DNA of 64,000 bases from Paenirhodobacter ferrireducens (GTDB lineage Bacteria; Pseudomonadota; Alphaproteobacteria; Rhodobacterales; Rhodobacteraceae), in NCBI RefSeq assembly GCF_004022265.1, contig NZ_SAVB01000023.1, forward strand, positions 1 through 64,000, given 5' to 3'. Both the position numbers and the translations under genes were made by a program. Below are positions 1 through 64,000 of this stretch, piece after piece. The notes under the pieces are model-generated. The model was not told where the DNA came from. It saw only the letters and a program-made list of their open reading frames with translations, and ran no database searches. Position 1 is the first letter of the stretch; every line of letters starts with the position of its first letter.

Positions 1-1
1 C

Positions 2-49
2 GAGAAACGCATCGAACAGCGCACCGTGCGCAAGCGGGAGGAAGCGTGA
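2..49 (+). CDS. scoA: 3-oxoacid CoA-transferase subunit A, C-terminal end (partial)
   Basis: Only the last 15 codons and the TGA are inside the window. The residues ([15 protein letters not shown]) look like the usual basic C-terminus of the alpha subunit of succinyl-CoA:3-ketoacid or acetoacetate CoA-transferase. The TGA overlaps the ATG of the next gene (TGATG at 47-51), as expected for the two subunits of one enzyme. Identity is inferred mainly from the partner gene, because so little of the protein can be seen. Confidence 0.7.
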
Positions 50-693
50 TGGCCGAAGTGGTGAAGGGCTGGGACCGCAACCAGATGGCCGCACGCGCCG
101 CGCTCGAACTGCACGACGGCACCTATGTGAACCTCGGCATCGGCATCCCGACGCTGGTGCCGAACTTCATCCCCGCGGGGGTGAATGTCACGCTGCAGTC
201 GGAGAACGGCATGCTCGGCATGGGCCCCTTCCCCTATGAGGGCGACGAGGATCCCGACCTCATCAATGCCGGCAAGCAGACGATCACCGAACTGCCGCAG
301 ACCGCCTATTTCGACTCTGCCACCAGCTTCGGGATGATCCGCGGCGGCAAGATCGCGATGGCGATCCTCGGCGCGATGGAAGTGTCGGAAAGGGGCGATC
401 TGGCGAACTGGATGATCCCGGGCAAGCTGGTCAAGGGCATGGGCGGGGCGATGGACCTCGTCGCCGGCGTCAAGCGCGTCGTGGTGGTGATGGACCACAC
501 CAACAAGCACGGCGAGTCGAAGGTGCTGAAGGCCTGCACCCTGCCGCTGACGGGTCAGGGCGTGGTCGACCGGATCATCACCAACCTCGGCGTGCTCGAT
601 GTGACACACAAGGGGCTGCACATCGTCGAGCTCGCCGAGGGCGTGAGCGAGGAGCAGCTGCGCGCCGCGACCGAGGCGACGATCGTCGACTGA
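49..693 (+). CDS. scoB: 3-oxoacid CoA-transferase subunit B
   Basis: The 214-residue protein is the beta subunit of a family I CoA-transferase, which moves CoA between succinyl-CoA (or acetyl-CoA) and an acetoacetate-type acid in the cytoplasm. The early GIGIPTLV glycine-rich loop and the [10 protein letters not shown] segment near residue 52, whose Glu is the family's catalytic residue carrying the CoA thioester, are both present. Length is normal for a split-subunit enzyme. I use the ATG at 49 rather than the GTG at 46 because the ATG overlaps the stop codon of subunit A. A strong hairpin follows at 718. The exact acid substrate cannot be read from sequence. Confidence 0.92.
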
Positions 694-717
694 CGCGTCC
701 GCTGCACACCGACCCGC

Positions 718-743
718 AAGGCCCCGCCCACCCGCGGGGCCTT
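718..743 (+). terminator. Hairpin terminator after scoAB
   Basis: AAGGCCCCGC (718-727) pairs perfectly with GCGGGGCCTT (734-743) around a six-base loop, 24 bases after the scoB stop. The T tract is short, so termination could be partly factor-assisted. Confidence 0.75.
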
Positions 744-790
744 TGCATTCGGCCCCCCGGCCCCCTGTCCCTCCCCGGCCTCCAATCGCC

Positions 791-840
791 CAAAATACCC
801 CGGGGGTGAGGCCGAAGGCCGAGGGGCCAGCGCCCCCTGC
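791..840. repeat. GC-rich intergenic repeat, copy 1
   Basis: The segment holds AAAATACCCCGGGGGTGA followed by a GC-rich inverted repeat (GGGGCCAGCGCCCC). Two further copies of the same design lie at 25121-25165 (inverted, inside xdhA) and 61161-61220 (over the end of the uracil glycosylase gene). The rest of the 694-965 gap holds the scoAB terminator and GC-rich sequence in which I see no gene. Confidence 0.6.
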
Positions 841-965
841 GCAGGTCGGACAGGGGGCCTCCCCGGGGGCGCACCGCGCCGGCGGTCCGCACCCGCGGTG
901 CGGGATTGCGCTGCGGGCCCCGCGATGCTTGAACGGGAGCAGGACCCGCGACAACCGAGGACGCG

Positions 966-1850
966 ATGCGCAAACCGGAACTCTCCCTTGTCCAGCTCGC
1001 CGTGCTCGAAGCGGTGGCCCGGCATGGCGGCATCGGCACGGCGGCGCAGGCGATCGGCCTGTCGCAGCCTTCGGTGTCGAACCATGTCTCGCAGATCGAG
1101 GGGCGGCTGCGCACCCGTCTGTTCGATCGCCAGGGCAACCGCTTCGTCGCGAATGCGCGGCTTGCGGTGCTGCTGCCGAAGATCCAGGCGCTCCTGGCGC
1201 TCTCGGACGAGGTCGACGCCCATCTGCGCGGCCACGAGGAGCTGACCGGGGGCTTCCTGCGGATCGGCTATTCTACCCATCAGTTCGTGATGGGGGTGCT
1301 TGGCCGGTTCATCGCCCACCACCCGGCGGTGCGGATCGAGGCCCGCTCGGCGGGATCCTACGAACTGCTCGCCTCGCTGCGCCGCGGCGACATCGAGGCT
1401 GCCTTCATCACCCTCGGCACGCCCGAGCCGGGGCTCGACGCGCTCGAGATGCGGCGCGAGGAAGTGGTGCTGATGGCGCGGCGCGGCTCGGATCTGGCCC
1501 GGCGCGGCAGCATCGGCTGGGAGGAGATCGGCGCGCTGACGCTGATCCGGCGCGAGGAGGGATCGGGCACGCGCCGGGCCTTCGACGCGATGGTGACGCG
1601 GCTTGGCGTGGCGCCGGCGCGCGGGCTCGATCTCGGCTCATGGGAATCGATGCGCGAGGCGGTGGCGCAGGGGCTTGGCCTCGGCATCGCGATGCGTGGC
1701 GAGATCGAACCCGATGACACCCGCGTCGCGGCGGTGCGGATCGGCCCGCCGCAGCTCGAGCTTGGCCATTATCTGGTGGCGCTGCCGGAGCTGCGCCAGA
1801 CCGCACAGGTCTCGGCGCTGTACGCCCTTGCGGCAGAGCCCGCGGCATAG
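966..1850 (+). CDS. LysR-family regulator next to phosphonate island
   Basis: The 294-residue protein has an N-terminal winged helix-turn-helix (about residues 5-65, with AAQAIGLSQPSVSNHVSQIE as recognition region) followed by a LysR-type ligand-binding domain. It reads in the same direction as, and ends 105 bases before, the Opp-type importer and phnWX genes, so it probably controls them. LysR proteins are known regulators of several 2-aminoethylphosphonate operons; the ligand here could be that compound or a related phosphonate, but this is inferred from context. The ATG at 966 puts the HTH in the usual place. Confidence 0.88.
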   Translation: MRKPELSLVQLAVLEAVARHGGIGTAAQAIGLSQPSVSNHVSQIEGRLRTRLFDRQGNRFVANARLAVLLPKIQALLALSDEVDAHLRGHEELTGGFLRIGYSTHQFVMGVLGRFIAHHPAVRIEARSAGSYELLASLRRGDIEAAFITLGTPEPGLDALEMRREEVVLMARRGSDLARRGSIGWEEIGALTLIRREEGSGTRRAFDAMVTRLGVAPARGLDLGSWESMREAVAQGLGLGIAMRGEIEPDDTRVAAVRIGPPQLELGHYLVALPELRQTAQVSALYALAAEPAA

Positions 1851-1864
1851 GGCTTCCGAAAGGA

Positions 1865-1910
1865 TCATTTGGTTAAACTATACTTTTCTATCAGTCATTT
1901 GAATGTCACA
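1865..1910 (+). promoter_or_regulatory. AT-rich promoter/operator region before phosphonate island
   Basis: This is the only AT-rich stretch for several kb (TTGGTTAAACTATACTTT and following bases). It lies just upstream of the importer gene at 1956 and after the LysR gene, where a promoter and LysR-binding site would be expected. No -35/-10 pair is assigned with certainty. Confidence 0.4.
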
Positions 1911-1955
1911 TGGAGGGCCTAGGCACGGCGCATCGCTCATCCTGGAGGGAAACCG

Positions 1956-4016
1956 ATGCGAATGAACCGTCTTGCCGTTCTGGCCTGCAGCACCGTCCTT
2001 GGCCTGTCCGGCACCGCGGCCCTTGCCGCGGGCTGTCCCGCCGTGACCGTCGCCGACATGCAGGGCCTCGAGCCGGCTTATCCCGAGCAGTTTGAGCTCG
2101 ACGCCTTCCAGGCGGCGGCAGGGTGCACGCTGGGCTTTGCCGCGAACCCCGGGAGCGCAGCGCTGAACGCGCGCATCCTCGGCAATCCCGCGCTGCCGCC
2201 GCTGGCCGAACGGCTGCCGGCCGAGCCGCTGGTGGTTGCGCCCTACGAGGCGATCGGCAGCTATGGCGGGGTCATCAACGGTGTCTCGCGCGCGACCGAG
2301 TCGGGCACCTCGGACATGCTGTCGGTGCGGCATGTGAACCTGGTGCGCTATGCCGACGACCTGAAGACGATCGTGCCCAATGTCGCGAAATCCTGGGACT
2401 GGAACGCCGATTTCACCCAGCTGACCTTCACCCTGCGCAAGGGGCACAAGTGGTCGGATGGCGCGCCCTTCACCGCCGATGACATCGTCTTCTGGTATAA
2501 CGACCTGCTGCTGAACCCGGCGGTGACGGCGAAGGTGCCCGACCGCTGGCTTTTCGACGGCAAGCCGGCGACGGTCGAGGCGCTCGATGCCGAGCATGTC
2601 CGCTTCACCTTCCCGACGCCGCAGCCGAACCTGCTCAACCGCTGGGCGGTCGACTATGGCCAGACCTTCCAGCCGCGGCACTGGCTGGCGCGGTTCATGG
2701 ACAAGTACAATCCCGATGCCGCCGCGCTGCGCGCCGAGTATGGCTTTGCGACCGAGGGCGACGCGGTGAACTTCTACTATGGCAACTCCGACTGGAAGGA
2801 TGTGCCTTCGGCGATGATGAAGGACCCGGCTCTTGCCGCCCGGATCGGCAAGAATGCGGTGCCGACGCTCGAGTCGCACATCGTCGTCGAGGAGAGTGCC
2901 GAGGGCCGCAGGCTGGTCGCCAACCCGTATTTCCACATGGTCGACACCGCCGGCAACCAGCTGCCCTACATCCCCGAGATCCACGAGGCCTTCGTGCCCG
3001 AGCGCGAGGTGGTCAACCTGCGCATCCTGAACGGTGATGTCACCTGGAAGGAGCAGGCGCTCGAGCTGAACGACTTTCCGCTGCTCAAGGAGAACGAGGC
3101 GAAGGGCCATTACAGGGCGGTGCTGGCGCCGACCTTCGGCGAGAACGTCTTCTACAGCTTCAACCGCAACGACAAGGACCCGGTGCTGCGCGCGATCTTC
3201 AGCGACCCCCGCTTCAGCCAGGCGCTGTCGCTTGGCATGGACCGAGAGGAGATTCGCGAGATCGTCTATCTCGGTCAGGGCAACATCCAGCAGGCCCTGC
3301 CTGCCGAGACGCGCACCGTCGATTTCATCACCGAGGCCGACAAGACCGCCTTTACCGCCTTCGATCCCGAGACGGCGAACCGGCTGCTTGACGAGATGGG
3401 GCTGAAGGCGGGGCCCGACGGGCTGCGCCGGCGTCCGGACGGAGCGCCGCTGACGCTGCGCCTCGTCTTCGCCTCGCAGGGCTCGCCGGTGCAGCTGCAC
3501 GAACTGGTGCGCGGCCAATGGGCAAAGCTCGGGCTGCAGGTCGATATCCGCGAGGTCACCACCGACGAATACCGCGCCAGCGCCAACAACAACGACGTCG
3601 ACGTCTTCATCTGGAAGAACGACGGCATCACCGGCCCGTTCATCAGCCAGGACGCGACGATGCTGATGCCGCCCTTCGGCGATTTCTTCAACCCGGGCGG
3701 TGGCTTCGACTGGGTGAAGTGGCACGAGACGAATGGCGCCGAGGGCAGCGCGCCGCCCGCCGACATCGCCCGGCTGTGGCCGCTCGGGGCCGAGTTCGTC
3801 TCGCAGCCGCTCGGCAGCGCGCGCAGCAACGAGATCGGCGCCGAGATCATCCGGATCCATCTCGACAACCTGCTGAAGATCGGCGTCGTGGCCGATATCC
3901 CCTCGCCCTATGTCTATGACGCGCGTCTGGCCAACTTCCGGCCGCAGACGGCGAAGACCTACGACTTCTACTGGACCTATTCCTATCGTCCGCAGCAGTG
4001 GTTCTTCCGCGACTGA
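1956..4016 (+). CDS. Opp/Dpp-type ABC transporter substrate-binding protein
   Basis: The 686-residue precursor begins with a Sec signal peptide (MRMNRLAVLACSTVLGLSG..., cleavage near ALAAG) and then shows the family 5 solute-binding fold, including VPNVAKSWDWNADFTQLTFT near residue 130. It is longer than typical peptide-binding proteins (about 530-600 residues), with about 60 extra residues before the fold. A GGAGG-like ribosome site precedes the ATG. It opens an operon of two permeases and two ATPases that continues into phnW, phnX and an ester hydrolase, so the cargo is probably a phosphonate-containing molecule larger than free aminoethylphosphonate; this is inference. Confidence 0.9.
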   Translation: MRMNRLAVLACSTVLGLSGTAALAAGCPAVTVADMQGLEPAYPEQFELDAFQAAAGCTLGFAANPGSAALNARILGNPALPPLAERLPAEPLVVAPYEAIGSYGGVINGVSRATESGTSDMLSVRHVNLVRYADDLKTIVPNVAKSWDWNADFTQLTFTLRKGHKWSDGAPFTADDIVFWYNDLLLNPAVTAKVPDRWLFDGKPATVEALDAEHVRFTFPTPQPNLLNRWAVDYGQTFQPRHWLARFMDKYNPDAAALRAEYGFATEGDAVNFYYGNSDWKDVPSAMMKDPALAARIGKNAVPTLESHIVVEESAEGRRLVANPYFHMVDTAGNQLPYIPEIHEAFVPEREVVNLRILNGDVTWKEQALELNDFPLLKENEAKGHYRAVLAPTFGENVFYSFNRNDKDPVLRAIFSDPRFSQALSLGMDREEIREIVYLGQGNIQQALPAETRTVDFITEADKTAFTAFDPETANRLLDEMGLKAGPDGLRRRPDGAPLTLRLVFASQGSPVQLHELVRGQWAKLGLQVDIREVTTDEYRASANNNDVDVFIWKNDGITGPFISQDATMLMPPFGDFFNPGGGFDWVKWHETNGAEGSAPPADIARLWPLGAEFVSQPLGSARSNEIGAEIIRIHLDNLLKIGVVADIPSPYVYDARLANFRPQTAKTYDFYWTYSYRPQQWFFRD

Positions 4017-4097
4017 GACGCGCGAGGAGCGTGCCGCCTCCGGGGATGCCTCCGGGGGTGGCGATCCTGAACTTGTCACGAAAAAGGGGAGGCCGCG

Positions 4098-5090
4098 ATG
4101 CTGCGGTTCTTGGCCGGGCGGGCCGTCGGCATGGCGGTGACGCTGGTGCTGGTATCGGTCATGGTCTTCGCGATCATGGAGCTGCCGCCGGGCGATTACG
4201 CCGATCGCTATGCGTTCCGGAAATACTCCGGCACCGGCGTCACCATCACCGAGGCGGATGTGGCGGCGATCCGGCACACGCTCGGTCTCGACCGGCCGGC
4301 ACCGCTGCGCTACCTCGACTGGGTCGGCGGGATCGTGCTGCACGGCGACTTCGGCAAGGCCTATGCCTTCGAGACCTCGGTCAACGCGATCATCGGGCAG
4401 AAGGTCTGGCTGACGCTCGGGTTGCTGTTCGTCACGCTGGTGCTCACCTATGCGGTCTCGATCCCGATCGGGATCTATGCCGCCGTGCGGCGCGGCACCG
4501 CCACCGATTACGGACTGACGGTGCTGTCCTATCTCGGCCTTGCGCTGCCGAATTTCCTGCTGGCGCTGGTGCTGCTCTATTTCGCCAACCGCTGGTTCGG
4601 CGCCTCGGTGGGCGGGCTGTTCGGCCAGGCCTACGAGAAGGCGCCCTGGTCGGCGGCCAAGCTGTGGGATCTGGTCAAGCACCTGTGGCTGCCGGCGCTG
4701 GTGCTGGCCTGGTCGGCGATGGCCTACCAGATCCAGACGGTGCGGGCGACGATGTCGGACGAGCTTGGCAAGCTCTCGGTCATCGCGGCGCGGGCGCGCG
4801 GCCTGCCCGAGATGCGGCTGTTGCTGAAATACCCGGCGCGGCTGGCGCTCAATCCCGTGGTCTCGACCATCGGCTTCGACGTGAACCGGATCTTTTCCGA
4901 GCTGCCGATCGTCGCCGCTGTGCTGGGGCTGACCGAGCTGGGCGACCTGCTGCTGAAATCCTTCCTCGATCTCGACATGAACGTCGCTGGCGCAATCCTG
5001 CTGCTGCTGACCGTGGTCATCGTCGGGATGAACTTCGTCTCGGATCTGCTGCTGGCCTGGCTCGATCCGCGGATCCGGCTGGGGGGCTGA
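4098..5090 (+). CDS. ABC transporter permease, OppB/DppB type
   Basis: The 330-residue membrane protein has the family layout: an N-terminal transmembrane helix, a periplasmic segment of about 100 residues, then five helices with the cytoplasmic EAA-type coupling loop (ELGKLSVIAARARGLPE near residue 220) that contacts the ATPases. It forms the inner-membrane channel with the next gene, whose ATG starts two bases after this stop codon. Substrate is not visible in the sequence. Confidence 0.92.
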   Translation: MLRFLAGRAVGMAVTLVLVSVMVFAIMELPPGDYADRYAFRKYSGTGVTITEADVAAIRHTLGLDRPAPLRYLDWVGGIVLHGDFGKAYAFETSVNAIIGQKVWLTLGLLFVTLVLTYAVSIPIGIYAAVRRGTATDYGLTVLSYLGLALPNFLLALVLLYFANRWFGASVGGLFGQAYEKAPWSAAKLWDLVKHLWLPALVLAWSAMAYQIQTVRATMSDELGKLSVIAARARGLPEMRLLLKYPARLALNPVVSTIGFDVNRIFSELPIVAAVLGLTELGDLLLKSFLDLDMNVAGAILLLLTVVIVGMNFVSDLLLAWLDPRIRLGG

Positions 5091-5091
5091 G

Positions 5092-6294
5092 ATGAACGAC
5101 ATGAGCCGCCTGTCCGAGGCCGGGGCGTTGCCCGCGACCCCGCCTGCCACCTCCCCCGCGACCCCGCCCGAGACCGCGGCCGAGCGCCGTGCACGGGCGC
5201 GCCGCGAGCGGTATTATTCCGCCGGTCAGTGGCGCCTTGTCTGGTGGCGCTTCCGGCGCCACCGCGGCGCGCTGTTGGCGGCGCTGCTGCTCGGGGCGAT
5301 GGTTCTTGCCGGGCTGTTCGCCGATGTCGTTGCCCCCTGCGCACCGACCGAGCGTGACCGCGCCTATCTTGCCGGGCCGCCGCAGTTCCCGGTCTTTTGC
5401 GATGCGAAGGGCTGTTCGCTGCGCCCCTTCGTGCATGGCTCGCGCACCGAGCGCGACCCGGTGACACTGCGCCTGCGGGCGGTGCCCGACCCGGAGAAAC
5501 GCGACCCGGTCATCTTCTTCGTGCCGGGGCCGACGGTGCGGCTGCTGGGGGCGATCCCGTTGTCGGTGCGGCTTTTCGGGCTCGAGAGCGGCGCGCCGCT
5601 GCATCTGTGGGGCACCGATCCGCTTGGCCGCGACGTGTTCTCGCGCACCCTTCATGCGACCCGCACCTCGCTGTCGATCGGCGTGCTCGGGGTGCTGATC
5701 TCGTTCACTCTGGCGCTGGCGATCGGTGGCATCGCGGGCTATGCGGGCGGGCTTGTCGATGCCGCGATCCAGCGCGTGACCGAGGTGGTGCGGGTGATCC
5801 CGGTGATCCCGCTCTACATGGGGCTTGCCGCGGCGATGCCGAAGGAATGGTCCTCGACGCAGGTCTATTTCGCGATGACGCTGATCCTCGGCCTGTTCGG
5901 CTGGCCCACGCTTGCGCGGCGGATCCGTTCGCAGCTGCTGTCGATCCGGGGCGAGGATTATGTGCTGGCGGCCCGGCTGGCGGGGGCACGCCCGGCGCGG
6001 ATCATCGCCGGCCATATGCTGCCCTCCTTCACCAGCTTCATCATCGTCGATCTGGTGATCTCCTTTCCCTACATGATCCTGTCGGAAACGGCGCTGAGCT
6101 TCGTCGGCCTCGGGCTGCGGCCGCCCGCGGTGTCCTGGGGGGTGATGCTGCAACAGGCGCAGTCGGTGCAGGTGATCGAACAGGCGCCGTGGCTTTTCAT
6201 TCCTGCGGGTTTCGTGGTGCTTGCCGTGCTCGCCTTCACGCTGCTGGGCGACGGGCTGCGCGACGCCGCCGACCCCTATGGCCAGAACGGGTGA
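5092..6294 (+). CDS. ABC transporter permease, OppC/DppC type, with large periplasmic insert
   Basis: The 400-residue protein is about 100 residues longer than most OppC/DppC partners. After a proline-rich cytoplasmic leader (residues 10-30) and the first helix (about 57-80) it carries a soluble stretch of roughly 100 residues, including FCDAKGCSLRPF with two cysteines, before the conserved LWGTDPLGRDVFSR segment. The coupling loop is IRGEDYVLAARLAGA. It pairs with the preceding permease. The insert may help dock the unusually long binding protein; that is inference. Confidence 0.9.
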   Translation: MNDMSRLSEAGALPATPPATSPATPPETAAERRARARRERYYSAGQWRLVWWRFRRHRGALLAALLLGAMVLAGLFADVVAPCAPTERDRAYLAGPPQFPVFCDAKGCSLRPFVHGSRTERDPVTLRLRAVPDPEKRDPVIFFVPGPTVRLLGAIPLSVRLFGLESGAPLHLWGTDPLGRDVFSRTLHATRTSLSIGVLGVLISFTLALAIGGIAGYAGGLVDAAIQRVTEVVRVIPVIPLYMGLAAAMPKEWSSTQVYFAMTLILGLFGWPTLARRIRSQLLSIRGEDYVLAARLAGARPARIIAGHMLPSFTSFIIVDLVISFPYMILSETALSFVGLGLRPPAVSWGVMLQQAQSVQVIEQAPWLFIPAGFVVLAVLAFTLLGDGLRDAADPYGQNG

Positions 6295-6297
6295 TCC

Positions 6298-7296
6298 ATG
6301 CTTTCCGTCGAGAATCTTTCCGTCACCTTCCGCACCGACGAGGGCATCGTGACCCCGGTTGCGGATGTCTCCTTCGCCCTGGCCGAGGGCCGTACCCTTG
6401 GCCTTGTCGGCGAGAGCGGCTCGGGCAAGTCGGTCACCGCGAAGGCGCTGATGCGGCTGCTGCCGGGCACCGCCACGCTCGGCGCGCACAGCCGGATGCG
6501 CTATGTCGACAAGGCCGGGCAGGCAATCGGGATCGAGCGATTGTCGCCGCGCGCGCGCGCCCTGCGCCGGCTGCGCGGGGGCGAGATCGGGATGATCTTC
6601 CAGGAGCCGATGGCCTCGTTCAGCCCGGTCTACACGATCGGCAACCAGATCACCGAGGCGATCGCGCTGCACCGCGGGCTGAAGGGGCGCGCGGCGCGGG
6701 CGCTGGCGATCGAGATGCTGGCGAAGGTCGGCATCGCCAGCCCGGAGCGGCGCATCGACCAGTATCCGCATACGCTGTCCGGGGGGATGCGGCAGCGCGC
6801 GATGATCGCGCTCGCGCTTTCGGCCGGGCCGCGACTGCTGATCGCCGACGAGCCGACGACCGCGCTTGATGTGACGATCCAGGCGCAGGTGCTTGATCTG
6901 ATGCGGGGCCTGCAGTGCGATCTCGGCATGGCGATGATCTTCATCAGCCATGACCTCGGGGTGATCGCCCAGGTCGCGCAGGAGGTGGCGGTGATGTATC
7001 TCGGCACGATCGTCGAGCGCGGTCCGGTGCGCGCGCTGTTGCAGGCGCCGGCGCATCCCTACACCCGCGGGCTGATCGCGGCGATCCCGCGGCTCGACCG
7101 GCTCGAGGGGCGCCTGCATCCGGTGCCGGGCGAGATCCCGAGCCCCTCGGCGCGGCCCGCGGGCTGCCCGTTCCATCCGCGCTGCGCCGAGGCGCTTGCC
7201 GGGATCTGCGCCACGCGGGTGCCGGAGCCGGTCGATCTTGGCGGCGGGCGCGTGGTGCGCTGCCACCTGCACACCGGCGAAAGGAGTGTCGCATGA
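6298..7296 (+). CDS. ABC transporter ATPase, OppD/DppD type
   Basis: The 332-residue cytoplasmic ATPase has Walker [11 protein letters not shown] (about residue 38), signature [13 protein letters not shown], Walker [13 protein letters not shown] and the C-terminal oligopeptide-transporter domain with a cysteine cluster ([15 protein letters not shown]) typical of the OppD/DppD group. It starts three bases after the permease stop and overlaps the next ATPase by four bases (ATGA). Confidence 0.93.
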
Positions 7297-8306
7297 ACGG
7301 CCCGCTGATCGAGGTGAGGGATCTCGAGGTCACTTTCGAGACCGGAGGCCGGGGGCTTTTCGACCGCCGTCGCGCGCCGCTGCGCGCGGTCGACGGGGTC
7401 AGCTTCGACATCCGCCGCGGCGAGACCGTCGGGCTTGTCGGCGAAAGCGGCTCGGGCAAGACCACGGTCGGCCGCGCGCTCCTGCGCGCGCTCGACCCGA
7501 CGGCGGGGCAGGTGCTGCTGCACGGTCCCGAGGGTACGATCGAGCTTTCCGCGCTTGCGGAGGCGGCATTGCGCGCGGTCCGGCCGCGGATGAGCCTGGT
7601 CTTTCAGGACCCCTATTCCAGCCTGAATCCGCGGATGACGGTGCGCGACATCATCGCCGAGCCGCTGGTGGCGACCGGGCTGTTGCGGGACCGCGCCGAA
7701 ATCGACGCGCGGGTGCGCGAGATCGCGGCGCGCTGCAAGCTCGACCTCGAGCATCTGCGCCGTTTCCCCCATGCCTTCTCCGGCGGCCAGCGGCAGCGCA
7801 TCTGCATCGCCCGCGCCCTCGTCGCGCGCCCCGATTTCGTCGTCTGCGACGAGAGCGTCTCGGCGCTCGACGTCTCGATCCAGGCCGAGATCGTCAACCT
7901 GCTGCACGAGTTGCAACAGGAGACCGGGGTCAGCTTCCTGTTCATCGCGCATGACCTTTCGGTGGTGGCGCAGATCAGCCGGCGCGTTGCGGTGATGTAT
8001 GTCGGCCGCTTCGTCGAATATGCGCCGACCGAGGCGCTGTTCTTCGCGCCGCGCCATCCCTACACCCATGCGCTGCTGTCGGCCGTGCCGCAGCCCGACC
8101 CCGATCTGGGCTTCCACCCGGATCGGCTCGAGGGCGAGATCCCGGACCCGTCCGAGCCGTCCCCGGGCTGCCGCTTCCATTCGCGCTGCCGCTTCGCGCG
8201 CGCCGCCTGCCGCGATGTGGTCCCGGCCTGGCGCGAGATCGCCCCCGAGCATTTCGTCGCCTGCCATTTCGCCGAAGAACTCGACCTGGCGCGCGCCAGA
8301 CCCTGA
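7293..8306 (+). CDS. ABC transporter ATPase, OppF/DppF type
   Basis: The 337-residue second ATPase of the importer has Walker [16 protein letters not shown], signature [15 protein letters not shown], Walker [13 protein letters not shown] and a C-terminal [14 protein letters not shown] cysteine motif as in OppF/DppF. In Walker B the usual DEP is DES, a variant also seen in some DppF proteins. The ATG overlaps the preceding stop codon. It forms a heterodimer with the OppD-type subunit by family analogy. Confidence 0.93.
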
Positions 8307-8330
8307 GCCGCGCTTCCCCCTTTTTCCGGT

Positions 8331-8357
8331 GGCCGCAGACCTGCGGCCGCCTTTCCT
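8331..8357 (+). terminator. Hairpin between importer and phnW, possible attenuator
   Basis: GGCCGCAG (8331-8338) and CTGCGGCC (8341-8348) form a perfect inverted repeat, followed by the pyrimidine run GCCTTTCCTT. It lies in the only sizeable gap (71 bases) inside the phosphonate operon, so it may reduce expression of the catabolic genes relative to the importer or stabilise the upstream mRNA. It could be chance in GC-rich DNA. Confidence 0.4.
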
Positions 8358-8377
8358 TCCTGCTTTCGGAGACAGAC

Positions 8378-9571
8378 GTGACCGACCTCCTCATCGAACC
8401 GCCGCGCATGGGCGAACCCTGGCTTCTGACCCCCGGACCGCTGTCCACCTCCTTTGCGGTCAAGTCCGCGATGTTGACCGATCTCGGCAGCTGGGACAGC
8501 GACTTCCGGGCGATGACCGCCGAGGTCCGCGCGCGGCTTGTCGCGCTGCTCGGGGAGGGGGGAGAGGCCTATACCTGCGTGCCGATGCAGGGCTCGGGCA
8601 GCTATTGCGTCGAGGCGATGCTCGGCACGCTGGTGCCGCGCGCCGGGCGGGCGCTGGTGCTGGCGAACGGCGCGTATGGCGCGCGCGCGGCGCAGATGCT
8701 GCGGGTGATGGGGCGCGCGGTGGTGGTGCTCGACAAGGGCGACTACCTGCCGCCGCGCGGCGCCGAGGTGGCGGCGATCCTGGCGCAGGACCCGGCGATC
8801 AGCCATGTCGTGGCGATCCATTGCGAGACCTCCTCGGGCATCCTCAACCCGCTTCCCGAGATCGCCGCAGCGGTGGCCGGGGCCGGGCGCCGGCTGCTGA
8901 TCGACAGCATGTCCGCCTTCGGCGCGGTGCCGGTGCTGCCCGCCGAGATCGCCTTCGACGCGCTGGTCAGCTCGGCCAACAAATGCATCGAGGGGGTGCC
9001 GGGCTTCGGCTTCGTGCTGGTGCGCCGCGCCGCGCTGGCCGAGGCCACAGGCAATGCTCATGCGCTTTGCCTCGACATCGCCGCGCAATCGGCCGAGTTC
9101 GAGCGCTCGGGGCAATGGCGCTTCACCCCGCCCACCCATGCCGTCGCGGCCTTCCTGCAGGCGCTGCGCGAGCACGAGGCGGAGGGCGGCGTTGCCGCGC
9201 GCGGCGCGCGCTATGCGGCCAACCGCGACCGGCTGGTGGCGGGGATGCGGCAGATGGGGTTCGAGACACTGCTGAGCGATGCCTGGCTCAGCCCGGTCAT
9301 CACCACCTTCTTCTGCCCCGCCGATCCGGCCTTCGTCTTTGCCGATTTCTACGACCGGATGAAGGCGAAGGGGTTCATCCTCTATCCGGGCAAGCTGACG
9401 CAGGTCGACAGCTTCCGCATCGGCACGATCGGTCGGCTCGACACCGGGGTGATCGACGCGGTCCTGGCTGCCGTGCGCGACACCCTGGCCGAGACCGGGG
9501 TGCGCGGTGCCGCGCCCTCTGGTGCGGCGCTCGGGGAACGGGCGCGGTTCCTGGCGGAGGTGGCGGCATGA
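8378..9571 (+). CDS. phnW: 2-aminoethylphosphonate--pyruvate transaminase
   Basis: The 397-residue PLP enzyme converts 2-aminoethylphosphonate plus pyruvate to phosphonoacetaldehyde plus alanine. The N-terminal LLTPGPLSTSFAVKSAML motif, the phosphate-holding region and the PLP lysine in SSANKCIEGVPGFGF (about residue 194) fit PhnW. The start is a GTG preceded by GGAGAC; the next in-frame ATG (8408) would cut into the conserved N-terminus. The stop overlaps phnX by ATGA, coupling production of the unstable aldehyde to its hydrolysis. Confidence 0.93.
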   Translation: MTDLLIEPPRMGEPWLLTPGPLSTSFAVKSAMLTDLGSWDSDFRAMTAEVRARLVALLGEGGEAYTCVPMQGSGSYCVEAMLGTLVPRAGRALVLANGAYGARAAQMLRVMGRAVVVLDKGDYLPPRGAEVAAILAQDPAISHVVAIHCETSSGILNPLPEIAAAVAGAGRRLLIDSMSAFGAVPVLPAEIAFDALVSSANKCIEGVPGFGFVLVRRAALAEATGNAHALCLDIAAQSAEFERSGQWRFTPPTHAVAAFLQALREHEAEGGVAARGARYAANRDRLVAGMRQMGFETLLSDAWLSPVITTFFCPADPAFVFADFYDRMKAKGFILYPGKLTQVDSFRIGTIGRLDTGVIDAVLAAVRDTLAETGVRGAAPSGAALGERARFLAEVAA

Positions 9572-10353
9572 ACCGGTTCAAGGCGGTGGTCTTCGACTGG
9601 GCCGGCACGACGATCGACTTCGGCTCCTTCGCGCCGATGGGGGTTTTCATCGAGGCCTTCGCGCGCTTCGGCGTCACGGTGAGTGTGGCGCAGGCGCGCG
9701 GCCCGATGGGCAAGCCGAAATGGGACCATATCCGGGCGATGATGGACCTGCCGGAGATCGCGGTGCAATGGCGTGACATTCACGGCCGGCTGCCCGAAGA
9801 TGCCGATGTCGACAGGGTCTACGAGGTTTTCGTGCCGATGAACGAGGAAGTGGTCGCGCGCTATGCGACATTGGTGCCGGGCTGCCGCGAGGCGGTGGCG
9901 CAGCTGCGCGCGGCGGGGCTGAAGATCGGCTCCACCACCGGCTATGTGCGCTCGATCATGGAGCGGGTGCTGCCGGTGGCGGCGGCGCAGGGCTATGCCC
10001 CCGACTGCCTCGTCTGCGCCGACGATCTGCCCGAGGGGCGGCCCGGCCCGCTTGGCATGTATCGCTGCTTCATCGACCTGCAGGTCTATCCGCCCGCTGC
10101 GGTGGTCAAGGTCGACGACACCGCGCCGGGCATTGCCGAGGGGGTGGCGGCGGGCTGCCTGACGGTGGGGGTGGCGCTTTCGGGCAATGCCGTCGGGCTG
10201 ACGCCCGAGGCGCTTGCCGCCACGTCTGCGGCCGAGCGTGCGCGTCTGCGCGCCGGGGCCACGGCGCTGCTGACCGCGGCGGGCGCCGATCATGTGATCG
10301 ACACGGTGGCGGATCTGCCCGCCCTTCTGGAGCGTCTCGATGCCGAAGCCTGA
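9568..10353 (+). CDS. phnX: Phosphonoacetaldehyde hydrolase (phosphonatase)
   Basis: The 261-residue HAD-family enzyme cleaves the C-P bond of phosphonoacetaldehyde to acetaldehyde and phosphate. The nucleophile Asp10 lies in VVFDWAGTTID, where the family has the same DWAGT segment, and Lys51 in MGKPKWDHIRA matches the Schiff-base lysine of characterised phosphonatases. The later acidic loop is VVKVDDTAPGI. It overlaps phnW by four bases and the next gene by 14 bases, so the three enzymes are translated as a unit. Confidence 0.93.
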   Translation: MNRFKAVVFDWAGTTIDFGSFAPMGVFIEAFARFGVTVSVAQARGPMGKPKWDHIRAMMDLPEIAVQWRDIHGRLPEDADVDRVYEVFVPMNEEVVARYATLVPGCREAVAQLRAAGLKIGSTTGYVRSIMERVLPVAAAQGYAPDCLVCADDLPEGRPGPLGMYRCFIDLQVYPPAAVVKVDDTAPGIAEGVAAGCLTVGVALSGNAVGLTPEALAATSAAERARLRAGATALLTAAGADHVIDTVADLPALLERLDAEA

Positions 10354-11839
10354 GGCCCTGAACCTGCTGCTTGTCACCCTCGATCAGCTGCGCGCCGATG
10401 TTCTGTCGGGCGCGCTGGCGGGGATCGTGCTGACGCCGGCGCTCGACCGGCTGCGGGCCGAGGGGGTGAGCTTTGCCAATTGCTTCACCGCCGCGGTGCC
10501 CTGCGGGCCGTCGCGCGCCTCGTTGCTGACCGGGCTTTACGCCTTCAACCACCGCGGTATCCGTAACGGGGCGCCGGTGGCGCGCCATCACGCCACGCTC
10601 GCGACCGAGCTGCGCCGCCTCGGCCGCGAGCCGCTGCTGTTTGGCTATTGCGACATGGCCGCCGACCCGGCCGAGCGCGACCCGCGCGACCCGGACCTTG
10701 CCACCTACGAGCTGCCCGCCCGCGGCTTTCGCGAAATCGTTGAGATGCGCTTCGAGGCGCCGCTGGCCTGGATCGGGCACCTGCGCCGGCGCGGCTATGA
10801 CCTGCCCGAGCCGCTGCCGGCGCGCTGGTTCGACCTCTATCGCCCGGCGGGCGAGGGGCTGCGCGCCCCCGCCTTCTACCGCGCCGAGGACAGCGACACC
10901 GCCTTTCTGACCGACCGCACGCTCGAGGCGCTCGAGGCGCGGCGCGACGGGGTGTGGAGCGCGCATCTGACCTATATCCGCCCGCACCCGCCGCTGGTCG
11001 CGCCCGCGCCGTGGAACCGGCTCGCCGAGACCGCGCGCATCCCGGCGCCGGTGCCGGCCGGGGGCGCGGCGCATCCGTTTCGCGATGCCTGGTTCTCGGC
11101 GCCGTCGCAACAGGGGCTTTACTGGGGCTTCGATGGCCGTTGCGAGACGCTCGACCCCGCGGCGGTGGCCGATCTGCGCGCCGTCTATCTTGGCCTTGTC
11201 GCCGAGGTCGATGCGCATCTCGGCCGCATTCTCGACTGGCTCGACACGACCGGGCAGGCCGGGCGCACCGTGCTGGTGCTGATGGCCGATCACGGCGAGA
11301 TGCTGGGCGATCAGGGCTATTGGGGCAAGGACAATGTTCTGGCCGCGGCGCATCACGTGCCGCTGGTGATCCGCGCCCCCGGGGTACAGGCCGGGCGGGT
11401 GGTCGCGGATGTGGTCTCGACCGTCGATGTCACGCCGACGCTGCTTGACCTGTTGGGCGGGGTGCCCCCCGCGGTGATGGACGGGGCGCCGCTGACGCCT
11501 TTCCTGCGCGGCGAACGGCCGGATGATTGGCGCGGGGTTGCGCTGACCGAGATCGATCTGGCCGAGCCCGGTCGACCGACCCGCTTCGAGCGAGCTTTCG
11601 GCTTGCCGGAGACCCGCTGTAACGCCGCGATCCTGCGCGATGCGACGCATACGCTCGTGCATTTCAACGGCGGGTTGCCGCCGCTGCTGTTCGACCGTGA
11701 GGCCGACCCGGCCGAGACCCGCGACCTTGCGCAGACGGTCGAGGGCCGCGCCCATGTCGCGCGGCTGCGCGCCGCAATGCTCGATCTGCGGATGGAGCGC
11801 GCCGACCGGCGCCTGACCGGAAGCAGTGCTGCCGGTTGA
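10340..11839 (+). CDS. Formylglycine-type phosphonate monoester hydrolase / sulfatase family
   Basis: The 499-residue alkaline-phosphatase-superfamily enzyme has the maturation motif C-G-P-S-R with Cys55 as the residue to be oxidised to formylglycine, metal ligands in TLDQLRAD (Asp15, Gln16) and in MADHGEMLGDQ near residue 315. The set resembles phosphonate monoester hydrolase (PMH/PehA), which splits phosphonate and phosphate diesters and often sulfate esters. No signal peptide is seen, so it is cytoplasmic. Overlap with phnX suggests it frees 2-aminoethylphosphonate from an imported ester; a choline-sulfatase-like or other sulfatase role cannot be excluded. A formylglycine-generating enzyme must be encoded elsewhere. 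Confidence 0.82.
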   Translation: MPKPEALNLLLVTLDQLRADVLSGALAGIVLTPALDRLRAEGVSFANCFTAAVPCGPSRASLLTGLYAFNHRGIRNGAPVARHHATLATELRRLGREPLLFGYCDMAADPAERDPRDPDLATYELPARGFREIVEMRFEAPLAWIGHLRRRGYDLPEPLPARWFDLYRPAGEGLRAPAFYRAEDSDTAFLTDRTLEALEARRDGVWSAHLTYIRPHPPLVAPAPWNRLAETARIPAPVPAGGAAHPFRDAWFSAPSQQGLYWGFDGRCETLDPAAVADLRAVYLGLVAEVDAHLGRILDWLDTTGQAGRTVLVLMADHGEMLGDQGYWGKDNVLAAAHHVPLVIRAPGVQAGRVVADVVSTVDVTPTLLDLLGGVPPAVMDGAPLTPFLRGERPDDWRGVALTEIDLAEPGRPTRFERAFGLPETRCNAAILRDATHTLVHFNGGLPPLLFDREADPAETRDLAQTVEGRAHVARLRAAMLDLRMERADRRLTGSSAAG

Positions 11840-12157
11840 GCGGCTGCGGCGATTGTCACGATTCTCTGCCGGGCGCCGGGCCGAATCTCTTTTCCCACGG
11901 CCCGCCGGGGCTGCGGACGGGAGATTCTGGCGCTGCCGGGGCAACCCGGGCGAGGGATGTCAACAATCCGTTATCTGAGGCCGGCGTGAGCGGGAAACCG
12001 CGCATCTCTGAAAACGGTTTCGGCCGTTTCCCGCCCGCTTTCCGGCCGGCAGGGCTTCTTGGCTTTGCTTGCGGCCCCCGATCTGGAATTGCTGTGCGCA
12101 CGGTTTCGTCGCGATGCGGCAGGCCGTTCCTGTCGACCGATCTGCGAAGGCGAACTG
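11840..12157. other. Gene-free gap of about 320 bases
   Basis: The gap between the ester hydrolase and the CHAP gene shows no reading frame with family features. It holds an AAACGG-TTTCGG-CCGTTTC inverted repeat near 12016-12031 that could act as a weak terminator for the phosphonate operon, and presumably the promoter of the CHAP gene. Confidence 0.4.
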
Positions 12158-12721
12158 ATGGCTTTGAAGACGCTTGTTGCGACCGCCGTTCTGGGCTGTG
12201 CGATGTTCCTCTCCGGCGGGATGCCGGTGCAGGCGGAATCCCGACACCAGCGGCAGGAAGAACAGGTGGTGCGCGTCGCCTCGGTGGCGCCCGAAGAGCT
12301 GAAGCAGGCCGTTGCGCAATCCTCGGCGATGCAGACCCGGCGGGGCCGGATCTGGTGCGTGCCCTTCGCCCGCGAGGTGAGCGGCATCAACATCCAGGGC
12401 AATGCCAAGACCTGGTGGCAGAAGGCGACGAATCTTTACCCGAAGGGGCAGCGCCCGGTGGTCGGGGCGGTGCTGAACTTCCGCGCCACCCGCGGCATGC
12501 CGATGGGCCATGTCGCGGTCGTCTCGCGCATCGTCTCCGAACGCCGGATTCTCGTCGATCACGCGAACTGGCACCGCAACAAGGTGTCGCTCGACATGGC
12601 GGTGGTGGATGTCTCGCCGGCGAACGACTGGTCGCGCGTGCGGGTGGAAACGCTGCCGAACACGCCGGGCAGCGTCTATCCGACCTACGGTTTCATCTAC
12701 AAGGTCGCGGCGAACGGCTGA
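12158..12721 (+). CDS. Secreted CHAP-domain protein
   Basis: The 187-residue protein begins with a signal peptide (MALKTLVATAVLGCAMFLSGG, cleavage near VQAES). The rest is a CHAP (cysteine, histidine-dependent amidohydrolase/peptidase) domain: the candidate nucleophile Cys is in RGRIWCVPFAREVSG, His in GMPMGHVAVVSRI, and the polar third residue in VDHANW. CHAP proteins cut peptidoglycan peptides, so a periplasmic cell-wall role is likely. The ATG at 12158 is chosen because it starts the signal peptide. The OmpA-like gene follows 127 bases later on the same strand. Confidence 0.85.
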   Translation: MALKTLVATAVLGCAMFLSGGMPVQAESRHQRQEEQVVRVASVAPEELKQAVAQSSAMQTRRGRIWCVPFAREVSGINIQGNAKTWWQKATNLYPKGQRPVVGAVLNFRATRGMPMGHVAVVSRIVSERRILVDHANWHRNKVSLDMAVVDVSPANDWSRVRVETLPNTPGSVYPTYGFIYKVAANG

Positions 12722-12848
12722 GTTTGGCCGATCTCGTGCCGATCACGAGCATTTTTGCCACAGACCAGGCCACGCAGGAACTTTCTTCCGCAAGCATGCT
12801 TATATGACCGGGATCGACGGCTGTGTCCGTCGTGACGGGAGTTGAGAC

Positions 12849-14783
12849 ATGAAGATCCTCAGGATGACCACGGCGTTGGTCGCCGGTCTTTCGATCCTGC
12901 AGCCGACGGTAATCGAGGCGCAGGGCAACGCGGGGTCGAGCTGTGTCGCGGCGCAGATCGCTGACGGCAAGTCCGCGAACGAGGCGCGCAGGATCTGCGC
13001 GGGGCAGGGCGGTGGCGGCGGCAATGCGGTGAAACCGCCGAAACAGCGGAAGAATACGCACGAGCCCTTTGACATGCCGCTGCAGCAGCGCCGCGCGGTT
13101 CCGGCAACGCCCGGGCTGCGCCCGGCGCAACCGGCCAGGCCGCCGAAGACGGCGCAGCCCACGCCGCTGCAGCCGCAGCCGGCAAAGCCGCAGCCGTTGC
13201 AGCCAAAACCTGCGAAGCCGCAGCCCTCGCAAGGTGCGGATGCGGTGTGGCCGAACCGGAATCAGAACCAGAACCAGAACCAGAACCGCGTGCAGCTGCC
13301 GGGCCAGCAAGCCCGCCCCGAGCGCACTCCGGGTCCGACCACGCCGTTTTGGCAAAAGCCTCCGGGAGAGGTGTTGTCGCCGCGCACTCCGCAGCCGGCG
13401 AAGCCACAAGCGGGGGGGCTGCCGCCTGTCGTCGCTCAGCCGTCGGACAATCCGCCGGTGCCACGGCAGCCGAAGCCGGCAAAGCCGCAGCCGGGCGGGC
13501 AGCTTCCGGCACAGATGCAGCCGAAACCCGCCAAACCGAAGCCGGGGGTCCGGCCAGTGCCGGGACAGCAGCCGGGCAATCCGCCCCCGCCGCAGGTCGT
13601 TCCGCTGCTCCCCGGGCAGCAGCAGGCCCGGCCCGGGCTACAGCCGCCGCAGCCGCAGCGCCTGCCGCCGAACCTGCGCGACGCGCTCGATTCGCAAAAC
13701 CGCCGGCCGCCCAGGCCGGTGCCCGTGCTGCCGGTGAAGCCGCCGCGCAACGAGGCACTTTCGGCCGGGATCGACCCGAAGGCGCCGCCGCCCCCCGGCG
13801 TGCGGATCCAGCGCCAGGTCTTCACCCGCGAAAACACCCGTCGGCCGGGGCAGGACTTCCACACCAACCTGTACGGCCAGCCGCGTGCGCATAAGAAGGA
13901 CAGCGGTCTGTCCGACCTCGAGAAGCTCGCCATCCTCGGCCTCGGCGCGCTCGCGGTGGGGGCGCTGCTGAACAACGGCAGCCGGGTCGCGGCGAACTCG
14001 GACGACCGGGTCGTGGTGCGCAACCCCGATGGCAGCTACTCGGTGCTCAAGGACGATGACGTGCTGATGCGCCAGCCCGGCACGACGATGAGCTCGGAGA
14101 GCTATCCTGACGGGTCGCTGCGCACGGTAGCGACGAAGCCCGACGGCACGCAGATCGTCACCCTCTACGACCCGATGCGGCGGATCGTGAAACGGGTGAG
14201 GATCGACCCCGACGGGCGCCGCTATGTGCTGATCGACGATTCGCGCGACCTCGCGCCGGTCGATTACGCGACACTGCCTGCGCCGACGGGCTATTACTCC
14301 TCGAGCAACAACGAGGCGGCGCTGCGCGAGGCGCTCGCGGCGCAGAACCCGGCGAACCGGGCCTTCAGCCTGGCGCAGATCCGCCAGATCGAGCAGGTGC
14401 GGGCGCTTGCCCCCGCGGTGACGGTGCAGAACGTCATCTTCCCCTCGGGCTCGGCGGCGATCGGGCCGGACCAGGCGCCGGCCCTGTCCGAGCTGGGCCG
14501 GACGATGCAGGACATGATCGCGGCGAACCCCGAAGAGGTCTTCCTCGTCGAGGGTCACACCGATGCGGTGGGCGATCCGGCCTATAACCTCGCGCTGAGC
14601 GACCGGCGGGCGGAATCGCTCGCCCTTGCATTGAGCGACTATTACGGCGTGCCGTCGGAAAACATGGTCGTGCAGGGCTATGGCGAGGAAGAGCTGCTGG
14701 TGCCGGCCTCTGGCGCAGAGCCCGCGAACCGCCGCACCGTGGTGCGCCGGATCACCGGGCTGCTCGACGTCGCCCAGGAGTGA
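12849..14783 (+). CDS. OmpA-family protein with long proline-rich region
   Basis: The 644-residue envelope protein has a signal peptide, then a low-complexity region (about residues 57-310) of repeated PAKPQP/QPKPAKP units plus an alternating Gln-Asn run near residue 138, a short hydrophobic segment (LEKLAILGLGALAVGALL, about 358-375), and a C-terminal OmpA-like peptidoglycan-binding domain (NVIFPSGSAAIGPDQ... VEGHTDAVGDPAYN... LSDRRAESL). The proline-rich stretch could span the periplasm. I see no beta-barrel. Repeat number probably varies between strains. Confidence 0.85.
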   Translation: MKILRMTTALVAGLSILQPTVIEAQGNAGSSCVAAQIADGKSANEARRICAGQGGGGGNAVKPPKQRKNTHEPFDMPLQQRRAVPATPGLRPAQPARPPKTAQPTPLQPQPAKPQPLQPKPAKPQPSQGADAVWPNRNQNQNQNQNRVQLPGQQARPERTPGPTTPFWQKPPGEVLSPRTPQPAKPQAGGLPPVVAQPSDNPPVPRQPKPAKPQPGGQLPAQMQPKPAKPKPGVRPVPGQQPGNPPPPQVVPLLPGQQQARPGLQPPQPQRLPPNLRDALDSQNRRPPRPVPVLPVKPPRNEALSAGIDPKAPPPPGVRIQRQVFTRENTRRPGQDFHTNLYGQPRAHKKDSGLSDLEKLAILGLGALAVGALLNNGSRVAANSDDRVVVRNPDGSYSVLKDDDVLMRQPGTTMSSESYPDGSLRTVATKPDGTQIVTLYDPMRRIVKRVRIDPDGRRYVLIDDSRDLAPVDYATLPAPTGYYSSSNNEAALREALAAQNPANRAFSLAQIRQIEQVRALAPAVTVQNVIFPSGSAAIGPDQAPALSELGRTMQDMIAANPEEVFLVEGHTDAVGDPAYNLALSDRRAESLALALSDYYGVPSENMVVQGYGEEELLVPASGAEPANRRTVVRRITGLLDVAQE

Positions 14784-14790
14784 GACGGAA

Positions 14791-14814
14791 AAGGCGGGCC
14801 TTGCGGCCCGCCTT
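14791..14814. terminator. Bidirectional hairpin between OmpA-like gene and sqr
   Basis: AAGGCGGGCC (14791-14800) pairs with GGCCCGCCTT (14805-14814). It lies eight bases after the OmpA-like stop, with flanking A and T bases on both sides, and also faces the end of sqr on the minus strand (14880), so it can serve both convergent genes. Confidence 0.8.
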
Positions 14815-14879
14815 CCTTGCCCGCCTCGGCGGGCCTGCTCCGAACCGGGCCCGAGTGGCCGGCCCGTCTCCTCCGGAGC

Positions 14880-16163
14880 TTACCCTTTTTTCGTCGCCTT
14901 CAGCTTGTCGATGCCGAGCATCTTCATCGCGGCCTTCTCGTAGAAGGTTTCCGAGGTGCCCTTGCGCAGCTTGTGCATGAAATAGCGCTCGAAGCCCTCC
15001 TTCGCCCAGTGCACCCACTTGCCCTGCGCCGACCAGTTCACGTTGCGCGGCGGGATCTGCGGCTGCGCCACGAAGGCGATGCCCTGATCGCCGAAATCGG
15101 CCAGACAGACCGCGTTCCAGGTGCCGACCTCGTCGGGCTCGCTGCCGCGCACGAGATTGCCGATGTTATGCGCGGTGGCGGTGACCATCGACTCGATCAT
15201 GAAGCCCGTTTTCGGCACGCCGACCGGCACCGGGGTCGGGCCGACCGGCGGGATCGCGACGCAGACGCCGACGCCGAAGACGTTGCGGTATTTCGGGTTG
15301 CGCTGATACTTGTCGACGATCACGAAGCCGCGCGGGTTCACCAGCCCCTCGAGCCCGATCAGCGCCGGGATGCCGCGGAAGGCGGGCAGCATCATCGCAT
15401 AGCCGAAGGGCATCTCCTTCACGCCCTTCGAGGAGCCGTCGTCGGCGATCTCCTCGACGGTCATCTTGCCGTCCTCGACCTTCTGCACCTTGCACGAGGT
15501 CATCCACTTGATGTGCTTGTCACGCAGGTTCGATTCCATCAGCCCCTTGGTGTCGCCCACTCCGTCGAGGCCGAGATGGCCGACATAGGGTTCCGAGGTG
15601 ATGAAGGTCATCGGCACCTGGTCGCGGATCTTCATCTTGCGCAGCGCGGTGTCGAGGATGAAGCAGAACTCATAGGCCGGGCCATAGCAGCTCGCGCCCT
15701 GCACCGCGCCGATGATGATCGGCGCGGGATTTTCGCAAAAACGCTCGAAGGCGGTGCGGGCCTTCTCGGCATGATCGACGTGGCAGATCGACTGGGTGAA
15801 GCCCTCGGGGCCGAAGCCCTCGATCTCGTCGAAGGCCAGTTCGGGGCCGGTGGCGATGACGATGTAGTCGTAGGAGATCGAGCGGCCATCCTCGAGTTCG
15901 ACGCGGTTCTCCTCGGGGTGCAGCCGGGCCGCGGCGACGGGGACGAAGTCGATGTCCTTGCGCGCCATCGTCGGCGCCAGGTCGATCGAGATGTCCTTGC
16001 GGTCGCGCCAGCCGACGGCGACCCAGGGGTTCGAGGGCACGAAATGGTATTGCGGGTCTTTGGTGATGACCGTGATCTTGTCTTCCTTGCGGACATTGTC
16101 GCGCAGCTCGTAGGCCATGATGGCGCCGCCAAGCCCGGCTCCGAGAACCACGATATGTGCCAT
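14880..16163 (-). CDS. sqr: Sulfide:quinone reductase
   Basis: The 427-residue membrane-associated flavoprotein oxidises sulfide and passes electrons to ubiquinone. The N-terminal HIVVLGAGLGGAIMAYEL is the FAD dinucleotide fold, and the three cysteines needed for sulfide oxidation in the R. capsulatus enzyme occur at the same numbers: Cys127 (SICHVDH), Cys159 (ASCYGPAYEF) and Cys353 (AVCLADFG). Length also matches. The start is the ATG at 16163, preceded by GAAGAGGA; upstream in-frame starts would run through the promoter. A SqrR-type operator lies 50-65 bases upstream, so induction by sulfide is likely. Confidence 0.96.
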   Translation of the reverse strand: MAHIVVLGAGLGGAIMAYELRDNVRKEDKITVITKDPQYHFVPSNPWVAVGWRDRKDISIDLAPTMARKDIDFVPVAAARLHPEENRVELEDGRSISYDYIVIATGPELAFDEIEGFGPEGFTQSICHVDHAEKARTAFERFCENPAPIIIGAVQGASCYGPAYEFCFILDTALRKMKIRDQVPMTFITSEPYVGHLGLDGVGDTKGLMESNLRDKHIKWMTSCKVQKVEDGKMTVEEIADDGSSKGVKEMPFGYAMMLPAFRGIPALIGLEGLVNPRGFVIVDKYQRNPKYRNVFGVGVCVAIPPVGPTPVPVGVPKTGFMIESMVTATAHNIGNLVRGSEPDEVGTWNAVCLADFGDQGIAFVAQPQIPPRNVNWSAQGKWVHWAKEGFERYFMHKLRKGTSETFYEKAAMKMLGIDKLKATKKG

Positions 16164-16212
16164 TCCTCTTCCCTCTCTCCCTGAAGTGCCGCGACGGTAC
16201 GCGGCAGTATGC

Positions 16213-16228
16213 ATTCACATACCTGAAT
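16213..16228. promoter_or_regulatory. SqrR/BigR-type operator upstream of sqr
   Basis: ATTCACATACCTGAAT is an exact match to the ATTC-N8-GAAT pattern reported for the sulfide-responsive repressor SqrR of R. capsulatus. It sits 50 bases before the sqr start codon, a position suited to blocking the promoter. The regulator gene is not in the window. Confidence 0.8.
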
Positions 16229-16285
16229 GTGACGGAAATCTTCTGTCAAGCGCAATGATGCAGGTCAATTCCCGCGCGGACCAAC

Positions 16286-16314
16286 GAAAAAAGGCGGGCC
16301 CGGGGGCCCGCCTT
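16286..16314 (-). terminator. Terminator of the xdh/purine-transport operon
   Basis: Read on the minus strand, AAGGCGGGCC and GGCCCGCCTT form a stem of ten pairs followed by six T residues, 22 bases after the stop codon of the BMP-type binding protein. It is a classic intrinsic terminator. Confidence 0.88.
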
Positions 16315-16335
16315 CCGTGCAACCGGGGCTGCAGA

Positions 16336-17418
16336 TCACTTCGGCAGTTCGGCCTTGATGCCTTCGACGAAGAAGTTCATCCCGGCGAGGGTGCCGTCGT
16401 CCGGGGTCTCGCCCGCGGCGAGCCAGGCCGAACCGTCCTGCTTGTTCAGCGGGCCGGTGAAGGGGTGATACTCGCCCGAGGCGAGCTTGGATTCGAGCGC
16501 CTCGACCTCGGCCTTCACCTCGGCCGGCACGGCCGAGCTGATCTCGCCGATCTTCACCATGCCGGTGCCGATCCCGCCCCAGGTCGATTCCGAGGTCCAG
16601 CTGCCGTCGAGCATCGCCGCGACGCGCTTCTTGTAATAGGGCTCCCAGTTGTCGATCGTCGAGGTGACGCGCGGCATCGGTGCGAAGGCCGCCATGTCCG
16701 AGGCCTGGCCGAAGGTGATGACGTTGCCGGCTTCCTGGGCCTTGGCCTGCGGTGCGGTCGAGTCGGTGTGCTGCATGATGACGTCGCAGCCCTCGGCGAT
16801 CAGCGCGGCGGCGGCGTCGGCCTCCTTCGCGGGGTCGAACCAGGTGTAGGCCCAGACCACCTTGATCTCGACATCCGGGTTCACCTTCTTGGCGTGGATG
16901 AAGGCCGAGTTGATGCCCTGCACCACTTCCGGGATCGGGAAGGAGCCGATGTAGCCGATCTTGTTGCTCTTCGTCATCCGGCCGGCGATGGTGCCCTGGA
17001 TCGCGCGGCCCTCGTAGAAGCGCGCGTCATAGGTGGCGAGGTTGTCGGCGCGCTTGTAGCCGGTGGCGTGCTCGAACTTCACGTTCGGGAACTTCTTCGC
17101 CACGTTCACGGTGGCATCCATGAAGCCGAAGGAGGTCGCGAAGATCAGCTGGTTGCCCTCGAGGGCGAGCTGGGTCAGGGCGCGCTCGGCGTCCGGACCC
17201 TCGGGCACGTTCTCGACATAGGTGGTGACGATCTTGTCGCCGAATTCCTTCGCGATCGCCTGGCGGGCCTGATCGTGCTGATAGGACCAGCCCATGTCGC
17301 CGATCGGGCCGACATAGATGAAGCCCACTTTCAGCGGATCGGCGGCGCGGGCGGGCAGGCCCGCGGCAGCGGCGACGGCGGTCGCGGCGGTGGTCTGAAG
17401 GAAGGTTCTGCGGTTCAT
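16336..17418 (-). CDS. BMP-family ABC transporter substrate-binding protein
   Basis: The 360-residue protein starts with a Tat-type leader (NRRTFLQTTAATAVAAAAGL) and continues with the BMP/PnrA fold that binds purine nucleosides in characterised members (KVGFIYVGPIGDMGWSYQHD near residue 30, GYIGSFPIPEVVQGINSAF near 165). No lipobox is seen, so it is a free periplasmic protein. It is last in a seven-gene operon led by xanthine dehydrogenase, 43 bases after the second permease. The ligand is probably a purine base or nucleoside, inferred from context. Confidence 0.9.
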   Translation of the reverse strand: MNRRTFLQTTAATAVAAAAGLPARAADPLKVGFIYVGPIGDMGWSYQHDQARQAIAKEFGDKIVTTYVENVPEGPDAERALTQLALEGNQLIFATSFGFMDATVNVAKKFPNVKFEHATGYKRADNLATYDARFYEGRAIQGTIAGRMTKSNKIGYIGSFPIPEVVQGINSAFIHAKKVNPDVEIKVVWAYTWFDPAKEADAAAALIAEGCDVIMQHTDSTAPQAKAQEAGNVITFGQASDMAAFAPMPRVTSTIDNWEPYYKKRVAAMLDGSWTSESTWGGIGTGMVKIGEISSAVPAEVKAEVEALESKLASGEYHPFTGPLNKQDGSAWLAAGETPDDGTLAGMNFFVEGIKAELPK

Positions 17419-17461
17419 GGGAACTCCCCGTGGTTGAGGCCCGAAGGCCCGGATGGCTGCC

Positions 17462-18394
17462 TCAGGTCGAGGCATGGAACGACCGGCCGAGAGCGGCAGG
17501 CGCGGCCTGCACCCCGCGGCGGTGGATGGCGGAGAGGACGACCAGCACGACGATGGTCAGCACATAGGGTGCCATCGACAGCAGGTGCACCGGGATCGCA
17601 TAGCCCGCGGCCTGCAGCTGCAGCTGCAGCGCGGTGATGCCGCCGAAGAGATAGGCGCCGATCAGCACCCGCCCGGCACGCCAGGAGGCGAAGACGACGA
17701 TGGCGAGCGCGATCCAGCCGGCGCCGGCGGTCATCCCCTCGGTCCATTGCGGCACGCGCACGAGGCTGAGATAGGCGCCGCCCATCCCGGCGAGCGCGCC
17801 GCCGAAGGCGAGCGCCATCAGTCGCACCGCAATCACCCGGTAGCCAAGCGCATGCGCCGCCTCGGCATTCTCGCCCACGGCGCGCAGGATCAGCCCGGCG
17901 CGGGTGAACCTGAGAAAGGCCCAGACCGCGACGACGAGGGCGAGCGACAGATAGACCACCCAGTCATGCGAAAAGAGGATGCGGCCAAGCCCCGGGATCT
18001 CGCTCAGCGGGCCGAAGGGCACCTTGCCGGTGGCGGGCGGGCGCACCCCCTCAAAGCCCTTGCCGAAGAGCGCCGACAGGCCAAGCCCGAACATCGTCAG
18101 GGCAAGGCCGGTTGCGGTCTGGTTGGACAGGAACACCTGGGTCAGCACGGCAAAGAGGGTGGCCAGCAGCGCGCCGGCGATGGCGCCGCCCAGAAAGCCC
18201 AGAACCGGGCTGCCGGTGCCGACGGCCGTGGCAAAGCCCGCGACGGCGCCGATGATCATCATTCCCTCGACGCCGAGGTTCAGCACGCCCGATTTCTCGG
18301 CGACGAGCTCGCCCGTTGCCGCCAGCAGCACCGGGGTCGAGGCCGCCATCAGCGTGGCGATCAGCGTGACGATGTCGATGCCGCCGAGGATCAT
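17462..18394 (-). CDS. Nucleoside/purine-type ABC transporter permease 2
   Basis: The 310-residue inner-membrane protein belongs to the BPD_transp_2 group (branched-chain amino acid, ribose and nucleoside importers) with about eight hydrophobic helices and the conserved LNLGVEGMMIIGAV segment near residue 40. The ATG at 18394 overlaps the preceding permease's stop codon (ATGA). An in-frame extension to 18862 exists but is the antisense/overlap shadow of that permease. Confidence 0.92.
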   Translation of the reverse strand: MILGGIDIVTLIATLMAASTPVLLAATGELVAEKSGVLNLGVEGMMIIGAVAGFATAVGTGSPVLGFLGGAIAGALLATLFAVLTQVFLSNQTATGLALTMFGLGLSALFGKGFEGVRPPATGKVPFGPLSEIPGLGRILFSHDWVVYLSLALVVAVWAFLRFTRAGLILRAVGENAEAAHALGYRVIAVRLMALAFGGALAGMGGAYLSLVRVPQWTEGMTAGAGWIALAIVVFASWRAGRVLIGAYLFGGITALQLQLQAAGYAIPVHLLSMAPYVLTIVVLVVLSAIHRRGVQAAPAALGRSFHAST

Positions 18395-19470
18395 GCGCGG
18401 GCCCTCCCGATGCGGACACGGTAATTGGTGAGCAGGTCGAAGCCCAGCAGGAAGAACAGAAGCATCCCCTGGAACACCTGGATCGCCGCCGAGGGCAGCG
18501 ACAGCATCAGCTGCGCCATGTCGCCGCCGATATAGGTCAGCGCCATCAGCAGCCCGGCCAGAAGGATGCCGATCGGGTGCAGCCGGCCGAGGAAGGCGAC
18601 GATGATCGCGGTGAAGCCATAGCCCGCGTTGAAGCTGTCGGTGATCTGCCCCGAGGGGCCCGCAACCTCGAAGAGCCCGGCAAGACCCGCGAGCGCGCCC
18701 GAGAGGCCGAGGCAGAACACCACCAGCCGCGCCGGCACCACGCCGGCAAAGCGCGCCGCCCGCGGTGCCTCGCCCGCGACCCGGATGCGGAAGCCCGCGA
18801 TGTGGCGGTGCATCAGGATATAGGCGCCGATCACCGCGATCAGCGCCGCGAGCACGCCCCAATGCGCGCCGGTGCCCGCGATCAGCTCGGGGTTATGCGC
18901 CGAGGCGTATTGCTGCAGGTTGCGCGAGCCCGGAAAGCCATAGCCCTCGGGGTTCTTCAGCGGCCCGAAGGCCATGTAGGCAAGCAGGTTCTGCGCGACA
19001 TAGACCAGCATCAGCGAGACGAGGATCTCGTTGGTGCCGAAGATCACCTTCAGAAGGGCGGGGATCAGCCCCCAGAGAAACCCGCCAAGCGCGCCGAGGA
19101 TCACCATCGCCGGGAACAGCCACGCACTTTCGGTGGGATAGACGGCCAGCGCCAGCGCCGCGCCGCAGATCGCGCCGATGATGTATTGGCCTTCCGCACC
19201 GATGTTCCAGATCCCGGCCTTGAAGCCCACGGCAAGCCCCGAGGCGATCAGGATCAAGGGCGCCGCCTTCACCAGCAGCTGGCCGCGGAAATAGCCGGCG
19301 TTCGGGCCGAAGAGCGGATCCCAGAAGATCACCCGGATCGCCTCGACCGGGTTCTTGCCAAGCACCGCGAACAGGATGCCGCCGGCGATCATCGTCGCCA
19401 GCACCGCGATCAGGGGCGTCGCCCAGGACCATGCCTTCGAGGGCACGGGCCGTTTCACCAGCCGGATCAT
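18391..19470 (-). CDS. Nucleoside/purine-type ABC transporter permease 1
   Basis: The 359-residue inner-membrane protein is the longer permease of the pair, with the hallmark GFKAGIWNIGAEGQYIIGAI motif near residue 85 and multiple hydrophobic helices. It overlaps the ATPase gene upstream and the second permease downstream, each by four bases. Together they form the channel of a BMP-type importer. Confidence 0.92.
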   Translation of the reverse strand: MIRLVKRPVPSKAWSWATPLIAVLATMIAGGILFAVLGKNPVEAIRVIFWDPLFGPNAGYFRGQLLVKAAPLILIASGLAVGFKAGIWNIGAEGQYIIGAICGAALALAVYPTESAWLFPAMVILGALGGFLWGLIPALLKVIFGTNEILVSLMLVYVAQNLLAYMAFGPLKNPEGYGFPGSRNLQQYASAHNPELIAGTGAHWGVLAALIAVIGAYILMHRHIAGFRIRVAGEAPRAARFAGVVPARLVVFCLGLSGALAGLAGLFEVAGPSGQITDSFNAGYGFTAIIVAFLGRLHPIGILLAGLLMALTYIGGDMAQLMLSLPSAAIQVFQGMLLFFLLGFDLLTNYRVRIGRARA

Positions 19471-20984
19471 TGCGCCGCCTCCGCCATTCCGTGGGCCCCG
19501 CCCAGCATCAGCCCGATCTCGTCGATCGTCAGCCCCTCGGTCGGGCGCGGGGCGGACAGCCGCCCCTCGTTCAATGCGCAGAAGCGGTCGGCGATTTCCA
19601 TCAGTTCGTCAAGGTCTTGCGAGATCACGATCACCGCCGCGCCCTTCGCGGCAAGGTCCAGAAGCGCCTGCCGGATCGCCGCGGCCGCGGCCGCATCGAC
19701 GCCCCAGGTCGGCTGGTTCACGATCAGCACCTCGGGCGCCTGCAGCACCTCGCGGCCGATCACGAACTTCTGCAGGTTGCCGCCCGAAAGTGCGCGCGCC
19801 GCCACATGCGGGCCGGGCGTGCGCACGTCGAAGGCCTGGATGATCTCCTCGGCGAAGAGCCGCGCCGCGGTCATGTCGAGGAAGCCCTTGCGGGTCAGCG
19901 GCCGGCGCACGGTGCCGGTCAGCAACGCATTGTCGGTCAGGCTCATGTTCGGCACCGCGGCATGGCCGAGCCGCTCTTCCGGCGCCCCCTGCAGGCCCAG
20001 CCGGCGCCGGTCGTTCGGCCCGAGGTCGGAAATGTCCTGCCCGTGCAGTTTCACCGTGCCGGGGGCCGAGGGCACCTCGCCCGAGAGCGTGGCCAGCAGT
20101 TCCTCCTGGCCGTTGCCGGCGACGCCGCCGATGCCCAGCACCTCGCCCGCGCGCAGCGACAGCGACACCTCGCGCAGCGACGGGCCGAATTGCGACATCG
20201 AGGGCAGGGAGAGCGCCTTCACCTCGAAGATCGTCGCGCCAAGCGCGCGGCCGCTGCGGTCGGTGGTGGTGAACTCGCCGCCCACCATCATCTCGGCCAG
20301 CTCGCGCGCCGTCTTCTCGCGCGGCACGCAAGACCCCACCACCTTGCCGCCGCGCAGGATCGTCGCGCCGTCGCACAGGCTGCGGATCTCCTCGAGCTTG
20401 TGGCTGATGTAGAGGATCGCCGTGCCCTCGGACGACAGTTTGCGCAGGGTGTGAAAGAGGATGTCGACCTCCTGCGGCGTCAAGACCGAGGTCGGTTCGT
20501 CCATGATGAGCAGCTTCGGGTCCTGCAGCAGGCAGCGGATGATCTCGACGCGCTGACGCTCGCCCGCCGACAGATCGCCCACCAGCCGCTCGGGGTCGAG
20601 CGGCAGCCCGTAGGCAGCGGAGATCTCGCGGATGCGGCGCGCAAGGTCGCGCATCGGCGGCGGGTTTTCCATGCCGAGGGCGACATTCTCGGCGACGTTC
20701 AGCGCCTCGAAGAGGGAAAAGTGCTGAAATACCATCGCCACGCCCGAAAGCCGCGCCGCGCGCGGTTCGGCCGGGGTGTAGGGGGCGCCGTTGAAGGTCA
20801 TCGTGCCCGAATCGGGTTTCACGAGGCCATAGATCATCTTCACCAGCGTCGATTTGCCGGCGCCGTTCTCGCCCAAAAGCGCGTGCACCTCGCCCCGGCC
20901 GACCTCGAAGCCGACGCCGTCATTGGCCACGACCCCGGGATAGGCCTTGGTCAGGCCCTCGATCTTCAGAAGTGTTGTCCCCAT
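19467..20984 (-). CDS. ABC transporter ATPase (two fused nucleotide-binding domains)
   Basis: The 505-residue protein contains two ATPase domains as in sugar and nucleoside importers. Domain 1 has Walker A GENGAGKSTLVKM near residue 40, signature LSAGERQRVEIIRCL and Walker B LLIMDEPTSVL. Domain 2 keeps a signature-like LSGGNLQKFVIGREV and NQPTWGVDAAA but has a degenerate Walker A (GGVAGNGQEELLATL), a pattern normal for this family. The ATG at 20984 overlaps the xdhC stop. Confidence 0.93.
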   Translation of the reverse strand: MGTTLLKIEGLTKAYPGVVANDGVGFEVGRGEVHALLGENGAGKSTLVKMIYGLVKPDSGTMTFNGAPYTPAEPRAARLSGVAMVFQHFSLFEALNVAENVALGMENPPPMRDLARRIREISAAYGLPLDPERLVGDLSAGERQRVEIIRCLLQDPKLLIMDEPTSVLTPQEVDILFHTLRKLSSEGTAILYISHKLEEIRSLCDGATILRGGKVVGSCVPREKTARELAEMMVGGEFTTTDRSGRALGATIFEVKALSLPSMSQFGPSLREVSLSLRAGEVLGIGGVAGNGQEELLATLSGEVPSAPGTVKLHGQDISDLGPNDRRRLGLQGAPEERLGHAAVPNMSLTDNALLTGTVRRPLTRKGFLDMTAARLFAEEIIQAFDVRTPGPHVAARALSGGNLQKFVIGREVLQAPEVLIVNQPTWGVDAAAAAAIRQALLDLAAKGAAVIVISQDLDELMEIADRFCALNEGRLSAPRPTEGLTIDEIGLMLGGAHGMAEAAQ

Positions 20985-21928
20985 CACCCGGCGCGTCCTT
21001 CCAATCTGCTGGCCGTTCCGGCTCTTGTGGCGCTCAGCTCTCTCAGTAGCGCGGCGGCGACCGAAATCGCAATGGCCTGCGGTGCCTTCCCGAAGGTCGG
21101 ATCGCCTATCGGACAGGCAATGCGGGAAATTTGGGCTTCGGAATGGCCCAGATCTGCCAGCCGCGACCGGAACCTTGCCCATTTCGTCGCCGAGCCGATC
21201 AGCCCGCAGGCGGCAAAGCCGTGGTCGAGCAGGCGGTGGCACAGCTCGAAATCGAGGGCATGGGAATAGGTCAGGATCAGATGGCGCGCGGTCAGGGGGG
21301 CAAGGGGAACAAGATCGGCGGGGTTCTCGGCGATCAGCGTCTCGACGCCCTCGGGGATCACCTCGGGAAAACGCTCGGCCCCGGTGTCGGCCCAGCGAAG
21401 CCGCAGCCCGGGCAGCGGGGCCAGCACGCCGGCGAGCGCCCGCCCGACATGGCCCGCGCCCCAGATCCAGAGCTCGGTCGCGCGCGGCGCGACCTCCTCG
21501 ACCAGCCAGCCCTCGATCAGCAGGGCAGGGGCCTCGCCGCGGTCGCGGGCGCGGGCAAGGGCCCGGCGCAGCGCGAGCGGCATCTCGGCCGGCCCGCCCA
21601 CCGGGCGCGCATGCCAGCCCGGGGCAAGGGTGGCGACCGTCGCGGCCGTCATCGGCTCATAGGCCAGCACCACCGCGCCGCCGCAGCACTGCCCCATCGC
21701 CGGCCCAAGCGCGATGCGTTCGAGATGCGGCGCAAGCGTCGCACGGGCGCGGGCGATCGCCTCGAATTCCAGCCGCCCGCCGCCGATCGTGCCCTCGGTC
21801 CGGTCGGGCCAGACCAGCATCGCCGCGCCCGGCTCGCGCGGGGCAGAACCGCGCACCTCGGCCACGGTGATGCGCACGAAAGGGCCGCGTGCGGCGGCCC
21901 GGATCAGCGCGTCCGGATCGAGGCTCAT
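20984..21928 (-). CDS. xdhC: Xanthine dehydrogenase accessory protein
   Basis: The 314-residue cytoplasmic protein is needed for maturation of XdhAB: XdhC binds the molybdenum cofactor, promotes its sulfuration and hands it to XdhB. The XdhC/CoxI N-terminal segment (GSAPREPGAAMLVW... EGTIGGGRLEFEAI), the GQCCGG cysteine pair and the Rossmann-like ELWIWGAGHVGRAL near residue 170 are visible. It overlaps xdhB by four bases. I chose the ATG at 21928; longer frames run into xdhB. Confidence 0.93.
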   Translation of the reverse strand: MSLDPDALIRAAARGPFVRITVAEVRGSAPREPGAAMLVWPDRTEGTIGGGRLEFEAIARARATLAPHLERIALGPAMGQCCGGAVVLAYEPMTAATVATLAPGWHARPVGGPAEMPLALRRALARARDRGEAPALLIEGWLVEEVAPRATELWIWGAGHVGRALAGVLAPLPGLRLRWADTGAERFPEVIPEGVETLIAENPADLVPLAPLTARHLILTYSHALDFELCHRLLDHGFAACGLIGSATKWARFRSRLADLGHSEAQISRIACPIGDPTFGKAPQAIAISVAAALLRELSATRAGTASRLEGRAG

Positions 21929-24273
21929 GCTGCCACGCCCCGGGCCCTGGCGACGGCGGCCAGTACCGCCTCGGCCGTCGCCGGTGCCTGCAGATCGGGC
22001 CAGGCCGGGCCACAGGCCGCGCAGGCCGCATTCAGCGCGAGGAAAGCCGAAATCCCCAGCATGAAGGGCGGCTCGCCCACGGCCTTCGAGCGGAACACCG
22101 TCTCCTCGCGGTTCGGCGCATCCCAGAGCCGCACGTTGAACACCCGCGGCCGGTCGGAACAGGCCGGGATCTTGTAGGTCGAGGGGGCGTGCGTCGTCAG
22201 CTGCCCCTTCGCGTTCCACACCAGCTCCTCGGTGGTCAGCCAGCCCGCGCCCTGCACATAGGCGCCCTCGACCTGCCCGATGTCGAGCGCCGGGTTCAGC
22301 GACGATCCCGCGTCATGCACGATATCGGCGCGCAGGATACGGTTCTCGCCGGTGAGCGTGTCGATCACCACCTCGGTCACCGCCGCGCCATAGGCGAAGT
22401 AATAGAACGGCCGGCCGCGCCCGGCGACGCGGTCCCAGCTGATCTTCGGCGTGGCATAGAAGCCCGTCGAGGACAGCGACACCCGCGCGCCATAGGCGGC
22501 GAGCGCCACCTCGGCAAAGGACCAGTCCTTGCCCGGCACCGCGACGCGCCCCTCGGCAAAGACCACCTCGCCCAACGCGCAGCCCTCGCGCGCGGCCACG
22601 AACCCCGCCAGCCGCTCGCGCACCGTCTCGCAGGCGGCCTGCACCGCCATGCCGTTCATGTCGGCCCCCGACGAGGCCGCCGTGGCCGAGGTGTTGGGCA
22701 CCTTCGCGGTATCGCTCGCGGTGATCCGCACGGCGTCACTGTCGATGCCGAAGACCCGCGCCGCGACCTGACAGACCTTGCGGTGCAGCCCCTGTCCCAT
22801 CTCGGTGCCGCCGTGATTGAGCAGGACCGAACCGTCGGAATAGACATGCACCAGAGCGCCGGCCTGGTTCAGATGGGTGAGCGTGAAGGAGATGCCGAAT
22901 TTCACCGGGCTCAGTGCGATGCCGCGCTTCAAGGTTCGATTTTGGCTGTTCCAGACGGCGATCTCGGCCTTGCGGGCGGCGTAATCGCTTGATTTCTCCA
23001 GCTCTGCCAGCAGCCCGTGCAGGATGAAATCCTCCACCTCCTGACCGTAATGGGTTGTCTGCTTTTTCCTGGCCGAACTGCTCTCGGGGGGGCTCGGGGG
23101 GGCAGACGGCCCACCCGCCGGCGACAGGGGCGCGGCCTCGTCATAGAAGTTGCGACGGCGCAGCTCGGCCGGCTCGATGCCGATCACATGCGCCAGATGC
23201 TCCATCGCGCGCTCGACGCCCAGCATCCCCTGCGGCCCGCCGAAGCCGCGATAGGCGGTGTTCGACTGGGTGTTGGTGCGCAGCCGGTGGCTCTCGACCC
23301 GCAGTGCCGGGATGAAATAGGCATTGTCGGCGTGCAGCATCGCCCGGTCGCAGACCGGCAGGCTGAGGTCGGGCGACCAGCCACATCGGGCCAGCTGGAT
23401 GAACTCGGCCCCCAGAAGCTTGCCCTCGGCGTCGGCGCTGATCCGGTAGTGGATGCGGAAATCGTGGCGCTTGCCGGTGATGACCATGTCGTCGTCGCGG
23501 TCGTAGCGCATCTTGCACGCCCGCCCGGTCAGCCGCGCCGCCACCGCGCAGGCGATGGCGAGGTGATTGCCCTGGCTCTCCTTGCCGCCAAAGCCGCCGC
23601 CCATCCGTCGCATCTCGACCCGCACGTCGTGCATGTGCAGGCCGAGCGCCTCGGCCACCTTGTGCTGCACCTCGGTCGGGTGCTGCGAGGAACAGCGGAT
23701 GGTGACGCCCACGTCCTCGGGCAGGGCGAGCGCCGCCTGACCTTCCAGGTAGAAATGCTCCTGCCCGCCGATCTCGACCGTGCCTTCGGCAAGGTGGGTG
23801 GCGCGGGCCAGCGCCGGGGCGACCTCGCCGCGCGACCACACCACCGGCCCGCCCTCGAACCGGCTGTTGGTGGCAAGCGCAGCGTCGAGCGTCAGGATCG
23901 GTGTGCGGGGCGCATAGCGGATGCGGCCCTTGCGCGCCGCGATGCGGGCGGCGCGGTGGCTTTCGGCGACGACGAGGAACATCGGCTGGCCGATGTAATG
24001 CACCTCGCCCTCGGCCAGAACGGGTTCGGGCAGCGGCGCGGGCGAGGCATCGTTGGCAAAGGGCATGTCGGCTGCGGTCAGCACCGCGACCACGCCGGGG
24101 CTTTGCCGCACGGCGGTCAGGTCCATCTCCTCGATCACGGCGCTCGCCTCGGTCGAGAGGCCGAAGGCCAGATGCAGCGTGCCCGCCGGGCAGGGGATGT
24201 CGTCGACATAGCGCGCGCGGCCGGTGACGTGCAGCTCGGCCGAGTCATGGGGCAGGGGGGCGCCGACGCTCAT
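21925..24273 (-). CDS. xdhB: Xanthine dehydrogenase, molybdopterin subunit
   Basis: The 782-residue subunit carries the molybdenum centre that hydroxylates hypoxanthine and xanthine. Conserved stretches include [48 protein letters not shown] and [13 protein letters not shown] near the end, where the family's catalytic glutamate lies. Length and sequence are close to the R. capsulatus enzyme. Around residues 387-407 a proline/serine-rich stretch ([10 protein letters not shown]) is encoded by G/C runs; an equivalent exists in R. capsulatus, so it is not a local assembly artefact. ATGA overlaps link it to xdhA and xdhC. Confidence 0.96.
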
Positions 24274-25658
24274 GCCTGCACCTCCAGCACCGAGACAGGC
24301 TCGCCCGAGCGCTCGCGGAGATAGCGCAGCGCCATCGCCTGCGCCGCCTGCATCCGGTAGGCGGCCGAGGCGCGCATGTCGCTCATCGGCGCGAAATCCT
24401 CGGCCAAGCTGGGCAGGGCGGCGGTGACCGCCTCTTCGGTGAAGGGCGCGCCGGTCAGCGCCGCCTCGAGCGCTAAGGCGCGTTTCGGCACCCCGGCCAT
24501 GCCGCCGAAGGCGATCCGCGCACTTGCAATTTTCGAACCTTCCACGGTCAGATTGAAGCAGCCGCAGACAGCGGAAATGTCCTGATCGAACCTTTTCGAC
24601 AGTTTGTAGCAGACAAGCCCCGGCGCCGATTTCGGCAGGCTGACGCTTTCGACGAACTCACCCGGGCGGCGGTCCTGCTTGCGGTAATCGAGGAAGAACT
24701 CCTCGAGCGGCAAGCTGCGGCGGGTGTCGCCAAGGCGCAGGGTCAGGGTGGCACCCATGGCGATCAGCGCCGGCGGGCCATCCCCGATCGGCGAGCCGTT
24801 GGCGATATTGCCGCCGATCGTCGCGGCCTGGCGCACCTGTTCGGAGGCGAAGCGGCGCAGCAGCCCCGCGAGCGCCGGGTGCGGCCCTGCGGCCCAGGCC
24901 CGCAGGGCGGCGATGGTGACGCCGGCGCCGATGATGAAGCCGGTCTCGGTCTCGGTGATCTCGGCAAGATCGGTGCAGCCGCCGAGGAGGGCAACCTCGG
25001 GCAGGGTGCGGAGCTGTTTCGTCACCCACAGCCCGACATCGGTCGCGCCGGCGATCAGCACCGCCTCGGGATGGGCGGGATACCAGGCGGCGAGCTCGTC
25101 GGCGGAGCGGGGCAGGAAGGCGGGGGCTGTCTGCCCCCGCACCCCCGAAGGTACTTCCGGCAAGGTGAAGGAGCGGTCAGCGGCGAGCCAGTCGGCGGCA
25201 GGCGCATCCTTTGCCGCTTCGGCGGCGCGGATGATCGGTGCGTAGCCGGTGCAGCGGCACAGGTTGCCGGCAAGGATGTCGTCGTGATCGGTGCGGTGAT
25301 TGAGATGCGCGGTCGCCATCGAGACGACGAAGCCCGGGGTGCAGAAGCCGCACTGGCTGCCGTGGCACTCGACCATCGCCTTCTGCACCGGATGCAGCGT
25401 GCCGTCGGGGGCGGCGATGCCCTCGACCGTGCGCAGCGCCTTGCCGGCGATCTGCGGCATCATCATCAGGCAGGCATTCACCGCGCGCGCACCCGCCGCG
25501 TCGCTCACCATCACCGTGCAGGCGCCGCAATCGCCCTCGTTGCAGCCTTCCTTGGTGCCGGTCAGCCCCTCGGCGCGCAGCCAGTCGAGCACGCTGAGAG
25601 TGGGGTCGTCGAACCGCGCCACCCGGGTTTCTCCGTTCAGAAGAAACGAGATTTCCAT
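24270..25658 (-). CDS. xdhA: Xanthine dehydrogenase, iron-sulfur/FAD subunit
   Basis: The 462-residue subunit transfers electrons from the molybdenum site to NAD+. Two [2Fe-2S] clusters are visible: [11 protein letters not shown] (about 39-49) with a later Cys, and CGFCTPGFV plus LCRCTGY (about 102-140). The CO-dehydrogenase-type FAD domain follows ([28 protein letters not shown]). The ATG at 25658 gives the same length as the R. capsulatus protein; an ATG two codons earlier (25664) is possible. Residues around 165-175 ([15 protein letters not shown]) are encoded by a copy of the GC-rich repeat. Confidence 0.95.
25121..25165 (-). repeat. GC-rich repeat, copy 2, read as coding sequence inside xdhA
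   Basis: On the minus strand this reads CCTTGCCGGAAGTACCTTCG followed by GGGGTG and a GGGGGCAGACAGCCCCC hairpin, the same arrangement as the copies at 791-840 and 61161-61220. Here it is in frame and encodes [14 protein letters not shown] between the iron-sulfur and FAD domains of XdhA. Confidence 0.6.
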
Positions 25659-25789
25659 GGTCATGTCCGCCGCGATACCGATGTTTTCGACCCCGCGCCC
25701 GATGCGGCATAGAGCGGGGGGCTCTCCCATCTGACCAGCAGAACCCAAGCGCCGGGTCTTGGCAAGGGTGGGGGTGCAGAATGCTGCGA

Positions 25790-25817
25790 AAATTTTGACC
25801 TATTGATTAAATTTTGA
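25790..25817. promoter_or_regulatory. Direct repeat in the divergent xdhA-dnaE promoter region
   Basis: AAATTTTGA occurs at 25790-25798 and again at 25809-25817, 19 bases apart (about two helical turns), in the only AT-rich part of the intergenic region. It could be an operator for xdh or part of the dnaE promoter. No known regulator consensus is claimed. Confidence 0.35.
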
Positions 25818-25878
25818 GCTGCCCGAAGGGGCCGCACGCCCCCTTCCGCCCGTCGCCGCCGCCGCTTATCCTGTCGCT

Positions 25879-28800
25879 ATGGCCGATCCCCGATTCATCC
25901 ACCTGCGCGTGCACACCGAATATTCGCTGCTCGAGGGCGCGATGCCGGTGAAGAAGCTGATCAAGATGTGCGACGCGGCGAAGATCCCCGCCGTCGCCGT
26001 CACCGACACCAATGTCATGTTCTCGGCGCTCGAATTCTGCACCACCGCGAAGGAGTACGGGTTGCAGCCGATCATGGGCTGTCAGACCGATGTGACCTTC
26101 GAGGAGAGCCGGCCGGGCGAGAAGCCGCGGCTGCCCGCGCCCGTCGTTCTGCTGGCGCAGACCGAGGCGGGCTACATGAACCTGATGAAGCTCTCGACCT
26201 GTCTTTACATCGACAAGAACGGGATGCTGCCGCAGGTGTCGCTGGGCGATCTGCAGGCGCATTCCGAGGGGATCATCTGCCTGACCGGCGGCGCCGAAGG
26301 GCCGGTGGGCAAGCTCATCCAGTCCGGACAGCTGCCGAAGGCGCGCGACTTCCTCGAACGGCTCGCCGCGATCTATCCCGACCGGCTCTATGTCGAGCTG
26401 CAGCGCCATCCGGGCGAGGGCGGGCGGCTGATGGAGGGCGAGCGGGCGACCGAGCGGCCCTTCCTCGAGATGGCCTACGAGATGGGGCTGCCGATCGTCG
26501 CGACGAACGAGGTGTTCTTCCCGAAGACCGAGATGTTCGAGGCGCATGACGCGATGCTGTGCATCGCCGAGGGCACCTATGTTGACCAGATCGAGCCGCG
26601 CCGGCGCCTGACGCCGCAGCATTACTTCAAGTCCGAGGCGGAGATGGTCGCGCTGTTCGCCGACCTGCCCGAGGCTGTGGAGAACACCGTCGAGATCGCG
26701 AAACGCTGTGCCTTTGCCGTCTACAAGCGCCCGCCGCTGCTGCCGAAATTCGCCGATAACGAGGTCGAGGAGCTGCGCCGCCAGGCCTGGGAAGGGCTGA
26801 AGAACCGGCTTGCGGTGATCCCGCATGCCTGCCCGGTCGAGGAATACGAGGAGCGGCTGAAATTCGAGCTCGGCATCATCGAGCAGATGGGCTTCCCCGG
26901 CTACTTCCTGATCGTGGCCGACTTCATCAAATGGGGCAAGGCGCATGACATCCCGGTGGGGCCGGGGCGTGGCTCGGGTGCGGGCTCGCTTGTCGCCTAT
27001 GCGCTGACGATCACCGACCTCGACCCGATGCGCTATGCGCTGCTGTTCGAACGCTTCCTGAACCCGGAACGCGTCTCGATGCCCGACTTCGACGTCGACT
27101 TCTGCATGGATCGCCGCGAAGAGGTGATCAGATACGTGCAGCAGAAATACGGGCGCAACAAGGTGGGCCAGATCGCCGCCTTCGGTGCGCTGCTGTCGAA
27201 GGCCGCGGTGCGCGACGTCGGGCGCGTGCTGCAGATGTCCTATGGCCAGGTCGACAAGCTGTCGAAGATGATCCCGGTCGAGGGCGTGAAGCCGGTCTCG
27301 ATCGAGAAGGCGCTGGCCGACGAGCCGCGCCTGCGCGAGGCGGCGAAGGAAGAGGTCGTCGGCCGCCTTCTGAACTATGCCCAGCAGATCGAGGGGCTGT
27401 TGCGCAACGCCTCGACCCACGCCGCGGGTGTGGTGATCGGCGACCGGCCGCTCGACGAGCTGGTGCCGCTGTACCAGGATCCGCGCTCGGACATGCCGGC
27501 CAGCCAGTTCAACATGAAATGGGTGGAAAAGGCCGGTCTGGTGAAGTTCGACTTCCTCGGGCTGAAGACGCTCACCGTGATCCAGAACGCGGTGAATCTG
27601 ATCCGCAAGTCGGGCCGGCCGCTGCATGTCGATGCCGCGGGCAACACGCTTTACGAGCCCGCCGAGGGGGCCGAGAACCAGATCAACGCGATCCCGATCG
27701 ACGACGCGAAGACCTATGATCTTTACGCCCGCGCCCATACCGTCGCCGTGTTCCAGGTGGAATCGACGGGGATGATGGACGCGCTGCGGCGCATGAAACC
27801 CACCTGCATCGAGGATATCGTGGCGCTCGTGGCGCTCTATCGTCCGGGCCCGATGGAGAACATCCCGGTCTATTGCGAGGTCAAGCACGGGCTGCGGCCG
27901 CTCGAATCGCTGCATCCGACGATCGACCCGATCCTGAAGGAAACGCAGGGCATCATCGTCTATCAGGAACAGGTGATGCAGATCGCCCAGGTGATGGCGG
28001 GCTATTCGCTGGGTGGCGCCGACCTTTTGCGCCGCGCCATGGGCAAGAAGATCGCCGAGGAGATGGCGAAGGAGCGTCCGAAGTTCATCGAGGGTGCGAA
28101 GAAGACTCACAACATCGACGCGAAGAAGGCCGGCGAGGTCTTCGACCTGCTCGAGAAATTCGCGAACTACGGCTTCAACAAGTCGCACGCCGCGGCCTAT
28201 GCGCTGGTCTCCTATCAGACCGCCTGGCTGAAGGCGAACCACCCGGTCGAGTTCATGGCCGGCGTGATGAACTGCGATATCCATCTGACCGACAAGCTCT
28301 CGACCTACATGGGCGAGGTGCGGCGCGCCCTTGGCATCACCGTGGTGCCGCCCTGCGTGAACCGCTCGCTCGCCACCTTCGACGTGGTGAACCAGCAGCT
28401 TGTCTATGCGCTCGGCGCGCTGAAGAACGTCGGTGTCGAGGCGATGAAGCTGATCGTCGAGGCGCGTGACGATGCGCCGTTCCGCGACCTGTTCGACTTC
28501 GCCCGGCGCTGCGACATGAAGCGGATCGGCAAGCGGCCGCTCGAGATGCTGGCCCGCGCCGGTGCCTTCGACCAGCTCGACCCGAACCGGCGGCGGGTGT
28601 TCGAAAGCCTCGAGGGGCTCATGGCCTGGTCGGCCGCGGTGGCCGAGGCCAAGGCCTCGGCGCAGGTGTCGCTCTTTGGCGATGCGGGCGACGACCTGCC
28701 GCCGCCGCGGATCGCCGATGTCGACGACTGGCTGCCCTCCGAGCGGCTGGCGGAAGAGCACAAGGCCATCGGTTTCTATCTGTCGGGCCACCCGCTTGAC

Positions 28801-29379
28801 GACTATCTGCCTGCACTGAAACGCAAAAACGTGATGACCCTGGCCGAGATCGCGGCCAAGGCGCAAGGCGGGCCGTTCATCGGCAAGATCGCGGGGCAGG
28901 TTGCCGTGCGGCAGGAGCGCAAGTCGGCGAAGGGCAACCGTTTCGCCTTCGTCTCGATGTCGGACCCGACCGGCCCCTTCGAGGTGACGGTGTTTTCCGA
29001 CACGCTCGAGGCCACGCGGCAATACCTCGAACCCGGGCAGGCGGTGGTGCTGACGGTCAAGGTCGATGTCGAGGGCGAGACGGTGAAGATGCTCGCGCAG
29101 GGCGCGCAGCCGATCGACCAGGTCACCGCCGATGCCGGCAGCACCGGGCTGATGATCCATGTCGAGACGCCCGAGGCGGTGGGCTCGATCGCGTCGCTGC
29201 TCGAGCGGATCGGCGGCGAGGGCAAGGTCCGCTCGCGCGGGCCGGTGCATTTCACCGTCTACGACAGCGAGCGCAATTGCCGCTATGAGCTGTGCGCGGG
29301 CAAGGAATTCCCGGTGAACCCGAAGGTGAAGGGCGCGATCCGCTCGCTGCGCGGCGTGGCGCTGGTCGAGGAGATTTGA
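25879..29379 (+). CDS. dnaE: DNA polymerase III alpha subunit
   Basis: The 1166-residue replicative polymerase subunit starts with a PHP domain (FIHLRVHTEYSLLEGAM, residues 5-21). The polymerase active site aspartates are in SMPDFDVDFCMDRREEV near residue 400, with GPGRGSGAGSLVAYAL near 360. A helix-hairpin-helix region and an OB-fold (FIGKIAGQVAVRQERK near 1000) complete the protein. Length is normal for DnaE1. It is transcribed alone, divergently from xdhA, and faces slyX. Confidence 0.97.
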   Translation: MADPRFIHLRVHTEYSLLEGAMPVKKLIKMCDAAKIPAVAVTDTNVMFSALEFCTTAKEYGLQPIMGCQTDVTFEESRPGEKPRLPAPVVLLAQTEAGYMNLMKLSTCLYIDKNGMLPQVSLGDLQAHSEGIICLTGGAEGPVGKLIQSGQLPKARDFLERLAAIYPDRLYVELQRHPGEGGRLMEGERATERPFLEMAYEMGLPIVATNEVFFPKTEMFEAHDAMLCIAEGTYVDQIEPRRRLTPQHYFKSEAEMVALFADLPEAVENTVEIAKRCAFAVYKRPPLLPKFADNEVEELRRQAWEGLKNRLAVIPHACPVEEYEERLKFELGIIEQMGFPGYFLIVADFIKWGKAHDIPVGPGRGSGAGSLVAYALTITDLDPMRYALLFERFLNPERVSMPDFDVDFCMDRREEVIRYVQQKYGRNKVGQIAAFGALLSKAAVRDVGRVLQMSYGQVDKLSKMIPVEGVKPVSIEKALADEPRLREAAKEEVVGRLLNYAQQIEGLLRNASTHAAGVVIGDRPLDELVPLYQDPRSDMPASQFNMKWVEKAGLVKFDFLGLKTLTVIQNAVNLIRKSGRPLHVDAAGNTLYEPAEGAENQINAIPIDDAKTYDLYARAHTVAVFQVESTGMMDALRRMKPTCIEDIVALVALYRPGPMENIPVYCEVKHGLRPLESLHPTIDPILKETQGIIVYQEQVMQIAQVMAGYSLGGADLLRRAMGKKIAEEMAKERPKFIEGAKKTHNIDAKKAGEVFDLLEKFANYGFNKSHAAAYALVSYQTAWLKANHPVEFMAGVMNCDIHLTDKLSTYMGEVRRALGITVVPPCVNRSLATFDVVNQQLVYALGALKNVGVEAMKLIVEARDDAPFRDLFDFARRCDMKRIGKRPLEMLARAGAFDQLDPNRRRVFESLEGLMAWSAAVAEAKASAQVSLFGDAGDDLPPPRIADVDDWLPSERLAEEHKAIGFYLSGHPLDDYLPALKRKNVMTLAEIAAKAQGGPFIGKIAGQVAVRQERKSAKGNRFAFVSMSDPTGPFEVTVFSDTLEATRQYLEPGQAVVLTVKVDVEGETVKMLAQGAQPIDQVTADAGSTGLMIHVETPEAVGSIASLLERIGGEGKVRSRGPVHFTVYDSERNCRYELCAGKEFPVNPKVKGAIRSLRGVALVEEI

Positions 29380-29419
29380 GCCCGGTGCGGGCCGGGCCCG
29401 GGGCCCGGCCGGCCGTGCA

Positions 29420-29626
29420 TCAGTAATGCGGCGGCTTCTGGTCGGCGAGCGGGATCTGCCCGCCGTCCGAAAATTCGCGCTCGGCCTCGCGCTCCATCAG
29501 CATCCCGAGACCGCGCGACAGACGCGCAATCTCGCGCTCCTGCCGGGCGACGACGTCGCTCAGCTCATCCACCGTCTTCACGAGAAACGCCATCTGTTCC
29601 TCGAGCCGCTCGATCCGGTCCGTCAT
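29420..29626 (-). CDS. slyX: SlyX-family small protein
   Basis: The 68-residue protein matches SlyX: an N-terminal coiled coil ([20 protein letters not shown]) and the family's closing PPHY. The function is unknown in all organisms. The ATG at 29626 gives the standard length; an extension to 29659 lacks family residues. It lies between dnaE and hisS on the opposite strand. Confidence 0.85.
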
Positions 29627-29699
29627 TTTCCCTCCGGCGCTTGCCGCGCGGCAGCCCATCCGCTACACCCTCGCCCGAGAAACGATCGGGTGCAAGACC

Positions 29700-31193
29700 A
29701 TGTCCAGCGAGAAGAAACCGCGCCGTCCGCGCGCGGAAACGCCGAAGGGGTTTCGCGACTATTTCGGCTCGGAAGTGACCGAGCGGACCGAAATGCTCGC
29801 CACCATCGCGGACGTCTATCGCGCGCATGGCTTCGACCCGCTGGAAACCTCGGCGGTCGAGACGGTCGAGGCACTGGGCAAGTTCCTGCCCGATGTCGAC
29901 CGGCCGAACGAGGGCGTTTTCGCCTGGCAGGATGAGGGCGGCGACTGGCTGGCGCTGCGCTATGACATGACGGCGCCGCTCGCCCGCGTCGCGGCGCAGT
30001 TCCGCAACGACCTGCCCAGCCCCTACCGGCGCTATACGATGGGCCCGGTCTGGCGCAACGAAAAGCCCGGCCCCGGCCGCTTCCGCCAGTTCTATCAATG
30101 CGACGCCGACACCGTGGGCGCGCCCTCGGTCGCGGCCGATGCCGAGATCTGCGGCATGCTGGCCGACGCGCTGGAGGCGGTGGGCATTCCGCGCGGCGAC
30201 TATGTGGTGCGGGTGAACAACCGCAAGGTGCTGAACGGGGTGATGGAAGTGGCGGGCGTGCTCGACCCCACCGACCCCGAGAAATTCGCCGAGGAACGCG
30301 GCATCGTGCTGCGCGCGATCGACAAGTTCGACAAGTTCGGCGAGACGGGCGTGCGCGCGCTGATCGGCAAGGGGCGGCTTGACGAGTCGGGCGACTTCAC
30401 CAAGGGCGCCGGGCTGACCGACGCACAGGCCGACGTGGTGATGGGCTTCATGGAGGCCAAGCGCGACACCGGCGCCGCCACCGTCGCGCGGCTGCGCGAG
30501 CTGGTCGCGGGCTCGGCCCTTGGCGCCGAGGGGGTGGACGAGCTTGAACTGATCGCCGCGCTCCTCGACGGGCAGGGCTATGGCCCGGACCGCATCGTCA
30601 TCGACCCCTCGGTGGTGCGCGGGCTTGGCTATTACACCGGCCCGGTGTTCGAGGCCGAACTGACCTTCGAGATCCTCGACGAGAAGGGGCGCAAGCGCTC
30701 CTTCGGGTCGGTTGCGGGCGGCGGGCGTTATGACGACCTCGTCAAGCGCTTCACCGGCCAGACCGTGCCGGCGACCGGCGTCTCGATCGGTGTCGACCGG
30801 CTGCTGGCCGCACTGCGCGCCAAGGGGCGGATCGGCGGCACGGCGCAGGGCCCCGTCGTCGTGACGGTGATGGACCGCAACCGGATGGGCGATTACCTCG
30901 CCATGGCCTCCGAGCTGCGCCGCGCCGGACTGCGCGCCGAGGTCTATCTGGGCAATCCGAAGAACTTCGGCAATCAGCTCAAATACGCCGACAAGCGCGA
31001 GAGCCCGGTCGCGGTCATCCAGGGCACCGACGAGGCCGCCCGCGGCGTCGTGCAGATCAAGGACCTGGTGCTCGGCGCGAAGATCGCCGCCTCGGCCAGC
31101 CTCGAGGAGTGGAAGAACCAGCCCGCGCAGGTCGAAGTGCCGCGCGACGAGATGGTCGCCACGGTGAAACGCATGCTGGGGCTGGGCCTGTGA
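29700..31193 (+). CDS. hisS: Histidine--tRNA ligase
   Basis: The 497-residue class II aminoacyl-tRNA synthetase charges tRNA-His. After a short basic N-terminus, motif 2 is [27 protein letters not shown] near residue 100, the histidine-A motif is [15 protein letters not shown] near 307, motif 3 is [14 protein letters not shown] near 360, and a C-terminal anticodon-binding domain follows. The stop overlaps the ATG of hisZ (TGATG), coupling it to histidine synthesis genes. Confidence 0.96.
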
Positions 31194-32266
31194 TGGCGTC
31201 GAAACCCCGTTCCAGCGAGATCGGCGAGCGCCTTCTGGGCGCCTTCCTGCGTGCCGGCGCCGCCGAGGTCACGCCCGACATCCTGCAGCCGGCCGAGACC
31301 CTGCTCGACCTTTACGGCGAGGATATCCGCGCCCGCGCCTATGTCACCTCGGACCCGCTGCGCGGCGAGATGATGCTGCGCCCCGACTTCACCGTGCCGG
31401 TGGTCGAGGCGCACATGGCGGGCGGCGCCGAGCCTGCGCGCTATTGCTACATGGGCGAGGTCTTCCGCCGTCAGGATCACCGCGGCGCGGCGCGGGCGAA
31501 CGAATACCTGCAGGCGGGCTACGAGGTCTTCGACCGCGAGGACCCCGAGGCCGCCGATGCCGAGGTCTTCGCGCTCTTCGCCCGGCTGCTGGCGCATCTG
31601 CGGCTGACCAGCACGATCGGCGACATCGGCATCCTGCGCGCCGCGGTCGAGGGCATCGACACCATCGCGCCGCGCAAGGCGGCGCTCGCGCGTCACATCT
31701 GGCGGCCGCGCCGCTTCCACGGCCTGCTGCAGCGCTATGCGGGGATCACCCCGGTGCCGGGCGGGCGGGCCGCGCTGCTGTCCGCCGGGGCGCCCGAGGG
31801 TGCGCCCTGGATCGGGCTGCGCAGCCCCGAGGAGATGGCGGCGCGTATCGCCGTGCTGCGCGCCGATGCCGCCGCCGCGCCGATCCCGACCGAGGTCGTC
31901 GCGCAGCTCGACGCACTTTTCGCGCTGAGCTGCCCGGCCGAGGAGGCCCCCGCGCGGCTGTCGGCGCTTGGCATCGCCGCGCTGCCGCCGGCGATCGCCC
32001 GGCTCGAGCGGCGCCTTGCTGCCATGGCCGCGCGCGGCATCGACACCTCGGCGCTGCGCTTCGAGGCGAGCCACGGCCGCACCACGATGGAATATTACGA
32101 CGGCTTCGTCTTCACCTTCACTGCCGCCGATCCGGCGCTGCCGCCGGTGGCCTCGGGCGGGCGCTATGATGCGCTGACCCGGTTCCTCGGGCAGGGGCGC
32201 GAGATTCCGGCCGTGGGCGGGGTGATCCGCCCGGGGCTGGTGGCCGATCTGGAGGCGCAGGCATGA
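31193..32266 (+). CDS. hisZ: ATP phosphoribosyltransferase regulatory subunit
   Basis: The 357-residue HisS-like protein lacks tRNA charging activity in its family and is the regulatory partner of short-form HisG. The paralogous class II core is clear (MMLRPDFTVPVVEAHM, RYCYMGEVFRRQ, ASGGRYDALTRFLG), but the histidine-binding and anticodon parts of HisS are missing. It starts inside the hisS stop codon and overlaps hisG by four bases. Confidence 0.93.
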   Translation: MASKPRSSEIGERLLGAFLRAGAAEVTPDILQPAETLLDLYGEDIRARAYVTSDPLRGEMMLRPDFTVPVVEAHMAGGAEPARYCYMGEVFRRQDHRGAARANEYLQAGYEVFDREDPEAADAEVFALFARLLAHLRLTSTIGDIGILRAAVEGIDTIAPRKAALARHIWRPRRFHGLLQRYAGITPVPGGRAALLSAGAPEGAPWIGLRSPEEMAARIAVLRADAAAAPIPTEVVAQLDALFALSCPAEEAPARLSALGIAALPPAIARLERRLAAMAARGIDTSALRFEASHGRTTMEYYDGFVFTFTAADPALPPVASGGRYDALTRFLGQGREIPAVGGVIRPGLVADLEAQA

Positions 32267-32955
32267 GCGCGATCAAGCTGGGCGTGCCCTCGAAGGGGCG
32301 GCTGATGGAGAAGACCTTCGACTGGTTTGCCGAGCGGGGCATCCGCCTGCGCCGCACCGGGTCGGAGCGCGAATATGCGGGCGCCGTCGATGGCGTCGAG
32401 AAAGTCGAACTGGTGCTGCTCTCGGCGGGCGAGATCCCGCGCGAGCTGGCCGCCGGGCGCATCCATCTGGGGGTGACGGGGTCCGATCTCGTGCGCGACA
32501 AGCTCGCCGATTGGCCGACGCTGGTCGAGGAGCTGGCGCCGATGGGCTTCGGCCATGCCGATCTGATCATCGCGGTGCCGGCCTGCTGGGCCGATGTCGA
32601 CACGCTTGAGGATCTGGACGCCGCCGCGCATGCCTTCCGCGCGGCGCATGGCCACCGGCTGCGGATCGCGACGAAGTATCACCGGCTGGTGCGCGAGTTC
32701 CTGACCCGCGAGGGGATTGCCGACTGGCAGCTTGTCGACAGTCAGGGCGCGACCGAGGGCACGGTGAAGAACCTGACCGCGGAGGCGATCGCCGACATCA
32801 CCTCGTCGGGCGAGACGCTGCGGGCGAACCATCTCAAGATCCTGTCGGACGGGCTCATTCACAGTTCGCAGGCGACGCTCTTCGCCTCGCGCATGGCCGA
32901 CTGGGCGGGGCTCGAGGCGCCGCGCGCGGCGCTGATCGCGCAGCTCGGGGTCTGA
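32263..32955 (+). CDS. hisG: ATP phosphoribosyltransferase, short form
   Basis: The 230-residue enzyme catalyses the first step of histidine biosynthesis, ATP plus PRPP to phosphoribosyl-ATP. It has the N-terminal LGVPSKGRLME motif and the PRPP-binding ADITSSGETLRANHLKIL near residue 180. It lacks the C-terminal regulatory domain of long HisG, which explains the need for HisZ encoded just upstream. A terminator hairpin follows at 32984. Confidence 0.95.
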   Translation: MSAIKLGVPSKGRLMEKTFDWFAERGIRLRRTGSEREYAGAVDGVEKVELVLLSAGEIPRELAAGRIHLGVTGSDLVRDKLADWPTLVEELAPMGFGHADLIIAVPACWADVDTLEDLDAAAHAFRAAHGHRLRIATKYHRLVREFLTREGIADWQLVDSQGATEGTVKNLTAEAIADITSSGETLRANHLKILSDGLIHSSQATLFASRMADWAGLEAPRAALIAQLGV

Positions 32956-32983
32956 GCGGCAGGCTGCACGGAAAGACATGACG

Positions 32984-33012
32984 AAACGGCCGGGCATCGT
33001 CCCGGTCGTTTT
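32984..33012 (+). terminator. Terminator after hisG
   Basis: AAACGGCCGGG and CCCGGTCGTTTT form a stem of about eleven pairs around CATCGT, ending in a T run. It closes the hisS-hisZ-hisG operon. Confidence 0.85.
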
Positions 33013-33100
33013 CGTATGGGGGCAATGCAGCGACGGGGAGGGGAGAAAAACACGGAGAAGGCGCGGGTGGAGCGCGTCTCGGTTTCGATGTCTTGGGGAA

Positions 33101-33119
33101 GAAGTGGCAGCCCGTAGGG
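33101..33119. repeat. Attachment site attL
   Basis: GAAGTGGCAGCCCGTAGGG is identical to 47761-47779, which spans the 3' end of the tRNA-Glu gene. This is the distal copy created by integration; it is not part of a tRNA here. Confidence 0.9.
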
Positions 33120-33257
33120 CTGTCATGCGGGGGTAAATGTAGAACATACCGTTTCCGTTATTCATATAAATCAATCACTTACAGATTCTGCCGGGGCGCT
33201 GGATCAAGATGTAGTTGTGGGTTAGTTTGGGGGCCAGTTTTCCGGCAGAGGCATTCC
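33120..33257 (+). promoter_or_regulatory. Left-end region with integrase promoter
   Basis: The 138 bases between attL and the integrase start codon are AT-rich in the middle (ATTCATATAAATCAATCACT) and contain TTGGGGGCCA at 33228-33237, which recurs at 47704-47713 near the right end. The region probably holds the integrase promoter and integrase arm sites. Confidence 0.4.
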
Positions 33258-34553
33258 ATGGGTACGTTGAAAGCGTCCGAACTCGACGCCCTCCCTCAGG
33301 GCAAGAAGCACCACGACGGCGACGGCCTCTACTTCGACAAGAAGGTGCGCGGCGCTTCATGGATATACAAGTTTACGCTGCACGGACAGGCCCGCGAGAT
33401 GGGGTTGGGCAAATACCCAGAGATCGGCCTGACCAAGGCGCGTGAACTGGCGGGGAAGGCGCGTGCTTTGCGTGCGGAAGGCAAGGACCCGATCCGGGAG
33501 CGTGAAGCAGCCAAGCGGCTGGGCATCACGTTCGAAGAGGCGGCGCGAGAGTACTGGCGGGTGCACTGCCAGAACCGCGCGCGGCCAAACGACTGGATCA
33601 GGGGCATGGAGATCAACGTCTTCCCCCACATCGGCAAGAAGGCGGTTGTGAGCCTCTCGCCGCCAGACATCATCAAGTTCATGAAACCCATCTGGGGGCT
33701 GGAAAAGACGCGAAAGCTCCGCCAGTGGATCAACGCCGTGATTGGCTTCGTCTCGGCGGATGATCCTCGCGTGGATCGCGAGATCATGAACCGTGTGGCG
33801 GGTGCCTTGGGGCCGCAGAACATCACCTATGAGAACCTTGCCGCAATCCAGTGGAATGCCATTCCCGACCTCTGGTGCGCGCTGCCTCCGACGCTGGTCG
33901 GCCTCAGCATGAAGATGCTGGTCCTGACTGGGCTTCGGGTTCGACCGGTGATCCTTGCAGATTGGTCAGAGTTCGATTTCACCGAGAACATCTGGGTCGT
34001 GCCACCGGGCCGGGTGAAAGGCTGGAAGTACCGCTACCGGGTCCCGCTGACGCGGGCCATGATCGAGACCCTGAACGAAGCAGGACGGCGCTGGGGCAAA
34101 TCTGGCCTCGTCTTCCCATCAGCGGACTCGAAGTCGGGCCATCTCTCCAACAACGCCCATCGCCTTTGGCTCCATGACCATGAGTGGAAGGATGAGAACG
34201 GTGAACTGGCGACGGCGCACGGGCTGCGCAGCGCGGTTCGGACATGGATGCACGACCGAAAGCCGCCAGTGGACTTCAGGCTGTCGGAGCACATCCTGCA
34301 GCACATGGGTTCGCTCGGCAGCCAGACGGAGCAAGCCTACCTGCGTTCGGATGCGCTCGATCATCGCCGCGAGGTTCTGGAGGAATGGTCGGAGTTTGTG
34401 GTCAGTAAGGAGGTGGATCGGAGAAGGGCGGAGGGCGCGCGTCAGCGGGCATTGGACCGGCTGGACGAGGTCGTGCTGGCGGACGGACGCACGCTCCGCG
34501 AGGCAGAGGAATGGGCGCGTCCTGAGGACAAGGACGAGTGGCTGGGTGGTTGA
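33258..34553 (+). CDS. int: P4-type tyrosine integrase
   Basis: The 431-residue site-specific recombinase has the N-terminal DUF4102-type arm-binding region (LKASELDALPQGKKHHDGDGLY... GKYPEIGLTKAREL), a core-binding domain and a catalytic domain with Arg in LVLTGLRVRPVI, His-x-x-Arg in TAHGLRSAVRTW, and a late His plus Tyr in EHILQHMG...TEQAYLRSD. It should act on the tRNA-Glu attachment site 139 bases away. The ATG at 33258 is used because the family motif begins right after it; the longer frame back to 33093 crosses attL. Confidence 0.94.
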   Translation: MGTLKASELDALPQGKKHHDGDGLYFDKKVRGASWIYKFTLHGQAREMGLGKYPEIGLTKARELAGKARALRAEGKDPIREREAAKRLGITFEEAAREYWRVHCQNRARPNDWIRGMEINVFPHIGKKAVVSLSPPDIIKFMKPIWGLEKTRKLRQWINAVIGFVSADDPRVDREIMNRVAGALGPQNITYENLAAIQWNAIPDLWCALPPTLVGLSMKMLVLTGLRVRPVILADWSEFDFTENIWVVPPGRVKGWKYRYRVPLTRAMIETLNEAGRRWGKSGLVFPSADSKSGHLSNNAHRLWLHDHEWKDENGELATAHGLRSAVRTWMHDRKPPVDFRLSEHILQHMGSLGSQTEQAYLRSDALDHRREVLEEWSEFVVSKEVDRRRAEGARQRALDRLDEVVLADGRTLREAEEWARPEDKDEWLGG

Positions 34554-34597
34554 AAAAGGTACGTTGTGCCCACTATGGTGCCACCGTGAGGTGGACC

Positions 34598-34987
34598 ATG
34601 GCAAAGATCAAAGCAGATGATGAAAAGCTGAAGGTCCGCACGGTCTCGCTGCCCATGGACCTTTACGAGCGCCTGCAGCCCATCGTGGATGCTGCTGTTG
34701 CTGCCGGGGAAAACGAGGCATTCGTGCTGCGGCAGGTTGCTCGCATCTCTCTCCAGCGGCAATGGACGGCGACCTTCCTAGAAGTGCCAGCAGAAGTTAC
34801 GCGCGAGCGGGATCGCGACCGCGTGACGCCCCGGTTGGCACTCCCGCCAGCCATGGACGAGCAGGTGTTCGCGCTGGCGGAGTATTCCGCATTCAGCCGG
34901 TGGTTCACCTTCGCGGTGGAGCAGTTCTTGCGACAGTACCAGAAGGGAGACCCCCATCTGTTCGTCGTCCTGCCGCGCCGCAGTTGA
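34598..34987 (+). CDS. Hypothetical protein, ribbon-helix-helix-like N-terminus
   Basis: The 129-residue protein is not recognised. Residues 10-45 (KLKVRTVSLPMDLYERLQPI...) resemble the strand-helix-helix start of ribbon-helix-helix DNA-binding proteins, but I cannot confirm the fold. It follows the integrase by 44 bases on the same strand, where satellites and plasmids often encode regulators. GGTGGACC precedes the ATG. Confidence 0.6.
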   Translation: MAKIKADDEKLKVRTVSLPMDLYERLQPIVDAAVAAGENEAFVLRQVARISLQRQWTATFLEVPAEVTRERDRDRVTPRLALPPAMDEQVFALAEYSAFSRWFTFAVEQFLRQYQKGDPHLFVVLPRRS

Positions 34988-35145
34988 GATTCACTTTTGG
35001 ATTTCTAACCCATATTTCCAGTACCTACGCGCTCGACCCGCCCCTCCCGGTACCCTCGTCGCGGGTCCCTGTGTGCTATTTTTGCAACGGTATCGGTCAA
35101 GGGTCGCGCGGGCGGAGTCGTTGTGAGCCGCCCGCGCGCGCCTTG

Positions 35146-35508
35146 CTAGGCCATGGCAGGGAACACGTGGCGGATATTGTGCCGCGCCTTCATGTCATCC
35201 AGCGCCGCGCGCAAGGCGTGCCCGGCGGAGTCGATTGCCGCCGTGGTGCTGGCAGGTGACCAGATAGACGCGCGGGCAATGGCAAGGCGACGGCGCGCGC
35301 TGGCAAGGTCCTGAAGACGTTCCAGACGGGCAAGCTCTTGCGCCTTGTCCATGAGCTGGGCCGTCAGCTTTTCAACGTCCTGTCCTATCGTTGCATGGCG
35401 CAAGGCGTCCTTTGCCGCGCGTGCCGCCATGTTGACGCGCGGGCAGGATATGCCGCGCCGTTCCAGCGCCTTCACCTCTTTCAGCATGGCTTGGATGTCA
35501 CCGATCAT
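35146..35508 (-). CDS. Hypothetical small helical protein
   Basis: The 120-residue protein is unrecognised. It is mostly charged, alanine-rich helix (MLKEVKALERRG, LTAQLMDKAQELARLERLQ) and may form a coiled coil. A good ribosome site (AGAAGGAG) lies before the ATG, which supports it as a real gene. It is the only minus-strand gene between the integrase and the iteron region, so it may be transcribed from the iteron stretch. Confidence 0.6.
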   Translation of the reverse strand: MIGDIQAMLKEVKALERRGISCPRVNMAARAAKDALRHATIGQDVEKLTAQLMDKAQELARLERLQDLASARRRLAIARASIWSPASTTAAIDSAGHALRAALDDMKARHNIRHVFPAMA

Positions 35509-37154
35509 GTTCGACTCCTTCTGTTGATCGTGTCACGATACTACACAATGACAGAACGATTCGCTATTTGATTCAATATGATAGCCGGATTCAACGCTAG
35601 CCAACGCGCTAGCATTCCAGCCAGCCCGACGGCGCGCGCCGCACGGTCGGACGGCAGGGGTGGAGGCGGGCGATCTCGCCGGGGCGCGCCCAGCCGGGCA
35701 CCTCGCGGCGAGGGCAAAATCGAAATCGCCGAAAGCGGATTCAAAAAATGAGAACTCATAGAAAAAAACGGACTCCCGTCGAATCAAAAACACTCGCGCG
35801 TAGAATCGAAAACGCTCGGGCGTAGAATCAAAAATGAGAGATCGTAGAATCAAAAATTCAGCGAGCGTCAGACCAAATCGACTGAGCGCCAGATCGAGCC
35901 TGAGCGGGCATCGAGGTCGAGCGCGGCGAACGCGTGAGCGATGATGCTGACAGGCCGCAAGGGGCAGGTCGGCACAAGCCCGCTAACGCGGGGCACGACC
36001 AAGCCATCAAGCCACCCAGCCGCATAGCCGCCGATGCCAGCCTAGCCTTAGGCACAACACTGCGGTCAAAGCGCCAGAGCGCGCCAGACAGCCTCGCTAT
36101 CATCGACATGGGTCGACACCTGCCTGACGTCCGAGGCGCGCTCCTGAGGGCGTTCCAGCGCGTTCTCGGCGCATGCCTGTGGGCCTGTCTGCCGTAGTGG
36201 CATCTGTGTGACGTGGAAAGCCTCATCTTGGCGTGTGGGTGTGTTGCGGTGAGGTGGACTTGCCCGAGGCCCGCCGTTAGGCGGGTTGGGTGGCTGGTGG
36301 GCTGGCTGGGCTGTTCTGCGGGTGCGCGGCTGGAGCCGATCCGGGAATGGCATGACCCCGCTGACGCGGGCGGACTGACCATGTGGCTGCGATGGCTAGG
36401 CAGGCACGGACCAAGTCGGTGGCGGTGCGCGCGGAGAGGGGGACATTGGTGGTGAGGTGACGAACCGGTGGGACGGTAACGGGCTGTGTGGACAGGCAGG
36501 GTGATGGTGTTGGCCCGCGTTAGCGGGCTACCAGATTGTGTGTATGTGGGCCTGCTGACTACATGATAGTGTGTAGTGATCCCGTTGAATGCGGCGAATG
36601 CCTAATTCGGCACTAGGGATGGTGGCGATTCGGGGTGAATCTGGCTAGATGTGGGGTGGCTGAAGGTGGCATTTTCTGGGGAATCGAGGGGGCCTATCTC
36701 GAATCCGAGGGGGACCCCGGTCGTAATTCTGAGAGGGTCCCTCGATTGGCTGGAAAGAGGGGTGGGGGTCTTCATTTCCTGAGGGTCCCTCGGCCCGGAT
36801 GTGCTATTTTCCGCAATAGGTCACATGGGATGTGACGAAATGCAGCGGTCGGGCCAATAGAATCAAGCAGTTGAATGCGATGCTGCGATGCAGCAAATTG
36901 GGTGCTGAAATCGGCACATCTCGCTCCGGCAAATCGTCACATCTGGTAGCGCGATGGGTCAGGAAGGATGACTTATGTGTCTGGCGAGGGTGTGGGGCCG
37001 GTTCGAAAAGCGGGTGGGTCCCCTATGTGTGCGCTTTTGCATAAATTTGACCATTTGGTCAAATAATGGTGCAGCAGCACACAAAGAAGCCGCCCCGAGG
37101 GAGGCGGCTGCTGGGAGCGTGAGGTTGGTGGAGGTCGGCTGAGGTTCTGGGAGG
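35509..37154. other. Gene-free stretch of 1.6 kb with iterons and palindromes
   Basis: I see no convincing coding sequence here; short frames lack ribosome sites and normal composition. It contains four 22-bp iterons (35778-35865), four copies of the CCCGC-loop-GCGGG palindrome, two copies of GAGGGTCCCTC (36733-36743 and 36781-36791), and several related GAGGGGG runs (36680-36720). Such a concentration suggests a replication, partition or regulatory locus. Confidence 0.55.
35778..35865 (+). repeat. Array of four 22-bp iterons
   Basis: The core GTMGAATCRAAAA starts at 35778, 35800, 35822 and 35844, exactly 22 bases apart, with a variable nine-base remainder rich in CTCG-type sequence. Degenerate relatives appear just upstream (GGATTCAAAAAATGAGA near 35737 and ATAGAAAAAAACGG near 35758). 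Two-helical-turn spacing on one strand is typical of replication initiator or partition protein binding arrays. Confidence 0.8.
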
Positions 37155-37538
37155 TCAGATGAGGCCCGGCACCGGTTCGGTCACGAGGCAAACCTCCTGC
37201 CAATCCATGCTGCCATCCTCTTCATTGTGGTTCCATTCCACGATCAGCCTGAAGTCGAGCAGCGCGCCACGCGGGCAAACCTTTCGGACGGCTTGCATGA
37301 GGGCGTCGATGGCGCGGTCGACCTTGATCATGACCATGAAGCTGGGACCGTCGTCGAATTGGTCCAGTGGGCGCTCGGCTCCAGTCGTCAGCTTGAAGCC
37401 ATCTTGCTCCAGAATCTGGCACAGATCGTCACGGAAGCCTTCACTGACCAAAGGGCCGTAGACGCTGACTTCAAGCAGGACGGCGGTATCAGGACGGGAC
37501 GGGTCTCCGAACGGGGTTGGCATTTCGTGGACGGGCAT
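37155..37538 (-). CDS. Hypothetical protein beside restriction-modification genes
   Basis: The 127-residue protein is unrecognised. It looks like a small soluble alpha/beta protein rich in acidic residues, with no signal peptide or membrane helix. A strong AAGGAG site sits before the ATG. It is divergent from the PLD-fold nuclease (200-base gap), so it may be a regulator or accessory factor of the restriction system, but nothing in the sequence proves this. Confidence 0.65.
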   Translation of the reverse strand: MPVHEMPTPFGDPSRPDTAVLLEVSVYGPLVSEGFRDDLCQILEQDGFKLTTGAERPLDQFDDGPSFMVMIKVDRAIDALMQAVRKVCPRGALLDFRLIVEWNHNEEDGSMDWQEVCLVTEPVPGLI

Positions 37539-37738
37539 GTGGGTCTCCTTAGAATCGAATCATCGTGTCATTTTGAATTACGGTAATGCCCGTCCTTAGG
37601 AGCTGTCAACGAGGATTCTGCTTGCCTGACAATGTCTTCTGCATCCTGTCATCCTGCGTGGAACAGGTCAGTGACAATGACGAAAACAACGCCCGATTGT
37701 CACAGCGGCTTGCCCAAGCCCCCCTTTGGTCGCTACCC

Positions 37739-38971
37739 ATGTCAGCAATACTTGTCAGGGAGTTAGGCGTGAAGCGGTTCATTCTGCAGGCAGTTCAGGA
37801 CGACGACCATTTGGCACCGGCGCGCGAGGTCTTTCAGCTCGCGAATCTCGACCGGGCGATCATCAGCACAGCGTTCATGAGCGCCTCTGGCTTGTCCCTG
37901 TTGCAGGCGGTCCTTGACCCCATTGCAGGCAAGACGAAGATTTTCGTTGGGATCAGGAACGGCATTACAACCGTCCAGTCGATCCAGAAGGCGTTAGAGA
38001 TCGGCTGCGAGACCTACATGGTCGATACAGGCAGCCGAAACCGTATCTTCCACCCGAAGCTCTACTATTCCCGCAGCCCGGCTGTGGGGAGATTGCTGCT
38101 GGGAAGTGCGAACCTGACTATGGGCGGGCTGCGAACGAACATCGAGGCCAGTGTGCTGCAGGAGTTCGACGCCGCCGATGCTGCCAGCGTGGCGTTGATG
38201 GATGATCTCGAAGCCAAGCTGGATGCGATGATCGTTGATTTCCCTGAACATGTGATCCGTGCCGTCGACAACGTCCAGCTTGCAGCGCTTCAAGCATCGG
38301 GTCGACTTGTCGATGAACGAAAGACCCGTCCACCGGAACCGGCGGGTTCGTCTGCAAATCGCGATCTCGACACGATCCCGAAGATGGTGCTCAAGACGAA
38401 TCCGATTGCGGTGCCCAAGCCTGCAGCGCCACCGGCAGCGGCTGTCCCGCCTGCTCCTGCTCCGGCGGCACCTGCTCCCGCTGCGCCTGTTGCGGCAGCG
38501 CCCGCTCCGCTACCTGCGCCAGTCGAAGAGCGTTGGGAGCAAGTCTGGGAGAGCAAAGGTCTGACACGTCGTCATTTGAACATCCCGGATGGGGATAACA
38601 CGAACCCGACCGGGTCCATGCTGATGGGTGTCGGTGCATGGGACGGTATCGACCAACGGCACTACTTCCGCGATGAGGTCTTTGCGGCACTTGATTGGGT
38701 GGCGGATACCGCCCCGAAAACGTCGCACATCGAAAGGGCGGAAGTGCGCATTCGTCTGATCATCAAAGACGTCGATTATGGGCTTCACACCCTTGAGCTT
38801 TCGCACAACACGAAGACCGACACGAAGTCTTATGAACAGCGGAACAGTATGACCCAGTTGCACTGGGGACCTGCTCGTCCGCTGATCGCCCATGAAGACC
38901 TACTGGACCGTATCCTCAAACTCTACCGGGCAACCGCAAACCCGAAGCTATTCACCTTGGAGATCGACTGA
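37739..38971 (+). CDS. PLD-fold restriction endonuclease-like protein
   Basis: The 410-residue protein has a phospholipase-D-type nuclease domain: the catalytic HPK at residues 105-107 (RIFHPKLYY) and the partner GSANLTMGG at 122-130, as in BfiI/NgoFVII-type restriction enzymes, which use one such motif per subunit and need no metal. A Pro/Ala-rich linker (about 215-255) leads to a C-terminal domain of some 150 residues (LTRRHLNIPDGDNTNPTGS...) that probably recognises DNA. It converges on, and overlaps by 24 bases, an adenine methyltransferase. The start is uncertain: no clear ribosome site, and the frame is open back to 37586. Confidence 0.78.
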   Translation: MSAILVRELGVKRFILQAVQDDDHLAPAREVFQLANLDRAIISTAFMSASGLSLLQAVLDPIAGKTKIFVGIRNGITTVQSIQKALEIGCETYMVDTGSRNRIFHPKLYYSRSPAVGRLLLGSANLTMGGLRTNIEASVLQEFDAADAASVALMDDLEAKLDAMIVDFPEHVIRAVDNVQLAALQASGRLVDERKTRPPEPAGSSANRDLDTIPKMVLKTNPIAVPKPAAPPAAAVPPAPAPAAPAPAAPVAAAPAPLPAPVEERWEQVWESKGLTRRHLNIPDGDNTNPTGSMLMGVGAWDGIDQRHYFRDEVFAALDWVADTAPKTSHIERAEVRIRLIIKDVDYGLHTLELSHNTKTDTKSYEQRNSMTQLHWGPARPLIAHEDLLDRILKLYRATANPKLFTLEID

Positions 38972-40567
38972 TCCCTCGTCTGGCAGGCGCTGGCGACGGT
39001 TTCGCAGCATCGCCCACGCCGCCAGAAGGTCCATCTGCTCGCCCTTCGTCAGACCTGCCAGCACGATCTCAGACTGTGCTTCCAGCGTGTCAGCGACGGA
39101 CTCTTCCCTGATCTGACGGTCGAGGCTTGAGATGTCCGTGGTCAGGTTCTCCGGCGACGGAACCAACAGCTTTTCGATCTCGGATGGCACCAGTTCCAGA
39201 ACGCCTCCACCGTAGTGACGGCCTTCCAGTTCTGCACTGAGAGCGGTCAGGCTGTTGATGAAGCCATAGACAAGCTGGGCGGCTGTTCCACGCTTGGCGC
39301 GGATGCGGTAGGCGGTGTCAGTCGTGTATGCGCTTGCCGTGTTCAGGATGAGGCGCGGGGTGTCGTGGCTGCGCTTGAGCATGCCGACCTCGGTCGAATA
39401 GACCGATGGCACCGAGTACCATGGCTTGCGGATGCGGCACTTGTACCGGGTATGCAGGCCTTCATCTTCCCCGAGAGAGATGTAGCGACGGGCCTTGCGA
39501 TCCGCTTCCACGCTGTCGTCCTTGAACCACAGGAAGTTGGTCGGCTTGCCCGTGGCGGCGTTCCGAGCGTGCTGGGCATCATCATAGATAACGCCGGGGC
39601 AGTGGTCGCTGCGCCCAAACATCGGGTGTGCCCATTCGGACAGGCCGTGTTTCTCGACAACGTCATCGGTCACAAGAAAGAAGCTGTTCGCTCCGGTGAC
39701 GATCCCGACGTCCACGGTCGCGACATCCTTAAAGCGATGGAAGTCCTTGCGGCTCTCGATCTCATCAAGGATCGCCAGCGTGTTGGTCGCCACCAGCGCG
39801 CGGGTCCACTTCCCCACCACGGTCTTGCCATTGATCGCGCGAGGGGCGTTGAAGATGTCCTCGGGGTCCTGCCGCAGGAAATCCCTGCCAGTGACTCTGT
39901 GGATGCCAAGGCCTTCGCCATGTGCCTTCGCAGTGGCCTTCTTCTCTGCCATCAACAGGACAGCGCCCTGCAGGGTTCCTTCGAACCAGATTTCTTGCGG
40001 GTCCACGATAACGATGCGGCGGCACTGTTGCCCGAGGAAGGTCCTCAGCGACTGGGCGTGCATCACGTGGACGATCTCAGAGGGAACGACCATTGCCAGC
40101 CTGCCGCCCGGACGGAGCAGCGAGATGGCAGAAAGGATGAAAGGGACCCACGCGTTCGTGTGCTTAGTGAACTTGCAGTCCAGGCGCGCAAAGACCTTCT
40201 CGGCGTTAGCCTGAAATTCGGAAGGCAGGTACTGGTAGCGGATGAACGGGGGATTGCCGAGGACGGCGTCGAACTGCCCATCTTTCGCGCTGACCGCCCA
40301 GCCGAGGAAGTCGCGGTTGTGGATGGTGCAGTTGGGCAGCCCGCGCCCTGCGGCTTTGGCGGCTTCTTCGTGCGAAAGCTCGAAAGCGGTGACGGTCGCG
40401 CCGGTTCCCATCAAGGCCTCGAAGAACGCCCCATCGCCACAGCTCGGTTCCAGCACCTTGGTCCCGGTTGTCGGTTTCACCCAGCGGGTCAGAAAATGCG
40501 CAAGGTCAGCCGGGGTGTAGTACCCACCGCGCAGCTTCTGCTCTGACTCGAACTGGATGAAATTCAT
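38948..40567 (-). CDS. Eco57I-type N6-adenine DNA methyltransferase
   Basis: The 539-residue enzyme has motif I VLEPSCGDGAFFE (38-50) for S-adenosylmethionine and the catalytic NPPF at 105-108 (VLGNPPFIRYQ), giving N6-adenine specificity. The long C-terminal part (residues 270-520) is the likely target-recognition domain. It converges with the PLD-fold nuclease, the expected partner, and should protect the host sites. Its promoter lies in the origin-like region to the right. Confidence 0.9.
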   Translation of the reverse strand: MNFIQFESEQKLRGGYYTPADLAHFLTRWVKPTTGTKVLEPSCGDGAFFEALMGTGATVTAFELSHEEAAKAAGRGLPNCTIHNRDFLGWAVSAKDGQFDAVLGNPPFIRYQYLPSEFQANAEKVFARLDCKFTKHTNAWVPFILSAISLLRPGGRLAMVVPSEIVHVMHAQSLRTFLGQQCRRIVIVDPQEIWFEGTLQGAVLLMAEKKATAKAHGEGLGIHRVTGRDFLRQDPEDIFNAPRAINGKTVVGKWTRALVATNTLAILDEIESRKDFHRFKDVATVDVGIVTGANSFFLVTDDVVEKHGLSEWAHPMFGRSDHCPGVIYDDAQHARNAATGKPTNFLWFKDDSVEADRKARRYISLGEDEGLHTRYKCRIRKPWYSVPSVYSTEVGMLKRSHDTPRLILNTASAYTTDTAYRIRAKRGTAAQLVYGFINSLTALSAELEGRHYGGGVLELVPSEIEKLLVPSPENLTTDISSLDRQIREESVADTLEAQSEIVLAGLTKGEQMDLLAAWAMLRNRRQRLPDEGSVDLQGE

Positions 40568-41140
40568 GATGCTCCCTGACGCCGGGCGTTTGTTCTCTTT
40601 GCGTTCTCCACATTAAGGCGTGATGAACGGGACGTGCCCCTGTTGACGTCTTACCCGCGACCGTCAGCGGTTGGCAACATTGATTGTGGATTCCGGGCAC
40701 CTATCCACAGGATATGGGGCGGGCGGCGAGATCGCTTCGGGCCGCGATGTGCGGAGCGTAGATCACGAGGTGACCGGTCCTGCCACCACAGGACCGTATT
40801 CGTGGGGAGGGGAATACGGTCGGAATACGGTCGGTTAAGCTATTGTAATCATTATGGAAAGTGCCATTTACCGTATTCCGCGCGGTTTTCGGCCCCTCAC
40901 GGCGTAGGTAAAACACGTGTGTGTGTGGACAGAGAGAATTTTTCCTGTGGTCTGGTATGCCTTTTGGAATACGGTAATACGGTCGAAAGACAGAAAACCC
41001 AATAAAATAAGGGGTTTTATGGCCTTTTCGCGACCGTATTAGGACCGTATTCCCACCGTATTCACCGTATTCCACCCCATCAGCGGCCCCTCTCGACAGT
41101 AAAATCGCCCCTCGACCGGTCGGTCGCCCCTCGGAAACGC
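40568..41140. other. Putative replication origin of the element
   Basis: This 570-base gene-free region lies next to the primase/helicase gene. It contains ten copies of ACCGTATTC/GAATACGGT (40793-41072), an AT-rich block (AAAACCCAATAAAATAAGGG near 40995), and two sequences like DnaA boxes: CTATCCACA (40701-40709, one mismatch to TTATCCACA) and TGTGGATTC on the other strand (40685-40693). This is the expected design of a P4-like ori bound by its own initiator. Confidence 0.65.
40793..41072. repeat. GAATACGGT iteron cluster
   Basis: Copies in + orientation (ACCGTATTC) start at 40793, 40870, 41033 (last base differs), 41044, 41055 and 41064; in the opposite orientation (GAATACGGT) at 40812, 40823, 40967 and 40975 (first base differs). 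Several neighbours are 11 bases apart, one helical turn, so bound proteins would line up on one face. Confidence 0.85.
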
Positions 41141-41163
41141 AAAAGCCCCGCTGACGCGGGGCC
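41141..41163 (-). terminator. Terminator after primase/helicase gene
   Basis: GCCCCGC-TGAC-GCGGGGC (41145-41162) is a perfect hairpin; on the minus strand it is followed by four T residues. It lies 44 bases past the stop codon of the minus-strand replication gene and shares the loop design of the other palindromes in the element. Confidence 0.8.
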
Positions 41164-41206
41164 TCGGCAAGATAGCAAATCAGAAAGTCAGCAGACAGCA
41201 GCTCAA

Positions 41207-43372
41207 TCACCGACTGAACGGGTTCGCCACAGGTGCAGCCGTCTCAGCGGCACGCAGCAGGGCGCTCTGCTGCCTCGCCTGCCCGGTACGACCGCGACGT
41301 TCTCCGGTGGGCGTGGGCCGCGTCAGCGGCACGACATTCTCTGCCGCCATGACAGGCTCGTGCGCCGGAACCGCATCCGCGACCCGGTCGATGACCTGTT
41401 CGAGATACCAAGGGTAGCCGCCGTTGCCCCGCTTGCTGTACCGGGTCACCTTCACAGTCCGACCATCCCCGAGCTTGAAGAGGCGATCCTGCATGCCAGA
41501 CAGTGCACTGCCGAACGACTTGCTGGCGTAGTCGAACTGCCCGCCATCACGAACCCGACCAACGTCCAGAAGGATTTCGTTCTCACAGGCAAGGTCAGTC
41601 AAGGCATGGACTTCAAGACGCCCTTTCTCTCCCAACCCGTGCTTTTCCACCCACGTGTCGAACAGGGAAACCCAGCCATCCTCCTGTTCATCACCTGCCA
41701 CCGTCGCCAGCTTGTCCCGGTTCGACTGCCAGCTCGTCCAATGCGGCGAGGCAGCTTCCAGAATTCCGCCGATCACATGGCGATACCGCTCAAAGCGACC
41801 GATGATGGGGGCGTGCTTCGGTTTCGGCATGCCCTTCGCGATCCAGTTCTCGACAAGCACCAGAAGCGCGCTGAGGATTTCACCGCGATGTTCCGAAACG
41901 TGGGCAGGAAGGGCAGCGTGCTTCCAGCCCGTCCGCTTCTCCGGGTTGGCCGTCTGCGGCACCAGTTCGAGAAGCGTCATGCGCTGGATCAGTTCGTCCG
42001 TCATCCGAGGCCGGTTCCCGATCAGCATGAAGGAGGTCGTGACGTTGATCGTGATGTCCTTGCTCTGGCCCAGTTCGCGGTCAACGTACACGCCCTCGGT
42101 GAAGAGCGTGGCAAGCGTCGGGGAGTCGATCACCCGAGACGACGGAAGATTATCCCACGCGATCACCGACGCCCCAGAACGCAGCGCGCCGATGATGGAC
42201 TTGCGCCGCTCTTCCTCACTTGCGGCAAGGGGGCGCATGCCGGTGGTGCCGCTGACGATCACCTGCAGGATCGACGCCAGAAGACCGCCCCCGGCGCGCC
42301 GCGCCGTCTTGGAGATCAGGAGCGGCATAACCGGCCCCGAGATCATCGGACGAACAAGCTGCTCAAGCAGAAAGCCCACGGCAGACAAGAACGACGGCGG
42401 AACTGCCGTAGTGCCCTTAGCCCAACACTTCTCGCCCTCGCCCCGCAGGACTGCGCGTTCGAGATCAGCACGACTGACGCCGTCCATCTCAAAGTCGCAG
42501 AGGATGTCGACGAGAGTTTCGCGCGCCTTCGCCAGATCAGCAGGAGTGAGCGAGCGAGACGGGCGGATGACCTCAAGCCCATCCGGCGGAGCATAGAAGT
42601 ACCCCGAGGAGTGGTAGCCGGGGATCATGATCAGCTTGCCATCTTCGGAATACATCGGCACCGAGATGACGCCACGCAACTCCGGCACGGGCTTTTCCGG
42701 GTGATCGAAAACCTGCTGCACGACATCATCAGGTGCGCTGACATATCGAAAGTGATCGCCTTCACCGGCGCGCTTGCGCCAGTCCGTGATCTCGTTGAGG
42801 CGCGACCCGAAGGTCTTCCGGTCGAGTTCGACGATCACCGCGCGCAGCGGATCGCCCTGCCAGCGGATTTCGACCCACTGACCATTTCGCTGGAAAAGGG
42901 TAGGCTTACCCGTGGGCCTGTTCCCTGCCTCGATGGCGTGCATCGCGTAGTTGCACTGGGCCTTGAAGTCGTCTTCGTTCACGACGTTCGTATCGTCGCC
43001 CTTTGCCAAGGCACGCTTCTCGGCGTCGAGAATGTTCTGCGCGGCGTCACGCACGGACTTCAGATAGGGCATGTCGAGGACGTTCCACCGCGTCTTCATG
43101 TTGGTCATGAAGTTGCGCACCGTCACCTCGCCCTCGCCGCTCTTGAGCAGCCCGGCAATCATCAGCGCCAACTCCGCCGTCTGCGGGGCCGACTTCCACT
43201 GCTTCTGCATGGTCTCAGAGTACGAAGTGGCGGGGCACTTCTGAATTGCCTCGCGCTGTTCCGGGGTAATCTCGGCCAAAATCTTGCGTCCGCCCGCCGA
43301 CAGGCGGGTTCCACCATAGATCGTCAGGGCCTTCTTCGTGGCCTTGGGTTCGTCGTCGGTCTTCGTATTCAT
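41207..43372 (-). CDS. Replication protein, primase/helicase-like with degenerate P-loop
   Basis: The 721-residue protein is the element's likely replication ATPase. The C-terminal half resembles phage/satellite DUF927- or D5-type helicases: a P-loop-position segment LLISKTARRAGGGLLASIL (352-370), a Walker B-like VIAWDN (403-408), a sensor-like MLIGNRPR (449-456) and an arginine-containing region after it. The canonical GKS/GKT lysine is missing in the P-loop. The N-terminal 300 residues are not recognised; a primase role is inferred only from size and context. It borders the iteron origin, as alpha protein does in P4. Confidence 0.7.
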   Translation of the reverse strand: MNTKTDDEPKATKKALTIYGGTRLSAGGRKILAEITPEQREAIQKCPATSYSETMQKQWKSAPQTAELALMIAGLLKSGEGEVTVRNFMTNMKTRWNVLDMPYLKSVRDAAQNILDAEKRALAKGDDTNVVNEDDFKAQCNYAMHAIEAGNRPTGKPTLFQRNGQWVEIRWQGDPLRAVIVELDRKTFGSRLNEITDWRKRAGEGDHFRYVSAPDDVVQQVFDHPEKPVPELRGVISVPMYSEDGKLIMIPGYHSSGYFYAPPDGLEVIRPSRSLTPADLAKARETLVDILCDFEMDGVSRADLERAVLRGEGEKCWAKGTTAVPPSFLSAVGFLLEQLVRPMISGPVMPLLISKTARRAGGGLLASILQVIVSGTTGMRPLAASEEERRKSIIGALRSGASVIAWDNLPSSRVIDSPTLATLFTEGVYVDRELGQSKDITINVTTSFMLIGNRPRMTDELIQRMTLLELVPQTANPEKRTGWKHAALPAHVSEHRGEILSALLVLVENWIAKGMPKPKHAPIIGRFERYRHVIGGILEAASPHWTSWQSNRDKLATVAGDEQEDGWVSLFDTWVEKHGLGEKGRLEVHALTDLACENEILLDVGRVRDGGQFDYASKSFGSALSGMQDRLFKLGDGRTVKVTRYSKRGNGGYPWYLEQVIDRVADAVPAHEPVMAAENVVPLTRPTPTGERRGRTGQARQQSALLRAAETAAPVANPFSR

Positions 43373-43470
43373 GCCGACCCCCAGTCAGGGTGGCTCAGGT
43401 GATCTTCGTGCATCATTTCTTCCTTCATGCTTGCCATATGGTGGTATTTCATGCTACATTCTTGGGGCAT
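43369..43470 (-). CDS. Possible 33-residue leader peptide before the replication gene
   Basis: A short frame from ATG at 43470 (MPQECSMKYHHMASM...) ends in a TGA that overlaps the ATG of the replication gene (ATGA). It is rich in Met, His and acidic residues. GAAGGAG lies about 18 bases before the ATG, with a CCGC-TGAC-GCGG hairpin between them that also supplies an in-frame stop. ATG codons at 43452, 43437 and 43428 are alternative starts. It could couple translation of the replication protein; coding status is uncertain. Confidence 0.35.
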   Translation of the reverse strand: MPQECSMKYHHMASMKEEMMHEDHLSHPDWGSA

Positions 43471-43619
43471 CAGGCCGCGTCAGCGGTACTCCTTCTGCCT
43501 TGCCACCCTCGATCCGCTAGCCACGGGTCGGGGGTTTTTCTGTTCTAGCCGATGTCAGGCATTCTGTCTAGAAGATATTGAAAAACAACAGTTTTTCGGC
43601 TTCAAGCCGACTTTAAGGC

Positions 43620-43928
43620 TTACGCTGCCGCGTCGGTTTCGTTCGTGATGACCCAGTTCTTCATGACGTGGGCTACATCGGATGCGGATTTCAGATCGGA
43701 CCGATCACCCTTCAGGCCAAAGGGCGGGCAGACGGTCACCTCACCAGCCGTGATGCGGCGGTCGATCTCGGCCCGAAGGAGTTCCTCTTCGGCGGCAATT
43801 TCTTCGGCGGACCAGTACAGCTCACGGATCGCGGCCCCACGGCGGCGAGCCATGTCGCGCTCCTTTTTCTGGAGCGCTGCCTCCTTGGTCCGCTTGTTCA
43901 GTTCGATAAGGTGCGCAGCGCGGGCCAT
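43620..43928 (-). CDS. Hypothetical small charged protein
   Basis: The 102-residue protein is unrecognised. It is strongly basic and acidic (NKRTKEAALQKKERDMARRRG, EEIAAEEELLRAEIDRR) and probably helical throughout its first 60 residues. The ATG overlaps the stop of the preceding gene (ATGA), so it belongs to the satellite's minus-strand operon. A 247-base gap, containing the possible leader peptide, separates it from the replication gene. Confidence 0.7.
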   Translation of the reverse strand: MARAAHLIELNKRTKEAALQKKERDMARRRGAAIRELYWSAEEIAAEEELLRAEIDRRITAGEVTVCPPFGLKGDRSDLKSASDVAHVMKNWVITNETDAAA

Positions 43929-44293
43929 CAGTACGTCCCCACGCGCCCGGCGACGAAGGGATGCAGGAGGCCAAGCGGGTCGATGGCCTTGAAAGCGGCG
44001 CGGAAATCACCAGCCAGAAGGTCGAGATCGAGTTCCTCTTCCGCTTCGGGGAAGGGTGCAGTCTTGGTCCATACACCGCCGCGAAGCTGGAACCCAACCG
44101 CGCGGGCAACGATGTGGGCGTACTTCGCCCCGATGAGTTCGATCAGCTCGGCCTGATCGACGTTGACCGTGATCCGGCGCGTAGGACTCTGAATTTCGCG
44201 GAGGGCGTCACCGACGAGGGCGGTCAGCTCCTTGATGATCTGCTGTTCGGTGACCGCCGTCATGGTGGCGGTGGTGTGAGGGTCAAGCGTCAT
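43928..44293 (-). CDS. Hypothetical protein of the satellite operon
   Basis: The 121-residue protein is unrecognised. Residues 15-60 (EQQIIKELTALVGDALREI... VNVDQAELIELIGAKYAHIV) suggest a small helical domain; the C-terminus is acidic then hydrophobic. I chose the ATG at 44293 because the upstream extension is a proline/arginine-rich antisense-type sequence. It overlaps the next gene by ATGA. Confidence 0.7.
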   Translation of the reverse strand: MTLDPHTTATMTAVTEQQIIKELTALVGDALREIQSPTRRITVNVDQAELIELIGAKYAHIVARAVGFQLRGGVWTKTAPFPEAEEELDLDLLAGDFRAAFKAIDPLGLLHPFVAGRVGTY

Positions 44294-44330
44294 AGTTCTG
44301 CTCTGTTCTGGTTGGGTTGGAGGTGGAAGG

Positions 44331-44552
44331 TCAGGCGATGGTGGGTTCTTCGGGCGGGGTATCGTCGACGGGTTCTTCAGGGGTGGGGCGGGGGCGGGAT
44401 TTCGTCGCGACGAAGTCCAACCCGTCGTTGGTCGAGACCACCGGGATTCCGGCGTCAAACAGCTCCTTGGCCTTGTTGGCCTTGGCCTCGATCTCGGGGC
44501 TGTTGAACATCCCGCGCGGGTGACCGGCACCCTTGTATACGTAGCCAGACAT
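44331..44552 (-). CDS. Hypothetical small protein with proline/glutamate-rich tail
   Basis: The 73-residue protein begins MSGYVYKGAGHPRGMF and ends in a PEEPVDDTPPEEPT stretch. It is not recognised. An excellent ribosome site (AAAGGAG) before the ATG supports expression. It lies in line with the other minus-strand genes. Confidence 0.65.
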   Translation of the reverse strand: MSGYVYKGAGHPRGMFNSPEIEAKANKAKELFDAGIPVVSTNDGLDFVATKSRPRPTPEEPVDDTPPEEPTIA

Positions 44553-44575
44553 GGCTTTTTCTCCTTTAAGTTGTG

Positions 44576-44827
44576 TCAGGCGGACCGGACAAGTTTCACG
44601 TGCTCGTCGGTGGCGGACTTGAAGCCCGCGCGAGTCTTGAGGGTGTCGATCTCGGCGGCGATGCGGCTGGCGCGGAGCCGGGCACCTTCGACCAGCGCGC
44701 GGTACATGCTGTTCATATCGTTGAGCCGGTCCTTGAGGACGCGGTCCTCGGGAAATCTGACTGCCATCCAGTGGCTCGCGGCGGGGTATTTGATGATGAG
44801 GTGGCGGACTGCTTCGATACGAGTCAT
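44576..44827 (-). CDS. Hypothetical small protein
   Basis: The 83-residue protein is unrecognised: a helical N-terminus (TRIEAVRHLIIKYPAASHWMAV) then a charged helix. The ATG at 44827 gives a compact protein; the longer frame to 45064 is arginine/proline-rich antisense sequence. It is 121 bases downstream of the preceding gene. Confidence 0.6.
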   Translation of the reverse strand: MTRIEAVRHLIIKYPAASHWMAVRFPEDRVLKDRLNDMNSMYRALVEGARLRASRIAAEIDTLKTRAGFKSATDEHVKLVRSA

Positions 44828-44948
44828 GGTGGGTACTGCTGGTTGTGGTCTAGGGTCTGGTGGACCGACCCGCCGAAGACCCGGAAGCGGGCCGGTCCAA
44901 CGCAGTCGCCCCCAGATCGACCGCGTGTTCGTGTGTTCAGAGCACGTG

Positions 44949-45302
44949 TCAGGCGAAGCGTTCGCGCAGATCGGGCAGAACGCCACCTGCGGCCTCAAGC
45001 AGCCGCGCAGCCGCCTCTTCGCGTGCAGCGCGCTCACGCGCGCCCCGAGCCGCTGCCTGCTCATTCAGGCGGACCTCGTCCTCGATAAGCTGCGCGACCT
45101 CACGCATCCGAAGTCCTTCGACGGCGCGGATCGCCTCATCGACCTTGGAGGCCCGGCGGAGCCAGCCGAGCAGCACATCCATCGGCGGGCGGTCACCCTT
45201 CTTCGCGGAGATCAGCGCGCGATGCGCGAAGATGGTGCAGGCGGCGGGGCTGGAGAGCAGTTCGTTGAGCTGGTCAGGCGTCGGGGTTTTTTCGATAGTC
45301 AT
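44949..45302 (-). CDS. Hypothetical alanine/glutamate-rich protein
   Basis: The 117-residue protein is unrecognised. Its second half (MREVAQLIEDEVRLNEQAAARG and on) looks like a long amphipathic helix or coiled coil. It overlaps the preceding gene by ATGA. There is no signal peptide. Confidence 0.65.
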   Translation of the reverse strand: MTIEKTPTPDQLNELLSSPAACTIFAHRALISAKKGDRPPMDVLLGWLRRASKVDEAIRAVEGLRMREVAQLIEDEVRLNEQAAARGARERAAREEAAARLLEAAGGVLPDLRERFA

Positions 45303-45823
45303 GCGGAGTTCTTGAGATTGCGGAGGTCGGCGGCTTCGGCGGGGGTCAGTGGCGTGGCGAGCGCGAGCAGTTCCAACCGCTCCAGCCGGGTGACGGGGTG
45401 CCGACCTCCCAGCAGATAGATGCTGTCGGCGGCGGCAAAGGCCTCGCGGGGGTCCGCCAGATCGGCTGCGGCAGCATCGAACAGGGCCACCAGATCGTTC
45501 CAGATCACGTCGTCCACGACACGCGCGGGGTATTCGAGGATTGCCTCGATCTTCGGCAGGATGTCGGCAGGTGCGTGGGCAGGAGGGCCGCGCCGCGCCA
45601 GTTCGGACGGGGCCTCTTCGTGGATGCGGCCAATTTCGATTGCCAGTCGCACGGCAGACTTCGACACCACCGAGGCTTCAGAAATGGCCGTGCGCAGCAC
45701 GCTTGCCGGATCGCCAGATGCCCTTGCCTCGGCCATCAGGCGCTTCAAGGCGCGCGACGACTGTGCCGCCGTCGCCATCAGGTGTTTCAACGCCGGGCGG
45801 CTTTCGAGGACGTTCTTGCTCAT
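45299..45823 (-). CDS. Hypothetical protein of the satellite operon
   Basis: The 174-residue protein is unrecognised and predominantly helical and alanine-rich (SSRALKRLMAEARASGDP, IGRIHEEAPSELARRG). It overlaps the terminase-like gene upstream and the next gene downstream by four bases each, so it may work with the small terminase homologue, but no function is visible. Confidence 0.68.
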   Translation of the reverse strand: MSKNVLESRPALKHLMATAAQSSRALKRLMAEARASGDPASVLRTAISEASVVSKSAVRLAIEIGRIHEEAPSELARRGPPAHAPADILPKIEAILEYPARVVDDVIWNDLVALFDAAAADLADPREAFAAADSIYLLGGRHPVTRLERLELLALATPLTPAEAADLRNLKNSA

Positions 45824-46311
45824 CGCGGCGTCACCACATTCAACGATTCAAGGGTCTGGATCAGGTTGTCCGTTCTGACGACCTGCTGCTTGTCCGCCGC
45901 CCGCAGGGAGTGCAGTTGGGCCAACACGCGGCTGCTGATGGTCGTCAGCACATCGCGGGCCTGCGCAGCCTCACGAGCAAGGCCGTTTCCATCACAGGCG
46001 CGGACAAGTTCAGCCACATTGTCCAACACGCCATTCAGAAGCTCTTCGAAGCCGTCGAAGACATCGTCTTCGAAATCATCCCACCGACTGGCCCGCTCCC
46101 GTTTCAGGTAGTCGATCCGGGCCTTGACGTGCGGCTGGCGGAGCAGGTTATTTGCCATCTGCGCCGCAGATTTGCGCGCGCCGTAGGCTGCCTGAATCGC
46201 CCGCGACTGGGTCACAGCGCCGGTTGCCATCATCTGACAGAACTTTTCGTGCTTCTCATTCGGGAGGGGCGTTTCGCCCCGGTACCCGTCTGCCACACCA
46301 CGCGGGGCCAT
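45820..46311 (-). CDS. Terminase small subunit-like protein
   Basis: The 163-residue protein carries the Terminase_2-type DNA-binding start: NEKHEKFCQMMATGAVTQ... AIQAAYGARKSAAQMANNLL... HVKARIDYLK (about residues 18-70), the region by which small terminases recognise pac/cos sites. The helical C-terminus would mediate oligomerisation. No large terminase, portal or capsid gene is present, so it could redirect a helper phage's packaging motor, as TerS of chromosomal islands does. The start overlaps the previous stop by one base. Confidence 0.78.
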   Translation of the reverse strand: MAPRGVADGYRGETPLPNEKHEKFCQMMATGAVTQSRAIQAAYGARKSAAQMANNLLRQPHVKARIDYLKRERASRWDDFEDDVFDGFEELLNGVLDNVAELVRACDGNGLAREAAQARDVLTTISSRVLAQLHSLRAADKQQVVRTDNLIQTLESLNVVTPR

Positions 46312-46562
46312 CAGCCGTACTCCGCCCGGAAAAGTACCGTCTGGACGTCGTTCTCCGATACCGGCGTCGGGTCGCAATCCGGCGTCGTGAGCGGCGCGAT
46401 CAGATCACGGACCTCGGTGCTGGTCAGGCGCGCGGCGCGCAGGGCACGGACGAGCTTGTCGCCGTCGCCCAACGCGGCAGCGACGTCATTCTCGCGGGCG
46501 AGGACCCGGCAGGCGTGATGCGAGCTGAGGGCCAGCTTACGGAGAGCGTCGATAGTGTGCAT
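46311..46562 (-). CDS. Hypothetical small protein
   Basis: The 83-residue protein is unrecognised and mostly helical (TIDALRKLALSSHHACRVLA, DGDKLVRALRAARLTST). It is joined by one-base stop/start overlaps to the gene on each side, placing it firmly within the operon. Confidence 0.65.
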   Translation of the reverse strand: MHTIDALRKLALSSHHACRVLARENDVAAALGDGDKLVRALRAARLTSTEVRDLIAPLTTPDCDPTPVSENDVQTVLFRAEYG

Positions 46563-47011
46563 CAGGCCAGCCCGTGCTTCCGCGCGTAGTCGAGCTTTGC
46601 CTTGCCTTCGAGCGTCGACAGGACCTTGACGTGATCAGCCGCAACCAGCTTGTCCGCCTGCGAACCGGTCAGGCCGTGCTGGCGCGCATAGGTCATGCGT
46701 TCGCTGGGCCGGAGGCACTGAATTGCATCCTCATGCCCGCGAGCAACACGCTGGGCGTCCTCGCGGGCCTTGAGCCGCGCCGCGACCGAGGGGATGGCGC
46801 GCAGCTCGTTCACGGCCACACTCAGGTCGACCTCACGGTCTGCCAGCACGTGGAGCTTCACCGACTCGATCTGCACAATTTCATCGGGCGTGAGGTCGTT
46901 CAGCCCGAGTTCGTGGGCGGCGACGACGGCGATCTTGTTCGTGGCTTCGACGAGGGCGGCTACGCTGGACGGGCCGAGTACTCCGACGATGGTCTTGATG
47001 GATTCGGACAT
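46562..47011 (-). CDS. Hypothetical protein with internal repeat
   Basis: The 149-residue protein is unrecognised. Its C-terminal part contains two similar segments, MTYARQHGLTGSQADKL and LDYARKHGLA, which may be a short duplicated helix-turn unit. It has no membrane or secretion signal. It starts two bases after the stop codon of the HTH gene. Confidence 0.65.
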   Translation of the reverse strand: MSESIKTIVGVLGPSSVAALVEATNKIAVVAAHELGLNDLTPDEIVQIESVKLHVLADREVDLSVAVNELRAIPSVAARLKAREDAQRVARGHEDAIQCLRPSERMTYARQHGLTGSQADKLVAADHVKVLSTLEGKAKLDYARKHGLA

Positions 47012-47012
47012 T

Positions 47013-47570
47013 TTAGGCGGCTTTCTGGAGGTGGCGGAGGGTGGCGAGCTGGGGGACGGCGAAGGCGTGGCCCCAATGCCGCCACGCGTCGGCGGATTGC
47101 GGCAGTTCGGAATGGTCGCCGCCGAAGACGTAAAGCATGACGCTCGGATGGATCAGAGCGAGGTCGAGCAGCACGCCAACGTCGGCTTTGAATGCTTCGG
47201 CCCAGAGCGCACCGATCAGCCCCGCGTGCAGTGCACCGCGCACCGCGAGGTACCGGGAAAGCTCAAGCTCGGTCAGGCAGGCCCGCAGCTCGGCTGCGCG
47301 GCGTTCACAGTCGGCCCCAAGGGGCAAAGAAGGCTCCGCATTCCGCCGCTTGGCGTCGATCTTGAGGATCGCGAATGCCTCGTCGCTGTCGCAACCACGC
47401 TTACGCGCGCCCCGGAGCCGAACAATCGCCTCATCGGCCCGGAAGTGCGGTACGCGCCGGATGGTGACGCTGCACATCGGCATTCGGTTGAACCACTTGC
47501 GCACGCCCGCTTCGCTGACGCCCAGCGCGCCAGCGACGTCGTTCATCGTGATGGTCATGCGTTCGTACAT
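47013..47570 (-). CDS. Helix-turn-helix protein, first gene of the satellite operon
   Basis: The 185-residue protein starts with a HTH of MerR/excisionase style (TITMNDVAGALGVSEAGVRKWFNRMP, residues 6-31), followed by a helical domain with no clear match. As the first gene of the minus-strand operon it may be the operon's regulator or an AlpA/Xis-like factor, or a DNA-binding replication or packaging factor. GAAGGAAG precedes the ATG. Function is inferred only from HTH and position. Confidence 0.7.
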   Translation of the reverse strand: MYERMTITMNDVAGALGVSEAGVRKWFNRMPMCSVTIRRVPHFRADEAIVRLRGARKRGCDSDEAFAILKIDAKRRNAEPSLPLGADCERRAAELRACLTELELSRYLAVRGALHAGLIGALWAEAFKADVGVLLDLALIHPSVMLYVFGGDHSELPQSADAWRHWGHAFAVPQLATLRHLQKAA

Positions 47571-47760
47571 CGTGAAAGGCTTCCTTCATTTCGTAACATA
47601 AAACTACACAATATGAGGGAAAATGTCAAGGTGACCAACAGAACGGTTCACGGATGAGGGTAGGATGAGAGGGGAGCGCGCCAGAAGCGACTTGTGGGCT
47701 GGCTTGGGGGCCAATCATCGAATCGGCGTTAGCCGATTGATCCAAAACGATTTTCTGGAT
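47571..47760 (-). promoter_or_regulatory. Right-end region with operon promoter
   Basis: The 190 bases between the HTH gene and attR include an AT-rich part (AACATAAAACTACACAATAT) suited to the minus-strand operon promoter, the sequence TTGGGGGCCA at 47704-47713 shared with the left end, and an AATCGGC-GTTA-GCCGATT hairpin at 47721-47738. Confidence 0.45.
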
Positions 47761-47779
47761 GAAGTGGCAGCCCGTAGGG
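47761..47779. repeat. Attachment site attR
   Basis: GAAGTGGCAGCCCGTAGGG, identical to 33101-33119, covers the 3' end of the tRNA-Glu gene (acceptor strand and CCA) plus four bases beyond it. Integration leaves the tRNA intact. Confidence 0.9.
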
Positions 47780-47839
47780 GAGTCGAACCCCTCTTTTCAG
47801 GTTGAAAACCTGACGTCCTAACCGATAGACGAACGGGCC
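47765..47839 (-). tRNA. tRNA-Glu (anticodon UUC)
   Basis: The minus strand folds as a standard tRNA of 75 nt including the encoded CCA: acceptor GGCCCGT/ACGGGCT, D-arm GTCT...AGGAC region, anticodon stem CAGGT/ACCTG with loop TTTTCAA giving anticodon TTC, and T-arm AGGGGTTCGACTCCCCT. Its 3' end is the integration site of the element to the left. Confidence 0.96.
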
Positions 47840-47996
47840 ACCGTTTCCGCTTCAGCGCGTTGCTGCGCGGCGTGGAGCGGTGTTTAGGCGAGCTTCGGGT
47901 GACTCGCAAGAGGGTTTTTTCAGATTGTCGCAACTTTCTTCACGGCCGCGCGATTTTCTTGAAAAAACGCCTGTGCTCAAGGGTTTGCCGCAGGAC

Positions 47997-49739
47997 TCAG
48001 GCGCGCGCGGCATCGTCGAGGCGCAGCTGCACCTTGCGCCGCCCGCCCCAGGTGTTGATCTCGAGCTTGCCCGCCAGGTGAAAGCGCCCCGCGCCGCCCG
48101 CGCTCAGCGCCGGGCCGAGCGGGCCGTCGAAGGCGCCGAAGGCCACCGCCTCGATCCGCGAGCCGAGCCCGTCGCCGAGCGAGAAGCGCAGGTGGCTTTC
48201 GCCGATCCGGCGCGGGCCGGTCACCTCCATGTCGGGGAAGGCGAAACGCGGGGCGGGGGCGCCCTGGCCAAAGGGGCCGGCGCGTTCGAGATCCTCGATC
48301 AGCTGGGCGGTGGCGGCGCCAGGCATCAGGAGCCCGTCGAGGCGCAGATCGCGCGGCCCGCCGGCCCCGGCCCCCTGCCGCGCCAGCAGCTCGCTCAGCC
48401 GCGCCATGGCGGGTTCCAGCGCCTCGGCCGCGACGGTGAGGCCCGCGGCCATCCGGTGGCCGCCGCCCTTCAGCAGCAGCCCCTCGGCCGCGACGCGCTG
48501 CACCGAGGCGCCAAGATCGACGCCGGCGACCGAACGCGCCGAGCCCTTGCCGATGCCATTCTCGAGCCCGATCACCACCGCGGGGCGGTTCGTCGCCTCC
48601 TTCAGTCGGGCCGCGACGATGCCGACCACGCCCGGATGCCAGCCCTCGCCCGCCGCCCAGACGAGTGGCGCGTCGAGCCCGCGCTCCTCGGCCTGGGCAA
48701 GGGCGGCGTCGCGCACCCGGTTCTCGATCTCGCGCCGCTCGGAATTCAGCTTGTCGAGCCGGGCGGCGAGCGCCTCGGCCTCGTTGCGATCGGCGGTCGA
48801 CAGGAGCCGCGCGCCAAGGTCGGCCGCGCCGATCCGCCCGCCCGCATTCACCCGCGGGCCAAGCACGAAGCCCAGATGATAGGCCGAGGGCGCCTGGTCG
48901 AGCCGCGCGACGTCGGAGAGCGCGACCAGCCCCGGCCGCTCGCGCCGTGCCATCACCTTCAGCCCCTGCCGCACCAGCGCCCGGTTCACCCCGATCAGCG
49001 GCGCGACATCGGCCACCGTCGCCAGCGCCACGAGGTCGAGAAGCCCCATCAGGTCTGGGCCCTTCACGCCCTTCTCGCGCAGCTGCCGGTTCGCCTCGAC
49101 CAGCATCAGGAAGACCACCGAGGCGGCGCAGAGATGGCCGAGCGATCCGTCCTCGTCGAGCCGGTTCGGGTTCACCACGGCCAGCGCCTCGGGCAGGGTC
49201 TCGGCGCCGAGGTGGTGGTCGAGGATCACCACATCGGCGGGTTTCGCCGCGGCCACCGGCTCGTGGCTGAGCGTGCCGCAGTCCACGCAGACGATCAGCG
49301 GGTGGTCCTTGGCGAGCGCCTGCATCGCCGGCACGTTCGGGCCATAGCCCTCGTCGATGCGGTCGGGGATATAAAGCGTCGCCTCGCGGCCGATGGCGCG
49401 CAGCCAGGTCAGCAGAAGCGCCGCCGAGGACCCGCCGTCGACGTCGTAATCGGCAAAGACGGCGATGCGCTCGCGCCCGTCGAGCGCGCGCAGGAAGCGG
49501 GCGGCGGCCTTTTCCATGTCGCGCAGGCTGCGCGGGTCGGGCAGCAGCTCGCGCAGGGTGGGTTCGAGAAAGCCCGCGGCCTCCTCTGGCGCAACGCCGC
49601 GGGCGACGAGCACGCGGGCAAGCGGCAGGGGCAGGCGCGTCTCGCGCGCCATCGCCTCGGCAAGGCGGTCTGCCTCGTCCGTGGGGCCGATCCAGCGCCG
49701 CCCGGTCAGCGACGCTTCGACATCGAGGAATGCACTCAT
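47997..49739 (-). CDS. recJ: Single-stranded-DNA-specific exonuclease RecJ
   Basis: The 580-residue 5'-3' exonuclease acts in RecF recombination and mismatch repair. DHH-family motifs are present: VFADYDVDGGSSAALL near residue 95, IVCVDCGTLSH near 150, VILDHHLGAE near 170, and the DHHA1 motif GKGSARSVAGVDL... LKGGGHRMAAGLTV near 400-430. An OB-fold closes the protein. The ATG at 49739 starts the conserved part; the extension to 49778 has no family residues. Confidence 0.95.
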   Translation of the reverse strand: MSAFLDVEASLTGRRWIGPTDEADRLAEAMARETRLPLPLARVLVARGVAPEEAAGFLEPTLRELLPDPRSLRDMEKAAARFLRALDGRERIAVFADYDVDGGSSAALLLTWLRAIGREATLYIPDRIDEGYGPNVPAMQALAKDHPLIVCVDCGTLSHEPVAAAKPADVVILDHHLGAETLPEALAVVNPNRLDEDGSLGHLCAASVVFLMLVEANRQLREKGVKGPDLMGLLDLVALATVADVAPLIGVNRALVRQGLKVMARRERPGLVALSDVARLDQAPSAYHLGFVLGPRVNAGGRIGAADLGARLLSTADRNEAEALAARLDKLNSERREIENRVRDAALAQAEERGLDAPLVWAAGEGWHPGVVGIVAARLKEATNRPAVVIGLENGIGKGSARSVAGVDLGASVQRVAAEGLLLKGGGHRMAAGLTVAAEALEPAMARLSELLARQGAGAGGPRDLRLDGLLMPGAATAQLIEDLERAGPFGQGAPAPRFAFPDMEVTGPRRIGESHLRFSLGDGLGSRIEAVAFGAFDGPLGPALSAGGAGRFHLAGKLEINTWGGRRKVQLRLDDAARA

Positions 49740-49782
49740 GCCCTTCCCATAGCCGATCGGCGCGCGGCCTGCCAGCATTGGC

Positions 49783-50370
49783 TCAGGCGCCGACGGCCTT
49801 GCGCACCATGTCCCAGTAGGTTGCCTCGACGGTGTCGAGGCTGAGCCGCCCGCCCTCGCGATACCAGGTGTTCACCCCGGTCAGCATGGCGATGATCGCG
49901 AGCGTGGCAAGCTTGGTGTCGGGCAGGGCGAAGACCCCCGCCGCGCGGCCGGCGATCAGGATCTTTTCCAGCTCGGTCTCGTAGGCGCGGCGCAGCCCCT
50001 CGATCACCGCGAAATTCCCGGGGCTCAGGTTGCGCAGCTCCATGTAGCTCAGGAAAACCGCCTCGGCCCGGGTCAGGTTGAAGCGAATGTGAAAGCGCAC
50101 GAAGGTTTCCAGTGCGGCGAGTGGCTCGGTCCTCGGCGCGACCTCGGCCCAGGCGGAGAGCAGCTCTTCCATGTGGCTCTTCAGCAGGTCGAAAAGCAGC
50201 GCCTCCTTGTCGGGGGTGTAGAGGTAGAGCGCCCCTGCCTGCACACCCACGGCCGCCGCGATCTGCCGCATCGAGACCGCGGCAAAGCCGTGGCGCGCGA
50301 AGAGCCGCTGCGCCTCGGCGCGGATGCGCGGGCCGGTGATCTCGGAATGGGAGCCTGTCTTGCGTGCCAT
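49783..50370 (-). CDS. TetR-family transcriptional regulator
   Basis: The 195-residue repressor-type protein has an N-terminal HTH (AQRLFARHGFAAVSMRQIAAAVGVQAGALYLYTPDKEALL, about residues 20-60) and a ligand-binding helical domain resembling the TetR_C_33-type regulators of acyl-CoA metabolism. A perfect 16-bp palindrome lies 14 bases before its start, suggesting autoregulation. The ATG at 50370 is preferred over the one two codons upstream. The target pathway is unknown. Confidence 0.88.
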   Translation of the reverse strand: MARKTGSHSEITGPRIRAEAQRLFARHGFAAVSMRQIAAAVGVQAGALYLYTPDKEALLFDLLKSHMEELLSAWAEVAPRTEPLAALETFVRFHIRFNLTRAEAVFLSYMELRNLSPGNFAVIEGLRRAYETELEKILIAGRAAGVFALPDTKLATLAIIAMLTGVNTWYREGGRLSLDTVEATYWDMVRKAVGA

Positions 50371-50383
50371 CGGCACAGGTTAT

Positions 50384-50399
50384 CTGAACATTTGTTCAG
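50384..50399. promoter_or_regulatory. Palindromic operator for the TetR regulator
   Basis: CTGAACATTTGTTCAG is a perfect inverted repeat of seven bases around TT, in the promoter of the TetR gene. The small lipoprotein gene diverges from it at 50488, so one operator may serve both. Confidence 0.7.
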
Positions 50400-50487
50400 T
50401 ATCAAACCCCGGCTGTCACGGGCGGCATGGCGGCTCTGGTCAGCGCCGGCGGGCGGGCTTATGGTCGGGCCGTTGACAGGAGCCGCC

Positions 50488-50685
50488 ATGACCCGCCTTG
50501 CCCTTGCCCTCGGTCTTCTTGCGCTTGCCGGTTGCGGCGCCTCCGATGCGGACTATCCCGCGCTGGTACCGATGGAGACGCTGCTTTCCGATGACCCGCT
50601 GACGCCCGATCCGGCGCCGGCGCTCGAGGCGCGGGCGGATGCGCTGCGCGCGCGCGCCGCGGCGATCCGTGCCGAGCAGCCCTGA
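50488..50685 (+). CDS. Small putative lipoprotein
   Basis: The 65-residue precursor has a lipoprotein signal (LALALGLLALAGC) with the lipidated Cys near residue 16. The rest is short, acidic then Ala/Arg-rich, with no recognisable domain. It is preceded by AGGAGCC. Similar small lipoproteins upstream of hom are common in Rhodobacteraceae as far as I recall, but their role is unknown. Confidence 0.75.
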   Translation: MTRLALALGLLALAGCGASDADYPALVPMETLLSDDPLTPDPAPALEARADALRARAAAIRAEQP

Positions 50686-50760
50686 GCCGGTTTCGACGCG
50701 TTGCAAGGTCGCGCCCGACAGGCTAACAGGGCTCTGACCATTCCAGCGCAAGAGGTTCCC

Positions 50761-52059
50761 ATGTCCGCCCCCGACGTTTCCCCGCTCCGCCTCGGCATCG
50801 CCGGGCTCGGCACCGTCGGCATCGGCGTGGTGAAGATCGTGCAGCGCCATGCCGATCTGCTGGCCGTGCGCTCGGGCCGCCCGGTGGTGATCACCGCCGT
50901 CTCGGCGCGCGACCGCACGAAGAACCGTGATGCGGATCTGTCGGGCTATGCCTGGGAGACCGACCCGGTGGTGCTGGCGCAGCGCGACGACGTCGACGTC
51001 TTCGTCGAGCTGATGGGCGGGCACGAGGGCGCGGCGAAGAACGCGATGGAAGCGGCGCTGAAAGCCGGCAAGGACGTGGTGACGGCGAACAAGGCGCTGC
51101 TGGCCCATCACGGCCAGGCGCTGGCCGAAAGCGCCGAGGCGCTTGGCCGGGTGATCCGCTTCGAGGCGGCGGTGGCGGGCGGCATCCCGGTGATTAAGGC
51201 ACTGACCGAAGGGCTTGCCGGCAACGCGATCCGCCGCGTGATGGGGGTGATGAACGGCACCTGCAACTATATCCTGACCCGGATGGAAAGCGCCGGCCTG
51301 CCCTATGAGACGGTGTTCGAGGAGGCGCGCGCGCTTGGCTATCTCGAGGCCGACCCGACCCTCGATGTCGGGGGCATCGACGCGGGGCACAAGCTTGCCA
51401 TCCTCGCCGCCATCGCCTTCGGCACCAAGGTCAGCTTCGACGCGGTGCAGCTCGAGGGCATCGGCAAGATCTCGATCGACGACATCCGCCGCGCCGACGA
51501 CATGGGCTACAAGATCAAGCTGCTGGGCGTGGCGCAGATCACCGGCCGCGGGCTCGAGCAGCGCATGATGCCCTGCCTCGTGCCCTCGTCCTCGCCCTTC
51601 GGGCAGCTGCAGGGCGGCACCAACATGGTGTTGCTGGAAGGCGATTCGATCGGCCAGATCGTGCTGCGCGGTGCGGGTGCGGGCGAGGGGCCGACGGCCT
51701 CGGCGGTGATGGGCGACGTGGTCGATCTCGCGCGCGGGCTGCGGATGCCGACCTTCGGCCAGCCTGCGGCGACACTCGCCGATCCGGTGCCGGCGGTGGC
51801 CTCGGCGCCGGCCGCCTACTATCTGCGACTCGAGCTGATGGACAAGCCCGGCGCGCTTGCCAAGGTGGCGACGGTGCTGGGCGAGGCCGGGATCTCGATC
51901 TCGCGGATGCGTCAGTATGGTCATGCCGATACCACGGCGCCGGTGCTGATCGTCACCCACAAGACCACGCGCGACGCGATCGACCGCGCCATCGGCGGCT
52001 TCCCGGCGACCGGTGTCGTCGCAGGCGAGGCGGTGGCAATGCGGATCGAAGAGGTCTGA
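50761..52059 (+). CDS. hom: Homoserine dehydrogenase
   Basis: The 432-residue enzyme reduces aspartate semialdehyde to homoserine in the threonine/methionine pathway. The NAD(P) fold is LGIAGLGTVGIGVVKI near residue 11; the catalytic core includes ANKALLAHHGQALA, GGIPVIKAL, MNGTCNYILTRM and EADPTLDVGGIDAGHKLAIL; a C-terminal ACT domain (YLRLELMDKPGALAKVATVLGEAG, about 350-375) provides feedback control. The ATG at 50761 is used because the family fold begins right after it. Confidence 0.96.
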   Translation: MSAPDVSPLRLGIAGLGTVGIGVVKIVQRHADLLAVRSGRPVVITAVSARDRTKNRDADLSGYAWETDPVVLAQRDDVDVFVELMGGHEGAAKNAMEAALKAGKDVVTANKALLAHHGQALAESAEALGRVIRFEAAVAGGIPVIKALTEGLAGNAIRRVMGVMNGTCNYILTRMESAGLPYETVFEEARALGYLEADPTLDVGGIDAGHKLAILAAIAFGTKVSFDAVQLEGIGKISIDDIRRADDMGYKIKLLGVAQITGRGLEQRMMPCLVPSSSPFGQLQGGTNMVLLEGDSIGQIVLRGAGAGEGPTASAVMGDVVDLARGLRMPTFGQPAATLADPVPAVASAPAAYYLRLELMDKPGALAKVATVLGEAGISISRMRQYGHADTTAPVLIVTHKTTRDAIDRAIGGFPATGVVAGEAVAMRIEEV

Positions 52060-52190
52060 GCGCGGCCGCGGCGGGGCAGGGGGCGGCGCGGTGCCGCCCA
52101 CGTGCCGGCCGTTAGCGTTCTCAGGGTTGTCAGCCTCATGCGCCCGGGCTTAGCTGTTGCTGGCCCTTCGCGTTCGAGACAGGACAGACC

Positions 52191-53156
52191 ATGACTCCCC
52201 CCATCGATTTCAACGACCGCATGCTCTCGCTGGGCCTTGCCCGCGTCTCCGAGGCGGCGGCGCATGCCTCTGCCCGGCTGATCGGCCGCGGTGACGAGAA
52301 GGCCGCCGACCAGGCCGCGGTGAACGCCATGCGCGAGCAGCTCAACAGCCTCGACATCCGGGGCGTCGTGGTGATCGGCGAGGGCGAGCGCGACGAGGCG
52401 CCGATGCTCTATATCGGCGAGGAAGTGGGCTCCGGCACCGGTCCGGCGGTCGATATCGCGCTTGACCCGCTCGAAGGCACCACGCTCACCGCGAAGGATA
52501 TGCCGAATGCGCTGACCGTCGTGGCGATGGCACCGCGCGGCACGCTGCTGCACGCCCCCGACGTCTATATGGAGAAGCTGGCGATCGGCCCGGGCTATCC
52601 GGCCGACATCGTCTCGCTCGAGATGACGCCGACCGAGCGGGTGCTGGCGCTGGCCAAGGCACGGGGTGGGCGGCCCGAGGATATCACCTGTTGCATCCTC
52701 GAGCGTGACCGCCACGTCGAGCTGATCCGCGAAGTGCGCGAGACCGGCGCCGCGATCCGGCTGATCACCGACGGGGACGTTGCCGGGGTGATCCATTGCG
52801 CCGAGCCCGATTTCACCGGCATCGACATCTACATGGGCTCGGGCGGCGCGCCGGAAGGCGTTCTGGCGGCTTCGGCGCTGAAATGCATGGGCGGGCAGAT
52901 GTGGGGCAAACTCCTGTTCCGCAACGACGACGAGCGCGGCCGCGCGGCCAAGGCCGGGATCACCGATCTCGACAAGATCTACACCCGCGACGAGCTGGTG
53001 AAGTCGGACGTGATCTTTGCTGCGACCGGCGTCACCAATGGCTCGATCGTGCGGGGCGTGAAGCGCGAACCGACCTACATCGAGACGGAGACGATCCTGA
53101 TGCGTTCGAAGACCGGCTCGGTGCGGCGCATGATCTACCGCAACCCGGTTCGCTGA
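52191..53156 (+). CDS. glpX: Fructose-1,6-bisphosphatase, class II
   Basis: The 321-residue GlpX-type phosphatase hydrolyses fructose 1,6-bisphosphate (and in related photosynthetic bacteria possibly sedoheptulose bisphosphate). Metal and substrate motifs are visible: VVIGEGERDEAPMLYIGE near residue 60, DIALDPLEGTTLTAK near 90, and CAEPDFTGIDIYMGSGGAPEGVLAASAL near 205. Length is normal. It follows hom by 131 bases on the same strand. Confidence 0.96.
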   Translation: MTPPIDFNDRMLSLGLARVSEAAAHASARLIGRGDEKAADQAAVNAMREQLNSLDIRGVVVIGEGERDEAPMLYIGEEVGSGTGPAVDIALDPLEGTTLTAKDMPNALTVVAMAPRGTLLHAPDVYMEKLAIGPGYPADIVSLEMTPTERVLALAKARGGRPEDITCCILERDRHVELIREVRETGAAIRLITDGDVAGVIHCAEPDFTGIDIYMGSGGAPEGVLAASALKCMGGQMWGKLLFRNDDERGRAAKAGITDLDKIYTRDELVKSDVIFAATGVTNGSIVRGVKREPTYIETETILMRSKTGSVRRMIYRNPVR

Positions 53157-53227
53157 GCGTGTCCTGCGTAAGATTCCCAAGGTCGAATGCCGGGCCCGCG
53201 GCTCCGGCGTTTCGCTTGCGGGGGGGG

Positions 53228-53884
53228 TCAATTGGTGTCGCGCCACATCGTGCGCGGCCCGCGCGGGCGGGTGACGACGAACTCGCTGAAGCGCAGCCGC
53301 GCATTCAGCCCGATCGTGGTGGAGTTCTGCCCGTCGAGGGTCAGGCCCTTTTCGCCGATGTCGAAGATCGGCCAGTACAGATAGGAGGCCTCGACGATCG
53401 TCGCGGAATCCCCTGCCGCCATCATCGGGATCGCCCCGGCCACGGCATCGAGCATCGACTGGGTATAGGCCTCGTGACCGCCGGTGGCATGGGAGGCGGG
53501 CGAGCTGGGCGTGCTGTCCGACGCGCGCAGCTTGACCCGCTTGTTGGTGCCGTCGCAAACGCGCGTGTCCGTTTCGGTCGCCTCGCAGGAGATCAGCGTG
53601 ACCCGGATCCAGCTTTGCCCGTCGCCGCTCGAACGGGTGGCGGCATCGAAGATCTTCTTGACCCCGTCGACATAGGCCGGCCCGATCGGGTCGCGCACGC
53701 GCGAGATCAGGTCGGCCACGGTATAGGTGGTGCGGGACACCACGGCGCGCATGCGGAAGGCGTCGTAGAACTGATAGGCGACCATGAACCAGCCGAGCAG
53801 CAGCACGGCGCCGAACAACCCCTCGATCGCCACCGAGCCACGGTTCTGCCTGAGGAAGCGGTGCAGGAAACGCAGCGGCATCAT
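53228..53884 (-). CDS. TadE/TadF-like pseudopilin protein
   Basis: The 218-residue protein has a short basic N-terminus, then GSVAIEGLFGAVLLLGWFMVAYQFYDAFRMRA (about 15-45), the TadE-like leader with Glu in the processing region and one membrane helix. The remainder is periplasmic with a cysteine pair. It overlaps the upstream TadE gene at TGATG. These proteins are minor pseudopilins of Flp/Tad pilus systems; no other tad genes are in the window. Confidence 0.8.
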   Translation of the reverse strand: MMPLRFLHRFLRQNRGSVAIEGLFGAVLLLGWFMVAYQFYDAFRMRAVVSRTTYTVADLISRVRDPIGPAYVDGVKKIFDAATRSSGDGQSWIRVTLISCEATETDTRVCDGTNKRVKLRASDSTPSSPASHATGGHEAYTQSMLDAVAGAIPMMAAGDSATIVEASYLYWPIFDIGEKGLTLDGQNSTTIGLNARLRFSEFVVTRPRGPRTMWRDTN

Positions 53885-54432
53885 CAATTCCTCGGCTCGT
53901 TGACATAGGCGGTCATGGCGACGAGGGCGAAACGGCCGCTTGCGTCCTTCACCAGCGCGGCGCCAAGCGGGTCCATATCGGACATCGCCTTCAGCTTCAG
54001 ACAGGCGCGCACCACCATCAGCTGGTTCGATGTGCCATAATCGAGTGTCGGGTTCAGCTCCGTGGTGCTGCTCGAGTCGGTGCACATCGTGCCGTTGGTA
54101 TTGGCGAATTGCCAGGTCGTGGTGTCGACCGGGAAAATCTCGACCGCGAGGTTCTCGGTGCAGTCGGGCACATAGCGGATGGCCGCGCAGATCTTCTGCT
54201 TCAGCTGGTCATGTGTCAGGTTGACCAGGTTGCCAAGCCGCAGCTCGCGGGTTGCCACGTCGACGGCGCGTTCGAGCAGGATCTGGCGCAGGTTCGTTAC
54301 CATCATCTCGACCCCGGCCAGCATGATCATGAAGAACAGCGGCAGCCAGAAGAGTGTCGGGATGGTGACGGCGCCATCCTCGTGCCGCAGCCGGTGCATC
54401 AGGTGGGGGCCGGGGTGGTGTGTCCTGCGCAT
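53884..54432 (-). CDS. TadE-like minor pseudopilin
   Basis: The 182-residue protein contains the TadE signature DGAVTIPTLFWLPLFFMIMLAGVEMMV (about 19-45) and a periplasmic domain with three or more cysteines (KICAAIRYVPDCTENL). It is the middle gene of a three-gene Tad-like cluster: VWA protein first, this second, TadE/F-like third, all on the minus strand with tiny gaps or overlaps. Confidence 0.82.
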   Translation of the reverse strand: MRRTHHPGPHLMHRLRHEDGAVTIPTLFWLPLFFMIMLAGVEMMVTNLRQILLERAVDVATRELRLGNLVNLTHDQLKQKICAAIRYVPDCTENLAVEIFPVDTTTWQFANTNGTMCTDSSSTTELNPTLDYGTSNQLMVVRACLKLKAMSDMDPLGAALVKDASGRFALVAMTAYVNEPRN

Positions 54433-54443
54433 CTGTCGCCCCC

Positions 54444-56165
54444 TCAGTTCGTCAGCCGCAGCGCGTTGATCGCCGAGGCGATCGAGGTGAAGGCGTCGGT
54501 CAGATCCTCGGCGTTGACGTCATAGGCATAGCCCGCCGAGGTCGCGCATTGCGACAGGATCGTCTTGCCTTCGGTCGGGGCGTTCACCGCGACAGTGAAG
54601 ACATAGATGCCGTGTGCGCTGTCCTTGGCGACGTCGCACAGCTTCAGCAGCGCCGTGTCCTTCTGGCTGAATTCCGACTGCACCGCCATGTCGTTGTAAA
54701 TGCTGGTCTTGTTGGCAGAGCCGTTGGCGGCCCGCAGCGAATTGTAGAGGAAGGTGTTGATCACATATTGCAGGGTGTAGCCCTTGCTCCACACCGTCTC
54801 CCAGCTGATCGGATAGCGGTTCGTGCCGGGCGAGCTGTACCAATAGCCGTTCGACAGCTTGTAGTAAGGCTGGCTGCGCCCCGGGACGTAGTAATAGAGG
54901 TTGTTCCACCAGGTGCTGTTCGTGCTCGAATCTGCAAAGGCGGTGGCGCTATAGGTCGACACGAAACCGGAATCGCCGGTGCGATAGGCAGCCTTGGTCG
55001 AATAGGAACGGGTATTCTGCCCGTCGGTCATCAGCACCAGCACCTTCATCGCGCTGTCGCTGACTGATTCCGTGCCATCACTGTAGTTGAACGGGCGGCC
55101 CGAGAGGTCGGAACTCGCGTAGCCCGCGAGGATCAGCTTATCGAGCGCGGTACGCGCAGCCGGGTCGAGCAGGGCCAGACCCCAGCGGGCACCGACGTCG
55201 ATTGCGGTGTCGCCGCCCGGGGTGAGGGCGTTGATCGCCGTATTGATCGTCGTTTGGTTGTTGGCGAAGGCCAGAACCGCGGCCGCGCTCGCGTTCGGGC
55301 AGTTCGCGATATTGGTCCGGGTTGCCAGCGACCAGGTGCCCTGGCCAAGCGCGGGCTGCCCCCAATAGTCGAAGCTGTCGCCGAACATCGTGCGCTGCAG
55401 CGCACGGGTCGTGGAGATGGCGAAGTCGCCGTCGGGCAGGGTCTCGATGTCGGCGCAGGTGTTCTGCGTGTGATCGGTCGAGAGGTTGAACCCGGTCGAG
55501 GTCCGCGGGCCGAGGGTGACCTGCTGGTTGTAGGGCACGATCGAGATCGAGAGCCGCCCGGCCGGCGCGCTTGCCGGTTGCACCGTTTTGAACATCTTGT
55601 CCACGAAAGTCAGGGCGGCCGGGCGCAACTTGTCCATCCGGGTCGGGTAGCGGCCGTCATAGCTGCTGTTCGTCGGGTAATAGATGTTCTGATTCATCGA
55701 GCCCGAGATATCGAGCACGAGCGAGATCTCGACGTTGCCGATTTCTTCCTGCGCGGTGCTGGCGCCGGTCGCCTGCAACGAGTTGATGTTGATGAGCGAG
55801 CCGAAGATGGTGTGCATGTTGTCGGTGGCGGTCACCGTCACCCGGCGCCATTCGCCAAGGGTGCCTTCCTCGACGTGGGGTGTCGCGTCGAGATAGTCGA
55901 GCCCGGCCTTCTTCAGGTAATCCTCGACGACCAGGGTCGGGTCAAGCTCCTGCGACAGCGAGGCGGCGGCAAGCGCGGCGCGGTCGAGCGTGTTCTGGAT
56001 CTTCGTGCGGCGTTCCTCCTGGCGCACGAAGTCGATCGAGATGCCGGTGCAGATCATCATCACCAGAAAGATCTGCAGCGCCAGCGGGATCAGGGCGCCG
56101 TCCTCGTCGCTCAGGAAATGGGCAAGCCGACGGGCGGTTCTGCTCTTGTGCCGGATACTCACCAT
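54444..56165 (-). CDS. TadG-like protein with von Willebrand A domain
   Basis: The 573-residue protein has a TadG/TadE-type N-terminal membrane helix (DGALIPLALQIFLVMMICTGISIDF, about 21-45) and a periplasmic von Willebrand factor A domain whose MIDAS motif is LVLDISGSMN near residue 150, with a VLMTDGQNTRS strand later. Tyr/Ser/Asn-rich sequence near residues 405-450 is typical of a long loop. It starts at the ATG at 56165; the larger open frame upstream overlaps the dnaG promoter region antisense. A pilus-assembly or surface role is likely. Confidence 0.85.
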   Translation of the reverse strand: MVSIRHKSRTARRLAHFLSDEDGALIPLALQIFLVMMICTGISIDFVRQEERRTKIQNTLDRAALAAASLSQELDPTLVVEDYLKKAGLDYLDATPHVEEGTLGEWRRVTVTATDNMHTIFGSLININSLQATGASTAQEEIGNVEISLVLDISGSMNQNIYYPTNSSYDGRYPTRMDKLRPAALTFVDKMFKTVQPASAPAGRLSISIVPYNQQVTLGPRTSTGFNLSTDHTQNTCADIETLPDGDFAISTTRALQRTMFGDSFDYWGQPALGQGTWSLATRTNIANCPNASAAAVLAFANNQTTINTAINALTPGGDTAIDVGARWGLALLDPAARTALDKLILAGYASSDLSGRPFNYSDGTESVSDSAMKVLVLMTDGQNTRSYSTKAAYRTGDSGFVSTYSATAFADSSTNSTWWNNLYYYVPGRSQPYYKLSNGYWYSSPGTNRYPISWETVWSKGYTLQYVINTFLYNSLRAANGSANKTSIYNDMAVQSEFSQKDTALLKLCDVAKDSAHGIYVFTVAVNAPTEGKTILSQCATSAGYAYDVNAEDLTDAFTSIASAINALRLTN

Positions 56166-56496
56166 GCTGCTCTCTCCACGCTTCTCCCGGCGCGGCGGCC
56201 GGGGGCGACGACTCTGCTCCGAGGGCAGGGTATGCGCGCGCTTCGGGGCGGAATTGGGGCACTCGGCGGGCAAAGCTGCCCGATTGTCCAGGGGCGCCGG
56301 GGAATGCGCCGGATCACGGGAGGCGGTTTCCGATCTCGCGCCAATCCGCCATGTTTCTTTTGCGGGGCGCCGGTGGGCTACGGGATTTCTTAACGTTCTC
56401 GCGACTGAGCCGGCGCGGGGCTGCCCACGGGCGCTTGACCGCGATTCGCAGCGTCGCCCTCTCGACAGCGGCCGTGCAGGGGCCATATTAGAGGGC

Positions 56497-58491
56497 ATGA
56501 GTCTCCCACCCGGTTTCCTTGACGAATTGCGCAATCGCGTCTCGATCTCGCAGGTGGTCGGGCGCAAGGTCGTGTGGGACATGCGCAAGTCGAACCAGGC
56601 GAAGGGCGACTTCTGGGCGCCGTGCCCGTTCCACCAGGAAAAGAGCGCCTCCTTCCACGTCGACGACCGCAAGGGTTATTACTACTGCTTCGGCTGTCAG
56701 GCGAAGGGCGACGCGCTGACCTTCCTGCGCGAGACCGAGAACGTCAGCTTCATCGAGGCGGTCGAGATCCTTGCGCGCGAGGCCGGGATGCAGATGCCGG
56801 CGCGCGACCCGGTCGCGGCGCAGAAGGCCGACCGGCGCACCGAGCTTGCGCAGGTGATGGAAGAGGCGGTGAAGCATTACCGGCTGCAGCTGTCGATGCA
56901 GGGCGGGGCGGTCGCACGCGATTACCTTGCCCGTCGCCGCCTCGGCCCCGAGGCGCAGGCGCGCTTCGAGATCGGCTTCGCCCCCGACCAGCGTCAGGGC
57001 CTGTTCAACGCGCTGAAGGCGAAGGGGATCGCCCCCGACCTGATCGTCGAGGCCGGGCTCTGCGCCCGCCCCGAGGACGGCGGCGCGCCCTACGACCGCT
57101 TCCGAGGTCGCATCATCTATCCGATCCGCGACGCGCGCGGGCGGGCAATCAGTCTGGGCGGGCGGGCGATGGACCCGAACGCGCGGGCGAAATACCTGAA
57201 CGGGCCCGAGACCGCGCTCTTCGACAAGGGCCGCAACCTCTACAACCACGGCCCCGCGCGCGAGGCCTGTGGCAAGGGCGCGCCGCTGATCGTTTGCGAA
57301 GGCTACATGGACGTGATCGCGCTGGTCGAGGCGGGCTTCGGCGGTGCCGTCGCGCCGCTTGGCACCGCGGTGACCGAGGAGCAGTTGCATCTGATGTGGC
57401 GCATCCACGACGAGCCGGTGATCGCGCTCGACGGCGACACGGCGGGGATGCGCGCGGCGCTGCGGGTGATCGACCTCGCGCTGCCGCTTCTCGAGGCGGG
57501 CAAGGCGCTGCGCTTTGCGATGCTGCCGGGCGGGCAGGACCCTGACGAGCTGATCCAGGCGGGCGGGCGCGCGGCGATGGAGCAGGTGATCGCCGGCGCC
57601 CGGCCGATGGTCGACCTGCTTTGGGCGCGCGAGATCGAGGGCAAGGTCTTCGACAGCCCCGAACGCCGCGCCGCCCTCGACAAGAGCCTGCGTGCCGCCA
57701 TCCGACGCATCCAGGACCCCTCGATCCGCGCCCATTACGGCGATGAAATCAAGCGGTTGCGCGAGGACCTCTTCGGCATGAACCGGCCGCGCGCGATGCG
57801 CGAGAGCGGCGGAAGCGGCGGCGGTGGCAGGCGCGAGGCGCCGCGCGAGGGCGGTGCCTGGCGGCCACGCGGGACCGGCTTCGGCCGGCCTGCCGCTCCG
57901 GCGCTGCCGCTGCCCGCGACCCGCTCGACGCTGCTTGCCGCCGCCCCCGACGAGCGCGTGACCGAGGCGCTGCGCGAGACGATGATCCTGGCCATTCTCG
58001 TCGCGCATCCGGTGCTGGTGGCCGAGTTCGAGGCCCGGCTCGACCGGATCCTCTTTGTCGATCCGGCGCACGAGCGGCTGCGCGGCCTGATCCTTGCCCA
58101 TTGCGCCGAGCCGCCCGAGGCGATCGCCGCGGCGCTTGGGCGTGCGGGCGATGACCTTGAAAAGCTGCTCGCCCAGCCCCATGTGCGCACCGCCCCCCCG
58201 GTCCTGCGCCGTGACGACACCGATTTCGCGCGGATGTGTCTGGCCGAGGAACTGGCGAAGCTGCAGGCGGCGCGTGCCGTGCGCAGCGAGACCGAGGAGG
58301 CGATGGAAGAACTGGCCGGCCTGGCCGACGAGGGGCTCACCTGGCGAATCACCCAGGCGACCCAGGCGCTGCATCAGGCCGGGAAATCGAGACTGGAGGA
58401 CACCAGTGATCTGGGCGAGGACCGTGAAGCGATGTCTGCCTTTTTGCAGTCTCTTCTGGAAAAACATGGCGGTGGAAACGGCACTCCCTGA
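56497..58491 (+). CDS. dnaG: DNA primase
   Basis: The 664-residue enzyme makes RNA primers at the replication fork. The zinc finger CPFHQEKSASFHVDDRKG...YCFGC (about 43-67) begins the protein, the catalytic core shows FRGRIIYPIRD near 205, and the TOPRIM motif is LIVCEGYMDVIALVEAG near 263 with IALDGDTAGMRA near 309. A Gly/Arg/Pro-rich linker near 430-465 leads to the helicase-interacting C-terminus. The rpoD gene follows 135 bases later, the classic macromolecular-synthesis pair. Confidence 0.97.
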   Translation: MSLPPGFLDELRNRVSISQVVGRKVVWDMRKSNQAKGDFWAPCPFHQEKSASFHVDDRKGYYYCFGCQAKGDALTFLRETENVSFIEAVEILAREAGMQMPARDPVAAQKADRRTELAQVMEEAVKHYRLQLSMQGGAVARDYLARRRLGPEAQARFEIGFAPDQRQGLFNALKAKGIAPDLIVEAGLCARPEDGGAPYDRFRGRIIYPIRDARGRAISLGGRAMDPNARAKYLNGPETALFDKGRNLYNHGPAREACGKGAPLIVCEGYMDVIALVEAGFGGAVAPLGTAVTEEQLHLMWRIHDEPVIALDGDTAGMRAALRVIDLALPLLEAGKALRFAMLPGGQDPDELIQAGGRAAMEQVIAGARPMVDLLWAREIEGKVFDSPERRAALDKSLRAAIRRIQDPSIRAHYGDEIKRLREDLFGMNRPRAMRESGGSGGGGRREAPREGGAWRPRGTGFGRPAAPALPLPATRSTLLAAAPDERVTEALRETMILAILVAHPVLVAEFEARLDRILFVDPAHERLRGLILAHCAEPPEAIAAALGRAGDDLEKLLAQPHVRTAPPVLRRDDTDFARMCLAEELAKLQAARAVRSETEEAMEELAGLADEGLTWRITQATQALHQAGKSRLEDTSDLGEDREAMSAFLQSLLEKHGGGNGTP

Positions 58492-58626
58492 GACGCTGCG
58501 CAAAAGGGCCGATTCGGCCCTGTGATTCGACCCCATGATTCGATAAGACAGATCAACCGATTCGATCCCGTCGCGCCCCGGCCCACCGGCGTGACGACGC
58601 CCGAGAAAGCCCGAGCAGGAGCGCAC

Positions 58627-60642
<2,016 letters not shown>

Positions 60643-60648
60643 GACAGG

Positions 60649-60670
60649 CGCCCCCGAAAGGGGGCGTTTT
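60649..60670 (+). terminator. Terminator after rpoD
   Basis: CGCCCCC (60649-60655) and GGGGGCG (60660-60666) pair around a GAAA tetraloop, followed by TTTT. It lies six bases after the rpoD stop. Confidence 0.9.
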
Positions 60671-60673
60671 GCC

Positions 60674-61186
60674 ATGCTGCCCGATTTCGCCGCCCCCGGC
60701 CTGCGCACCATCATCTGTGGCACCGCCGCCGGCCGCCGCTCGGCCGAGCTCGGGCGCTATTATGCGGGGCCGGGCAACAAGTTCTGGCCGGTGCTGCACC
60801 GCGCGGGCCTCGTGCCGGAGCCGCTCGCCGTCGGTGACGAGGCGCGGCTTCTGCACTTCGGCATCGGCCTGACCGATCTCGCCAAGGGCGTGTCGGGCGG
60901 CGACGCCCAGATCCCGGCACAGGCCTATGATCCCGCGCGGCTGCGGGCCTTCCTTGCGCAGCACCGCCCGCACAGCTTCGCCTTCAACGGCAAGAACGCG
61001 GCGCGCCGCTTCCTCGGTGCACCCCGCGTCGGTTTTGGCCCGATCGAGCTCGACGGCGTTCCGGTCTGGATCCTGCCCTCGACCTCGGGCGCGGCGAACG
61101 GGGCCTGGGACGAGGGGATCTGGCGCGCCTTCGGCACCTTCCTGCGCGAAATCCCTTTCTCCTTGCCGGAAATACCTCGGGGGTGA
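60674..61186 (+). CDS. mug: Mug/TDG-type uracil (G:U/G:T mismatch) DNA glycosylase
   Basis: The 170-residue base-excision repair enzyme has the family's glycosylase motif IICGTAAGRRSAELGRYYAGPGNKFWPVL (about 13-42) and the closing motif WILPSTSGAANG near residue 132, where the second active-site loop lies. The pattern fits the Mug/TDG family, which removes uracil or thymine paired with guanine. The last eight codons (SLPEIPRG) are encoded by a copy of the GC-rich repeat. It starts four bases after the rpoD terminator. Confidence 0.87.
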   Translation: MLPDFAAPGLRTIICGTAAGRRSAELGRYYAGPGNKFWPVLHRAGLVPEPLAVGDEARLLHFGIGLTDLAKGVSGGDAQIPAQAYDPARLRAFLAQHRPHSFAFNGKNAARRFLGAPRVGFGPIELDGVPVWILPSTSGAANGAWDEGIWRAFGTFLREIPFSLPEIPRG

Positions 61187-61220
61187 ATTCGGCGCAGCCG
61201 AAGAGGGGGCGGCGCCCCTT
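61161..61220 (+). repeat. GC-rich repeat, copy 3, over the end of mug
   Basis: The segment starts CCTTGCCGGAAATACCTCGG, then GGGTGA and the inverted repeat GGGGGCGGCGCCCC. The TGA inside the repeat is the stop codon of mug. It matches copies at 791-840 and, inverted, 25121-25165. Confidence 0.65.
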
Positions 61221-61299
61221 CGCTTCCCCTTGGACTTCCGCCCCTGCAGGTCTACCCTTCCCTTGCCCGGTCGCGTCGGGTGGCTTCAGGGAGTTTCCC

Positions 61300-61692
61300 A
61301 TGCGTGTCCTTGTCTCAACCCTCGCCGCCGCCGGTCTCGCCCTTGCTGCCGGCTCCGCTTCGGCCGGCGATTTCCTCGCGCTGAACGGGCTGCGCGTCGC
61401 GCCCACCGGCGGGCAGGAGTTCCACGTCGCCTTCGGTGGCCTCACCGGCAATGACGACTTCTGGTGTGCCGCGGGCGATTTCGTCCTGCGCGGGCGCGGC
61501 CTGCCCCCCTCGACGCGGATCTACCGCACCACCCCCCCGCCGCGCCACGCGGGCGAGGGGGTGGATTTCTCGCTCAGCGATGCCAGGGCGACCGACAGCG
61601 GCTTCACCCGCTTCGGCGCCAAGGACAAGGGGCTGAGCGCGGCCGCCGCGCAGCATTATTGCCCGCTCGTGCCGCTGTTGCCCTTCAACTAG
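61300..61692 (+). CDS. Hypothetical periplasmic protein
   Basis: The 130-residue precursor has a signal peptide (MRVLVSTLAAAGLALAAGSASA, cleavage before GDF). The mature part of about 108 residues has two cysteines (DDFWCAAGDFVL and HYCPLVPLL) that could form a disulfide. No family recognised. It is convergent with the qorB-like gene one base away from its stop. Confidence 0.75.
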   Translation: MRVLVSTLAAAGLALAAGSASAGDFLALNGLRVAPTGGQEFHVAFGGLTGNDDFWCAAGDFVLRGRGLPPSTRIYRTTPPPRHAGEGVDFSLSDARATDSGFTRFGAKDKGLSAAAAQHYCPLVPLLPFN

Positions 61693-61693
61693 G

Positions 61694-62557
61694 TCAGGCC
61701 AGCGCGCGGGCGATGGTTTCGGCCATCGGCTCGGTCGGATGGCCGATCAGCGCCGAGAGCGTGTGGCTCGCGTTGTAAAGCGCGCCTTTCGCCGCCTGCG
61801 CATCGCTGTCGGCGAGGATCTTCGCAAAGCCCTCGGGCAGGCCCGCGCCGATCAGCGCCGCGGCATAGTCCACTTCCGGCATGTCGACATAGGCGACTGG
61901 CTTGCCCGAGGCCTGCGACAGCAGCGCCGCGAAGTCGGCGAGCGTCACGCTGGCGTCGCCGGCAAGCTCATAGGTCTTGCCCGCGTGTCCGCTGCCGGCC
62001 AGCACCACGGCCGCCGCCTCGGCATAATCGTGCCGCGGCGCGGTCGAGAACCGCCCCGCGCCGGCCGCGCCGAAATGCTTGCCAAGGCTCAGGTCGGTGT
62101 CGAGCGAGGCGAGCAGGTTCTCGGAATACCAGCCGTTGCGCAGGAAGCTGTGTGCGATGCCGCTCTCGGCGATCATCGTCTCGGTCGCCTTGTGCTCGGC
62201 CGCCAGGGCCATCGCCGAGCCCTGCGCGTTCAGGATCGAGGTATAGGCGATGAAACCGACGCCCGCCGCCTTCGCCGCCGCGACGACATTGCCGTGCTGG
62301 CGCGCGCGCTGGCCCACGGCCGAGCCCGAGATCAGCAGCAGCCGATCAACCCCCGCAAAGGCGGCGGTCAGACTGTCGACGTCGTCGTAATCGCCAAGGC
62401 GCGCACCGAGGCCCTGCGCCTCGAGCGCCGCCGCATCCTCGGGGCGCCGCACCAGGCCGATGATCTGGCCGGGCGCAACCCGCGCCCGCAGCGCCGCAAT
62501 CACCAGCTGGCCCAGCTGCCCGTTGGCGCCGGTCACCATGTAAGTCTGTTCGCTCAT
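61694..62557 (-). CDS. qorB: NmrA-type NAD(P)H:quinone oxidoreductase, QorB-like
   Basis: The 287-residue atypical short-chain dehydrogenase opens with the NADP-binding YMVTGANGQLGQLVIAAL and continues with AYTSILNAQGSAMALAAEHKATETM, typical of QorB/YtfG, which reduces quinones with NAD(P)H. It is divergent from a HxlR-type regulator, the same arrangement as qorB (ytfG) and ytfH/qorR in other bacteria, so redox stress probably controls it. Confidence 0.87.
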   Translation of the reverse strand: MSEQTYMVTGANGQLGQLVIAALRARVAPGQIIGLVRRPEDAAALEAQGLGARLGDYDDVDSLTAAFAGVDRLLLISGSAVGQRARQHGNVVAAAKAAGVGFIAYTSILNAQGSAMALAAEHKATETMIAESGIAHSFLRNGWYSENLLASLDTDLSLGKHFGAAGAGRFSTAPRHDYAEAAAVVLAGSGHAGKTYELAGDASVTLADFAALLSQASGKPVAYVDMPEVDYAAALIGAGLPEGFAKILADSDAQAAKGALYNASHTLSALIGHPTEPMAETIARALA

Positions 62558-62589
62558 CTCCGTTTCCTCCGGTTGCGAATCGTGTATAA

Positions 62590-62604
62590 GTCTCTTTTAG
62601 AGAC
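62590..62604. promoter_or_regulatory. Inverted repeat in the qorB-hxlR intergenic region
   Basis: GTCTC-TTTTA-GAGAC lies about 33 bases before qorB and 59 before the regulator gene, embedded in GTATAAGTCTC, which could include a -10 element. It is a plausible operator of the HxlR-type regulator. Confidence 0.5.
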
Positions 62605-62662
62605 CGCAACGATCTGCGGAAAGGAGGCAGGTTTTCCTGCCAAGGTTACCTGGAGGGAACCG

Positions 62663-63028
62663 ATGCGCGACATGCTGGACCAGATGGACCTCGCCAATTG
62701 CCCGGTGCGCCACGTGCTCGACCATATCGCGGCGAAATGGACGACACTGATCCTGCTCGAACTCGAGCCGGGCCCGTGCCGGTTCAATGCGCTCGCCCGC
62801 AGCCTGCCCGACATCTCACGCCGGATGCTGACGCAATCGCTGCGCGATCTCGAACGCGACGGGCTGATCGCGCGCAAGGTCTTCGCGACGAAACCGCCGA
62901 GCGTCGAATATGCGCTGACTGATCTGGGCCGCTCGCTGCTTGGCCCGCTTTGCGCGCTGATCGACTGGGCCAAGGCCTCCGCCCCCGAGATCGCCACCGC
63001 GCGCGCGGCCTTCGCCGCGCAAGCCTAG
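62663..63028 (+). CDS. HxlR-family regulator, QorR/YtfH-like
   Basis: The 121-residue winged-helix regulator has the HxlR start with a conserved Cys at residue 13 (DLANCPVRHVLDHIAAKWTTLILLEL), the sensor position in redox-responsive relatives, then SRRMLTQSLRDLERDGLIARK. The ATG at 62663 follows TGGAGGGAA. Divergent transcription from qorB suggests that it represses qorB and itself until its cysteine is oxidised. Confidence 0.88.
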   Translation: MRDMLDQMDLANCPVRHVLDHIAAKWTTLILLELEPGPCRFNALARSLPDISRRMLTQSLRDLERDGLIARKVFATKPPSVEYALTDLGRSLLGPLCALIDWAKASAPEIATARAAFAAQA

Positions 63029-63085
63029 GGCTTTCGCCGCGCGCGCGGGCCTGCTACCTCTGGGAAAAGACTTCCGGAGGATCCG

Positions 63086-63406
63086 ATGACCGCGCGCCTG
63101 TTCCTGCTTTTCCCGATGCTGCTTGGTGCCTGCACGCTCGAGGGGATGTCGACCGACCCGACCGCGCCGAGCCTCGACAAGGCGGGCACCTGCTTTGCCC
63201 TGGTCACGGCCGAGAAGGATGGCAGCTATACCCTGATGACCGGTATCGCCGACGGCTCGAAAGCGCCGGTGGGCGTGCCGAAGACCGGGCTCGATGCCGC
63301 GGCGGTCGACAAGGCCTTCGCCAGGGAACGCGCGATCATGGACATCAACCCCGAGTGTCTGGCGATCTATGCCAAGGGGCGCGAGGCTGCGCAGCCCGGC
63401 GCGTGA
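63086..63406 (+). CDS. Putative lipoprotein
   Basis: The 106-residue precursor has a lipobox (FPMLLGACTL, Cys16) and a mature part of about 90 residues with two further cysteines and no recognised domain. CGGAGGATCC precedes the ATG. Its stop overlaps the ATG of yjbQ by one base (TGATG). Confidence 0.8.
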   Translation: MTARLFLLFPMLLGACTLEGMSTDPTAPSLDKAGTCFALVTAEKDGSYTLMTGIADGSKAPVGVPKTGLDAAAVDKAFARERAIMDINPECLAIYAKGREAAQPGA

Positions 63407-63822
63407 TGCACCGCCGCGTCGAGATCGCGACACGCGGCCCGGGGCTTTACGACTTCACCGACGAGCTGCGCGCCTGGATCGCGGAGGCGGCCCCCGAGGA
63501 AGCACTGCTGACCCTCTTCGTGCGCCACACCTCGGCGAGCCTGGTGATCCAGGAGAATGCCGACCCCGAGGTGCGCCGTGATCTGACCGAGGCGCTGCAC
63601 CGGCTGGTGCCGCCCTCGGACCAGCCGGAATGCGCCTGGATGACCCATACCTACGAGGGGCCGGACGACATGCCGGCCCATGTGAAGGCGGCATTGCTGC
63701 CGACCAGCCTGCAGATTCCCGTCATTTCTGGCCGGATGGCGCTTGGAACCTGGCCGGGAATATACCTTTTCGAACATCGGCGGGCGCCGCACCGCCGCGA
63801 GGTGGTGGCGCTGCTGCGCTGA
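63406..63822 (+). CDS. yjbQ: YjbQ-family protein (UPF0047)
   Basis: The 138-residue protein shows the YjbQ/UPF0047 features: GLYDFTDELRAWIAEA, LTLFVRHTSASLVIQENADPEV with conserved His and Asn/Asp, a HTYEGPDDMPAHVKAALL segment with metal-binding His, and GTWPGIYLFEHR near the end. Some members have weak thiamine-phosphate synthase activity; the true role is not settled. It is translationally coupled to the lipoprotein gene. Confidence 0.9.
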   Translation: MHRRVEIATRGPGLYDFTDELRAWIAEAAPEEALLTLFVRHTSASLVIQENADPEVRRDLTEALHRLVPPSDQPECAWMTHTYEGPDDMPAHVKAALLPTSLQIPVISGRMALGTWPGIYLFEHRRAPHRREVVALLR

Positions 63823-63961
63823 GTCCCGCTCGCCACACCGTGCCACCGGATCTGGTGGTCTCACATTTGTGCTACCCAAAAGCTCGGCCCGCCCCTATAG
63901 TCCTGTGGATAACCGGGGCACCAGGCCCCACATGCGGCGGGAACAGGAAAAGGGAGAAGCC

Positions 63962-64000
63962 ATGCGCTGCCCGTTTTGCGGAAATGTCGACACACAGGTG
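63962..64000 (+). CDS. nrdR: Transcriptional repressor NrdR, N-terminal start (partial)
   Basis: Only 13 codons are present (MRCPFCGNVDTQV), which match the start of NrdR, the zinc-finger/ATP-cone repressor of ribonucleotide reductase genes: the first CxxC of its zinc ribbon is visible. GGGAGAAG precedes the ATG. The gene continues beyond the window. Confidence 0.85.
   Translation, partial: MRCPFCGNVDTQV

Follow-up and report, generated by a model that had tools for sequence, protein, structure and literature searches.

In this study, we propose, with a probability of about two in three, that a 14.7-kb island in Paenirhodobacter ferrireducens is an apparently intact, integrated satellite belonging to a new alphaproteobacterial family, for which DSS3P8-like prolate-head siphophages are the likeliest helpers. 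The proposal is drawn from sequence comparisons: the islands have genes and a DNA signature in common with one roseobacter phage group, and therefore probably travel by hijacking such phages. The family is tied by four types of link (Rep, TerS, the tape measure protein of one member and a 12-bp motif) to this one group, which comprises the 146-149-kb siphophages DSS3P8, RpoS-V10, RcXuper, RpAliso, MD18 and DSS3_MAL1. The genes common to islands and phages could also stem from past exchange without present parasitism. All coordinates refer to the window, that is, the whole 64,000-nucleotide stretch analysed.

Integration site and gene content of the island

The island occupies positions 33101-47779 and is flanked by identical 19-bp direct repeats, GAAGTGGCAGCCCGTAGGG, at 33101..33119 (attL) and 47761..47779 (attR), the latter lying at the 3' end of the tRNA-Glu(ttc) gene (47765..47839, minus strand) that is the integration target. 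An unoccupied site was found in a genome of the same genus (G046), where some 18 bases nearly identical to the left flank of the window directly adjoin an intact tRNA-Glu; the genes further left differ from those of the window, and this comparison therefore tests the junction alone. The GC content is about 0.66-0.76 outside the island versus 0.57-0.66 inside. These findings confirm the existence of the tRNA-integrated element described in the original prediction. Moreover, the island encodes its own tyrosine integrase of 431 aa (33258..34553, plus strand, start from the coding score) with the Pfam domains Arm-DNA-bind_3 (E 7e-16), Phage_int_M and Phage_integrase and a match to phrog_1 (E 3e-31), as expected of a satellite that integrates site-specifically.

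The original prediction also placed a replication protein beside an iteron origin and named a small-terminase homologue, and both are borne out. Rep (721 aa; 41207..43372, minus strand) is primase-helicase-like, with a homologue in DSS3P8-like phages; it has no Pfam family above cut-off (Phage_P2_GpE, at E 0.09, falls below it), matches phrog_10537 (E 5e-65) and phrog_19930, "DNA polymerase/primase" (E 8e-19), and gave nothing meaningful in PDB sequence searches. The adjoining array at 40793..41070 holds ten copies of ATACGGT/ACCGTAT, against four across the rest of the 64 kb, and is a probable replication origin, so that the island appears to possess its own replication protein and origin. 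The TerS-like protein (163 aa; 45820..46311, minus strand) matches PF03592 over residues 18-108 (E 6e-8 to 9e-8) and phrog_51, terminase small subunit (E 6e-11). It has the N-terminal helix-turn-helix DNA-binding domain of a terminase small subunit, joined to a diverged helical C-terminal part in which two long helices are predicted, the prediction for the C-terminal tail being unreliable. The gene is related to TerS, contrary to the second outcome that the original prediction had named as refuting it.

Between TerS and the integration site lie an 83-aa gene (46311..46562, minus strand) with a weak relative in L027 (E 4e-5); g149 (46562..47011, minus strand), which encodes 149 aa of unknown function and gave a single, meaningless match when searched in phages; and a 185-aa HTH protein (47013..47570, minus strand), a candidate regulator or excisionase that has relatives and shows sub-threshold matches only, among them PF10668, Phage_terminase small subunit (E 0.003). 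The gene next after TerS encodes 174 aa (45299..45823, minus strand) and is present in relatives too, as a profile built from the window, L043 and L021 recovers L044, L075 and L079. It is followed by five small genes of 102, 121, 59 or 73, 83 and 117 aa (43620..45302, minus strand, called by coding score), two of which look, by eye only, like small genes found at the corresponding position in relatives. On the integrase side, coding score alone supports three genes of unknown function: 129 aa (34598..34987, plus strand) and 120 aa (35146..35508, minus strand), neither with a Pfam or PHROG match and the second with two NCBIfam matches far below cut-off, and 127 aa (37155..37538, minus strand), with no match in Pfam, PHROGs, PADLOC or NCBIfam. 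A stretch with inverted and direct repeats and without a called gene (35550..37150) separates the last two.

Of the accessory restriction genes that had been predicted, the methyltransferase is firmly identified, as an M.Eco57I-like adenine methyltransferase of 539 aa (38948..40567, minus strand; M_Eco57I_C E 2e-82; PADLOC MTase_II E 2e-191), but its partner (37586..38971, plus strand, start 37586 or 37769) is only weakly PLD-like (PLDc_2 E 2e-4, below cut-off; PADLOC ZacB 2e-6 and REase_II 2e-5) and is a possible restriction nuclease. As had also been predicted, Pfam and PHROG scans of 19 window ORFs gave no capsid, portal, tail or large terminase (TerL) family above cut-off. A complete virion gene set is likewise missing from the 26 island stretches described below, as compared with the ORFs of one phage.

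A family of islands in the Rhodobacteraceae

The window island belongs to a Rhodobacteraceae family whose members measure 12.9-16.2 kb in the eight bounded cases (17 tRNA genes tested, eight with a repeat) and sit at tRNA-Glu (in two genera), Tyr, Leu, Thr and Met genes. The family was collected by g149, which is found at 24 distinct loci. Rep accompanies it at 22/24, a serine resolvase at 19/24 and a TerS match at 13/24; among the 12 loci fetched by g149 alone the figures are 10/12, 9/12 and 4/12, respectively. Elements with only Rep or TerS in common (L031-L035, L045, L047 and L048) were left out, and L022, L028 and L029, which have Rep (L022 also TerS) but no g149 match, stand outside the 24. 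Defence-like cargo was found in the window and in L020, an element carried by Ruegeria sp. A3M17; out of 70 non-core proteins, one set of ten (nine from relatives) and another of ten (all from relatives) were scanned, the others being viewed by eye at most.

The composition of the core bears on whether the islands are integrative plasmid-like elements, which would replicate by Rep, resolve dimers by the resolvase, move by conjugation in trans, by transformation or by the host gene transfer agent, and use the TerS-like protein as a regulator only. Rep, the iterons and the resolvase of the relatives (the window has none) are plasmid-like, and a TerS match is missing at 11/24 loci, including L073 of the window's own genome. 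However, no relaxase family was found in the 19 scanned window ORFs, plasmid records match Rep weakly (ten records, none covering 80%), and the links through Rep, TerS, tape measure protein and motif all point to one phage group, and we therefore consider this explanation unlikely.

Full head and tail modules in relatives, which the original prediction had named as the sign of a decayed prophage, did not appear. When RpAliso structural genes were compared with 26 island stretches (25 elements, window included; 276,762 bases), one lone tape measure protein was the only match (tblastn E 1e-4); the ends of unbounded elements were set by eye, and the structural genes of other phages are only partly covered by this search. 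It is very unlikely that the islands are decayed prophages of a DSS3P8-like phage, even though homologues of its Rep, TerS and tape measure protein are present and these phages have integrase and repressor genes, DSS3P8 itself having been termed lytic with lysogenic potential (PMC4961962). One compact core recurs across many genera, and att sites are present in eight cases. No RpAliso ORF matches any of the 26 stretches apart from Rep, TerS, the lone tape measure protein and an integrase that is only distantly related. Moreover, RpAliso offers no convincing counterpart of g149, the HTH gene or the 174-aa gene, the best match of g149 being patchy (E 9e-4).

Links to DSS3P8-like phages

The six best phage places for the window Rep are taken by the six DSS3P8-like phages, at 29-31% identity, and 38 of the 53 phage records that match it are Caulobacter phages. 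Identity to the DSS3P8-like phages rises to 40-42% over 84-87% for the Rep of L025 and to 51-60% over 84-86% for that of L030. In a quick tree, the three sampled DSS3P8-like phages nest among the island Reps (SH-aLRT 99); L034 and L043 lie on long branches, and only this starred grouping of phages and islands is relied on.

The TerS of L078 matches phage TerS over nearly its full length, and the six best of its 23 phage records are again the six DSS3P8-like phages (34.5-44%, E 5e-24 to 2e-18). When a profile of the island TerS proteins is run against 2162 ORFs, the top places go to the five phage TerS that were fetched (E 3e-9 to 5e-9), and hhalign gives 96.7%. Terminase_2 is passed at E 0.01 by one of ten island TerS rows, and three of 12 island TerS (L021, L022 and L026) show no clear similarity to phage TerS in pairwise blastp. 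Taken alone, the window TerS has weak phage matches (nine records, best E 0.07), the best of which are not DSS3P8-like. Both Rep and TerS of the window count among the more divergent ones. Single-protein scans of IMG/VR with the window Rep, the window TerS, g149 of L046 and Rep of L024 found no relative, and such scans reach close relatives only.

It is also conceivable, if rather unlikely, that the islands serve mainly to protect the host, with the TerS-like protein (and the L030 tape measure protein) acting as decoys for proteins of the helper, restriction adding to the defence, and transfer being rare or by other means. The phage-like DNA-binding domain and diverged C-terminal part of the window TerS are what would be expected of a competitor, and the defence-like cargo agrees with this. 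However, L078 has kept a nearly full-length TerS, and precise att sites, integrase, Rep and iterons favour a mobile life cycle; protection of the host and life as a satellite are, moreover, not mutually exclusive.

Further links to the phages lie in the tape measure protein of L030 and in the 12-bp motif. L030 carries a lone, shortened tape measure protein of 1041 aa that matches the ends of the 1909-aa RpAliso protein (35% over 461 aa and 67% over 49 aa); its middle resembles other siphophages, and the match is not exclusive, as 38 of its 74 records are Caulobacter phages. When four phage TerS regions were searched for words present in all of them, 35 common 12-mers emerged, from which only CCGCTGACGCGG (with its reverse) was left. 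This motif has 36 copies inside versus none outside in the eight bounded loci, 16 of the 36 falling in called genes; in whole host genomes, copies outside elements number 10/18 (window's genome), 8/18 (G217), 10/14 (G047) and 4/6 (G336). It occurs 12-26 times in five DSS3P8-like phages and not at all in the CbK-like phages phiCbK and Gurke. The window island has it within the int gene (34044..34055, plus strand), at 36358..36369 (plus strand), in a hairpin after rep (41148..41159, plus strand), within rep (41318..41329, minus strand) and upstream of rep (43475..43486, minus strand). In the phages it lies 3' of TerL in all five fetched regions, and 14 of its 26 RpAliso copies are intergenic by our own count. 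Because it often forms a terminator-like hairpin there, we do not claim it as the packaging (pac) site common to L078 and the phages for which the search had been made.

Proposed life cycle and comparison with known satellites

If the islands are satellites of DSS3P8-like phages, helper infection would lead the integrase and the HTH protein to excise the circle, and Rep would initiate replication from the iterons. The TerS-like protein may then mark element DNA for the helper TerL or compete with the helper TerS. Since the element is about one tenth of the helper genome, its DNA would probably leave in helper particles as a concatemer, which the serine resolvase of most relatives could resolve after delivery, while the restriction genes would protect the host from other phages. 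More tentatively, and with somewhat less than even confidence, we suggest that a new satellite family exploits DSS3P8-type prolate-head phages, relatives of CbK, across many Rhodobacteraceae genera, its members taking over different helper steps and having the hairpin motif in common. TerS carriers such as L078 and the window would use this protein for DNA choice; the roughly half-length L030 tape measure protein would give particles with tails of about 160 nm versus about 300 nm; and the CCGCTGACGCGG hairpin may signal termination, replication or packaging in elements and helpers alike.

The cultured candidate helpers are DSS3P8, RcXuper and related phages, with Ruegeria pomeroyi DSS-3 and Rhodobacter capsulatus YW1 as hosts. 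A defined alphaproteobacterial family with such candidate helpers would open roseobacters to tests of satellite biology, and sharp predictions on the helper steps taken over follow from the single, shortened tape measure protein and from the 12-bp motif. According to the introduction of PMC10803314, PICIs occur in Firmicutes and Gammaproteobacteria and the other named families elsewhere, with none in Alphaproteobacteria; marine VEIMEs and tycheposons are mentioned there too.

The original prediction was of a PICI/P4-like phage satellite in an alphaproteobacterium. A phage satellite in an alphaproteobacterium remains the best-supported reading, but a true PICI or P4-like satellite is scarcely tenable, although size, tRNA site, integrase, Rep and TerS fit. 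A TerS-type domain, which might serve TerS/cos packaging with a helper as in PICIs, is present. P4-like satellites are marked by a P4 alpha-type primase-helicase, Psu, Delta and Sid, and no such family is among the Pfam and PHROG matches of the window ORFs. PICIs (SaPIs and, among Gram-negative bacteria, for example EcCICFT073) are described as having an integrase, their own Rep and origin, TerS in some and a similar size (PMC6092414). However, the PICI regulators AlpA (Gram-negative) and Stl/Rpr (Gram-positive) have no Pfam, PHROG or NCBIfam match in the scanned ORFs, the HTH protein being sub-threshold only. The gene order also departs from the PICI order of int, regulator, pri/rep and packaging, with int and the HTH-TerS-Rep row at opposite ends and converging, and the relatives are tied to other phages.

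The nearest systems described also include two from vibrios. PLE satellites of the Vibrio phage ICP1 are reported to encode a tape measure protein of their own that goes into chimeric, slightly shorter tails (PMC12987554); as integrated satellites of a large lytic phage they recall L030, a likeness drawn from the published description, whereas their host and helper are other than those of the window family. The PICMIs of Vibrionaceae are presented as small marine satellites that exploit virulent phages, lack capsid-remodelling genes and are packaged as concatemers, but they adjoin fis and have AlpA under a heading as key regulator (PMC10803314), whereas the window family has tRNA sites, TerS and no AlpA match. 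The DSS3P8-like (CbK-related) siphophages themselves have in common with the islands a related Rep and TerS, the tape measure protein of L030 and the 12-bp motif; unlike the islands, they are complete phages with head, tail and TerL.

The island and its relatives

In this study, we find that the island at 33101–47779 is bounded by a 19-bp direct repeat (33101–33119 and 47761–47779), whose right copy forms the 3′ end of a tRNA-Glu gene, and that it contains an integrase, the primase-helicase-like protein Rep, ten iterons, a Terminase_2-type protein and an M.Eco57I-like methyltransferase with a weakly PLD-like neighbour. These att repeats, the tRNA-Glu gene and the gene content bear out the original prediction of a tRNA-integrated island. 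The same-genus genome G046 has an intact tRNA-Glu, directly next to which lie some 18 bases nearly identical to the window's left flank; genes farther left differ from those of the window. As also predicted, no capsid, portal, tail or large-terminase family rose above the cut-off among the 19 window ORFs searched with Pfam and PHROGs, and a profile search for serine resolvase gave no match in the element. The 1.6 kb at 35550–37150 have many repeats and no called genes.

The protein thought earlier to be a small-terminase (TerS) homologue matches PF03592 over residues 18–108 of 163, with phrog_51 spanning a similar part; Terminase_2 at E 0.01 was reached by one of the ten island TerS rows only. 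A profile of all ten matched the solved Pam5 small terminase (E 1.2e-7), and its next match, a repetitive designed protein (5e-7), is not meaningful. The AlphaFold2 model (mean pLDDT 75.6; residues 1–7 and 141–163 below 50) predicts a helix-turn-helix (HTH) domain and two long helices. Its first seven Foldseek matches were small terminases of SF6, SPP1-like and PaP3 phages, all at E of at least 0.001, the first two with probabilities of 1.00 and 0.99 across the DNA-binding domain. From these profile, Pam5 and Foldseek matches, the DNA-binding domain is judged to be of the TerS type and the C-terminal part to have diverged.

A search of 295 genomes from the bacterial family gave relatives of Rep in 17 (own genome and prophage-like loci counted), and a single-sequence search gave relatives of TerS in 7 of the 295 (own counted). 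The Rep of Ruegeria sp. A3M17 is 60% identical to that of the window. A profile of the 149-aa gene g149, run against 390 genomes from 139 genera of the order, gave 17 matches in 15 genomes and 13 genera. When genes were called in the neighbourhoods of relatives and these were searched with profiles made for this analysis, g149 lay at 24 distinct loci together with Rep (22), serine resolvase (19), a TerS match at E 1e-3 (13) and an HTH match (8), counts biased by locus choice in that some loci were fetched via Rep or TerS and 9 of the 13 TerS rows counted had gone into the TerS profile itself. At the 12 loci fetched via g149 alone (L073, L075–L085), Rep was found at 10, resolvase at 9 and TerS at 4 (L075, L078, L079, L080). 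The usual gene order is HTH, g149, TerS if present, small genes, Rep, cargo and resolvase; the integrase may lie at one end of the element or the other. Testing of 17 tRNA genes defined both ends of eight elements (12.9 to 16.2 kb), targeting tRNA-Glu (the window and G217, of different genera), tRNA-Tyr, tRNA-Leu (two), tRNA-Thr (two) and tRNA-Met.

The window's genome has a second family element (L073; G000:C38, ~179846–191348), which lacks a TerS match and has ends that are not repeat-defined. Two elements also share one genome at G217:C8, at tRNA-Glu and tRNA-Leu. In the Ruegeria element, cargo at L020:12473–14166 gives hits to PDC-M41A/B, a candidate pair of PADLOC (E 8e-66 and 5e-100). 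By eye, the cargo of a G217 element (L043:14657–18509) includes a 1164-aa CheB/CheR-like protein and another that resembles a response regulator. We found no description of such a family among the open-access titles and abstract openings listed, and earlier sightings are possible.

Relationship to DSS3P8-like phages

Firstly, the top six of the 53 phage records matching the window Rep were six DSS3P8-like siphophages of 146–149 kb, from roseobacters and Rhodobacter (DSS3P8, RpoS-V10, RcXuper, RpAliso, MD18 and DSS3_MAL1), which also topped the lists for the Reps of the elements L025 (40–42% identity) and L030 (51–60%). DSS3P8-like phages came first again for L046, the match being confined to the N-terminal third; more remote homologues were in other phages, CbK-like ones among them. 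A quick tree built from 31 Reps placed the three DSS3P8-like phages sampled inside the island Reps, beside L078, L027 and L030 (SH-aLRT 99), and the window Rep in a separate branch with L020, L021 and L081.

Secondly, the six best of 23 phage records matching the L078 TerS were the TerS of the same six phages (E 5e-24 to 2e-18, 34.5–44% identity, 78–90% covered), and phage TerS directly precedes the large terminase (TerL) in all five fetched TerS regions. The island TerS profile ranked the five fetched phage TerS first of 2162 ORFs (E 3e-9 to 5e-9). By pairwise blastp against four DSS3P8-like TerS, with E values calculated for that small set, the best E was ≤2.4e-4 for 9 of 12 island TerS and above this for L021, L022 and L026. 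The L025 TerS had three matches in 50,697 records (E up to 1), all DSS3P8-like and each weak, and that of L079 had none in the phage record search. The window TerS on its own had nine weak phage matches, two of them in DSS3P8-like phages, and the window's element is among the more diverged members in this link. Single-protein scans of viral contigs gave no relatives. The TerL family searched, TerL_ATPase (PF03354), has one match in the window's genome (G000:C19:59556–60053).

Moreover, L030, a 14.9-kb tRNA-Thr element of G047, has a lone open 1041-aa tape measure protein between its att repeats (L030:14671–17796). Its ends match the 1909-aa tape measure protein of RpAliso (35% over 461 aa and 67% over 49 aa) and its middle resembles other siphophages; DSS3_MAL1, RpoS-V10 and DSS3P8 were listed first of 74 matching records, 38 of which were Caulobacter phages, matching mostly over short stretches among the matches listed. 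No other RpAliso structural gene matched in 26 island stretches from 25 elements, the window's included. Tape measure length corresponds to 0.15 nm of tail per residue, by which 1909 aa give ~290 nm and 1041 aa ~160 nm. The former is near the 300 nm reported for the DSS3P8 tail (PMC4961962). PLE satellites of ICP1 reportedly make chimeric tails, ~10 nm shorter, by means of a tape measure protein of their own (PMC12987554).

Proposed life cycle and class

Beside the integration site, gene content, family and phage relationships that we establish for the element, we propose a life cycle in which a helper would trigger excision, Rep would drive replication at the iterons, and TerS would either guide packaging or compete in it. 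The element may leave as a concatemer, the form in which PICMIs are reported to be packaged (PMC10803314), and the resolvase, in members having one, would resolve it; the restriction genes may protect the host. Members lacking TerS would need that of the helper, and EcCICFT073 reportedly relies on its helper's TerS in this way (PMC6092414). The element would work in a satellite-like manner, yet membership tests place it outside both the PICIs and the P4 satellites, and the PICI/P4-like layout of the original prediction is not upheld.

A shared 12-bp hairpin motif

The 12-bp hairpin motif CCGCTGACGCGG lies at window positions 34044, 36358, 41148, 41318 and 43475. It was selected as a word that phage TerS regions share with the islands, which makes the window counts after the fact. 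In comparisons made after this selection, the window's 4.07-Mb genome had 18 copies, eight of them in its two elements versus 0.12 expected (binomial 1e-13), and the CbK-like phages phiCbK and Gurke had zero. The share within elements was 10/18 in G217, 4/14 in G047 and 2/6 in G336; G046, with no island at its tRNA-Glu site and no g149 or Rep match, had 3 copies (reversed control, 4). The eight bounded loci had 36 copies inside versus 0 outside (115,589 versus 90,499 bases, the L043 row being part of the G217 element only), and 16 of the 36 were in called genes. Copies numbered 26 in RpAliso, 21 in RcXuper, 12 in RpoS-V10, 14 in DSS3P8 and 21 in DSS3_MAL1. The motif is common to the islands and these five phages (W01–W04 and RpAliso), with few copies in host chromosomes.
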